Virus record (IMG/VR): IMGVR_UViG_3300023179_000468
Location: 1 to 25,440 of that record
Strand: one strand, 5' to 3'
Length of the DNA: 25,440 nucleotides
Origin: a virus
Shown: positions 1 through 25,440 of the stretch, in pieces
Position numbering within the stretch: position 1 is the first letter of the stretch
How the letters are laid out: the number at the start of each line of letters is the position of its first letter
Translations under genes and position numbers: made by a program
Notes under the pieces: generated by a model
What the model was told of the DNA's origin: nothing
The model's input: the letters and a program-made list of their open reading frames with translations, nothing else
Databases searched by the model: none

Positions 1-427
1 CATTTTCTTGTTCTTTATTTATAACCGGTCTATTTGCCATAGTGCGTGCCACCGACTCTGCACTTCTTCCAACTACATATCCACCAAGACCTATTTGTAA
101 CAATGTCCAAACATCACCTGGTAATTGTATTGTTATAGAAGCTTTAAAAAAAAATAATATAACAGGTCCTAACACATAATTCCAGACCAAAATAAATATT
201 AAAACATACATCAAAAGTGGTCTCCATGAAGATGCAAACCATCCAGCTTTAGCTTCAGCTTCAATAATTTTAGCTGCAGCAGTTAATTCTTGTGTATTAG
301 ATTGTAATAATTGTGTTTGTAAATCAGCTTTTAATTTTGCTTGAAGATCTTTATCAGGAACTGATTTTTCAATTGTGCTAAATAGAATTTTTGCAAGCGG
401 AGCTACTGCATTTAACATAGGTAGCAT
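1..427 (-). CDS. Holin, 3-TM GTA-release type (partial, C-terminus off the left edge)
   Basis: The minus-strand frame starts at ATG 425-427 and stays open to base 1, giving about 142 visible residues. The N-terminus is an amphipathic helical stretch rich in Ala, Gln and Lys. It is followed by the hallmark SSWRPLLMYVL, a long hydrophobic segment (about residues 69-95), and a second hydrophobic segment ending GLGGYVVGRSAES. This order (W-R-P-L before TM segments, then G-[YL]-x-x-G-R-S) matches the 'holin of 3TMs, for gene-transfer release' family. Such proteins sit in the inner membrane and let endolysins reach the wall. It lies next to virion genes, far from the two wall hydrolases near 19-20 kb. 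The family call rests on motif recognition only. Confidence 0.8.
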   Translation of the reverse strand, partial: MLPMLNAVAPLAKILFSTIEKSVPDKDLQAKLKADLQTQLLQSNTQELTAAAKIIEAEAKAGWFASSWRPLLMYVLIFILVWNYVLGPVILFFFKASITIQLPGDVWTLLQIGLGGYVVGRSAESVARTMANRPVINKEQEN

Positions 428-430
428 GAT

Positions 431-619
431 TTAGTACCACTTTGCTGATCTTTTTTTCTCTGGAAGTATGTTTCCTTGGCCTTGTACTACATCAGTTTGA
501 GTTTCATTTGGTTTTGACATTTCAACATCAACTCCACCAACTAAATATCCATCAGAATTTGTAAATTTTGAATGATTTACTTCTTTAGATTGACCAATTT
601 TTTTATTTTTGTTTTTCAT
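431..619 (-). CDS. Small hypothetical phage protein, 62 aa
   Basis: The 62-residue protein lies between the portal and holin genes, 20 nt after the portal stop and 3 nt before the holin start, so it is probably co-transcribed with both. It is Lys/Asn/Gln-rich and hydrophilic with no membrane segment. It has a basic N-terminus, a Gly-Val-rich middle (GYLVGGVDVEM) and a basic C-terminus ending KKRSAKWY. A ribosome-binding-like AGAGGT lies upstream of the ATG. I do not recognise the family. Its position suggests a minor virion or connector accessory protein, but that is inference. Confidence 0.6.
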   Translation of the reverse strand: MKNKNKKIGQSKEVNHSKFTNSDGYLVGGVDVEMSKPNETQTDVVQGQGNILPEKKRSAKWY

Positions 620-639
620 AAGCTTTTTATACCTCTTTT

Positions 640-3102
640 TTATTGATTTGGAAATCTATTTTTAAGTTTAGCAGACAAAACAGTCTTTTCTAATGATGTA
701 TTTGCTCTTAATTTAGCTAAATCTTCATTTTGTTGTAGTTTTTGGTTGTCTGTAGACTGTGCCATCATAGCTTTCATCTTATCAAGATTGATTCTTTCAT
801 TACTCTCTTGTCTTTTTCTATCATTTTCTTGAGCAACAAGATCTAATTCACGTGATTTAAGTTTAGCAATTGGATCATTATCAAATTGTGATGTAATTTT
901 TTTCTCTTCATTCATAAATTCTTCCATCATCTCAGCAATCAATACAGCTTTTCTTGATTCAATTTTTTCAGAAATCATTTTTACTTGAATTTGTACTTGT
1001 GGATTTTGCATTAACTGTGGATTTTGAGTCATTTGACTTATTTGTTGAATTTCATTTCTAAATTCCACTTCAACTTGCTCTTGCGCCATTAAAGAAATAT
1101 GTTCAAAACAATTTTTTTCTAATGCACCCATAATCGGTGGAGCATTTCTTGCTATATTAGTTGCCATAAAATTTAAATGCGCAGTAATATGTGCTCTATG
1201 ATCTTGTCCTGGAAATGCTTGAAATGCTTTCCCTGCAAGAGCATCAATATGTTCTAATGCAGGGTCCTTTGGTGTAGGTTGATCTGGTTTTATTAAAATA
1301 CTATCAATATCTCTTATACCTAATGCTGCATACATATTTCTGTAAACTTCATACATATTATGAATTCCAGGATTAGCCATTGCAAGTTGTAATTCTGTTT
1401 GTGCAATAGATATTCTTTGTGTTTGTGAAAATATATTTGGATCTGCAACCGGAATGATATCTACTTTATCATCAAAGTCCGCTTGTTTAATTGTTCTTGC
1501 ACCACCTACAACATCATATGGATATTCTGGTGGTAAATATAATTTAAATACATTTGCTAACAATTTAAATTCTTGTTTCATTGCTGCATATATTCTTTTG
1601 TGAATAGCAGACATTGTTCTGCTTCCTCTTTCCAGCAAAGCCACGGTCGTGCCCACTGCTGCTTGCTGATTCCCATCCCCTACTTGCATGTCAGCTATCG
1701 AAGCAAAGCGCTGACCTGCTTGAACCACGACCCCCATTAAAGCTAATAAAGTTTGTGACGGTTCTTTGTATGGTAAAGTCATAAATGCATCTCTTAAATT
1801 TCCTCCAGGAGCATCTACATCTCTCCATTCACCAGGTTGAATAGATTGAGCATCGTCTCTGATTCTAATTCCTCGTTGCTTGAATCCAGCAGGGAGATTT
1901 GACAATGTTCCTGCATCTAATAATTGTCTTAATGCTTGTGTAGCAGTTCTTGATAAACCACCTATCATTTGAATTAAACCATTACCATAGAAACCAAATC
2001 CTGGTAAAAATTTAAAGTGTACAAAGTAATTAATTTTATTTTTTAATGGATCATTTTGTGCATAATTACGTCTTATAGATAAAATTTCTCTAGATCCTTC
2101 TTCAAGAGTTACGATGTAAGGAAGTTTGATTCCAGTAGGCTCACCAGTCTGTGGATTTAAATCTTCAAATCCTTCCAGATCTAAATTAACATGACATTCA
2201 TATAATGTGAAAACATCTTCTGTTTGACCACTCATAGTTACACCTTCCAATTGTCTTTCTTTAGATTTAACGTCATCTGCTTCAGTTAAATCATCAGAAG
2301 GTTTTAATTCTATGTCTCTGTAAAAACCTGCTACTTGTTGTTTTCTTAATTCATTTTCAGAAATTTTAATTACATGAACAACTGCTTCTGCATCATCAAT
2401 ACTATTTGCAGTATATGGAACGATTATATCTTGAGCTTGAATAAATTTAGATACTGCTCTTCCAAGAGTTTCATCGTAATAAACTTTTTTAAATGTTGAA
2501 CCTGATAAAGGTAAATAAAATAACATCTGATCAAATTCTGGTTCATATTCTTTCATGACATCCATAATTTGATAATTCATAAATTCAGAAACTCTATCTG
2601 CTTGATCTTGAATGGCTGGAGTTTCTAATCCAATCACTTGAGTTCTAACTGGTCCTTCTGCAGGTAATAATTCTTTGTAAGCTAAAGCTTGAAATTGTGT
2701 AACTGCTTCTGCTAATACTGGATGCGTGGCACTAGATGCACCTTGAAATGGTTCTGTTCTTGATTCGTATTTAAATCCTAATAAATCTAATCCTTGAGTA
2801 TAAGCTTTTTCCCAATCTGATCTTGAATCTTTGTAAGATTGTGTATCTTGATAAAGTTCTGATCCTAATCTTCCAAGAACTTGTTCATCTACAACTTCAG
2901 CAAGGTTTGCTCCAAACTCTGTACCTGCGGATAAATTTTTAGTTGGATCAAAATTTATATCAACACTACCATCTTCGTTTTCTGTAACTTCTGTTGGACC
3001 CGCAGGAGTTTCTTCAACAGATTGTGCAATCTGTTCTACTTCTAATTCTCCAGGTGTAAGCTTATCTGCTACGTTTGGTAGCGACTTGTCTATTTCTGCC
3101 AT
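640..3102 (-). CDS. Portal protein (P22/podovirus-like head-tail connector)
   Basis: The 820-residue protein has an acidic, low-complexity N-terminus (about residues 1-60), then a conserved portal core. Core segments include SRTEPFQGASSATHPVLAEA, LSGSTFKKVYYDETLG and a NPLKNKINYFVHFKFLPGFG segment. The large conserved loop around residues 375-520 is rich in Arg and Gly. A long Gln/Met/Lys-rich predicted coiled coil follows (about residues 700-800). The length and architecture fit the large P22-type portal of podovirus-like marine phages, which forms the dodecameric DNA entry channel and docks terminase. GGAG precedes the ATG. The segment encoded near 1640-1730 is clearly more GC-rich than its surroundings. 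Confidence 0.85.
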   Translation of the reverse strand: MAEIDKSLPNVADKLTPGELEVEQIAQSVEETPAGPTEVTENEDGSVDINFDPTKNLSAGTEFGANLAEVVDEQVLGRLGSELYQDTQSYKDSRSDWEKAYTQGLDLLGFKYESRTEPFQGASSATHPVLAEAVTQFQALAYKELLPAEGPVRTQVIGLETPAIQDQADRVSEFMNYQIMDVMKEYEPEFDQMLFYLPLSGSTFKKVYYDETLGRAVSKFIQAQDIIVPYTANSIDDAEAVVHVIKISENELRKQQVAGFYRDIELKPSDDLTEADDVKSKERQLEGVTMSGQTEDVFTLYECHVNLDLEGFEDLNPQTGEPTGIKLPYIVTLEEGSREILSIRRNYAQNDPLKNKINYFVHFKFLPGFGFYGNGLIQMIGGLSRTATQALRQLLDAGTLSNLPAGFKQRGIRIRDDAQSIQPGEWRDVDAPGGNLRDAFMTLPYKEPSQTLLALMGVVVQAGQRFASIADMQVGDGNQQAAVGTTVALLERGSRTMSAIHKRIYAAMKQEFKLLANVFKLYLPPEYPYDVVGGARTIKQADFDDKVDIIPVADPNIFSQTQRISIAQTELQLAMANPGIHNMYEVYRNMYAALGIRDIDSILIKPDQPTPKDPALEHIDALAGKAFQAFPGQDHRAHITAHLNFMATNIARNAPPIMGALEKNCFEHISLMAQEQVEVEFRNEIQQISQMTQNPQLMQNPQVQIQVKMISEKIESRKAVLIAEMMEEFMNEEKKITSQFDNDPIAKLKSRELDLVAQENDRKRQESNERINLDKMKAMMAQSTDNQKLQQNEDLAKLRANTSLEKTVLSAKLKNRFPNQ

Positions 3103-3211
3103 TTAATGTTTTCTCCGAGTTCACTGTTCTAACAGTATTATAGTTAATATTCAAGCCTTGAGGGCATGGTCCTGATTTAGGTGGTATTGTCTTTGTTAAT
3201 CTTTTAATCAC
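3062..3211 (-). CDS. Small basic phage protein, 49 aa, GTG start
   Basis: This short frame was read by hand. It starts at GTG 3209-3211, sharing one base with the TAG of the upstream gene (TAGTG), and ends at TAA 3062-3064, 41 nt inside the portal gene in another frame. The protein begins IKRLTKTIPPKSGPCPQGLN and ends very basic. The IPPKSGPxPQGL segment resembles a small protein often seen beside portal genes in phages, which supports a real gene. No function is known. The overlap implies translation coupled to the 1093-residue gene upstream. Confidence 0.55.
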   Translation of the reverse strand: MIKRLTKTIPPKSGPCPQGLNINYNTVRTVNSEKTLNGRNRQVATKRSR

Positions 3212-6200
3212 TAATTTAATCCTTTTTTAGTTATCTCACCACTTTCTTCACGTGCATCCACGCCTATTAACTTCCAGTCTTTTTCTTCTAAAAATTTTTT
3301 AGATGCAGGATCATATGTATCATATGTTTGTATAATTCCTTTACCTGTTTCTGGATCAACAGCGTATCTCATTGTATACCTACCTACCATTTTTTCTCTT
3401 TTCGGATCAAAAATAATAAAAGCACTATTTAATGGATCCTCCATTGGAAATAATTCTTGTGGTAATTTTTCAAAATTAAATGATTCTGGAAGATTGTCTA
3501 ATAAATTTGTTCCTTTTTTATAAGCATCAATATAGTTATGATCACTTACTTTTTTTTCAATATCATCTAAAGTATTTGTAAGCCCACTATATTCTTTTGG
3601 CAAATTTTGTTTTATTTCATCAATACGCATTAGAATATCACTTTGTCTACTTTTATTAGTTCCTTCAGGTATTTTATATGGACTTGTTGTATGTTTTTTA
3701 GCGTATTCAGGTCCATATAATTTTTCAAGGTGAGAAGAAAAAGATAAATCTTTTTTTAATGATCCTAATAAATCAGTGATCATTCTTGCAAATTTAATTG
3801 TAGCAGGACCTCCACCACCAAAACCAACTCTTCCTCCAGTTGCTAAACTTAATACTCCTTCTCTAATTGTAGTATCTGGTTTATTTAAAGGTGGGATATA
3901 TAAATCATCTTCTTGTGTTCCATCTGCATATTTAACTCTTCCACCATAAGCTAAATTTAATTCTTCTTGTGTATATTTTGGAAAAGCAATTGGACCAACT
4001 ATAACATTAGAAAAAGGATCTTTTTTTAATGGTTCAGATTTTTCGTATTCTTCTTTTATTTTTGAGTCTTCAAAATATTTTTGATATAAATTTTTTTTAA
4101 TTTCTTGTTCTTGTTGTTGCATAATATTATTTTGTCCAGGTACTTCAGTTTCACTAATATCTGGTGCAGGATATAATTGTTCCATTATTTTTCTTGTTTC
4201 AAAATTAACAAGATTATCGATTCTTTCTTTAGTTGGTAATTCTTTTGCTTTTTCTGCAGCGAATATATTACCTACTTGAAAAGGAGCAATATTAAATATT
4301 TCATTAAGAACTTTTCCTTGTAAACTTTGTTTACCTCCAATTTGATCAAAACTATCTATTCCTTCTGGTGGCTGTTGTTTTGCAGCAATCGTTGCATCAA
4401 ATAATGTTTTTGTCATTAAAGGTCCAGCTGAAATAATTTGTGCCCCAAAATTTAAAACATCATCCACTGCTCCTTTAATTGCTCCATATTTAATAGAATC
4501 TGGAACAGAAAGACCTTTTTCTTGCATTTCATCAAAATTTAATAATGCTCCTAATGCAGCATTAAAAGGAAGTCCTGTTGTTTTTGATATATTAGAAGAA
4601 TTTTTAATTATAGAATTTACAGCCGGAGATCCTGCTTCTACTAAATTATTAAATATTTTACTATCTATTATACTTCTCATACCAGGAATAATTTCTGCTG
4701 ATAAACCTTTTTGTTTTAAAAGTCCTTTTAATAAATCATCTGCCTCTTTAGTTTTATCTTTAGAATAATTAACAATTGTTTTTTGAAGATCAGTATCTAA
4801 CTTTTCAAAGTTAGGATGATTTAAACCATCATTTGTAATAAAACTATTAATAGCTAATTTTGCTTTTTTAAAATTAGAATCAGTTAAAGATATATCTGGA
4901 TGGATAGCAGTAATTTCATCTTTAACTATTTTATATCTAGTTAAAGGAATTCCATATTGTTCTTCTGCTTTTGTAACAAGATTATTTATAGTTTTTACAT
5001 ATTCTTTTGCTTTTATTGGTTCTGCTTGTTTTGCTAACTCAATCAAAGTAGTTAATCTAGAATCAAAACTATTTCCTTTAATAAATCTATTTGTATAACT
5101 ATCAAATGCTAATGCTTTATTTAAAGTTTCATAATCATTAATCTTACCTGCTCTTGCTATTCCTCCAACATGTTCTAAACCAAATTGAATTTGTCCTTCA
5201 AAAAGTTTGTTAATAGGATCAACTCCCATTTGTTTTGCATAGTTGTAATATGATGCTTCATTATTGATTGGAACTTTGACTCCAGTTTTTGTGGTATATG
5301 TTTTTGGTATTATTCCTTCTTCTTGAGCTTTTTTTAATAACTCTTGAGTTGTAATATTATATCGTCTATCAAGTCTCTCTTTAGTAATTCCTTCTCCTTT
5401 TAAAGGTCTTTCAGGTATTCCTAAAGATTCTCTTATTTTCTTTTTTAAATATACGTCTCTTCCATAATCTCCCGCTCTAGTTATTTCTCTTTCGTGAATA
5501 TCTGGTAAATCTAAAACTTTAGATCCTTTAGGCAATGGATTTTTTGGATTATATGTTGTTGTTATTTTAACATAGTCTGGATGTTTCTTTTCTATAAAAT
5601 CAATAAGATCATTTTTAAATTGAGTAGGAGCTCCAATTTTATTTTGATTATATAAATTTAAATATTTTTGTTTATTAGTTTTAATAAAAGAATCTACATC
5701 TTTTAAAACTTGTTTTTGTTGTTTAACATTTTCATTAATATTTTTGTCATGTAATTTTATAAAATCTTCATTTTTTCTAATTTTAGAACTAATTGCATTG
5801 TTTAATATAGATATATTATCTTCTGTGATTCCAATTTGATTATAAAATTTTTTGTTATTTTCAAAAAGATCTTTTCCAATATCTTGTAATGTTTTTCCTT
5901 TTTTTAAATCTACTTCAAGTTTTGCATTATTATAAAAAGGTAAATATTTACCTTTTGCTTCATGTGAAGCTAAACCTTTTTCTGTCATTCCAACAGGAAG
6001 ATTTATTTTTAAATCATCTGCTATTTTATTTATGATACTGTCTTTTCCTGTTCTTGTTAATCCATACCCTTCTTCTTTTAAAATATTTATAATTTGTGCT
6101 TTATTATATTTTCCACTTTTAATTAAATTTTCAATTCTTGCTATTTTTTCAGGATCACTTCCTCTTGCAAATTGAATTCTTCCACCATCTGCAAGTTCTA

Positions 6201-6492
6201 ATATATTAAATTGTGGATTAGGAACATCTTTTGCTGAAGGCATTGTAGGGGACATATCAGGTGGAGCATATGTTGGTAATGTTTCTTGGATAGCTACTCC
6301 AGGTTGTACATTTTGATATAACGGTATACTTCCTGTTTGAGGGCGTGCAATATCATCTTGCACTAGTTCTGGAGTTTGTTGATAGAAAGGTTGTTGTTGG
6401 ATTAATCTTTCTTGTGCTATTTTAATATCTTCTGACGTAACTGGTTTTCTTGTGAGATAAGCCATTACCTCTTTTTTTTTATAATTGCTCAT
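3211..6492 (-). CDS. Very large virion-region protein of unknown function, 1093 aa, with GGR motifs
   Basis: I do not recognise a family for this 1093-residue protein. It has a Gln/Pro-rich N-terminus and a motif DGGRIQFARGSDPEKIARI near residue 100. A long Lys/Asn/Ile-rich helical region follows (about 110-620) containing GLEHVGGIARAG. Next is a hydrophobic Ala/Gly-rich stretch (about 640-720) that could touch membrane. Two further motifs, YGGRVKYADG and TGGRVGFGGGG, lie near residues 850-890, and the C-terminal domain is soluble. The ATG immediately follows the TAA of the upstream gene (TAAATG), so translation is probably coupled. An internal ATG nine codons on (MAYLTRKP) is an alternative start. 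Its place between terminase and portal suggests an internal or ejected virion protein. That is inference. Confidence 0.7.
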   Translation of the reverse strand: MSNYKKKEVMAYLTRKPVTSEDIKIAQERLIQQQPFYQQTPELVQDDIARPQTGSIPLYQNVQPGVAIQETLPTYAPPDMSPTMPSAKDVPNPQFNILELADGGRIQFARGSDPEKIARIENLIKSGKYNKAQIINILKEEGYGLTRTGKDSIINKIADDLKINLPVGMTEKGLASHEAKGKYLPFYNNAKLEVDLKKGKTLQDIGKDLFENNKKFYNQIGITEDNISILNNAISSKIRKNEDFIKLHDKNINENVKQQKQVLKDVDSFIKTNKQKYLNLYNQNKIGAPTQFKNDLIDFIEKKHPDYVKITTTYNPKNPLPKGSKVLDLPDIHEREITRAGDYGRDVYLKKKIRESLGIPERPLKGEGITKERLDRRYNITTQELLKKAQEEGIIPKTYTTKTGVKVPINNEASYYNYAKQMGVDPINKLFEGQIQFGLEHVGGIARAGKINDYETLNKALAFDSYTNRFIKGNSFDSRLTTLIELAKQAEPIKAKEYVKTINNLVTKAEEQYGIPLTRYKIVKDEITAIHPDISLTDSNFKKAKLAINSFITNDGLNHPNFEKLDTDLQKTIVNYSKDKTKEADDLLKGLLKQKGLSAEIIPGMRSIIDSKIFNNLVEAGSPAVNSIIKNSSNISKTTGLPFNAALGALLNFDEMQEKGLSVPDSIKYGAIKGAVDDVLNFGAQIISAGPLMTKTLFDATIAAKQQPPEGIDSFDQIGGKQSLQGKVLNEIFNIAPFQVGNIFAAEKAKELPTKERIDNLVNFETRKIMEQLYPAPDISETEVPGQNNIMQQQEQEIKKNLYQKYFEDSKIKEEYEKSEPLKKDPFSNVIVGPIAFPKYTQEELNLAYGGRVKYADGTQEDDLYIPPLNKPDTTIREGVLSLATGGRVGFGGGGPATIKFARMITDLLGSLKKDLSFSSHLEKLYGPEYAKKHTTSPYKIPEGTNKSRQSDILMRIDEIKQNLPKEYSGLTNTLDDIEKKVSDHNYIDAYKKGTNLLDNLPESFNFEKLPQELFPMEDPLNSAFIIFDPKREKMVGRYTMRYAVDPETGKGIIQTYDTYDPASKKFLEEKDWKLIGVDAREESGEITKKGLN

Positions 6493-7818
6493 TTAAAAAC
6501 CCATTAAATAATCTAAACCAACAGAACCACCTTTTGCATTTTCAGTTCTTTTTTTTAAAACTTCTAATTTTTTAATTTCCATAACTTGATCCTCTGGTTC
6601 CAGTTGTTTAATTCTTCTAGCTTCTTGCATACTGATTCCATAAGTGTCAGCTAAATCTATTGTTTGTTTCATTCCTTCTGGTAAATTTTCTCCTTTTGTA
6701 AAAAAATCTACAGTGTTATCACCATAAACTACAAGTCTTTTATTTTCAGGAAAACCTTCGGTGAATGTATTCCAAACATTTTCATTATTAGCAAGTTCAG
6801 GATTTTCTCTTATTTCTTTTATAAAATTTGGAAATGTTTTTTGTACATATTCATCCGTTGGATTTGCTTCAATAGTTTTTTGAATAATTTTTTCTAATAC
6901 TTCTTGTTTTGTAAATTTTCCTTCTCCAGCTTTAGCTTTGTTAATTAAATCTAAAATCTTTTTACCACTACCTGTTTTAAATCCAATTCTTCCACCGTTT
7001 GCTTTTTTTTCAGGTTCTTCTAAAATTTTTTTCATTTCTTCTTCAGTATAAGATTCTTTTGGTCTATTTTGTTTAGGTTCAAATTCAAATTTTGATCTTG
7101 CTAATTTTTCAGCTTCTGTTTCTGTTTTTAAAGATCTAAGTTCTGGTACTAAAGAATCTAATTGTTCTAATGCACCTTCTCCATAAAGTGTTCTAAAAGG
7201 TTCTATAGGTTCTTTCATATTAATTGCTTCTTCAACGGTTATGTTTTTTATTTTACCTGCTTTAATATCATTGATTAAAATTTGTCTTGCAGTCGCTCTA
7301 ACTAAACCTTCATCTTGTAATCTTGACATACTTTGTTGACTTTTTGCAAAGTCACCCACTACATCTTTCATTGTTAAACCTTCTTCTTTTGACAAAGCTT
7401 TTAATCTATTAAGTCTTGATTCAATATTTCCAGCTATAGTTCCAGGTCTTGCTGTTTGTCCAGCTTCTTCAATTAATTGTGTAATACCTTCTTTTGATAC
7501 TGGTTCTTTAGTTTCAAATTTAAAAACTTCTGCAGTAACTTCTTCTGGTTTAACTTTATTTTTTAATCTTCTTAAATTTCCTTCAAAAATTAATCTTTCT
7601 GCATCATTCATTTTTGGAACTTCAGGAATAAGTTCTCTCATTTCATTATATGCATTCTGTGCAGCTGCATCCGATGCAGCTTCAATATTTAAATCTGTTT
7701 TAATATATTTTTGTAATTTATTACTTGGAAGACGAATAACATTTGTCTTTGTACCAATGGTGCTAGCAATCGCTTTAGGGCCATACAATGATTTAATTAA
7801 TTCTAATAAACTTTTCAT
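6493..7818 (-). CDS. Virion-region protein of unknown function, 441 aa, with GGR motif
   Basis: The 441-residue protein has no recognised family. It is charged, Glu/Lys-rich and mostly helical by composition. Near residue 280 it has NGGRIGFKTGSGKKILDLI, the same GGR-I/V-x-F motif found three times in the adjacent 1093-residue protein. It ends AKGGSVGLDYLMGF, a degenerate form of the motif. The segments before and after the motif look like separate domains. It starts 2 nt after the stop of the Gly/Asp-rich gene and its TAA abuts the next ATG. The shared motif and tandem arrangement suggest the two proteins act together in the virion, but this is unproven. Confidence 0.7.
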   Translation of the reverse strand: MKSLLELIKSLYGPKAIASTIGTKTNVIRLPSNKLQKYIKTDLNIEAASDAAAQNAYNEMRELIPEVPKMNDAERLIFEGNLRRLKNKVKPEEVTAEVFKFETKEPVSKEGITQLIEEAGQTARPGTIAGNIESRLNRLKALSKEEGLTMKDVVGDFAKSQQSMSRLQDEGLVRATARQILINDIKAGKIKNITVEEAINMKEPIEPFRTLYGEGALEQLDSLVPELRSLKTETEAEKLARSKFEFEPKQNRPKESYTEEEMKKILEEPEKKANGGRIGFKTGSGKKILDLINKAKAGEGKFTKQEVLEKIIQKTIEANPTDEYVQKTFPNFIKEIRENPELANNENVWNTFTEGFPENKRLVVYGDNTVDFFTKGENLPEGMKQTIDLADTYGISMQEARRIKQLEPEDQVMEIKKLEVLKKRTENAKGGSVGLDYLMGF

Positions 7819-7819
7819 A

Positions 7820-8662
7820 TTATCTTCTTAAGTTAGATAAATCTAATAATGTATAATTAGATAATGGGTTTATATTTTGACCTTGATATACAGTTTGATT
7901 TGTAGGTACTTGAACAGTTTGGGTCTTTAATAAATTTTCTAATCTTGTTCTAATTGAATCTGAAGTATTGTTTCCTGTTGATACATTAGTTAATGGAGCA
8001 TAATTTTGTATTGTAGTTATTCCACCACCTCCTGTAGAAGTTGCTGGTGCTGAAGATTGAACAGATTCTGTTGCTTGTGAAAAATCATTTGGTGCAGTTA
8101 CACCTCTTGAAATATTTCCAATTGCAGTATTAATTGCATTCATTGCAATTGCTGTTGGAGAAAATGCTGTATATGCATTAAAAGCTTGTCTTGCAAAATT
8201 TCCTATTTGACTCATGATTCCAGTAGCAGGTGCTGTTTCTACCGCAGGATTTTGTTGCATTCCAACTGTAGCTTCATCTGCTGCTGCTTGTGCTGCTGCT
8301 TCTGATGCTGCTTGATTAGACGCTGCATCATCTGCAGTTGAAGATCCCATAGTGTCTGCTTCTCCCATTCCCATTCCAGCATCTCCTGGTCCTGCTGTTC
8401 CACCATCATCACCTGCATCTCCTGTTGAATCTCCTTCTCCTCCGGAGTCTCCTCCTGAATCTCCACCATCACTACCATCTCCTCCGTCTCCACCTCCGTC
8501 GCCTCCACCACCATCTCCGCCTCCGTCGCCTCCACCTTCAAATTTTTTTCTTTTATATTTTTTAAGAATAGATTCTATCTCTTTGTCTGAAAGACCTAAT
8601 TTTTTTAAACTCGCTATAAATTCATTATCAGAATTTTTATATGCAATTGCTTTTTCAATCAT
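7820..8662 (-). CDS. Gly/Asp-rich low-complexity protein, 280 aa
   Basis: The protein starts with a Lys-rich helical segment of about 43 residues containing LGLSDKEIESILKKYKRKK. A tract of about 50 residues of almost pure Gly, Asp and Ser follows, coded by repeated GGA/GGC/GAC-type triplets at roughly 8385-8535. Next is an Ala/Gln/Glu-rich stretch and a hydrophobic Ala/Ile region (residues about 160-190). The C-terminus is Asn/Thr-rich. The acidic Gly tract could be a flexible linker or Ca2+-binding segment, but no canonical calcium-binding nonapeptide is clear. The gene starts just after the terminase stop. The opposite strand also stays open here, which is a by-product of the repeats. Confidence 0.7.
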   Translation of the reverse strand: MIEKAIAYKNSDNEFIASLKKLGLSDKEIESILKKYKRKKFEGGGDGGGDGGGGDGGGDGGDGSDGGDSGGDSGGEGDSTGDAGDDGGTAGPGDAGMGMGEADTMGSSTADDAASNQAASEAAAQAAADEATVGMQQNPAVETAPATGIMSQIGNFARQAFNAYTAFSPTAIAMNAINTAIGNISRGVTAPNDFSQATESVQSSAPATSTGGGGITTIQNYAPLTNVSTGNNTSDSIRTRLENLLKTQTVQVPTNQTVYQGQNINPLSNYTLLDLSNLRR

Positions 8663-8663
8663 T

Positions 8664-10136
8664 TTAATAATACGTCTTATTGTTTCTTATAATAGGTTCG
8701 TCTTTATAGTCTTCAGGATGATCTATAAATCCACCTTGTCTAAAACGCATGACTGCTTGTGTCATAGAATCTACAAGGTCATCATGATCCCCATAAGGAA
8801 ATGCTGCGCATTCCTCAATTACCTCTTGTGCAAATTCCTTTTCAACAGGAGCCCATATTTGACCTGATTCAAATAGTGGTGCCACAGAGTTAACTCTAGA
8901 GTGCTTATCATTCCCTCTAGAAGGTGTATAGTTTATAACAGGGATGCCCATTTTACGCAATTCATAAGTTAATGGTAATCCTGAAGCTTTAGCCTCAACC
9001 AATACAGTTTCTGGTTGCCAATACTGATATTGTTGATATGCTACACGTCGAAGCTCAGGAAATTCAAAACGATCTTTTACAGCATCAAGCAAAATGAGTT
9101 GAGGTCCTGAGTCTTCATTTCTTTGAAAAACTCCCCATGTTGTTATTGCTGAGTAATCCGCTGATTCTTTTTTTAAAAATGCAGTATCATAACTTTGTAT
9201 AACATGTTGTAATGGTGGAATATAATCCTTATCCCATTTCTGCCACCACTCACGTTTTATAATTGCACCTTCTTCTGATGTTGGATTTTGCATCCATTGT
9301 GCATTCCATTTTTGTAAACTGATGGATGCTTTTACTCCTTCTAATTCATCTAACTTCCAAAACTCTGGCCATACTGGTTTACCACTTGGAAGTATTGCAG
9401 GAAATTCTATGAGTTCCCATTTATCAGATTTAATGTTCCCCGATTCTCGCAGCAAGCTTCCAGTCAAATCCTTTGTGTTCCATCTTGTCATAACGAGTAC
9501 AATTGCTCCTCCTGGTTGAAGTCGCTGCCTTGGGCCGGACGTGTACCATTCGTGGGCTCGCTCTAATGCATCTATGTTCATTGCATCTTGTTCAGAATGC
9601 GGATCATCTATAATTAATAAATCTGCACCTCGACCTGTAATAGCGGAACCAACACCGGCTGCATAATATTCACCGCCTTGTTCTGTTTCCCATTTACCAG
9701 CAGCTTGAGAATCTTCACGAAGCCGAGTTGGAAATATTTCTTTGTACTCTGGCATGTCCATTAAAGTTTTAGCTTTTCGACCAAACCTTACAGCGAGTTC
9801 TGTAGTGTGAGTCGATTGAATTATTTTTAAATTTGGTTTACGCCCGATCATCCAAGCGGGAAGCAAGAAGCTGGCGAACTCGGACTTTGTATGTCGCGGC
9901 GGCATATTAATAATTAATCTTTTGATTTTACCATTTGCCAAGTCATTAAACTTTTCTGCAATTCTTTTGTGATGGGAGCCTTCAATAAATTCTGGCCAGA
10001 CACGTTTTACAAAAGACATAAAATCATTTTGTGATTTTTCTATTGCACGTTTTTGTGAAGCTAGTGTCGCGGCTTCAATAAATTCTTTTTGAATATCAGG
10101 TGGTAATAAATTTAATTTCTCTAAAGTCAGTTTCAT
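8664..10136 (-). CDS. terL: Terminase large subunit
   Basis: This is the 490-residue ATPase-nuclease that packages phage DNA through the portal. The N-terminal ATPase shows a Walker A-like segment IINMPPRHTKSEFAS (residues about 75-90), a coupling segment around IQSTHTTEL, and Walker B DLLIIDDPHSEQDA near residue 175. The C-terminal RNase H-like nuclease shows IQSYDTAFLKK (first acidic residue), LVEAKASGLPL, and PYGDHDDLVDSMTQA with the terminal Asp pair. The length is normal for the family. It heads the packaging/virion block, with a 220-nt gap upstream. Residues 232-245 (LTGSLLRESG) are coded by a 7-bp periodic, GC-rich patch at 9437-9464. Confidence 0.93.
   Translation of the reverse strand: MKLTLEKLNLLPPDIQKEFIEAATLASQKRAIEKSQNDFMSFVKRVWPEFIEGSHHKRIAEKFNDLANGKIKRLIINMPPRHTKSEFASFLLPAWMIGRKPNLKIIQSTHTTELAVRFGRKAKTLMDMPEYKEIFPTRLREDSQAAGKWETEQGGEYYAAGVGSAITGRGADLLIIDDPHSEQDAMNIDALERAHEWYTSGPRQRLQPGGAIVLVMTRWNTKDLTGSLLRESGNIKSDKWELIEFPAILPSGKPVWPEFWKLDELEGVKASISLQKWNAQWMQNPTSEEGAIIKREWWQKWDKDYIPPLQHVIQSYDTAFLKKESADYSAITTWGVFQRNEDSGPQLILLDAVKDRFEFPELRRVAYQQYQYWQPETVLVEAKASGLPLTYELRKMGIPVINYTPSRGNDKHSRVNSVAPLFESGQIWAPVEKEFAQEVIEECAAFPYGDHDDLVDSMTQAVMRFRQGGFIDHPEDYKDEPIIRNNKTYY
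9437..9464 (-). repeat. Cryptic 7-bp periodic patch inside terL (4 units)
   Basis: Read on the minus strand, four consecutive heptamers all have C at position 2 and G at position 5, for example ACTGGAA and GCGAGAA. The patch is GC-rich compared with the surrounding coding sequence. It lies over codons for LTGSLLRESG. A second, weaker run on the plus strand (9852-9872, CCAAGCG then GGAAGCA) lies opposite the region just after the Walker A motif. Confidence 0.6.
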
Positions 10137-10236
10137 AAAATTTTCCGCAAAATTTTTTAGGATTAATTTTGGAACCTTGAAAGTATTTACAGCTTATAAA
10201 TGAGTAAATCAAGCGATAAAGGGTAGACTTTAGGGA

Positions 10237-10255
10237 CCCCTTTTTTAAAAAGGGG
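10237..10255. terminator. Hairpin between the leftward cluster and terL, possible terminator
   Basis: CCCCTTTTT pairs with AAAAAGGGG around a central T, giving a 9-bp stem that is symmetrical on both strands. There is no separate U-tract after the stem, so an intrinsic terminator is plausible but not certain. It could equally be an mRNA processing or stabilising hairpin upstream of terL. Confidence 0.35.
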
Positions 10256-10307
10256 ATTGGTATTTACCGAGGCAAAGTTAAATCTAAAGTGGATGGGACC
10301 TCTACGC

Positions 10308-10356
10308 CCCCGCCACTCGATGCTCGCACCGAGCGGCTAGAAGCTAGCGACTAGAC
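10308..10356 (+). repeat. Tandem heptamer array, CTAG/CGAG type (7 units)
   Basis: Seven contiguous 7-bp units each have C at position 2 and G at position 5, for example CCGAGCG, GCTAGAA, GCTAGCG. Because CTAG is palindromic, parts of the array also read in phase on the minus strand. It overlaps a short inverted repeat CTAGACT-C-AGTCTAG (10351-10365) covering the stop codon of the 88-residue gene. Confidence 0.65.
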
Positions 10357-10623
10357 TCAGTCTAGTAGTGTCATGTATTCGTTAGGAAAATGTTTAGAGA
10401 ACCAACTCAATCCCTTTTGCATAAGATCATACTCTTCTGTAACCTCGGCACCTTTAATCATATCATACACAGCAACAGCAAACCAAGGTAGGCTCGCAAC
10501 TGTACCGCTGTACATATTAGGTACATCAATTAGTTTTTCTTTTGGGTCTAGATTTAAATCTAAGTCAAAGGGTATTCTATACTCTTTGCCTTGCCAGTTT
10601 ATTACATGTAATGGTTTAGTCAT
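10357..10623 (-). CDS. Hypothetical protein, 88 aa
   Basis: This is a compact soluble protein of 88 residues starting MTKPLHVINWQGKEYRIPF. It has an acidic DLDLNLDPKEK stretch and a C-terminal half rich in aromatics (SLPWFAVAVYDM, LSWFSKHFPNEYM). I do not recognise the family. The ATG is preceded by the shared leader AACTAACAGAAAGGTATAAC, which also contains the stop codon of the upstream gene. It is therefore the last gene of the 12209-10357 cluster. Confidence 0.65.
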   Translation of the reverse strand: MTKPLHVINWQGKEYRIPFDLDLNLDPKEKLIDVPNMYSGTVASLPWFAVAVYDMIKGAEVTEEYDLMQKGLSWFSKHFPNEYMTLLD

Positions 10624-10637
10624 GTTATACCTTTCTG

Positions 10638-10991
10638 TTAGTTATTAATTACTATATCCTCAACTGCATTGCTGTTCAATAACTTTATAGTTGTATCTAC
10701 ATATGTACCACGCCACCCCTCTTTAGTTTCTTTCTCAACTACTATTGGAGTCTCTTGTGGTTTAGTATTTATTCCAACTACAGTCATTAACTGTGTTAAA
10801 TGTTTAGCTAGCCAATCTTGCATACATCGTTCGTCGCAAAAATATCTTTCCCAGATATAACCCCAAGAGTGAGTTGTTAAATCATATCTTGCGGCACGAG
10901 TTCTAAGAACTTTGTTTCCTTTTGGTCCTCTTATTCTGGACTGAGTTTTATATGTATGACACTCAGGTCCTTGGCAAATATGTCTATTCAT
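10638..10991 (-). CDS. Hypothetical Cys-containing protein, 117 aa
   Basis: Cys/His residues form two groups: HICQGPECHTYKT near the N-terminus and YFCDERCMQDWLAKH near residue 50. The pattern C-x4-C then C-x3-C with nearby His suggests a small zinc-binding fold, with a basic stretch RIRGPKGNKVLRTRAARYD between them. Nucleic-acid binding is a reasonable guess but unproven. A GAGAGAAAGGATAACTAAAA leader precedes the ATG. It starts 2 nt after the stop of the 70-residue gene, so the two are probably co-translated. Confidence 0.65.
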   Translation of the reverse strand: MNRHICQGPECHTYKTQSRIRGPKGNKVLRTRAARYDLTTHSWGYIWERYFCDERCMQDWLAKHLTQLMTVVGINTKPQETPIVVEKETKEGWRGTYVDTTIKLLNSNAVEDIVINN

Positions 10992-10993
10992 TT

Positions 10994-11206
10994 TTAGTTA
11001 TCCTTTCTCTCAACTAAAGTTATATCGCCACTTGCAGTTCTATATCCCTCGCTGTCTAAATCATAATAAGTAAAAAGACTTTCATTCTTTTTAGATATCC
11101 ATTGTTTAGATTGTTCAGTCCATACTCCAGCACGAGTTATAAACTTGCCATACTTTTTAGCAAAGTAAGTTATATTAAATTTAGTACCCTCTTTAATGTT
11201 AAACAT
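10994..11206 (-). CDS. Hypothetical protein, 70 aa
   Basis: The protein is 70 residues, soluble and aromatic-rich (KFNITYFAKKYGKFITRAG, SLFTYYDLDSEGYRTASG). I do not recognise the family. It is the first gene after the perfect-consensus promoter at 11236-11264 and carries the shared leader ACTAACAGAAAGGTATAAT before its ATG. It is therefore probably strongly expressed and directly controlled by the palindromic operator there. Confidence 0.65.
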   Translation of the reverse strand: MFNIKEGTKFNITYFAKKYGKFITRAGVWTEQSKQWISKKNESLFTYYDLDSEGYRTASGDITLVERKDN

Positions 11207-11229
11207 ATTATACCTTTCTGTTAGTTATG

Positions 11230-11264
11230 TAGGGGATTATATAGGATATAATCCCCTATGTCAA
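11230..11264 (-). promoter_or_regulatory. Perfect-consensus sigma70 promoter inside a 13-bp inverted repeat
   Basis: On the minus strand TTGACA (11264-11259) is followed by a 17-nt spacer and TATAAT (11241-11236), the exact consensus. The spacer and -10 box lie in a perfect inverted repeat: TAGGGGATTATAT, three bases, then its reverse complement (11230-11258). It reads toward 11206-10357. The symmetry suggests a dimeric repressor operator, or a hairpin in transcripts coming from the 11268-12209 gene. The plus-strand 13-mer GGATTATATAGGA at 11234-11246 recurs at two other promoters. Confidence 0.8.
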
Positions 11265-11267
11265 TAC

Positions 11268-12209
11268 TTAATGTGTTGCAACTGCAGATTGTCTTGCTTT
11301 TTTAAATTGAGCAATAACAGCTTTGTTATCTTGTTTAACTCGTCTTGATTTAATAAGACTAGCTAAGTTTTCTGGTTGATAGATAGTTAATGATACTCCA
11401 GCAGTTCTTTGCAATTCGTTTTCATTAACATTCAATCCCAAAGCACCACACAAGTCGATTGCGTCTTTAACATATTTATAATCTTTTAATGCTAAAGTTA
11501 TATCTCGCATATCTTTCTGTATTGCTTCCGCCCAACTATAATGAGATTGAACAAAAGTTTGTTTTGCATTTTTAAATGCTCTCATCTGTTCAAACTCTTT
11601 TGCAGTACAAGGAATAGTTCTTGAACGACAATAACTAGTTCCAATTACATATAAAGAATATTTGTTTTTCCATTGTTCAAATATTCCTGTTCCATCATTA
11701 TATCCCAAGAATTTTTTAATCTTATCTTGTTCTTGAGTTAAGTGTGGGTTATGACGATTTTCTTGGTGTTGAATATTTATTTCAGGATTTAACCCAGCAT
11801 TCTTTAAATCATCTCTAAAGTATGCAACAGCAAAATCAAGTCCACCAAATCGTCCTGACATATTAGCGTCCATTTTAAAATCGAAATGTTCGCTGTTCTC
11901 TCTTTCGTTTTCAGTCGTTTCAATTTCAGTATTAGCAAAATAAAAACAACTGTCCTTAGCCACAACATCACACGCATTCCCATATTTCTTTTTAAATGTT
12001 TGTAAGGTTGCAACATCATCTTTTGGATATGCTCTACTTACAATAGCAGTAGCTATTTTAAATGCACTATCGTATGCAGTAGTTATATCCTCTTTAGCTG
12101 ATTTAAAGTTTTCAAGTTCAGGAGTTTGTTCATTCTCAAAATGAGATAAAATCAAACCACCGATTTTTTTTCTTAAATCAGTATTTAGTCTTAGTTTGCT
12201 TGTAGTCAT
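11268..12209 (-). CDS. Hypothetical early-region protein, 313 aa
   Basis: The 313-residue soluble protein starts MTTSKLRLNTDLRKKIGGLI, then an acidic helical region. The middle has HFDFKMDANMSGRFGGLDFA and FRDDLKNAGLNPEINIQHQ, and the C-terminus is basic (IKSRRVKQDNKAVIAQFKKA). The N-terminal half faintly recalls nucleotide-modification-associated phage proteins, but I cannot assign it. It is the first leftward gene from the divergent promoter at 12245-12271. AAAGAGGTATAAA precedes the ATG, the same leader family as its neighbours. Another minus frame inside it at 11804-12019 is a shadow. Confidence 0.7.
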   Translation of the reverse strand: MTTSKLRLNTDLRKKIGGLILSHFENEQTPELENFKSAKEDITTAYDSAFKIATAIVSRAYPKDDVATLQTFKKKYGNACDVVAKDSCFYFANTEIETTENERENSEHFDFKMDANMSGRFGGLDFAVAYFRDDLKNAGLNPEINIQHQENRHNPHLTQEQDKIKKFLGYNDGTGIFEQWKNKYSLYVIGTSYCRSRTIPCTAKEFEQMRAFKNAKQTFVQSHYSWAEAIQKDMRDITLALKDYKYVKDAIDLCGALGLNVNENELQRTAGVSLTIYQPENLASLIKSRRVKQDNKAVIAQFKKARQSAVATH

Positions 12210-12244
12210 TTTATACCTCTTTCATTGTTAGTTATAATTATTAA

Positions 12245-12283
12245 TTTATACTACTTGACAATAGCTGTCAATAGGATTATATA
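12245..12283. promoter_or_regulatory. Divergent promoter pair sharing a palindromic -35 region
   Basis: TTGACA-ATAGC-TGTCAA (12255-12271) is a perfect 6-bp inverted repeat that supplies a -35 box to both strands. Rightward: TTGACA (12255-12260), 17-nt spacer, TATATA (12278-12283). Leftward: TTGACA (12271-12266), 15-nt spacer, TATAAA (12250-12245), a short spacer that makes this arm weaker. The 13-mer GGATTATATAGGA occupies 12274-12286. The layout looks like a control switch between the leftward cluster and the rightward Gp88 operon. Confidence 0.7.
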
Positions 12284-12294
12284 GGATATAGATT

Positions 12295-12450
12295 ATGAAA
12301 GGTATAGTTATTGTTAATATTAATTTACTCTCGCTGTATCCTCATAATTTAGCGTGGACAGAGAGTAATCTTCCTGGCTTGAAGGGGAATAAAGCCATAG
12401 ACAAGTGCAGTGTACACATTAGGGACGGAAAGATCGCACTACGTTATTAA
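12295..12450 (+). CDS. Small hypothetical protein, 51 aa, first gene of the rightward operon
   Basis: ATG 12295 to TAA 12448-12450 gives 51 residues starting MKGIVIVNINLLSLYPHNLA and ending CSVHIRDGKIALRY. It is too short for common ORF cutoffs but is placed exactly behind the promoter at 12255-12283. The expected start of transcription is about 12290, so the leader would be only a few bases. An AGGA at 12283-12286, eight bases before the ATG, could be a Shine-Dalgarno if transcription starts further upstream. I do not recognise the family. The alternative is a non-coding leader RNA. Confidence 0.5.
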   Translation: MKGIVIVNINLLSLYPHNLAWTESNLPGLKGNKAIDKCSVHIRDGKIALRY

Positions 12451-12465
12451 TACTCGCCCCGAGCT

Positions 12466-12534
12466 ATGCGACAAAATTACGCGCCTGTAAACCTTGTAAT
12501 GTTAACAGGCGCAACTAAAATGAGAAAGTTATGA
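12466..12534 (+). CDS. Possible microprotein, 22 aa
   Basis: A 22-codon frame (MRQNYAPVNLVML...) ends in TGA overlapping the ATG of the next microprotein (ATGA, 12531-12534), an arrangement common in this genome. It has no strong ribosome-binding site and overlaps the hairpin at 12481-12512. It may instead be untranslated leader. Confidence 0.25.
   Translation: MRQNYAPVNLVMLTGATKMRKL
12481..12512 (+). other. GC-rich hairpin GCGCCTGT...ACAGGCGC in the rightward operon
   Basis: An 8-bp perfect stem with a 16-nt loop stands out in the AT-rich context between the 51-residue gene and the Gp88 block. There is no T-run after it, so it is more likely an attenuator, processing site or RNA-stability element than a classical terminator. 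Confidence 0.4.
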
Positions 12535-12608
12535 TTGATATACATTTAACAGACCTGCTTCTAGCAGCTATCTTGTTTACATTGTGGTGGATGGTATGGC
12601 AAAAATAA
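12531..12608 (+). CDS. Single-TM microprotein, 25 aa
   Basis: The frame runs from ATG 12531 to TAA 12606-12608. After an acidic N-terminus (MIDIHLTD) there is one hydrophobic helix, LLLAAILFTLWWMVW, then QK. GAGAAAG lies just upstream of the ATG. It overlaps the next gene by 13 nt. It belongs to a set of five membrane-type microproteins in this window. Function is unknown. Confidence 0.5.
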   Translation: MIDIHLTDLLLAAILFTLWWMVWQK

Positions 12609-12790
12609 AAAAAACATACCTGGACTTTACAGCCTATATCTGGCGGGACCATAAAGAATTAGATCCGGAATATATAAAGCAATGTAAAGCATTCCTGGCC
12701 CAGCTGCCGCGCCCTAACCCGTTTCAAGCTACAAGCAGCAAGCCTCAAGCTGCAAGCGACAAGCAGCAAGCACTTGACAAATCTAAATAG
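12596..12790 (+). CDS. Hypothetical protein, 64 aa, with repeat-encoded C-terminal tail
   Basis: I start this gene at ATG 12596 (MAKIKKTYLDFTAYIWRDHK). An in-frame GTG at 12584 has no support. The N-terminal 45 residues look like a real small domain ending in LPRPNPF. The last 20 or so residues (QAASDKQQAL and similar) are encoded by the tandem heptamer array at 12724-12772. The stop lies in the spacer of the promoter for the next gene. Family unknown. Confidence 0.6.
   Translation: MAKIKKTYLDFTAYIWRDHKELDPEYIKQCKAFLAQLPRPNPFQATSSKPQAASDKQQALDKSK
12724..12772 (+). repeat. Perfect tandem heptamer array, NCAAGCN x 7
   Basis: Seven uninterrupted 7-bp units of form N-CAAGC-N (for example TCAAGCT, ACAAGCA) give exactly 49 bp. 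The array encodes the C-terminal tail of the 64-residue protein and ends two bases before the TTGACA of the next promoter. Two related arrays lie on the far side of the Gp88 gene. Confidence 0.9.
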
Positions 12791-12801
12791 TGGATTATAT
12801 A
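12774..12801 (+). promoter_or_regulatory. Sigma70-like promoter for the Gp88 gene
   Basis: TTGACA (12774-12779), a 16-nt spacer and TATATA (12796-12801) read rightward. The -10 box lies in the third copy of the 13-mer GGATTATATAGGA (12792-12804). The predicted transcription start, about 7 nt past the -10 box, coincides with ATG 12808, so the transcript may be leaderless. The AGGA in the 13-mer is only three bases from the ATG, a poor Shine-Dalgarno spacing. Confidence 0.6.
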
Positions 12802-12807
12802 GGACAT

Positions 12808-13413
12808 ATGAAAGTAACAGAATTAGATCAAATCACCGGCACCCTGTCAAAGCCTTCTAAGATGCCAGGCTGGAGCTACGGTATACCTGCTAAAGAATGC
12901 AAAACAGGTTCTAAGCTTGCAAAAATACCAGGCACTGTCTGTCACGGCTGCTACGCTCTGAAGGGTTGCTATGTATTTCCTAATGTACAAGAAGCTCAGT
13001 ACAAGCGACTAGCAGCAATTGATCACCCTCTTTGGGTCCAGGCAATGGCAGCTCAGATCTTACGCCATAAGTCAAAATGGTTCCGATGGCATGACTCTGG
13101 AGACATACAATCATTAGAACATTTAAAAAAGATATTCGAAGTATGCAAACTAACGCCAGATGTTAATCACTGGCTCCCGACGCGAGAAGCTTCTATTATA
13201 GCATGTATAACCCCTGAAGAGGTTCCAGCTAATCTTATTATACGAATTTCAGCAACTAAAGTAGATGGCAATCCACCTACTTTCTGGCCTTATACCTCCA
13301 GTGTAGTAACTGAAAACAAAACATGCCCTGCAGCGGAGCAGGATAATAAATGCTTAAGCTGTAGGGCGTGTTGGGATCGCAATGTTAAAAACGTTGCATA
13401 TGGTAAACACTAA
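12808..13413 (+). CDS. Gp88-domain Cys-rich phage protein, 201 aa
   Basis: The protein matches the 'Gene product 88' family seen in many phages. Signature segments are PSKMPGWSYGIPAKECKTGS, AKIPGTVCHGCYALKGCYVF, VQEAQYKRLAAIDHPLWVQAM, FRWHDSGDIQSLEHL and the C-terminal Cys cluster CPAAEQDNKCLSCRACWD. The clustered Cys suggest metal or Fe-S binding, but the biochemical role of the family is not known to me. I start it at ATG 12808, because the ATG 18 nt upstream lies inside the promoter. The gene is visibly more GC-rich than most neighbours, sits on the opposite strand, has its own promoter and is bracketed by heptamer arrays. These are signs of a separately acquired cassette. Confidence 0.8.
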   Translation: MKVTELDQITGTLSKPSKMPGWSYGIPAKECKTGSKLAKIPGTVCHGCYALKGCYVFPNVQEAQYKRLAAIDHPLWVQAMAAQILRHKSKWFRWHDSGDIQSLEHLKKIFEVCKLTPDVNHWLPTREASIIACITPEEVPANLIIRISATKVDGNPPTFWPYTSSVVTENKTCPAAEQDNKCLSCRACWDRNVKNVAYGKH

Positions 13414-13414
13414 C

Positions 13415-13552
13415 ATGGCCCGATATCATAACTATCACTCATACCGGGGAGACTCGGGGTCGGGCCGTAACCCACAAGCCGCAAGCAACAAGCACCAAGC
13501 GTCAAAGCTGCAAGCAGCAAGCGTGCCAAGCTTCAAGCGCCAAGCGTCTTGA
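13415..13552 (+). CDS. Small repeat-tailed protein, 45 aa
   Basis: The ATG follows the Gp88 stop by one base and the frame runs to TGA 13550-13552. The first 20 residues (MARYHNYHSYRGDSGSGRNP) are His/Tyr/Gly-rich. The rest is encoded by the heptamer array at 13474-13546 and gives QAASNKHQAS, close in composition to the tail of the 64-residue protein (QAASDKQQAL). It overlaps the 3' end of the convergent nuclease gene by 20 nt. It may be a non-coding 3' region, but its position and matching tail favour translation. Confidence 0.4.
   Translation: MARYHNYHSYRGDSGSGRNPQAASNKHQASKLQAASVPSFKRQAS
13417..13466 (+). terminator. Hairpin after the Gp88 gene
   Basis: GGCCCGA (13417-13423) can pair with TCGGGCC (13460-13466). 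The intervening bases hold a further GC-rich stretch (CCGGGGAGACTCGGGG). No T-tract follows, so termination is uncertain. Confidence 0.3.
13474..13546 (+). repeat. Tandem heptamer array, NCAAGCN type, about 10 units
   Basis: Units such as ACAAGCC, GCAAGCA and CCAAGCG follow each other with two small phase slips (an 8-bp and a 9-bp unit). The array covers the 3' end of the 45-residue frame and the last bases of the convergent nuclease gene. Confidence 0.85.
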
Positions 13553-13901
13553 ATTTTTGATATATTGATTCGAGCCCCAAGCAGCAAGCATCAAGCTTCA
13601 AGCCGCAAGCAGCGAGGGACTGGATGCTAGAGCCTTCATAAAGTTTTAGAAGCGAGTCTCTTTCAGAAGAAACTAGGATAAAAGTATTCTTAGGATGCCT
13701 TACATGGAAGCTAATTTGATGGGGACTTAGCTTAACAGAATTACCTTTTGCAACCTTTAATTCAACAGTAAAAAAAGTATGATTTTTATTATACGCCAAT
13801 AGATCTGGAGTGCCAAAACCGCTTAAATTTTCTAGCCTTGTGAAAGATATTTCAGGCATAAATTTTTTAACTTTATGCCAAAGTTTTCGTTCAGGTTTCA
13901 A
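13533..13901 (-). CDS. VRR-NUC-like PD-(D/E)XK nuclease, 122 aa
   Basis: The start MKPERKLWHKVKKFMPEISF is followed by the catalytic layout SGFGTPDLLAY (Asp) and FFTVELKVAKGN (E-x-K), then VKLSPHQISFHVR and NTFILVS. This is the order of the VRR-NUC / Holliday-junction-resolvase-like nuclease fold. The C-terminal part (SLAACGLKLDACCLGL) is encoded antisense to the heptamer arrays at 13577-13632 and 13533-13546, so the tail is repeat-derived. Likely roles are recombination or DNA processing. It starts 5 nt after the 75-residue gene. Confidence 0.75.
   Translation of the reverse strand: MKPERKLWHKVKKFMPEISFTRLENLSGFGTPDLLAYNKNHTFFTVELKVAKGNSVKLSPHQISFHVRHPKNTFILVSSERDSLLKLYEGSSIQSLAACGLKLDACCLGLESIYQKFKTLGA
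13577..13632 (+). repeat. Tandem heptamer array, CAAGC grading into CGAG/CTGG/CTAG, 8 units
   Basis: The first five units are N-CAAGC-N (CCAAGCA, GCAAGCA). The last three change core but keep the phase and the C2/G5 pattern (GCGAGGG, ACTGGAT, GCTAGAG). This transition links the overt CAAGC arrays to the cryptic CGAG/CTAG patches found elsewhere in the window. Confidence 0.8.
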
Positions 13902-13906
13902 GGTAG

Positions 13907-14134
13907 CTACACCTTTTTCAAAACCTTACCCATTGTCCATCTTTCTTTGTCAATTGTAATGATTAATCTATGAGTTTCACGATTTCCAATTAATTTATTT
14001 TCCATTAATTGTATTCCAGTAATGTCATAAAATTCACCATTAGGTAAACAAACTTGAACACGAGCTTCTTTAGAAACTTCAGATCCTTTAAGAAATTTAT
14101 CTAATGTATGTCTTAATGTTTTTCCTTTAATCAT
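13907..14134 (-). CDS. Hypothetical protein, 75 aa
   Basis: The protein is 75 residues, soluble and beta-rich by appearance (ARVQVCLPNGEFYDITGIQL, THRLIITIDKERWTMGK). I do not recognise it. Its ATG overlaps the TGA of the micro-frame at 14131-14181 (ATGA), and it lies directly upstream of the VRR-NUC-like nuclease, so the two probably share a transcript. Confidence 0.65.
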   Translation of the reverse strand: MIKGKTLRHTLDKFLKGSEVSKEARVQVCLPNGEFYDITGIQLMENKLIGNRETHRLIITIDKERWTMGKVLKKV

Positions 14135-14181
14135 AATTTCTTTTTACCTGGGGCCCAGTATCCGAAGGCATAATCAAACAT
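14131..14181 (-). CDS. Possible microprotein, 16 aa, before the 75-aa gene
   Basis: The frame MFDYAFGYWAPGKKKL ends in a TGA that overlaps the next ATG. The same frame remains protein-like for about 12 codons upstream (for example YQRLLGSAYEK) but has no start codon there. It may therefore be the remnant of a longer gene, or use a non-standard start. CTGGGG (14148-14153) can also pair with CCCCAG (14197-14202), so an RNA role is possible. Confidence 0.3.
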   Translation of the reverse strand: MFDYAFGYWAPGKKKL

Positions 14182-14247
14182 CTTCTCGTAAGCCGACCCC
14201 AGTAAGCGTTGGTATGTCCACTTGATTTATATCTAAAATTACCTTAA

Positions 14248-14808
14248 ATGTCTAGTATGACACAACCAAAAAGATTAACAGAAATGCAAATGAAATTTGC
14301 ATATGAGTTAGTTACAAACGAAGGTAGAAAGACTGGTGCGGAGTGTGCTATTGCTGCAGGTTATTCACCAGAAGCTGCAATTGTATATGCAAGTAAACTA
14401 CAAAATCCAAAAGTATATCCATTGGTTGTACAATATATTGGAAAATTAAGATCGGAGTATCAAAAAAAATATGACGTTACATTTGAAAGACACATATCAG
14501 AACTTGCAAAGCTTAGAGACAATGCAAGAGAAAACAAGGCTTGGTCAGCTGCTGTCAATGCTGAAGTTGCTAGAGGAAAAGCAGCGGGGTTGTACGTTGA
14601 ACAAAAGATTATTAGGACCGGTAAGTTAGAAGATCTTACTGCAGAACAGTTAGAGGCTCGTATGAAAGAAATTATAAACGAGTACTCACCGATCCTAGAG
14701 GGTGTTGTATTAGATGATATTAAAAAAGAAGTTAAATCTAAACAAAAAGAAATTAACTATTCTTCATCGTCATCATCAAAATCATCTGAATCAGAATCAC
14801 AATCGTGA
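14248..14808 (+). CDS. terS: Terminase small subunit-like protein, 186 aa
   Basis: The N-terminal half, LTEMQMKFAYELVTNEGRK then AECAIAAGYSPEAAIVYASK and LQNPKVYPLVVQYI, is the helix-turn-helix DNA-recognition region typical of phage small terminases. It would bind the packaging site and feed DNA to TerL. The middle is helical (VTFERHISELAKLRDNARE). The last 15 residues are almost all Ser (SSSSSSKSSES) and are coded opposite an acidic minus-strand gene. It is a lone plus-strand gene about 4 kb from terL, with no clear promoter. ATG 14248 or the ATG three codons later are both possible starts. Confidence 0.75.
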   Translation: MSSMTQPKRLTEMQMKFAYELVTNEGRKTGAECAIAAGYSPEAAIVYASKLQNPKVYPLVVQYIGKLRSEYQKKYDVTFERHISELAKLRDNARENKAWSAAVNAEVARGKAAGLYVEQKIIRTGKLEDLTAEQLEARMKEIINEYSPILEGVVLDDIKKEVKSKQKEINYSSSSSSKSSESESQS

Positions 14809-14906
14809 TTTTCTAAGTCTTCAGCTTTTTCTCTGATGCTATCAATATCTTCTTGGATTCTATCAAGTATATCTTGAATAGATTCATTCTTTGGTTTTTT
14901 TGCCAT
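14757..14906 (-). CDS. Small acidic protein, 49 aa, antisense to the terS tail
   Basis: The frame runs from ATG 14904-14906 to TAG 14757-14759. It begins MAKKPKNESIQDILDRIQED, continues as a charged helix and ends in an Asp/Ser tract (DSDSDDFDDDD). It overlaps the 3' end of the upstream minus gene by 23 nt and the 3' end of the plus-strand terS-like gene by 52 nt. The repeated ATC/TCA codons read as Ser on one strand and Asp on the other. Acidic DNA-mimic proteins have similar tails, but a function cannot be assigned. Confidence 0.5.
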   Translation of the reverse strand: MAKKPKNESIQDILDRIQEDIDSIREKAEDLENHDCDSDSDDFDDDDEE

Positions 14907-15162
14907 AGATTTTCTCCATTGATTTGATGTTATTTGCGGGAATTACAGTACGATCGCCGTATGTAATTTCGCCCAAGTTGTCTATCTCATACGAAGAAAA
15001 GATCCAAACATAATCTTTAGTTTGCCTATAAATAAAACCAATTGAAATACAATGGCTTACATCCATTCTGTCAAATTCTAGATCAGTAGCCCATCCTGAA
15101 TCAGAACAAATGTCTTCCCAACTTATTTTGTATAAATCATAATTAAATTTATTCATCCTCAT
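14884..15162 (-). CDS. Hypothetical conserved-type phage protein, 92 aa
   Basis: The protein contains YKISWEDICSDSGWATDLEFDRM, CISIGFIYRQTKDYVWIFSSYE and YGDRTVIPANNIKSMEKIY. It looks like a small soluble beta-rich fold of a kind common in phage accessory regions (W-x-D-x-x-x-D-S-G-W). I know no function. It lies directly downstream of the TTGTAAACA operator region, so it is the likely target of that control. Confidence 0.65.
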   Translation of the reverse strand: MRMNKFNYDLYKISWEDICSDSGWATDLEFDRMDVSHCISIGFIYRQTKDYVWIFSSYEIDNLGEITYGDRTVIPANNIKSMEKIYGKKTKE

Positions 15163-15379
15163 TCCCTATATAGATGTTTTAAAAGTTTTTAGACACTTCA
15201 TAACCCAAAAAGTTTGAAAAAACCTGTAACATTGTAAACATTTACAAAAAAGCCTTATATAGCAATGACTTAAGACGAAAAAATGTTTACAAATGTGTTT
15301 ACAAATGTTACAAAAATGAAGAAAAGTATTTAAAATCAATGACATATTTTGTAAACACTTTTGTTGCATAAATACCACA
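15163..15379 (-). promoter_or_regulatory. Regulatory gap with clustered TTGTAAACA boxes
   Basis: This 217-nt non-coding gap holds a palindrome TTGTAAA-CA-TTTACAA (15232-15247). It also has two tandem copies of the 12-mer TGTTTACAAATG (15284-15307) running into a degenerate third copy, and TTTGTAAACAC (15348-15358). TGTAACATTGTAAACA (about 15225-15240) is mirrored by the inverted TGTTTACAAATGTTACA (15296-15312). Between them on the minus strand is TATATAAG near 15255-15262, a possible -10 box. This looks like a repressor operator array or iteron-like site controlling the 92-residue gene. An open frame across it (15166-15378) is Cys/Phe-rich and implausible. Confidence 0.6.
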
Positions 15380-16072
15380 CTATTGAGGATTTACGCCATT
15401 TTTTAAATTATAGTACATGTCCACTCGTCTCAACCATTCCGACTTGTAGTCTCTAAAACGTTGTCCGTTGATTATAAATCTTTGAAAAAATAAATCAGGT
15501 GTACATACTAAAACCACTATTTGTTCTATATTTGTGTCATAAATACAATCATGAGCTGAACTGTATGCAGCACCTTGTAGATAATAATCTGTTATCCATT
15601 CATCTCTCTTTGGTTTATTTGATTGTTTAAAGTCAATAATACTGTCTCTTCCTTGATACACACCAACTAAATCTGTTTGTCCTGCATACAAATCTGGATA
15701 ATATAGTACAACCTCATTGCCCCATATTTCTTGTAAATCACCTAATCCTTTATCAATTATAGTTTGTGCCATGCTCCTCGCCACTCCCCCCTCGTCGCTC
15801 AAATCTAGTAGCCCTTGCCCGTTTAAATGGTATTCCAAATACGAGTGCATTGCAGTGCCACGTGTTGCTGCAACATTTTTAACGCGTTCTGCTTCAACTT
15901 CACCAACCTTTGCTTTCCATTTAGCCAAAGACTCTCGTTTCTCGCTGCTCGCTGTTGCACCTAGTATCGTGGTCACAGAAGGGAGCTTCGAGGATCCAAT
16001 TTCATAGTGTCTCTCGTCTTTAATCAAAGATCGCATAGACTTTGGGTACTCGTATAGTTTATTCCATTTCAT
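15380..16072 (-). CDS. RecB/lambda-exonuclease-like PD-(D/E)XK exonuclease, 230 aa
   Basis: The fold order is clear: KLPSVTTILGAT, RGTAMHSYLEYHL (His of motif I), YYPDLYAGQTDLVGVYQGR (Asp), SIIDFKQSNKP (D-x-K), and YYLQGAAYSSAHD (Q-x-x-x-Y). This is the RecB/Cas4-like exonuclease layout used in phage DNA recombination and end processing. Its ATG shares a base with the stop of the 49-residue gene upstream. Two stretches, TASSEKRESLAK and DLSDEGGVARS, are coded by cryptic 7-bp periodic GC-rich patches (15925-15952 and 15775-15809). Confidence 0.82.
   Translation of the reverse strand: MKWNKLYEYPKSMRSLIKDERHYEIGSSKLPSVTTILGATASSEKRESLAKWKAKVGEVEAERVKNVAATRGTAMHSYLEYHLNGQGLLDLSDEGGVARSMAQTIIDKGLGDLQEIWGNEVVLYYPDLYAGQTDLVGVYQGRDSIIDFKQSNKPKRDEWITDYYLQGAAYSSAHDCIYDTNIEQIVVLVCTPDLFFQRFIINGQRFRDYKSEWLRRVDMYYNLKNGVNPQ
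15775..15809 (-). repeat. Cryptic heptamer patch in the exonuclease gene (5 units)
   Basis: Minus-strand heptamers such as ACTAGAT and ACGAGGG keep the A4-G5 core in all five units. They code DLSDEGGVARS with unusually GC-rich codons. Confidence 0.55.
15925..15952 (-). repeat. Cryptic heptamer patch in the exonuclease gene (3 strong units)
   Basis: GCGAGCA and GCGAGAA are followed by ACGAGAG and a weaker unit, TCTTTGG. The patch codes ASSEKRESLA. It aligns well with the first polA patch (21786-21813), which begins with the same GCGAGAA unit. Confidence 0.6.
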
Positions 16073-16221
16073 TAGTGTAACTTTCTAGTTTTTTCATAAA
16101 GACGTTTTTCAATACATGCACGTAATATTGCACGTGCTTCTTGTGGATTCTTATAAAGTTTTTTAGACATAAATTGTTCAATTAATTCTTTATCAAATTG
16201 TTTTTCAGTTTTACGTTTCAT
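16072..16221 (-). CDS. Small basic helical protein, 49 aa
   Basis: The frame was read by hand from ATG 16219-16221 to TAA 16072-16074. It starts MKRKTEKQFDKELIEQFMSK and ends KRLYEKTRKLH. It is Lys/Arg/Glu-rich, helical by composition, with one Cys. Its ATG overlaps the TGA of the upstream TM microprotein (ATGA) and its TAA overlaps the ATG of the exonuclease. This tight coupling supports a real gene. Function unknown. Confidence 0.6.
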   Translation of the reverse strand: MKRKTEKQFDKELIEQFMSKKLYKNPQEARAILRACIEKRLYEKTRKLH

Positions 16222-16283
16222 ATAAATACTCTAATAATGTAAGATAGTATAATTAAACCAACAATAAAGTTTCTAATTTCCAT
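16218..16283 (-). CDS. Single-TM microprotein, 21 aa
   Basis: The frame starts at ATG 16281-16283 with MEIRNF, then a hydrophobic helix IVGLIILSYIIRVFI, and stops at TGA 16218-16220 overlapping the next ATG. It overlaps the upstream PD-(D/E)XK gene by 11 nt. It is one of five such membrane microproteins in the window. Confidence 0.5.
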   Translation of the reverse strand: MEIRNFIVGLIILSYIIRVFI

Positions 16284-16551
16284 CCACGTAATATATCTCA
16301 ACGCCCAACGTTTTCTGTTTTTTCGATACAGAACGATTAATTGTGTCTCCTGGTTTACAGTTATAACTTTGGCTCTTACGACGAGATATGGTTTTAACAT
16401 CAAGTAAACGGGTTTTACCTTTCTTATCAACGACAATAAGATCAAACGGACATTGTGGATCCAATGATTTAGTAACATAATAACCTTTCTTTAAAAATTC
16501 TTGAGCGGCGATTAATTCTGAACATACTCCTTTTATTGTTTTAGTTGTCAT
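16273..16551 (-). CDS. PD-(D/E)XK nuclease/resolvase-like protein, 92 aa
   Basis: The layout is KGVCSELIAAQEFLKKGYYV (helix with Glu), CPFDLIVVDKKGK (catalytic Asp) and TRLLDVKTISRR (D-x-K). A basic stretch and IYYV strand follow. This matches small Holliday-junction-resolvase-like PD-(D/E)XK proteins related to some homing or restriction-type nucleases. It is short but has all three motif positions. It overlaps the HNH gene by 11 nt. A shadow frame inside it (16218-16478) is not a gene apart from its last 21 codons, which form the TM microprotein. Confidence 0.75.
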   Translation of the reverse strand: MTTKTIKGVCSELIAAQEFLKKGYYVTKSLDPQCPFDLIVVDKKGKTRLLDVKTISRRKSQSYNCKPGDTINRSVSKKQKTLGVEIYYVDGN

Positions 16552-17149
16552 TGTTAATTTCTATTTCTTCATTTTCATTAAAAATTTCTTTTTTATTTAA
16601 AGATAATTCCCACATTTTATATACAAGGTCATTTGGTAATCTTGATTCAATAGTAGGTCCTGTTGAATTTTTTTCATGAGTAGTCCATTCTAAATTATTA
16701 GGTCTATAATCTACCTTTAAACCATTAATATGATTAACTAAAACATGAGTTTTAGGATCTGGATTTGGATTAAACGCAAGACATACTAATTTATGCATTT
16801 GCATTTTTATATTAGAACCATCATCAAACATTAAACCTATTTGAGAATAGAATCCTTTATTTGGCATAATCCTTGGTAAAATTGCATATACAGATCTTTT
16901 TCTTTTAGTTTCTTTTATAACTTCCACCCATGGCCAAATTTGTTCTTTAAATATAGGCGCAACATTTTCAACATTATGAAAAAAATGAAATCCACCTGTA
17001 GAATGTATTTTATATTTTCCTTTTGGAAGTAATTTTAATTGAGGGTGATCTATATCTTCTAACGCTACAGTATTGGAAGGTATTGCATTACCTGTTTTTA
17101 CATTAATAATTAAAGGTTCAAATAAAGTTAATTGCTGCATATAGCCCAT
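16541..17149 (-). CDS. HNH endonuclease, 202 aa
   Basis: The C-terminal half carries the HNH_3 type core: MHKLVCLAFNPNPDPKTHV, then LVNHINGLKVDYRPNNLEWTT with the His-Asn-His-type residues, followed by a helix. The N-terminal 90 residues are unlike typical homing nucleases and may be a DNA-binding or target-recognition part. It could be a free-standing homing nuclease or a packaging-associated HNH. Start choice is between ATG 17149 and ATG 17140 (MQQLTLFEP). The first codons overlap a TM microprotein in another frame. Confidence 0.8.
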   Translation of the reverse strand: MGYMQQLTLFEPLIINVKTGNAIPSNTVALEDIDHPQLKLLPKGKYKIHSTGGFHFFHNVENVAPIFKEQIWPWVEVIKETKRKRSVYAILPRIMPNKGFYSQIGLMFDDGSNIKMQMHKLVCLAFNPNPDPKTHVLVNHINGLKVDYRPNNLEWTTHEKNSTGPTIESRLPNDLVYKMWELSLNKKEIFNENEEIEINNDN

Positions 17150-17205
17150 ATTATAATTGCAATAAATAGTATTATGATAAGACTTAATGAGGATATCCCG
17201 CCCAT
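17128..17205 (-). CDS. Single-TM microprotein, 25 aa
   Basis: The frame runs from ATG 17203-17205 to TAA 17128-17130. MGGISSLS is followed by a strongly hydrophobic LIIILFIAIIIWAIC and SN. It begins inside the 3' end of the FkbM gene and ends inside the HNH gene, bridging their 34-nt gap. Confidence 0.5.
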   Translation of the reverse strand: MGGISSLSLIIILFIAIIIWAICSN

Positions 17206-17852
17206 ATAATTTTATTGTTAATATCGTAACCAGTTTGTAATTCTTTATTTCTTACATTTACAAATATAACATCCATACCCATAATCACAGCATCACCAAT
17301 ATTTATTTCATCAAAGGTTGCAATCTCAAAACCTATTTGATGTAAATAACCAATTACTTTACCAGCAGAAGGTGCACCAATATTATAATTATGTGGTTGT
17401 AATTCTAACCATAAATATTTTGCATTGTGAATAATTCCAGGAGATCCTTGGATAATATCAAGTTCAGCTCCTTGAACATCCATTTTAATTAAATCAAACT
17501 TTTGTGTAGGTAATAATGATTCTAATGTATAACATCTTTTTTTAATCGTTTTAAATGGAACATTGGTGTTTTCTTTATAGATTCCATTACCATGATTATT
17601 ATTTTTATCATCACAAATATAATAATCTATTTCTTTGTTTTCTTTACCAAGCAATGCAGTCATATAAGGACCCACCTTTATTAAATCATTAATATGATCT
17701 TCATTAGCTTCAATCATTAATACTTTTGAATTTGGATATTCTTTTTTAAACTCAGTCGTCCATTTACCTTTATGAGCGCCGATATCTAATACAGAATCAA
17801 ATTGTACTTTATGTAGTTTTAAAAACTCAAAAGCTTTAAATTTATAGATCAT
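17184..17852 (-). CDS. FkbM-family SAM-dependent methyltransferase, 222 aa
   Basis: VLDIGAHKGKWTTEF is the SAM-binding motif I, VLMIEANEDHIN the acidic loop, and FDLIKMDVQGAELDIIQG the hallmark FkbM segment. The C-terminus has AKYLWLELQPHNYN and an IGDAVIMGMDVIFVN strand. FkbM enzymes O-methylate sugars or small molecules. In a phage it might modify host glycans or phage products. I start it at ATG 17852, which overlaps the stop of the 29-residue microprotein (TAATG). A GTG 60 nt upstream would only translate that microprotein's region out of frame. Confidence 0.85.
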   Translation of the reverse strand: MIYKFKAFEFLKLHKVQFDSVLDIGAHKGKWTTEFKKEYPNSKVLMIEANEDHINDLIKVGPYMTALLGKENKEIDYYICDDKNNNHGNGIYKENTNVPFKTIKKRCYTLESLLPTQKFDLIKMDVQGAELDIIQGSPGIIHNAKYLWLELQPHNYNIGAPSAGKVIGYLHQIGFEIATFDEINIGDAVIMGMDVIFVNVRNKELQTGYDINNKIIWAGYPH

Positions 17853-17941
17853 TATGAAACAATTATTACAGCGATCATGAGTAGCCAAAACAATATGGCA
17901 GCTATTACCCACGGATCTGGTTTATGATTTTTTAGATCCAT
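17852..17941 (-). CDS. Single-TM microprotein, 29 aa
   Basis: The frame starts MDLKNHKPDPW, then one hydrophobic helix VIAAILFWLLMIAVIIVS. Its TAA overlaps the FkbM ATG (TAATG), so it probably couples to it. It overlaps the 3' end of the 35-residue gene by 20 nt. Confidence 0.55.
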   Translation of the reverse strand: MDLKNHKPDPWVIAAILFWLLMIAVIIVS

Positions 17942-18029
17942 TTTTTCTTTTCTTTCCAAAGCAATCCCATTTTTTGTGATATGCTTTTAATAGTTTAGCT
18001 ATTGCTTTTTTATATTGAGTCATAGTCAT
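17922..18029 (-). CDS. Very basic small protein, 35 aa
   Basis: MTMTQYKKAIAKLLKAYHKK continues into a Lys/Arg-rich C-terminus. The ATG overlaps the TGA of the upstream zinc protein (ATGA). A second in-frame ATG two codons on is an alternative start. It could bind nucleic acid, but no family is recognised. Confidence 0.5.
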   Translation of the reverse strand: MTMTQYKKAIAKLLKAYHKKWDCFGKKRKNGSKKS

Positions 18030-18199
18030 TGTAATTGTCCCGCATCATCAAGATCATTAATAACATCTTCTGTAATATCAACTTCACCTTGATTCTTACA
18101 GTAGTCACAATCCATTGGTTGTTTTTTTCTATCATCATGGTTAAATGAATATACAAATCCATTACCATTACACTTTGGACATATTATTTTTCCACTCAT
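18026..18199 (-). CDS. Small DnaJ-type zinc-finger protein, 57 aa
   Basis: Two Cys pairs, CPKCNGNG and CDYCKNQG, spaced about 20 residues apart, match the C-x-x-C-x-G-x-G motif of the DnaJ central zinc finger. An acidic tail (DITEDVINDLDD) follows. Such single zinc modules are frequent in phages. Start and stop overlap both neighbours by four bases (ATGA), indicating coupled translation. Confidence 0.65.
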   Translation of the reverse strand: MSGKIICPKCNGNGFVYSFNHDDRKKQPMDCDYCKNQGEVDITEDVINDLDDAGQLQ

Positions 18200-18513
18200 G
18201 TTATTTTTACATCTGCAAATTTACGTTTACCATTTACGGTGTAATTCCAGATTATTCCTTTCTTAATTAAATCGTATCTTTTTAGTTTTTCAAATGTTTG
18301 CTTTGGATCAAATCCAGCAAACTCACATAGTTCAATAAAGTCTTGATTATAAACTTTACCAAAGCATTTAGATTCTCGCCACTCGTCTCTAGACATTGCA
18401 ACGGTGCATATGCCAAAAGTGTCTTGAATCGCTTGCATAAATACTGCACGCCAAAGTTTTTGTTCTGGTGTTGCAGGTCTTGCATCAGCTTCTAAACTAC
18501 TTAAGTTTACCAT
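18196..18513 (-). CDS. Hypothetical conserved-type phage protein, 105 aa
   Basis: The motifs ARPATPEQKLWRAVFMQAIQD, SRDEWRESKCFGKVYNQDF and ELCEFAGFDPKQTFEKLKR resemble a common phage protein of unknown function whose C-terminal helix pair may bind DNA. The codons for SRDEWRES carry a three-unit heptamer patch at 18373-18393. It overlaps the ribbon-helix-helix gene by 17 nt, so the two are probably co-expressed from the 18692-18720 promoter. A shadow frame inside (18282-18485) is ignored. Confidence 0.7.
   Translation of the reverse strand: MVNLSSLEADARPATPEQKLWRAVFMQAIQDTFGICTVAMSRDEWRESKCFGKVYNQDFIELCEFAGFDPKQTFEKLKRYDLIKKGIIWNYTVNGKRKFADVKIT
18373..18393 (-). repeat. Cryptic heptamer patch (3 units) in the 105-aa gene
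   Basis: The units are TCTAGAG, ACGAGTG and one GCGAGAA, in perfect 7-bp phase on the minus strand. A weaker fourth, TCTAAAT, follows. They code SRDEWRE. Confidence 0.55.
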
Positions 18514-18664
18514 TTAATGTTCTCGCTTTCTCGTTAACCAATGTTTTTATAACTTGGCTACGACTTAACTTAACATCTGATTTAAGTTTAGTTTGAAGTT
18601 TAGTTACAATTGTATAAGTGTCATTATCAACAGTTATGTTTTTGTATTTACTAAAGTCAGTCAT
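18497..18664 (-). CDS. Ribbon-helix-helix (Arc/CopG-like) small regulator, 55 aa
   Basis: The frame was read by hand from ATG 18662-18664 to TAG 18497-18499. KYKNITVDNDTYTIVTKLQT (strand plus helix) and VKLSRSQVIKTLVNEKA (LSRSQVI turn and second helix) fit the ribbon-helix-helix fold: a short strand, helix, S-R-S turn, helix. Such dimers bind palindromic operators. It has its own promoter (18692-18720) and the shared leader ACTAACAAGAAAGGTAAAA. It is a natural candidate to bind the palindromes at 11230-11258 or 12255-12271, but that is inference. Confidence 0.7.
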   Translation of the reverse strand: MTDFSKYKNITVDNDTYTIVTKLQTKLKSDVKLSRSQVIKTLVNEKARTLNGKLK

Positions 18665-18691
18665 TTTTACCTTTCTTGTTAGTTTTATTTA

Positions 18692-18720
18692 TATATAGGA
18701 TATTAATATAGATAAGTCAA
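18692..18720 (-). promoter_or_regulatory. Sigma70-like promoter for the ribbon-helix-helix gene
   Basis: On the minus strand TTGACT (18720-18715), a 17-nt spacer and TATATA (18697-18692) precede the gene at 18664. ATATCC directly upstream of the -10 box repeats the context seen at the 11236-11264 promoter. The gap 18665-18721 contains no other feature. Confidence 0.65.
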
Positions 18721-18721
18721 G

Positions 18722-18856
18722 TTATTGTTTTCTACCTTGTCCTCTATATTCTTTTCGCGTATTACGTTTATTAGGACGTTTTGAATGTCGTCCAGGTCTT
18801 TTCTTATTGGTTTGCTTTATAAATTTTCCGTTACCTATTGCTACTTTTCGTGCCAT
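18722..18856 (-). CDS. Very basic small protein, 44 aa
   Basis: The frame starts MARKVAIGNGKFIKQTNKKR and ends KEYRGQGRKQ, with Lys/Arg throughout (PGRHSKRPNKRNTR). It resembles small basic proteins found in many phages, perhaps nucleic-acid binding. It overlaps the upstream zinc-ribbon gene by 26 nt and ends just before the promoter at 18720. Confidence 0.55.
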   Translation of the reverse strand: MARKVAIGNGKFIKQTNKKRPGRHSKRPNKRNTRKEYRGQGRKQ

Positions 18857-19061
18857 GTCTTTTTATATAATCTTTATCTGTCTCATTAAGTTTTAAATAC
18901 TTTATATGTCCGTTGATATATTGTCTAGTATCTTCACCACAATTTGTGCATCTATAATAGTCTTGTACAATTGCTACTAGAAATGCTTCTGTCTTACATT
19001 CAGGACAAATTCCAAGAACATTATCAATAAACATAGATGAATTAAATTTTAGTTTTTGCAT
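18831..19061 (-). CDS. Zinc-ribbon protein, 76 aa
   Basis: CPECKTEAFLVAIVQDYYRCTNC contains two C-x-x-C pairs 15 residues apart, a classic zinc ribbon. It is followed by a helical, charged tail. The ATG overlaps the last base of the M15 reading frame. Zinc ribbons of this size often act in transcription or as protein adaptors. The specific role is unknown. Confidence 0.65.
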   Translation of the reverse strand: MQKLKFNSSMFIDNVLGICPECKTEAFLVAIVQDYYRCTNCGEDTRQYINGHIKYLKLNETDKDYIKRHGTKSSNR

Positions 19062-19515
19062 TACATTACTGTGTAAATAATCCTACCATTTAATTTTTGT
19101 GCATTCAAATATTGTTTTCTATTACCTGAATCGTTATAACTGCAATGAACCCATCCAGAATTAGGATCGTTAGGGTTCCAAAATTCTAATATACATTGAT
19201 CGTAATCAAGATTTTTTACTATCCAATCACTTACGTCTTTATTATGTATGCCAAATAGTTCAAAATCGGCCGCCTGTCCCTTGTATGTTGACTCCCGCTG
19301 CTCGATCCTATTGCCTCGCATAAAGCTGCTGATCTGTAGCCAGAAGAAATAGATACTGGAATTTTAAAATGATTTCTTACAGGTTGTAATATATTTTTAC
19401 AAAGTAAAATTAAATTAGTTACATGTTCATCACTTGGTTCATTTGGTATTCCAAGTCGTATTGCTTCTTGTGACTTTGTTAATTCATCTAATGTAAAATT
19501 TTCACTTAGTCTCAT
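19061..19515 (-). pseudogene. Peptidase M15 endolysin split by a -1 frameshift
   Basis: Frame one (19515 leftward) gives LSENFTLDELTKSQEAIRLG, SISSGYRSAALCEAIGSS and SGSQHT, the N-terminal part of an M15_3 D-Ala-D-Ala type peptidase. It then runs out of family sequence. Frame two picks up exactly where the family continues: KGQAADFELFGI, then NLDYDQCILEFW and GWVHCSY. The zinc ligands are thus split: His of SQH, Asp of AADF, His of WVH. One base inserted near 19282 (ACAAGGG to ACAAAGGG) would rejoin them. Real mutation, assembly error or programmed shift are all possible. No canonical slippery heptamer is seen. The shift lies inside a heptamer patch. Confidence 0.8.
19271..19319 (-). repeat. 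Cryptic heptamer patch (7 units) at the M15 frameshift
   Basis: Seven consecutive minus-strand heptamers run from GCGAGGC to ACAGGCG. Five have both C2 and G5, one lacks C2 and one lacks G5. The phase is unbroken across the frameshift site, which lies in the ACAAGGG unit. Part of it is nearly identical to the polA patch at 22556-22576. Confidence 0.65.
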
Positions 19516-19530
19516 AAATTAAAAATAATA

Positions 19531-19704
19531 TTACCATTTTTTTAAGGGACAACTTGCGTATTTTAATTTAGTTTTCCATTTTAAAGGACAACCACATTTT
19601 CTACATTTTATTTTTTCTTTATTATAATGTTCACATGGCATACAAATATTTAATCTATCTTCTTGTGTTTTTTCATCAACTAAAATTATATTTTCTAATA
19701 GCAT
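19531..19704 (-). CDS. Small Cys-rich zinc protein, 57 aa
   Basis: The frame was read by hand from ATG 19702-19704 to TAA 19531-19533. The Cys pattern CMPCEHYNKEKIKCRKCGC, then CPLKKW at the C-terminus, is shared by many small phage proteins of unknown function (C-x-x-C, C-x-x-C-x-C, C-P-x-x-x-W). It sits between the two wall hydrolases, 5 nt after the glucosaminidase stop, without a strong ribosome-binding site. Confidence 0.65.
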   Translation of the reverse strand: MLLENIILVDEKTQEDRLNICMPCEHYNKEKIKCRKCGCPLKWKTKLKYASCPLKKW

Positions 19705-19709
19705 ATTAA

Positions 19710-20309
19710 TTATTTATTTCTTAATCTTTGTATAACTTCAATAACATGTTTTTCATATTCTTTATTTGTTGAAAAGTTATCTAAAGTTTTTGCCATTAAA
19801 ATAGGATCTTTATTTAATGTAATTTCCCTAACTTTTCTAAATTCTGAATACGCTCTTTTTGTATTTAGAATTTCTATGTAATATCTAACAGATTCGCATT
19901 TGTTTTTAAAGACCCTGACACGCCATTCTATATGATCTGGTTGTTTATATGGCAACATTCCTTCTTTTGACCATACCCGTATACCAAACAGATTATGCCC
20001 TTCTCGTGCAAACCGAGATGTTCCATAGTTAGATTCAACGATTGCCTGTGCTATTATTAGTTCTGAGTTTACTCTTTGTCGTTTCGGGATATTGAAATTT
20101 AGATAATTGATACAGTTATTAAGGGAGGAGATGAATTCTTTGTTGTTTGAGTACTCAAACCTCGGGACACCAAACCCAAGTTTTATGGCCCAGTTAACGG
20201 TTTCCGTCTGGACCTTCCTCTTGGCGGCTGGATTTGGAAAGAATGTACCTAATACAAATGCTAGTAGAGCTACTATCAAATATTTTATTACTATACTCTT
20301 TATTGTCAT
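19710..20309 (-). CDS. Membrane-anchored glucosaminidase (Bax/FlgJ-like), 199 aa
   Basis: I start at ATG 20309, giving MTIKSIVIKYLIVALLAFVL, a signal-anchor helix. A TTG 33 nt upstream is less likely. The catalytic region has LIIAQAIVESNYGTSRFARE (conserved Glu) and GHNLFGIRVWS, then ILMAKTLDNFSTNKEYEKH, as in the Bax/mannosyl-glycoprotein endo-beta-N-acetylglucosaminidase family that cuts peptidoglycan glycan strands. The N-terminal anchor suggests a signal-arrest-release type or periplasmic lysin. With the M15 gene broken, it may be the functional endolysin. Two plus-strand frames opposite are shadows. Confidence 0.8.
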   Translation of the reverse strand: MTIKSIVIKYLIVALLAFVLGTFFPNPAAKRKVQTETVNWAIKLGFGVPRFEYSNNKEFISSLNNCINYLNFNIPKRQRVNSELIIAQAIVESNYGTSRFAREGHNLFGIRVWSKEGMLPYKQPDHIEWRVRVFKNKCESVRYYIEILNTKRAYSEFRKVREITLNKDPILMAKTLDNFSTNKEYEKHVIEVIQRLRNK

Positions 20310-20362
20310 GGCATTTACAATGTTGGGATAAGCAGCATCCAACTGCTAGGTTGTTGATACAA

Positions 20363-21022
20363 TCAGTCTTTTTTGACTTCATTAACTTGGTAAAACATAT
20401 TGTCCGTATCCTCTGTTAACCAGTTTTTGTTTTCCACATTCCATTTACTAGTTTGTACTTTATAATCTGGCCAATGTGATGCAGTAGTAAAACTAGGCAC
20501 ATTCCAAAGAATGCGATTGTTAGGCATGATAGCGTAATTACCGTTATCAAGAGCCAGAACATGCCCACACTTATGTTCTTGAGGGATTTCAGAATGTTCT
20601 GTGTCCAATATATTACTTTCTGGATGCGCCCAGTCAATAGTAAATAAATATTCACCATGATAAAATTTCTTTGATTTACCTATGTATTTGCATCTTTGAC
20701 CTTTTAAAAAATCAAAAACAGTAACACTAGGATAATAACTAAATGAATTCCATAACTGAAGATCTTCGAGATCTTGATGTTCCATTTCTCCTTGATGCAA
20801 AGCAGAGCTTCTTCTGTTTTGAACAAATGCAGAGATAGGGAGTCTCCAATATATTGCACCGTTTGTAAGTAGCGCATGAAATAAGAGTGCACGACCGCTA
20901 ATACTCCCCAAACCAAATACCACACAGTCTTCAGTTTCGCCTTGATGTTTTCGTAAGTCATATAAATATTCTCTCCTTATCTTACAATAAATTGGTGGTA
21001 TATTTGCATTTAAATATGCCAT
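20363..21022 (-). CDS. Hypothetical replication-region protein, 219 aa
   Basis: I start at ATG 21022 (MAYLNANIPPIYCKIRREYL), two bases after the polA stop. A TTG 6 nt upstream is unlikely. The protein is soluble with many aromatics: CVVFGLGSISGRALLFHALL, GAIYWRLPISAFVQ, FYHGEYLFTIDWAHPESN, HKCGHVLALDNGNYAIMPNN. I recall similar proteins next to DNA polymerase in marine phages but know no function. The ordered loops and the C-terminal W-P-D-Y-K segment suggest an enzyme or scaffold. Two other minus frames inside (20416-20658, 20704-20961) are shadows. Confidence 0.65.
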   Translation of the reverse strand: MAYLNANIPPIYCKIRREYLYDLRKHQGETEDCVVFGLGSISGRALLFHALLTNGAIYWRLPISAFVQNRRSSALHQGEMEHQDLEDLQLWNSFSYYPSVTVFDFLKGQRCKYIGKSKKFYHGEYLFTIDWAHPESNILDTEHSEIPQEHKCGHVLALDNGNYAIMPNNRILWNVPSFTTASHWPDYKVQTSKWNVENKNWLTEDTDNMFYQVNEVKKD

Positions 21023-21024
21023 AA

Positions 21025-22884
21025 TCAATCATAAATATCTCCCCATGTTTCGCCGCTTTCATAATCAACTTTGTTAGGGATTGCCAAAGTTACAGCGTTC
21101 TCCATTATTTCAACAATCTTTTTTGCATGATTGTCATCTATAACAGAAATATCTAATTCATCATGTATTTGAATGTGTGGAATAATTCCTTCATTATATA
21201 AATCTAACATTGCTTTCTTTGTCATGTCGGCTGCTGATCCTTGTATTAATTTATTTAATGCTTTGTAAGTCATTGCTCTTCTAATTCTACCACGTCCGTA
21301 AGTTCTTTCAGCTTCTTCAAATGACATTGCAGTGTGCATTCCAAATGTAGCAGGTTCCCATTTATTAAATCTACAACGACGACCAAGTAATGTTCCAATT
21401 GATCCTGATGTTTGTGCAAATTGAGATGTCTTATTCATTAATTCTTTTACAAATGGAACGTTTTTATGATATTGATTAAATAATACTTCAGCTTCTTCTT
21501 TTGTACTCAATCCAAGTTCAGCTTGTAATTTTGCTTTACCCATTCCATAAAATAATCCAAGGTTAATTGTTTTTGCTTGATCTCTAGATATACCTGCCAT
21601 ATCAGCAACAGTTTTGTGGAAGTCTACTTTGTTGTCTTTAAATTTTTCTACGATATCTGTAACAGAATCATCAAAACAAATTGGCTCAGTTGTTGCTGCA
21701 TAATGTACAACAAGTCTTGGTTCTTGTTGTGAATAGTCAAAACATCCCCATTTATGATTAACTTCTGGCAAAAATAAACTTCTTATCATAGGTCCTAGAT
21801 CCTTGTTTCTCGCTGGGATTTGTTGGAGATTAGGATTAGCATATGAAAATCTACCAGTAACTGTACCACCTTGATCGGATCTTATTGGATTAATATCAGC
21901 ATGAATTCTACCTTTATGAGTAAATCTTAATATTGAATCAATAAATGTTGAATGAGCTTTATTTAATTCTCTTGCTTTTGCAATCTTTTGAACAAGTGGA
22001 TGTTTATGTTCTTGTAAAAAGTTTTTAGTAAATGAAGGTTCATTTGCTTTTTCTGTTCTATCGTAATGTAATTTTAAATGATCAAACATTTTAGCAATAC
22101 TTCTTGCTGCCATGATTTGCACATCTAATCCTGTTTCTTTTTTAACTTCTAATAATAAATTCTGTTCTTTTAATACAAGTTCTTTTTTTAATTTATCAGC
22201 TCTTTCTATATCTATTCTTACTCCATTAAATTTCATATCAATAAGACATGGAAATAATTGAGTTTCTAAATCAAATACATTTTGTAAATTTTGTTTTTGT
22301 ATTTCACGAGATAAAACTTTAAATAATTCTAATGTTAATTGCGCATCTTTTTCTGCATAAGATCCAACATATAATGCAGGAAGTTTATACATTTCAGACT
22401 TAGGATCTATTCCCCAAGACTGAGCTGCTTCTGTTAATGCTTTCTCATCTTTAACATCACCAAGAAATTCATATGAAATACTATTTAATGTATAAGACAA
22501 TCTATTTTCATCAATTAATGATGCCATCACCATTGTATCTACAATATGTCCATTGATTTTGATTCCCGCTGCTCGAAGCCAGCAAACGTCATACATTGCA
22601 TTGTGAAATATTTTTACATTATCTGCAGCACAAATAGATTTAATCCAACTCATGACTTTGTCATGTTCTAAATTACCACCACCTTCATGAGCAATCGGAT
22701 AATAACCTGACCATCCATCTACAGCTACTGCAATACCCACAATGTTTCCATTACCAATAATCGCACCTGAACCTTTTGATTTAAGATCTGGATCTTTAGT
22801 TTCTAAATCTATTGCAATATATTTATATCCTTTTAAATCAGGATAATTGTCTGGACAAATCCATTCTTTCTGAGCTTCAAACAT
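21025..22884 (-). CDS. polA: DNA polymerase A with 3'-5' exonuclease, 619 aa
   Basis: The N-terminal proofreading domain shows all exonuclease motifs: YIAIDLETKDPDL (Exo I), KIFHNAMYDVCWLRAAG (Exo II), VGSYAEKDAQLTLELF (Exo III). The polymerase domain shows FDYSQQEPRLVVHYA (motif A), RDQAKTINLGLFYGMG (motif B) and IPHIQIHDELDIS (motif C). No 5'-3' exonuclease domain is present, as usual in phages. Motif B has Leu at the position equivalent to E. coli Pol I Phe762. Two 7-bp periodic GC-rich patches lie in conserved segments: ARNKDLGPM (21786-21813) and CWLRAAGIK (22556-22583). The ATG directly follows the stop of a 23-residue microprotein. Confidence 0.95.
   Translation of the reverse strand: MFEAQKEWICPDNYPDLKGYKYIAIDLETKDPDLKSKGSGAIIGNGNIVGIAVAVDGWSGYYPIAHEGGGNLEHDKVMSWIKSICAADNVKIFHNAMYDVCWLRAAGIKINGHIVDTMVMASLIDENRLSYTLNSISYEFLGDVKDEKALTEAAQSWGIDPKSEMYKLPALYVGSYAEKDAQLTLELFKVLSREIQKQNLQNVFDLETQLFPCLIDMKFNGVRIDIERADKLKKELVLKEQNLLLEVKKETGLDVQIMAARSIAKMFDHLKLHYDRTEKANEPSFTKNFLQEHKHPLVQKIAKARELNKAHSTFIDSILRFTHKGRIHADINPIRSDQGGTVTGRFSYANPNLQQIPARNKDLGPMIRSLFLPEVNHKWGCFDYSQQEPRLVVHYAATTEPICFDDSVTDIVEKFKDNKVDFHKTVADMAGISRDQAKTINLGLFYGMGKAKLQAELGLSTKEEAEVLFNQYHKNVPFVKELMNKTSQFAQTSGSIGTLLGRRCRFNKWEPATFGMHTAMSFEEAERTYGRGRIRRAMTYKALNKLIQGSAADMTKKAMLDLYNEGIIPHIQIHDELDISVIDDNHAKKIVEIMENAVTLAIPNKVDYESGETWGDIYD
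21786..21813 (-). repeat. Cryptic heptamer patch 1 in polA (4 units)
   Basis: GCGAGAA and ACAAGGA, then TCTAGGA and CCTATGA, in exact 7-bp phase, code ARNKDLGPM. Three units have C2, A4 and G5; the fourth keeps C2 and A4. Confidence 0.6.
22556..22583 (-). repeat. Cryptic heptamer patch 2 in polA (4 units)
   Basis: GCTGGCT and TCGAGCA, then GCGGGAA and TCAAAAT, code CWLRAAGIK. The last three units match the M15 patch (19285-19305) at 19 of 21 positions although the reading frames differ. Confidence 0.65.
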
Positions 22885-22956
22885 TTATATTAATACCATA
22901 ATTAAAAAACAATATACACATAACACTGTGAATAAACCTAAATCAAATATTGCCAT
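22885..22956 (-). CDS. Single-TM microprotein, 23 aa
   Basis: The frame starts at ATG 22954-22956 (MAIFDLG) with a hydrophobic LFTVLCVYCFLIMVLI. Its TAA is directly followed by the polA ATG, so its translation may drive polA. It follows the DUF3310 gene after 4 nt. Confidence 0.5.
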   Translation of the reverse strand: MAIFDLGLFTVLCVYCFLIMVLI

Positions 22957-22960
22957 TCTT

Positions 22961-23182
22961 TTACCTTTCATCTTTATAGTCTCTTTCTATAATCATTTGT
23001 ATGTAGTGAATTGCTTTTAGCAAATCCTCTTTCTTTCCTTTATCCTGGTGTCTGCAAATATATTTTATTGCATTACCTTCTGCGAATAATATCTTATTTT
23101 CATTTATAAATCTAGAAGGCTGTATTTTATATTTTTTATAATGTTTTCCTCCGACTTGTTTCCAAAATACTGAGTTTGTCAT
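22961..23182 (-). CDS. DUF3310 (SaV-like) protein, 73 aa
   Basis: The signature is plain: VGGKHYKKYKIQPSRFI, NKILFAEGNAIKYICRHQDK and KKEDLLKAIHYIQMII. DUF3310 proteins are short phage proteins, sometimes labelled nucleotide kinase-like without proof, and usually lie among replication genes as here. The start overlaps the helicase stop (ATGA), indicating coupled translation. Confidence 0.85.
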   Translation of the reverse strand: MTNSVFWKQVGGKHYKKYKIQPSRFINENKILFAEGNAIKYICRHQDKGKKEDLLKAIHYIQMIIERDYKDER

Positions 23183-24717
23183 AGTATAGGTTCTCCTGGT
23201 ATATAGTTATAAAAATCATCCATATCTGATTGCATGATATAAAGATTTTCTTTTGCACGTGTTACACCCACAAAAAACAATCTGTGTTCTGGATCAGGTT
23301 TTTTTAATGCGGCTTCATATATAATCTTTTCCATTCCTGTAAATAAGACTACATTTTCGCATTCTTCACCTTTGACACCATGTATTGTGGATACTTTAAT
23401 TCTTGCTGGTTTAAATAAATCATCACCATTTTCTAATAATGCTTTCATATATAATTTTGAATCTTGTCTTATTTGTAATTGTTCCCAGCTTCCCGTCACT
23501 CGCAACCCGTGATTCATCATCAGATCATCAAGATCTACATAGTCTACGACGTCCAAAGATTTACCTCCTGAAAAATTTTCTTTAATTAAACCTGCCTTAA
23601 CTGTTAAATATTTATAAATTTTTTTAGCTTCTTCTGCTCCGACAGTTGCACCCTGATTTAATCTTACCCAAACTCTATATGCTTCCAATAATTTATTTGG
23701 CAGTAAGTCATTGATTTTACTATCAAATCTAAGGTTTAAAGATATTAAATATTCTTTGATTGGATCTAACATTTTATTAGTTCTAGCTATAATCATCCAT
23801 TCATCTTTACTAAAATCTAAATTTTCTATTGATTCGTTATGATAAACTTTTCCTTCTGCATCTCTTGGTAACCATGCTTTAATCATTCTATTTTCTATAT
23901 TGTCTAATATGCTTAAGGCCACTTTATGTACAACTCTTGGAACCCTTCTTGATTCTATTCTAGGATCCATCTCACCTTTTAAATTTATAAATATATTTTC
24001 ATCAGCGCCTTGGAACGTATAGATAGTTTGATCGTCATCCCCTGCAATGTATGATCGCTCACATTTTGATTCAATGTAATTGAACATATCCCATTGCAGA
24101 GGATTCAGATCCTGCGCTTCATCAAGAAAGACAGCGTCGAGAGAGGGACACTTATCTTTCTCAATAAACTGTTTAATCATATCAGAGAATTCAATCATAT
24201 TTGTTTGTTCTTTGTATGATTTTAAATCTGCTTCAATTTGTTCTGTTAAATATATTTCAACAGAATATTGTTTATCTAATTCATGAGCTGCATCAAGTAT
24301 TGAAAGTTTTTTAGCTCTTGCATACTCAATAATTTTCATATGATCATTTTTATATTGAGGAAATCCAAATTCATTAGTTTCATAATCAAAACTTAAATCT
24401 TTACATATTTGTGAAAAATTTTTAAATGCATTCCATTTATCACCTATTAATAATTGTAAATTAGTATCTATATTTAATTGTCTTGTTCCTAGTGTGTGCA
24501 TAGTGGATACGTATGGAAAATCTTTTTTAATATCTAATCTTGGAAATACTAATTGAATTCTTTTTTTAGATTCTACATCTGCGGCATTACTAAAAGTAAT
24601 GTATGCAATTTTTTTAGTAGAAGTTTTATATTCTTCAACTTCTTTTACTAAATATTTATTTATTAAATGATATGTTTTACCGGTTCCTGGAGGACCTGGT
24701 ATTATTATTCTTTTCAT
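23179..24717 (-). CDS. SF1A DNA helicase, UvrD/Rep-like, 512 aa
   Basis: All core motifs are present in order: IIIPGPPGTGKTYHL (Walker A, motif I), KKIAYITFSNAA (Ia), AVFLDEAQDLNPLQW (motif II), YIAGDDDQTIYTFQGAD (motif III), WMIIARTNKMLDPI (IV), VSTIHGVKGEECENVVLF (V) and HRLFFVGVTRAKENLYIM (VI). At 512 residues it is shorter than cellular UvrD, lacking large 1B/2B insertions. It would unwind DNA 3'-5' in replication or recombination. The residues around GLRVTGSWEQ are coded by a heptamer patch at 23483-23510. It overlaps the upstream gene's stop (ATGA). Confidence 0.92.
   Translation of the reverse strand: MKRIIIPGPPGTGKTYHLINKYLVKEVEEYKTSTKKIAYITFSNAADVESKKRIQLVFPRLDIKKDFPYVSTMHTLGTRQLNIDTNLQLLIGDKWNAFKNFSQICKDLSFDYETNEFGFPQYKNDHMKIIEYARAKKLSILDAAHELDKQYSVEIYLTEQIEADLKSYKEQTNMIEFSDMIKQFIEKDKCPSLDAVFLDEAQDLNPLQWDMFNYIESKCERSYIAGDDDQTIYTFQGADENIFINLKGEMDPRIESRRVPRVVHKVALSILDNIENRMIKAWLPRDAEGKVYHNESIENLDFSKDEWMIIARTNKMLDPIKEYLISLNLRFDSKINDLLPNKLLEAYRVWVRLNQGATVGAEEAKKIYKYLTVKAGLIKENFSGGKSLDVVDYVDLDDLMMNHGLRVTGSWEQLQIRQDSKLYMKALLENGDDLFKPARIKVSTIHGVKGEECENVVLFTGMEKIIYEAALKKPDPEHRLFFVGVTRAKENLYIMQSDMDDFYNYIPGEPIL
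23483..23510 (-). repeat. Cryptic heptamer patch in the helicase gene (4 units)
   Basis: ACGGGTT and GCGAGTG, then ACGGGAA and GCTGGGA, all with C2 and G5 in 7-bp phase, code GLRVTGSWE. The patch is strikingly GC-rich against AT-rich flanks. Confidence 0.6.
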
Positions 24718-25440
24718 TTAAATGCAGGATCCTTCATCTTATTAATTCTAATAGTAGGTTTATTAGGTTTATCTATTTTTTCATTTGGTATTACCACTGC
24801 TCTCGTAGTACTTTTTTCAATTCTTATTGTTTTTTCTTCAGCTTCAAATAAAGTTTTTAATAATGTAAATGTTTTTTCTTTACTTCTTGACCAAGATTGT
24901 ATTTTTTTTACATGAGCCCAAAAAGAATTCCATTTTATATAAGTATTTTTTTCACCTATGTACGGAGTTCCTTTTGCAACATCTTCTAATGATTTACCAT
25001 TAGATTTATGAATATAGTTATGAACTATATCTTTTATTTGAGTTTCAAGTTTTAATGAATCTGGAGCTTCTAATAATTCTAATTTTGAAAATAGTTTGGC
25101 TAATTGTTTTCTCCATATTATTTTTCCAACAGGAAGTAAGGGTAATGATATTTGATTCATACATGCTACAGAAAGTTTTTCATAATCATGTAAAGTAACA
25201 TCATCTAATTCAACCGTTTCTCCATCTATAGTTAAAAAATATATTGGAGGATCAGATAAATATTTACTTAACCCAGTTATTTCAGGACCTGGAATATCTT
25301 CTCCAACACCAAATTCTTTTTTAGAACATGTTTTAGCATTACAGAAATTAACTATTGGAGCATCTTTACATTTATATTTGTAATCATGTTTACCAACAGA
25401 AGCTATTTTTTTTAAAATTATCTCATGACTTAATGGAGGA
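24714..25440 (-). CDS. Replication protein with Cys motif, possibly primase-like (partial, N-terminus off the right edge)
   Basis: The frame is open from 25440 to TGA 24714-24716, giving 241 visible residues, so the ATG at 25160 is internal rather than the true start. Near the visible N-terminus are Cys in KYKCKDAPIVNFCNAKTC, then KKEFGVGEDIPGPEITGL and LSDPPIYFLTIDGETVELDD. The C-X14-C-X4-C pattern followed by a G-V-G-E turn resembles the zinc part of phage or plasmid primase-type replication proteins. The C-terminal 150 residues are helical and basic. Position directly upstream of helicase and polymerase supports a replication role. The family assignment is tentative. Confidence 0.55.
   Translation of the reverse strand, partial: PPLSHEIILKKIASVGKHDYKYKCKDAPIVNFCNAKTCSKKEFGVGEDIPGPEITGLSKYLSDPPIYFLTIDGETVELDDVTLHDYEKLSVACMNQISLPLLPVGKIIWRKQLAKLFSKLELLEAPDSLKLETQIKDIVHNYIHKSNGKSLEDVAKGTPYIGEKNTYIKWNSFWAHVKKIQSWSRSKEKTFTLLKTLFEAEEKTIRIEKSTTRAVVIPNEKIDKPNKPTIRINKMKDPAFK

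Follow-up and report, generated by a model that had tools for sequence, protein, structure and literature searches.

A seven-base C/G periodicity in conserved genes and intergenic arrays of SAR11-type podophages, with a ribbon-helix-helix-like protein as candidate reader

In a lineage of SAR11-type podophages, stretches of coding and non-coding DNA break into consecutive heptamers of the form NCNNGNN, with C at position 2 and G at position 5. This pattern was analyzed in a stretch of 25,440 nucleotides (IMG/VR record IMGVR_UViG_3300023179_000468, hereafter the window) and in a comparison set of 160 related phage loci covering 1.44 Mb. Both the heptad pattern and its 7-bp period are real, and selection on them acts on DNA, not on protein, via synonymous sites. 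We give an even chance to the reading that these tracks are tandem DNA sites for a phage protein at 7-bp pitch, the proposed reader being a ribbon-helix-helix (RHH)-like protein encoded at 18497-18664.

Outside the CAAGC arrays, the window contains 11 in-phase CNNG runs of at least three units at 7-bp spacing, compared with 0.36 +/- 0.56 (maximum 2) in 200 shuffles preserving each gene's protein and codons, and three runs of at least four units, compared with 0.025 in such shuffles. Other periods yield 0-3 runs each in the window, except period 14 with 4; 14 is a multiple of 7. The hidden C2/G5 periodicity that an earlier sequence-only reading had reported in conserved genes is thus borne out, and the synonymous-shuffle control, one of two tests named beforehand as able to refute it, did not do so. 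Exact runs of at least three units start at 9439 (four units), 10309 (seven), 15934, 18375, 21795 and 22565 (three each), and 23485 (four). They occur at most of the sites listed by that reading, whereas one of its two exonuclease patches and its peptidase M15 patch are degenerate and the strongest examples, the clean CAAGCNN arrays, had been missed (Table 1). The commonest units are GCTTGNN, GCGAGNN, and GCTAGNN. Repeats are contiguous and unspaced, with 4-9 units in the window arrays and seven upstream of terL; positions 2 and 5 alone are fixed, and the spacer bases vary from one copy to its neighbour.

Table 1. Heptad tracks, CAAGCNN arrays and the candidate reader gene in the window
Positions	Strand	Feature	Detail
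9437-9464	-	In-gene heptad track, terL codons 225-234	ACTGGAA GCTTGCT GCGAGAA TCGGGGA
10308-10356	-	Intergenic track of seven units, upstream of terL	Lies immediately 3' to the ORF 10357-10623 stop codon
12724-12771	+	CAAGCNN array, 5' of the GP88 gene	Unit reads GCTTGNN along the main coding strand
13474-13546	+	CAAGCNN array with phase breaks, 3' of the GP88 gene	
13577-13613	+	CAAGCNN array, 3' end of resolvase-like ORF 13533-13901	
15775-15809	-	Degenerate in-gene heptad track, exonuclease	C in 3/5 units, G in 5/5
15925-15952	-	In-gene heptad track, exonuclease	GCGAGCA GCGAGAA ACGAGAG TCT
18373-18393	-	In-gene heptad track, hypothetical gene 18196-18513	
18497-18664	-	Unannotated 55-aa ORF, RHH-like, candidate track reader	
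19271-19319	-	Degenerate in-gene heptad track, peptidase M15	C in 6/7 units, G in 6/7
21786-21813	-	In-gene heptad track, polA	GCGAGAA ACAAGGA TCTAGGA CCTATGA
22556-22583	-	In-gene heptad track, polA	GCTGGCT TCGAGCA GCGGGAA
23483-23510	-	In-gene heptad track, UvrD-like helicase	ACGGGTT GCGAGTG ACGGGAA GCTGGGA

The arrays cluster in the terS-GP88-terL region. A search of 10130-10650, around the track upstream of terL, gave no consensus sigma-70 promoter; with respect to promoters, one track lies upstream of terL and many lie within genes. The in-gene track of terL retains both its site and its skeleton in relatives at 80-97% identity, and that of the helicase is retained in some relatives with only 54-59% protein identity. 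The peptidase M15 patch needs a reservation, as its last two units are in register solely through a single-base frameshift by which the window copy differs from all 71 of 71 relatives.

Selection on DNA is evident from the synonymous positions. Where the third base of a codon coincides with position 2, it is C in 66% of cases (13% expected), and where it coincides with position 5, it is G in 74% (19% expected), compared with 11-39% G/C at the remaining heptad positions. Amino-acid changes among relatives leave the C2/G5 skeleton intact, and in-gene units at homologous sites vary everywhere except at the C and the G. Third bases fixed exactly at these two positions, together with amino-acid changes that keep the skeleton, therefore point to selection on DNA, as the sequence-only reading had proposed.

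Across the 160 loci, period-7 CNNG runs of at least three units number 612, compared with 12-39 at periods 5, 8, 10, 11, and 13, and the other refutation named beforehand, loss of the pattern in all related genomes, was likewise not borne out. CNNG ranks first in a scan of 96 two-base skeletons over the same loci, indicating that the motif was not chosen post hoc; repeated at 7 bp, it is the same skeleton as G-N-N-N-C. The pattern is restricted to one phage lineage, and HTVC019P, whose genome is AT-rich and which infects the same host genus, has zero runs. Two observations weigh against the proposed RHH reader: in DSL-LC04, CNNG is moderately in excess and no RHH gene was found, and 7-bp arrays with the GCTTG core are also present in Pseudomonas and other bacteria.

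In-gene tracks are linked to the pitch of the non-coding arrays in the same genome. Genomes with heptad arrays carry 3.1-4.1 in-gene tracks per 10 kb in both RHH subfamilies, whereas genomes with octad arrays carry 0.28 per 10 kb, which equals background, and no in-gene octads above background were found among the non-array tracks of octad genomes. This dependence, common to both subfamilies, argues for one fixed-pitch trans-acting factor. On the terL tree, octad pitch is found at no fewer than two positions, each time together with the second RHH subfamily. With loci fetched by pattern left out, RHH subfamily and pitch are associated (30:7 against 8:23, Fisher p 6.5e-6, a statistic that ignores phylogeny). 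A strict rule assigning 7 bp to the first subfamily and 8 bp to the second is nevertheless broken by exceptions, including a first-subfamily clade with octad or mixed arrays and some second-subfamily members with heptads; genomes with KNISVK/QNISVK-type RHH proteins have few or zero heptads.

The best candidate for a trans-acting reader is the 55-residue RHH-like protein, which combines a KNITVD strand motif with two predicted helices. Matches to Pfam RHH_1 are weak and confined to 3 of 21 family members (best E 4.8e-4), with none for the window protein; members of the second subfamily give weak RHH_1/RHH_5 matches. A monomer model reached medium confidence (pLDDT 75.7), and its structure search against the PDB returned no significant match. 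The gene is present in the window, in HTVC027P (as gp21), and in 023Pt_psg01, and in HTVC023P by a combined profile. With kinship ignored, track flavour follows RHH strand type, CGAG/CTAG occurring with TVD or AID and CACG/CAGG/CATG with VSLT, which suggests, with exceptions, a correlation between the predicted DNA-reading strand and flavour. Dyad covariation between positions 1 and 6 is weak across RHH types (r 0.43, 14 types), and a strictly dyad-symmetric unit is weakly supported across types and unsupported within units. Positions 3 and 4 are in fact complementary less often than expected, the outcome one would predict were an asymmetric core used in either orientation.

In the preferred reading, the tracks would be unspaced tandem binding sites with a 7-bp unit and fixed letters C2 and G5, along which a trans-acting phage protein would assemble side by side at a pitch of 7 bp. 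By analogy to omega/ParB on parS heptads, the RHH-like protein might bind cooperatively with one dimer per heptad. High-affinity nucleation or operator sites for the terS-GP88-terL region and late genes would then be supplied by the GCTTGNN arrays and the terL-upstream track, and the short in-gene tracks, as weaker sites, would extend protein coverage along the genome. Such coverage may contribute to nucleoid-like organisation, replication, or control of expression or packaging. Among the roles raised by the sequence-only reading, protein-binding tracks are the best supported, with binding itself being what we infer; recombination or packaging marks are not favoured, having no direct evidence. 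A broader proposal, advanced tentatively and with less confidence than the binding sites themselves, is that SAR11-type podophages carry a second DNA-level code, in which short heptad tracks placed within essential genes by synonymous selection would join the non-coding arrays in a genome-wide scaffold for the phage RHH protein. The pitch of such a code would switch between 7 and 8 bp with the reader, and its in-gene layer would be lost at 8 bp.

Several other explanations deserve consideration. A fixed-pitch factor other than the RHH protein, such as the terminase small subunit, another small phage protein, or a host protein, is possible but rather unlikely. The clustering of arrays at terS-GP88-terL fits such a factor, as do the terS genes that differ among these phages, the exceptions to the RHH correlation, and the tracks of DSL-LC04, where no RHH gene was detected; however, flavour and pitch both correlate with RHH type, and a host protein is hard to reconcile with the absence of runs in HTVC019P. 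A 7-bp pitch is not known to us for any terminase. A motif first spotted by eye in GC-rich patches might be suspected of being due to chance or to codon usage there, but the probability of this is virtually negligible: shuffles, period controls, and the skeleton scan, in which all other skeletons give near nothing, refute it.

Two further accounts are both improbable. In one, the units act in RNA, forming or mimicking mRNA hairpins for processing, termination, or RNA-binding proteins. In its favour, the track upstream of terL folds, in relatives, into a hairpin of 13 bp that closes a loop of 3 nt and covaries strongly (89% of cells are paired, and changes on both sides number 48, compared with 19.5 in shuffles). 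Intergenic tracks excluding CTTG arrays have a mean z of -2.0, and Pseudomonas hairpins are built of CAAGC/GCTTG heptads. A conserved fold with covariation is nevertheless seen for the terL-upstream copy only, not for all copies, while in-gene tracks show no RNA fold (mean z -0.13, n=198 distinct tracks), which rules out RNA structure within genes, and they occur in genes of both strands with identical G1/C6 bias; moreover, GCTTGNN direct arrays are not self-complementary, and an Rfam search of the window gave no match. The remaining account, a selfish or mutational origin in which slippage or template switching multiplies 7-bp repeats that recombination scatters and that then decay in genes, corresponds to the spreading repeats tamed by coding constraint that the sequence-only reading had envisaged. 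Copy-number change is common in tandem arrays, and the arrays flank GP88, a gene that matches the window at 52-96% identity, out of step with its neighbours, which suggests exchange there. Such an origin is disfavoured because neighbouring spacers differ while C2/G5 stay fixed, the opposite of fresh duplication, because in-gene units at homologous sites retain the skeleton alone despite both synonymous and amino-acid changes, and because in-gene tracks are gone where the array pitch is 8.

The tandem-site reading finds its closest parallel in omega/ParB of the Streptococcus pyogenes plasmid pSM19035, whose binding sites are 7-10 contiguous 7-bp repeats in direct or inverted orientation, at least four of which are required for full ATPase activation (PMC9499535). 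The phage tracks are likewise unspaced 7-bp repeats of 4 to 10 units, direct or inverted, some of them 5' of genes, and the small RHH dimer encoded on the same replicon has its putative counterpart in the RHH-like protein. In contrast to the omega parS consensus WATCACW, phage units have C2 and G5 fixed with lineage-specific fill, and whereas the six omega sites lie over promoters, phage sites also lie inside conserved genes. No match to a ParA-type ATPase (PF13614) was found in the window, a 45.6-kb relative, HTVC027P, HTVC023P, or 023Pt_psg01. MetJ is an RHH repressor acting on 8-bp tandem met boxes, a few palindromic boxes in promoters; its pitch resembles that of the octads in clades L318 and 023Pt_psg01, although the phage octads are GCTTGNNN arrays with no in-gene counterparts. 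The STRR of filamentous cyanobacteria are near-identical tandem copies of a 7-bp unit in bacterial DNA, unlike the phage tracks, which fix two of seven positions and sit in conserved coding sequence. The CAAGC/GCTTG heptad hairpins of Pseudomonas and other bacteria share the five-base core and the 7-bp period with the phages, but at several bacterial loci inverted arrays pair in one long hairpin, whereas phage arrays are direct and unpaired. The pattern was not described in the literature searched on heptamer repeats in pelagiphages and phage genomes, Pseudomonas heptamers, and STRR.

The group to which these phages belong is widespread and infects SAR11, among the most abundant bacteria on Earth, and an overlooked DNA-level signal appears to constrain codon choice in their conserved genes. 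Analyses of codon usage and synonymous rates in such phages should therefore be read with caution, as they include this non-coding constraint. The switch from 7 to 8 bp constitutes a natural experiment on the co-evolution of a DNA-reading protein and its tandem sites, and the pattern offers an immediate starting point for working out what the unannotated 55-residue protein, conserved throughout the group, does.

Judging from terL identity (HTVC027P, a Pelagibacter phage, 74%; HTVC023P, 59%), the 25.4-kb window is a relative of HTVC023P-type SAR11 phages. Most of its genes lie on the minus strand, and the families named include terS, GP88, a resolvase-like ORF, an FkbM-type methyltransferase, an HNH endonuclease, an M15 peptidase, a glucosaminidase, a UvrD-like helicase, and an SU10-type portal. 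The sequence-only reading had claimed a hidden 7-bp periodicity (NCNNGNN units, with C2 and G5 in nearly all) in GC-rich patches of unrelated conserved genes; the patches are present, and the periodicity is confirmed. Outside the clean arrays, 11 runs of at least three CNNG units at 7-bp spacing occur, compared with 0.36 ± 0.56 in shuffles preserving each protein and its codon set; other periods give 0-3 runs, except period 14, itself a multiple of 7, which gives 4. Across 160 related loci, chosen by terL and polA similarity and not by heptad pattern, period 7 yields 612 runs of at least three units and 319 of at least four, versus 12-39 and 0-14, respectively, at periods 5, 8, 10, 11, and 13. 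In a scan of 96 two-base skeletons, the first and second ranks went to G4C and C3G, which are one identical skeleton, and in the coding sequence of loci fetched by a query with a ribbon-helix-helix (RHH)-like protein, these descriptions gave 54 and 72 runs of four versus 0-1 at control periods. The periodicity is stronger than claimed; the earlier list left out its strongest examples, the CAAGCNN arrays.

The sequence-only reading had also proposed that selection or copying acts on the DNA and not on the protein; selection at the DNA level is borne out by codon usage. At heptad position 2, C makes up 66% of third codon bases (13% expected from identical amino acids in other parts of the gene), and at position 5, G makes up 74% (19% expected); GC enrichment is mild or absent at the remaining positions. 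Homologous patches of relatives retain the skeleton despite synonymous and amino-acid changes; the terL variants ACT GGA AGC TTG CTG CGA GAA TCG GGG and ACA GGT GCC TTG CAG CGA GCG ACG GGA have all C2 and G5 letters in common. The helicase patch is retained in some relatives with proteins just 54-59% identical, and other relatives at similar distance carry AT-rich codons instead.

In the stretch separating terS from terL, clean arrays flank GP88 on either side. When the window, a 45.6-kb relative, HTVC027P, and HTVC023P were mapped, each had about 10-16 candidate sites, in unrelated genes and intergenic stretches, versus 0.8-4.4 in shuffles at the same score threshold. Upstream of terL, at a distance of about 170-220 bp and immediately past the preceding gene's stop codon, is a track of seven units that is retained in about 50 relatives. 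It doubles as a hairpin of 13 bp closed by a 3-nt loop (pairing in 89% of cells; both-side changes 48 versus 19.5 ± 3.4 in shuffles), in which C2 and G5 form the four near-invariant C-G/G-C pairs. No folding was detected for in-gene tracks (198 distinct tracks, mean z -0.13).

Features of the window, with coordinates and strand
Feature	Position	Strand	Remark
Promoter-like TTGACT/TTGACA and TATATA boxes	12250-12295	+	Intergenic region before GP88; by eye only
CAAGCNN array	12724-12771	+	GCTTGNN on main coding strand
GP88 gene	12793-13413	+	
CAAGCNN array	13474-13546	+	GCTTGNN on main coding strand
CAAGCNN array	13577-13613	+	GCTTGNN on main coding strand
RHH-like ORF, 55 residues	18497-18664	-	
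Promoter-like TTGACT/TTGACA and TATATA boxes	18665-18725	-	Upstream of RHH-like ORF; by eye only
M15 peptidase gene	19061-19515	-	One-base frameshift

GP88, flanked by heptad or octad arrays, ranges from 52 to 96% identity among relatives, discordantly with neighbouring genes, and is, for example, 94-95% identical in phages whose remaining genes are 48-88% alike; its locus is possibly an exchange hot spot. The frameshift in the M15 peptidase gene (mutation or assembly error) splits it exactly at the heptad track; the gene is a single frame in 71 of 71 relatives found with both halves.

Heptads are absent from the clade of loci L318 and L320 and from phage 023Pt_psg01; L318 and L320 carry octads (8-bp pitch), GCTTGNNN, at homologous sites beside GP88, and 023Pt_psg01 shows a period-8 excess. 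On the terL tree, no fewer than two distinct clades, each supported, have the octad state. In-gene heptad tracks number 3.1, 4.1, and 3.55 per 10 kb in heptad-array genomes, regardless of RHH subfamily, versus 0.28 per 10 kb, equal to background, in octad-array genomes, where no in-gene octads replace them. Since in-gene density follows array pitch, a single factor of fixed pitch appears to govern both the in-gene tracks and the non-coding arrays, and a trans-acting reader with fixed pitch is well supported. Short inverted repeats of the CGCTTCGCGG type are also abundant in intergenic DNA of the L312-L320 phages, which form one clade.

Among other phages, AT-rich HTVC019P, of the same host genus, has zero runs at period 7, and CRP-901 and GC-rich MinM2 lack the excess. 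In the more distant relative DSL-LC04, the excess is moderate (for at least four units, 7 runs versus 0-3 at most control periods); a search for the RHH protein in it found none. In this freshwater phage (locus L250), CCNNGG-type heptads lie around and just past terL (12308-14830). Pseudomonas and relatives (L030, L035, L040, L058, L066, L082, and other bacterial loci) carry CAAGCNN followed by GCTTGNN arrays, identical in core and period to the phage arrays, which might fold into long hairpins mismatched in each heptad.

A candidate reader is the 55-residue protein, conserved at high scores in relatives, including HTVC027P gp21; HTVC023P gp13 joins the family by combined profile (E 8e-6). Its predicted layout is ribbon-helix-helix: a short strand, with the motif KNITVD or KNVSLS, precedes two helices, modelled at residues 14-27 and 35-49 (pLDDT 75.7), in a lone monomer that cannot reveal an intermolecular ribbon. 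Pfam RHH_1 is matched by 3 of 21 members (best 4.8e-4), and a second subfamily, with a shorter inter-helix turn, gives weak RHH_1/RHH_5 matches. Excluding loci fetched by pattern, heptad and octad loci number 30 and 7 for the first subfamily and 8 and 23 for the second (Fisher p 6.5e-6, uncorrected for phylogeny). Track flavour also varies with strand type, likewise uncorrected for phylogeny: TVD/AID accompanies CGAG/CTAG, and VSLT accompanies CACG, CAGG, or CATG and C1/G6. Exceptions to these correlations include a clade of the first subfamily whose arrays are octad or mixed, heptads alongside some second-subfamily members, and KNISVK/QNISVK members with few heptads. That this protein reads the tracks is a testable proposition with roughly balanced chances.

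A precedent is omega/ParB of plasmid pSM19035, whose RHH dimers assemble cooperatively on 7-bp repeats that adjoin without spacers, in direct or inverted orientation, with at least four contiguous repeats required for full ATPase activation (PMC9499535). A search for a ParA partner in the phages found none; in the simplest reading, the phages would apply the omega/ParB principle without ParA. The arrays and the terL-upstream track would be strong sites for the RHH-like protein and the in-gene tracks weaker ones, and the output may be late-gene control, replication, genome compaction, or packaging.

Follow-up and report, generated by a model that had tools for sequence, protein, structure and literature searches.

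TRAP sites on RNA consist of a short word repeated on one strand with free spacers of 2–3 nt, Rho utilisation sites carry YC dinucleotides at intervals of 7–9 nt, and integron cassettes are single-gene units that lie between similarly oriented sites and whose order is exchangeable, the attC sites being inverted repeats. As judged by comparison of architecture, the system closest to the phage arrays reported here is that of the ParB/omega heptads (parS) of pSM19035. According to excerpts of the published account, these are formed by 7–10 contiguous non-palindromic 7-bp units which overlap promoters, the heptad word being WATCACW and the native array being of mixed orientation; single sites are weak and contiguous sites are needed (PMC9499535). 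The phage arrays of the type found upstream of gene gp88 (array A1, see below) are likewise contiguous 7-bp direct units at promoters, whereas those located 3′ of genes are not. Unlike the heptads described in those excerpts, the phage arrays use the word CAAGC, which does not conform to WATCACW, have one orientation, recur at steps of 7 or 8 nt and are also found 3′ of genes. No cognate ribbon-helix-helix protein was found among the window proteins searched, the genome being incomplete, and on this comparison we would not file the phage arrays with the pSM19035 heptads.

The window, i.e. the whole stretch of DNA analysed, is a 25,440-base virus record coding for a portal, a large terminase, polA and a UvrD-like helicase. 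Its TerL, TerS, portal and polA proteins are homologous to those of HTVC027P/HTVC023P, the matches to Pelagibacter phage HTVC027P, the closest isolate having this region, amounting to 74%, 73%, 68% and 58%, respectively. Judging from these sequences, the window covers part of the genome of an HTVC023P-type phage, a relative of pelagiphage HTVC027P. Phages of this group infect bacteria that are abundant in the ocean, and the HTVC023P type is itself reported to be abundant and widely distributed there (PMC9599517). The gene order common to the array phages comprises terL, o88, o117, o70 and o313 (leftward), followed by rightward cargo genes, a VRR-NUC-like gene and o75 (both leftward), and terS. 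By this comparison of gene orders the variable island would extend from o313 (11268–12209, minus strand), at its left border, to the terminase small-subunit gene (14248–14808, plus strand), at its right border. Inside it, a 64-aa ORF of the o68/F6-like type (12596–12790, plus strand) precedes gp88 (12808–13413, plus strand), which is followed by a 45-aa ORF read off the sequence (13415–13552, plus strand), which is probably incidental. A VRR-NUC-like ORF (13533–13901, minus strand; phrog_2165, 9.3e-11) is convergent with gp88. The start of gp88 at ATG 12808 was chosen by comparison with relatives, the mechanically delimited ORF beginning at GTG 12790.

Gp88 itself belongs to PF17338, with 108.7 bits against a Pfam gathering cut-off of 24.4. 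Its AF2 model is confident (pLDDT 94.6); it gave no Foldseek match at E 0.001, and the protein has no sequence match in the PDB. In a second structural comparison the best rows were mostly radical SAM enzymes, led by QueE with Z 6.2 and an rmsd of 3.8 over 135 residues, values that fall within the chance range. The invariant cysteines form a C-x13-C-x2-C motif, with four more near the C-terminus. As a lead only, the model hints at a radical-SAM-like protein, possibly a compact FeS enzyme.

Three arrays of exact CAAGC units at a 7-base step, all on the plus strand, are found around gp88 as the first-pass annotation had reported, and they exceed chance: when the window was simulated 200 times with a first-order Markov model, no run was longer than 2 units. 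Array A1 (12725–12773, plus strand) has indeed 7 exact CAAGCNN units and lies directly upstream of the putative gp88 promoter. Array A2 (13475–13547, plus strand), located 3′ of gp88, has 9 exact units, in runs of 4 (13475–13502), 2 (13511–13524) and 3 (13527–13547), and one degenerate unit. In array A3 (13571–13632, plus strand), which extends over the 3′-terminal part of the VRR-NUC-like ORF on the opposite strand, 5 exact units (13578–13612) stand between in-phase degenerate ones, those that follow being CGAGGGA, CTGGATG and CTAGAGC. The unit numbers given earlier for A2 and A3, about 10 and 8, are thus valid if in-phase degenerate units are included, the exact units being 9 and 5. At least 120 IMG/VR stretches have five perfect CAAGCNN units; among the IMG/VR matches listed, 119 of 120 such stretches have one or more proteins in common with the window and 96 of 120 have a gp88 homologue. 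Complete viral scans with two scrambled words of equal composition returned 38 and 43 stretches. Since per-locus counts are not all independent, we have used 31 representatives at 90% identity, taken from an independent Gp88 protein search and from isolates; some loci are two pieces of a single contig. In these 31 gp88 representatives CAAGC is the top-ranked 5-mer near the gene (413 occurrences versus 13 expected; 17 for GCTTG) and array clusters are present in 29, gp88 without arrays being found in L192 and in HTVC033P. In HTVC033P the gene is located near primase and polA, instead of terS. Clusters on both strands occur in 4 of 202 loci, the odd cluster being in all four cases inside a coding sequence and mostly of irregular spacing. 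The arrays are real and conserved, and their presence in isolate HTVC027P and in many independent contigs makes an assembly artefact unlikely. In phage DSL-LC04, a distant relative, an intergenic stretch adjoining terL (L205 4570–4830) carries the word CACGG at steps of about 7–8 nt, which is perhaps an analogous array.

An analysis of 423 unique clusters shows steps of 7 nt (2017 times), 8 nt (152 times), 9 nt (10 times), 6 nt (once) and 4 nt (11 times). The CAAGC pentamer is fixed, the spacer has at least 2 nt and is otherwise free, all 16 dinucleotides being found, and the direction is always that of the cargo genes. Degenerate units inside arrays are mostly CGAGC and CAGGC, the G hardly ever being lost, and in a sister group (L134 to L143, except L138) CAAGC recurs mostly at step 8. 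Of 1297 pairs of adjacent spacers 66 are identical, where shuffling predicts 94 ± 9.5; at a distance of three units 89 of 601 pairs are identical, more than the 43 ± 6.7 expected. Identical neighbouring spacers amount to 4–8% in these phages, compared with 89% in the CAAGC arrays of bacterial genomes (among the matches listed) and with 75% and 91% for the two control words among viral sequences. Slippage produces tandem repeats whose neighbouring units are nearly identical, which is not the case here; as neighbouring spacers in the phage arrays differ beyond chance, unlike those of the genome arrays and control words, the earlier suggestion of length variation by slippage does not account for them. 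The difference between 4–8% and 75–91% indicates therefore that the CAAGC word is held by selection and not by copying. RNA folding gave no sign that the spacers are selected to keep the structure open (z 0.03 ± 0.06).

The arrays also had been described as encoding protein tails. The translations do contain them, QAASDKQQAL being the tail of the 64-aa ORF, coded by A1, and LAACGLKLDACC that of the VRR-NUC-like ORF, whose 3′ end is coded by the array complement; the 45-aa ORF, in turn, runs through A2. Of the 35 loci in which an array lies close to the o68-like ORF, 32 have this ORF running through it, with 18, 10 and 4 of them in the three respective frames; in 9 further loci no array is found within 400 nt. 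In addition, no stop codon is possible in any sense frame of a (CAAGC)NN array, a property of 248 of the 1024 words. Since all three frames are used and the word is stop-free in each of them, the tails are a by-product of the arrays and a coding role was rejected.

In 158 of 161 loci, the 420 nt downstream of gp88 contain at least three CAAGC, and in gp88-first loci with both flanks covered (n = 69) a 3′ array is present in 69 and a 5′ array in 64. The five exceptions belong to a single group; in L148, one of them, the stop codon of the upstream ORF overlaps the gp88 start (TAATG), so that no promoter is expected there. Among the 5′ arrays, 81 of 127 (after deduplication) have TTGAC no more than 15 nt beyond their end; among the 3′ arrays 2 of 182 do, and the background is 1.2%. 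On a recount this element directly adjoins the 5′ array in 51 of 129. In the window, the putative gp88 promoter (12774–12801, plus strand), which we read by eye, starts at the base after A1, with TTGACA at 12774–12779, a 16 nt spacer and TATATA at 12796–12801; it was not listed by a consensus promoter scan of the window. A perfect-stem search for intrinsic terminators found a GC stem and T run in 3 of 161 gp88 3′ regions; as judged by this search, the arrays are not intrinsic terminators.

Other elements were noticed in the vicinity of the arrays. Palindromes of the TGCGACA...TGTCGCA type, possible operator sites, lie near arrays or promoters in L134, L148, L155 and L082. A repeated hairpin motif, CTGATCCCTGATC ... 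GATCTGGGATCAG, is found at L201 3250–3302, at L202 3720–3780 and upstream of the first array in L119 and L039, with several copies in some loci. HTVC027P carries a match to Rfam family RF02976, ‘Flavobacterium-1 RNA’ (90.2 bits; L201 3477–3597, plus strand), with the first CAAGC array about 16 nt downstream; the family is matched in 8 of 30 related phage records, 5 of them above the cut-off, and an Rfam scan of the window gave no family at gathering threshold.

The first-pass annotation had proposed that the arrays mark the edges of a transferable Gp88 cassette. They do bracket gp88 in relatives and delimit exchangeable units; other genes are nevertheless bracketed in the same way, also in loci that lack gp88, so that the cassette is not specific to Gp88, and a Gp88-only cassette was rejected as a general rule. 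The same layout of o313, arrays, VRR-NUC-like gene and terS is found with other genes in place of gp88 in L039, L072 and L119, the latter with six array clusters; these three contigs hold no gp88, which is absent from 9 of the 11 contigs checked, all of them fragments. Among 205 array-to-array segments, 201 contain a plus-strand ORF of at least 30 aa, and the segments fall into 36 families, gp88 accounting for 119 loci and a further 12 families having at least 2 members. An array lies between 75 of 103 adjacent cargo pairs. Of the 28 pairs without one, 15 were examined and are mostly a few bases apart and operon-like, several having larger gaps (sizeable in F3–F0 of L036 and F0–F6 of L081). 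Family F2 is found upstream of gp88 in 8 loci and downstream in 6, and family F8 upstream in 2 and downstream in 1, in either case with an array between. Overall, an array follows gp88, separates most other cargo units, and runs into the −35 hexamer of the next unit where a promoter starts it.

With this anatomy, the remaining systems can be compared. Like TRAP sites, the phage arrays are made of a short one-strand word with free spacers of 2–3 nt; unlike them, they have a different word and abut promoters, and no TRAP-like protein was found among the window proteins searched. As in integrons, single-gene units are framed by similarly oriented sites and their order is exchangeable; however, no inverted-repeat attC-like sites were seen (17 GCTTG versus 413 CAAGC) and many phage units have their own promoter. 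A periodicity of the Rho type was rejected, as there is no YC enrichment, 932 of 2017 units having a pyrimidine immediately ahead of CAAGC. Bacterial CAAGC heptamer arrays, which share word and step with those of the phages, belong among the matches listed often to Pseudomonas, Stutzerimonas, Halomonas, Alcanivorax and relatives (L207–L324). Again among the matches listed, they often lie just after stop codons, facing inverted GCTTG arrays of the convergent gene. They differ from the phage arrays in that, in these same matches, spacers are mostly identical and inverted GCTTG partners often present.

These results suggest that the arrays probably control transcription of exchangeable gene units. 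More specifically, we give an even chance to the proposal that they are oriented boundary elements of transcription units, combining a terminator or insulator with an operator, for the rightward units of the variable island. A protein or other partner, one subunit per CAAGC, would bind many copies together; its occupancy of the array would end or insulate the upstream unit and occupy the −35 region of the next, giving each unit its own timing. Because every unit would be framed by the same oriented sequence, a unit could be swapped, acquired or lost with no disturbance to those beside it, and perfect repeats would stay short because the spacers differ, which would limit slippage. We lean towards the word being read as single strand and not as double-stranded DNA, since individual arrays combine steps of 7 and 8 nt and there is hardly any step of 6 nt. 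In our reading, the arrays are usable as seams for unit exchange only incidentally. What speaks against the proposal is that the spacers show no selection for openness, that 28 of 103 cargo pairs have no array between them, that gp88 stands without arrays in HTVC033P and L192, that the consensus scan missed the gp88 promoter, and that the window proteins searched yielded no reader.

An unlikely alternative is that the arrays serve chiefly as seams for recombination, with single-gene units exchanged through short oriented homologies and no direct role in transcription. Several observations agree with it: the arrays bound at least 13 cargo families, F2 and F8 switch sides of gp88 with an array between, and 6 of 17 relatives (L121, L122, L125, L132, L133 and L145) have an extra 350–400 bp or so between gp88 and the last array. 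Pure seams, however, need neither abut a −35 hexamer nor spare tightly spaced genes, and with free spacers only 5 bp of exact homology remain. Alignments that end at array edges do so in part artefactually, given the similarity of all arrays to one another, and 5 of 19 F2 matches lie outside the array island, on the minus strand. An RNA-level element, in which a ring or multimer would bind, in a TRAP-like manner, the 3′ region of every mRNA through its CAAGC words and affect stability or translation and not termination, fits the sense orientation 3′ of gp88 and the tolerance of spacers of 2 or 3 nt but almost never fewer. We consider it improbable, as a purely RNA role does not predict that the last array unit adjoins the −35 element, and Pfam and PHROGs searches of window proteins gave no RNA-binding candidate.

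A role as packaging or replication site, for example as repeats bound by the neighbouring terminase small subunit, would agree with the position of the arrays next to terS and with the confinement of matches in the complete HTVC027P genome to 16506–17737. It would also agree with HTVC023P, whose TerS is diverged (34%) and whose terS and terL region, over 14 kb, is free of such arrays. A single site would nevertheless suffice for it, whereas the arrays recur at unit borders, as in the six clusters of L119, and abut promoters, and we regard this role as decidedly improbable. Lowest in our estimation, and very remote, is that slippage has made these arrays, as it does common variable tandem repeats, or that they are maintained for the sake of the C-terminal peptides encoded in them: unit number does differ between relatives, and the raised identity three units apart may reflect 21-bp duplications, but neighbouring spacers are more different than chance, contrary to true slippage arrays and control words, and the coding frame is not conserved.

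In favour of the boundary-element proposal are expression data for HTVC027P, in which gp33 is gp88 and in which gp34 and gp33 each have an array right upstream, fused to a TTGACA promoter. According to the infection transcriptome study, gp33 and gp34 form an extra temporal cluster at 6–9 hpi and gp30 another, both separate from the classes of early, middle and late genes (PMC12753301). Of the three genes that fall outside the usual classes, two are those with an array right upstream. The main text of the study mentions neither repeats nor promoters (PMC12753301). The third gene, gp30 (L201 5406–5582), is an ArfA ribosome-rescue gene situated between the array island and terS, with an early-and-late expression of its own (PMC12753301). 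As for a reader protein, ten small and conserved or uncharacterised proteins of the window, which is a partial genome, were compared with Pfam and PHROGs and yielded no ribbon-helix-helix or clear DNA-binding family and no convincing candidate, nor did gene presence in seven array phages versus HTVC023P point to a nameable one. Openly licensed literature gave no match for the spelled repeat words or PF17338, and nothing relevant, by title or abstract start, on heptamers, phage cassettes or HTVC023P with repeats; the passages on repeats consulted in HTVC phage papers do not describe these arrays.

Tentatively, and with rather more doubt than attaches to the boundary elements themselves, the arrays may represent a new class of punctuation, in which a directional multi-copy pentamer array, with a putative reader factor, would terminate one unit, gate the promoter of the next and make the island modular for swaps of single units. 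A cis element so strongly conserved predicts a reader factor and a means of keeping cargo genes interchangeable, and with HTVC027P and its host HTCC1062 in culture and infection RNA-seq published, this is testable now.

Follow-up and report, generated by a model that had tools for sequence, protein, structure and literature searches.

GC clusters of yeast mitochondrial DNA are short GC-rich patches in an AT-rich genome and are insertions. Heptameric simple sequence repeats have been described in bacteria, such as GGGAATC in Xanthomonas, GGGGA(C/T)T in Nostoc and tandem heptanucleotides in Calothrix; their G-rich units are nearly exact copies, are scarce in coding regions and are believed to form quadruplexes (PMC4692102). 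Our literature search found nothing on point for heptamer repeats or a 7-bp coding periodicity in pelagiphages, and text searches of two papers that mention HTVC027P (PMC9599517 and PMC12753301) turned up no description of such a repeat.

A first-pass annotation of a 25,440-nucleotide stretch of viral DNA (IMG/VR record IMGVR_UViG_3300023179_000468; hereafter the window) had pointed to a near-identical 21-bp segment in the M15 peptidase gene and in polA as the best single evidence that heptamer patches are nucleic-acid elements that move, convert or converge. It had suggested estimating the probability of such a match by chance and aligning homologues to distinguish insertion from substitution. 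The features in these two genes are:

19061..19515, minus strand: M15 peptidase gene, with a frame break downstream of the segment (the Pfam PF08291 match covers only 19231-19515)
19285..19305, minus strand: M15 segment of the pair, CGAGCAG CGGGAGT CAACAT, three in-register heptads, 19/21 with polA
19270..19346, minus strand: M15 heptad tract of 11 units, among them CGAGGCA ATAGGAT CGAGCAG CGGGAGT CAACATA CAAGGGA CAGGCGG (score 37.6 with a profile trained without the window)
21025..22884, minus strand: family A DNA polymerase gene, polA (Pfam PF00476, PF01612)
22556..22576, minus strand: polA segment of the pair, CGAGCAG CGGGAAT CAAAAT, a replacement tract of single origin on the polA tree
22562..22582, minus strand: polA heptad run CTGGCTT CGAGCAG CGGGAAT, in a GC3 block at aa 98-110
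21792..21812, minus strand: second polA heptad run CGAGAAA CAAGGAT CTAGGAC

The likeness itself was confirmed. The M15 segment (TCGAGCAGCGGGAGTCAACAT, minus strand 19305-19285) and the polA segment (TCGAGCAGCGGGAATCAAAAT, minus strand 22576-22556) are identical at 19 of 21 positions, including all of positions 1-13, and they are indeed read in different frames (TCG AGC AGC GGG AGT in M15 and CGA GCA GCG GGA ATC in polA). As had been argued, protein homology does not account for the match, since Peptidase_M15_3 and DNA_pol_A with its 3'-5' exonuclease domain are unrelated. In relatives M15 is a single uninterrupted reading frame. One register fits both segments, with three units in each (CGAGCAG CGGGART CAAMAT).

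The pair did not keep its rank as the best single evidence once its chance probability had been estimated. Seventeen pairs in the window, counting both strands, agree at 19 or more of 21 positions, so this score by itself is not rare. The GC content of the M15/polA pair is unusually high (12/21, in a genome of 32% GC), and it was the one GC-rich pair observed (at least 11/21 GC, at least 60 bp apart and in different genes), where 0.007 were expected from shuffling bases in 25-bp blocks. With synonymous codons alone shuffled inside genes, however, the expectation rose to 0.113 (P ~0.11, about 1 in 9 windows), so the lone pair is weak evidence and at best suggestive. Its significance rests on the heptad family to which both segments belong.

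The two segments were shown to be members of one degenerate family of heptad tracts, in which CNNGNNN repeats at exactly 7 bp, and such tracts are superimposed on the coding sequence of numerous unrelated genes in this group of pelagiphages. In the window they also include:

1869..1889, minus strand: portal gene run CTGGATT CAAGCAA CGAGGAA
9436..9463, minus strand: large terminase run CTGGAAG CTTGCTG CGAGAAT CGGGGAA, with the orthologous site in 29 ORFs
9854..9874, minus strand: large terminase run CCAGCTT CTTGCTT CCCGCTT, adjoining the Walker A region, in a GC3 block (52 terminases)
15760..15822, minus strand: exonuclease gene tract with TGAGCGA CGAGGGG GGAGTGG CGAGGAG (score 31.1, with orthologues)
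15931..15951, minus strand: exonuclease gene run CGAGCAG CGAGAAA CGAGAGT
18365..18392, minus strand: small gene run CTAGAGA CGAGTGG CGAGAAT CTAAATG, with orthologues in 13 ORFs
23482..23509, minus strand: helicase-like gene run CGGGTTG CGAGTGA CGGGAAG CTGGGAA
10299..10375, strand unassigned: intergenic array upstream of the terminase (score 43.4), reading on the minus strand CTAGTCG CTAGCTT CTAGCCG CTCGGTG CGAGCAT CGAGTGG CGGGGGC
12718..12773, plus strand: CAAGCNN array with 7 perfect units, terminal in a small ORF that precedes the GP88-like gene
13454..13551, plus strand: CAAGCNN array downstream of the GP88-like gene
13571..13633, plus strand: CAAGCNN/CGAGNNN array at the 3' end of the nuclease-like gene 13901-13533 (score 44.9)

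An unbiased screen of coding sequence, covering every two-base skeleton at periods 4-12 against synonymous-codon shuffles, gave one clear top pattern in the clade: C at 0 and G at 3 with a period of 7. Four in-phase CNNGNNN units occurred 183 times against 5.2 expected. The same pattern was first in other polA relatives (44 vs 0.7) and in the cultured phages HTVC023P and HTVC027P together (17 vs 1.3), and was not among the top patterns of an identical screen of T4 and P-SSM2. CGRG recurred at lag 7 145 times against 3.7, with counts of 0-4 at neighbouring lags, and the ORFs of the window hold six cases of three consecutive CNRG units (0.0 expected). Units lie head-to-tail, and both in coding sequence and between genes period 7 stands far above the rest. 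Raw counts are inflated by many orthologous copies; 22 independent site groups remain, divided 11/6/5 among the frames, and their unseeded adjoining units are also enriched for in-phase C and G. The annotation's view of the heptamer patches as nucleic-acid features thus holds, given a 7-periodic excess in three frames of ~10- to 60-fold over synonymous-codon shuffles. Within genes the units are mostly dressed as CGAGCRR/CGRGNNN on the sense strand, and in the gene-end and intergenic arrays as CAAGCNN. In HTVC027P, arrays lie at 16500-16648 and 17397-17438 of the genome. A scan of the window with a loose profile (thresholds 7-12) ran just ~1.3- to 3-fold over its null, so the weak tracts in its list are not individually trustworthy.

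GC3 blocks at fixed codon positions were likewise in excess in the clade (125 vs 13.8 and 168 vs 19.8), against 4 vs 3.9 in T4. Ordinary GC3 patchiness of AT-rich phages was ruled out by its absence in T4 and P-SSM2, and protein conservation driving codon choice by a rho of about 0 between GC3 and amino-acid conservation. The polA block at aa 98-110 reached 0.60 in the clade (shuffled 95% maximum 0.41).

Alignment of polA homologues showed an ungapped substitution tract, in which CTT CGA GCG GCG GGN RTC stands in place of YTA AGA GCA TAT GGA ATA at the same length. This patch has a single origin on the polA tree, with 8-10 of 18 bases changed along a branch whose length is 0.021 per site, and was inherited afterwards. 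It is absent from distant homologues in the polA alignment, and the phages that carry it hold heptads in other genes too; the annotation had named the reverse, the same codons in distant phages that lack heptads elsewhere, as counting against its reading. The portal run differs from most relatives by purely synonymous, clustered changes that leave the amino acids unaltered; between the window and relative L307 it has 1 synonymous difference in 11 codons, against 9 in 30 flanking codons, and two changes are required on the tree. The M15 block has switched 6-11 times between two allele classes across lineages.

Mobile-element insertion was ruled out by the ungapped alignments of polA, terminase and portal, which show replacement and no presence/absence polymorphism of the insertion type. 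Of the three fates that the annotation had proposed, movement found no support, as the polA patch is a length-preserving replacement of one origin at one codon position, and conversion fared no better: in a comparison of 24 genomes sharing 77% or more polA identity, similarity between the two segments was the same within genomes as in permuted genomes (13.04 vs 13.01, p 0.45). This speaks against M15-polA gene conversion, and the two segments evolve independently within genomes, with no concerted evolution. Of the three, convergence alone fits.

Taken as a whole, we consider it somewhat probable that the tracts are one heptad family that originates in situ, converges and is selected via a putative nucleic-acid reader protein. 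Within this explanation, the data support nucleic-acid-level elements converging in situ. In conserved genes the tracts appear to arise through clustered length-preserving base replacement, partly or wholly synonymous, and then to be inherited with drift, both supported steps; given such an origin, the M15-polA likeness would be convergence on one pattern and not transfer between genes. We infer that the heptad may be selected because a putative protein reads the pattern as nucleic acid. Our leading guess is that this reader would be an oligomer or filament with each subunit contacting one heptad unit, in which the spacing between C and G would alternate between 3 and 4 bases, roughly one-third of a helical turn. 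Strand symmetry of the C..G skeleton points to DNA as the reading target, whereas the preference of its purine-rich dressing for the sense strand points to RNA.

A direct test for skeleton-specific purifying selection was negative: C/G retention at synonymous skeleton positions was 0.63 against 0.65 at other in-site positions (p 0.48), leaving selection confined to the skeleton unsupported, and against 0.53 elsewhere (p 0.07). A version with one site in the wrong register had favoured the skeleton (0.59 for the expected base vs 0.34 for G+C, p 2e-5). Conserved-stem energies compared with column-shuffled alignments supported no conserved RNA structure on the sense strand (polA z -0.5, terminase z 0.6). 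Antisense z values were -1.6 to -2.0 for the terminase and, for the portal, -3.2 at one window size and -0.9 at the other; a helicase-gene window owed its extreme z solely to a shuffled null that had almost no variance.

Among the alternatives, we regard it as unlikely that CAAGCNN arrays or relatives' alleles donate short tracts through gene conversion, as an unselected by-product of copying. The 6-11 flips of the M15 block, the portal tract nearly identical in the window and L307 despite diverged flanks (with its two changes on the tree) and the polA patch arising as one multi-base replacement would all fit such spread, but they match exchange of homologous alleles and not ectopic copying. 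Ectopic copies would be near-identical, yet the units share mainly their C and G positions; different genes yielded few near-identical GC-rich pairs (one observed), and M15/polA similarity within genomes was no higher than permuted. Ordinary heptamer microsatellites growing by tandem slippage would account for the intergenic and gene-end arrays, which are head-to-tail and of variable length (2-13 perfect units), but slippage is very improbable as a general explanation. Slippage by 7 bp would break the frame, and the polA, terminase, portal and helicase tracts swap bases at constant protein length; moreover, perfect runs in the viral arrays show all 16 dinucleotides at their two N positions.

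A mutation or repair process that has a 7-base period but no function, acting for instance on DNA covered by a protein whose footprint is 7 bases, could write in-phase C and G, and would suit tracts that are length-preserving and GC-rich within an AT-rich genome, variable unit bases that look free, and a skeleton retained no better than its neighbours. We think this quite improbable: tracts hold identical codon positions across whole clades, and some blocks keep GC while codons turn over, something that a transient process would not sustain. To our knowledge, no mutational or repair process leaves a 7-base in-phase C/G signature. That two conserved protein motifs in GC-rich codons match by coincidence is compatible with the P of ~0.11 for such a pair, but is hard to credit when both segments carry a period-7 pattern that is itself in large genome-wide excess.

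Returning to in situ convergence under selection, a length-neutral pattern over many genes suggests a second signal in DNA or RNA atop the protein code, and a seven-base rhythm that ignores frame in unrelated essential genes implies that phage nucleic acid, as well as protein, is subject to selection or to some unknown process. More tentatively, HTVC023P-type pelagiphages, which rank among the most abundant ocean viruses, may carry a second code over their genes, a strand-symmetric CNNGNNN read by a putative heptad-stepping nucleic-acid-binding protein; heptads would be written via synonymous or near-neutral replacement, at fixed sites within genes for replication, packaging and the portal, and would expand into arrays where genes end. 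If read by a protein, the heptad could act as a mark in packaging, replication, recombination or the control of mRNA in this SAR11-infecting group, and its presence in the cultured isolates HTVC023P and HTVC027P makes the idea testable. In genomes of this kind, GC-rich islands and short repeats should be interpreted with caution, as they may stem from heptads and not from horizontal transfer or gene conversion.

Like the Xanthomonas and Nostoc repeats, the phage heptads have a seven-base unit, are dispersed over the genome in few units, and in their intergenic form lie near gene ends. Unlike them, the phage units keep mainly a C and a G 3 bases apart and sit inside conserved genes by base replacement, and G runs are not the rule: units are mostly CGAG/CAAG/CTAG and strongly ORF-enriched, as opposed to the runs of at least three Gs per unit and coding depletion of G-quadruplex heptamers. 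Nor are coding copies alike over the whole unit with indel-driven copy number: they share mainly C/G, and in the conserved genes the tracts preserve length. CAAGCNN arrays are also present in bacterial genomes (Pseudomonas, Stutzerimonas, Halomonas, Alcanivorax and others), on which our literature search found no paper; their unit and period are identical to those of the phage gene-end arrays, but unlike the phages the bacterial stretches examined have no coding CGRG lag-7 excess (88 vs 97.7 expected). Allelic short-tract recombination and mosaicism in phages resemble the switching of M15 block states between lineages, but leave unexplained why tracts in unrelated genes are 7-periodic. The yeast mitochondrial GC clusters are likewise scattered and GC-rich in an AT-rich genome, but they are insertions, whereas the phage heptad patches are length-preserving replacements.

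The genes of the window's pelagiphage group (hereafter the clade) carry a seven-base pattern that is independent of reading frame, lies at fixed sites and was written by replacement. In mechanically called ORFs of the clade, CGRG followed CGRG at lags of 7, 14 and 21 bases 145, 67 and 18 times, against 3.7, 3.8 and 3.5 expected, and neighbouring lags gave only 0–4. When we screened all two-base skeletons at periods 4–12, independently of any motif, the top skeleton in the clade had period 7, with C at position 0 and G at position 3 (CNNGNNN), four in-phase units occurring 183 times vs. 5.2 expected. This skeleton was also top among polA relatives lacking the GC-rich heptad state of polA, termed the patch (44 vs. 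0.7), and when cultured phages HTVC023P and HTVC027P were pooled (17 vs. 1.3), HTVC023P having a coding heptad tract within its terminase; T4 and P-SSM2 gave 9-periodic top signals instead. Because the clade set was assembled by polA, M15 and terminase similarity, some orthologues recur and these raw counts overstate independence; the safer number is the 22 site groups (independent gene positions with heptads), which split 11/6/5 among frames and in which units adjoining the seed pair still have C and G in phase. The gene at 7820-8662 (minus strand) for a glycine-rich, low-complexity protein, the source of the window's repeat pairs of highest GC content, also yields spurious heptad scores.

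Across orthologues, third-codon-position GC (GC3) was flat at 0.10–0.20 in most genes, save for sharp blocks of ~12 codons at fixed places; there were further blocks besides the three listed, and every one exceeded the shuffled maximum.

GC3 blocks above the shuffled maximum
polA, aa 98-110, containing the polA segment discussed below
Terminase, aa 83-95
Portal, aa 482-494

The blocks were weak or absent in more distant orthologues, and amino-acid conservation does not account for them. Counts in the clade were ~9-fold over the codon-shuffled expectation (125 vs. 13.8 and 168 vs. 19.8), with a 2.5- to 5-fold excess in other relatives and none in T4 (4 vs. 3.9). The blocks have a word in common, AGCRRCGRG, which exceeded expectation within ORFs (49 against 3.4 and 55 against 6.6) and was not limited to a single frame; it was derived from these very sequences, the motif-free result being the skeleton screen.

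Tracts in conserved genes arose by base replacement with length unchanged, the cleanest case being portal site 1869-1889. Here the window and two relatives have CTY CCY GCT GGN TTC AAG CAA CGA and most others, including the nearest tree relatives, TTA CCN GCN GGA TTT AAA CAA AGA; every change is synonymous, and the cluster is among the gene's densest (rank 2-5 of 810 windows). The window and L307, one of the compared sequences, differ at 1 synonymous position in 11 codons of this tract and at 9 in the 30 codons flanking it; an existing tract may therefore also be spread by exchange among homologues. Portal codons 474-490 (~1631-1680, minus strand; GGG GAT GGG AAT CAG CAA GCA GCA GTG GGC ACG ACC GTG) are nearly invariant in ~20 portal genes with protein divergence up to 20%, synonymous change being unusually low. 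Homologues of 3211-6492 (minus strand; L288, L303, L311, L314, L328) are ~1000-aa genes whose N-terminal region is hypervariable after a conserved YLTRKP segment, with tandem coding heptads in the variable part. A phage-type HNH endonuclease gene lies at 16541-17149 (minus strand).

The first-pass annotation had noted a 19-of-21 match between minus-strand 19305-19285, in an M15 peptidase gene, and 22576-22556, in a family A DNA polymerase gene (polA), with the two genes reading the stretch in different frames. Both points hold, the first 13 bases being identical, and the shared 21 bases are three heptad units, CGAGCAG CGGGART CAAMAT. The window, a 25,440-base viral record that is itself a fragment and whose polA is closest among annotated phages to those of Pelagibacter phages HTVC027P, 023Pt_psg01 and HTVC023P, has 17 merged pairs at 19/21 or better, mostly AT-rich, and this is its sole GC-rich pair linking different genes. 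With bases shuffled in 25-bp blocks, 0.007 pairs of this kind were expected per window; when the shuffle was confined to synonymous codons of the same gene, the figure was 0.113 (P ~0.11). Given the protein sequences and codon pools, one such pair is thus mildly unlikely, and the first-pass annotation had many places to look. Offered as the best single piece of evidence for elements that move, convert or converge, the pair alone proves little.

We compared the polA segment across ~110 relatives. One group has CTT CGA GCR GCR GGV RTC and the remainder mostly YTA AGA GCA TAY GGN ATA; a polA tree built without the patch codons placed a single change of state, with 34 rows to one side and support 80. 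The branch concerned measures 0.021 changes per site, but 8-10 of 18 bases differ. As to whether the segment was an insertion or a substitution tract, polA thus shows replacement, and the patch looks like a single replaced tract then inherited with third-position drift, which speaks against movement. The M15 block switched state 6-11 times, on a tree that was short and had weak support, a pattern consistent with exchange among homologous M15 alleles. Shortly downstream of the segment, the M15 gene (19061-19515, minus strand) passes from one frame to another (19231-19515 and 19061-19321). Relatives have a single uninterrupted frame, and the break is either a genuine frameshift or an artefact of assembly. 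Over all 54 genomes the two segments resembled each other more within genomes than after permutation (9.96 vs. 8.75), which is what confinement of both patches to a single clade would predict; among the 24 genomes whose polA was ≥77% identical, within-genome likeness showed no sign of M15/polA exchange (13.04/21 vs. 13.01 permuted, p 0.45). This counts against conversion and leaves convergence, so that the pair represents two independent arrivals at similar sequence.

We infer that the heptad pattern persists because it is read. The C..G skeleton equals its own reverse complement, with a C or G coming on average every 3.5 bases, or one third of a helical turn; such a layout would suit a groove-following protein or a filament in which each subunit takes up seven bases. 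On the sense strand the purine-rich dressing is more frequent (198 vs. 6.3) than on the antisense strand (57 vs. 4.5), a bias that would suit mRNA as the molecule read; no conserved RNA structure was seen on the sense strand at polA or terminase. When tested directly on a small number of positions, the skeleton was not retained better than other sites (0.63 vs. 0.65, p 0.48). Selection is therefore unproven, and the heptads may instead be written by a mutational or recombinational process.

Four arrays in the window also match CNNGNNN.

Heptad arrays in the window
12718-12773, CAAGCNN, near the GP88-like gene, within or beside a small-ORF tail
13454-13551, CAAGCNN, near the GP88-like gene, within or beside a small-ORF tail
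13571-13633, CAAGCNN, near the GP88-like gene, within or beside a small-ORF tail
10299-10375, mixed CTAG/CTCG/CGAG, upstream of terminase

In the region 12599-13550 (plus strand), CAAGCNN arrays thus lie on both flanks of the GP88-like gene, at or near C-terminal tails of small ORFs, as read by eye; those of HTVC027P (16500-16648 and 17397-17438) flank its gp33. Such arrays were found in >100 viral contigs, where the two free bases of the runs occur in all sixteen combinations, and in numerous bacterial genomes, frequently those of Pseudomonas and its relatives; those with at least 4 units (L391-L470, bacterial sequences) were especially from Pseudomonas, Stutzerimonas, Halomonas and Alcanivorax. 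We found no published description of the bacterial arrays, and coding CGRG periodicity was absent from the bacterial stretches examined.
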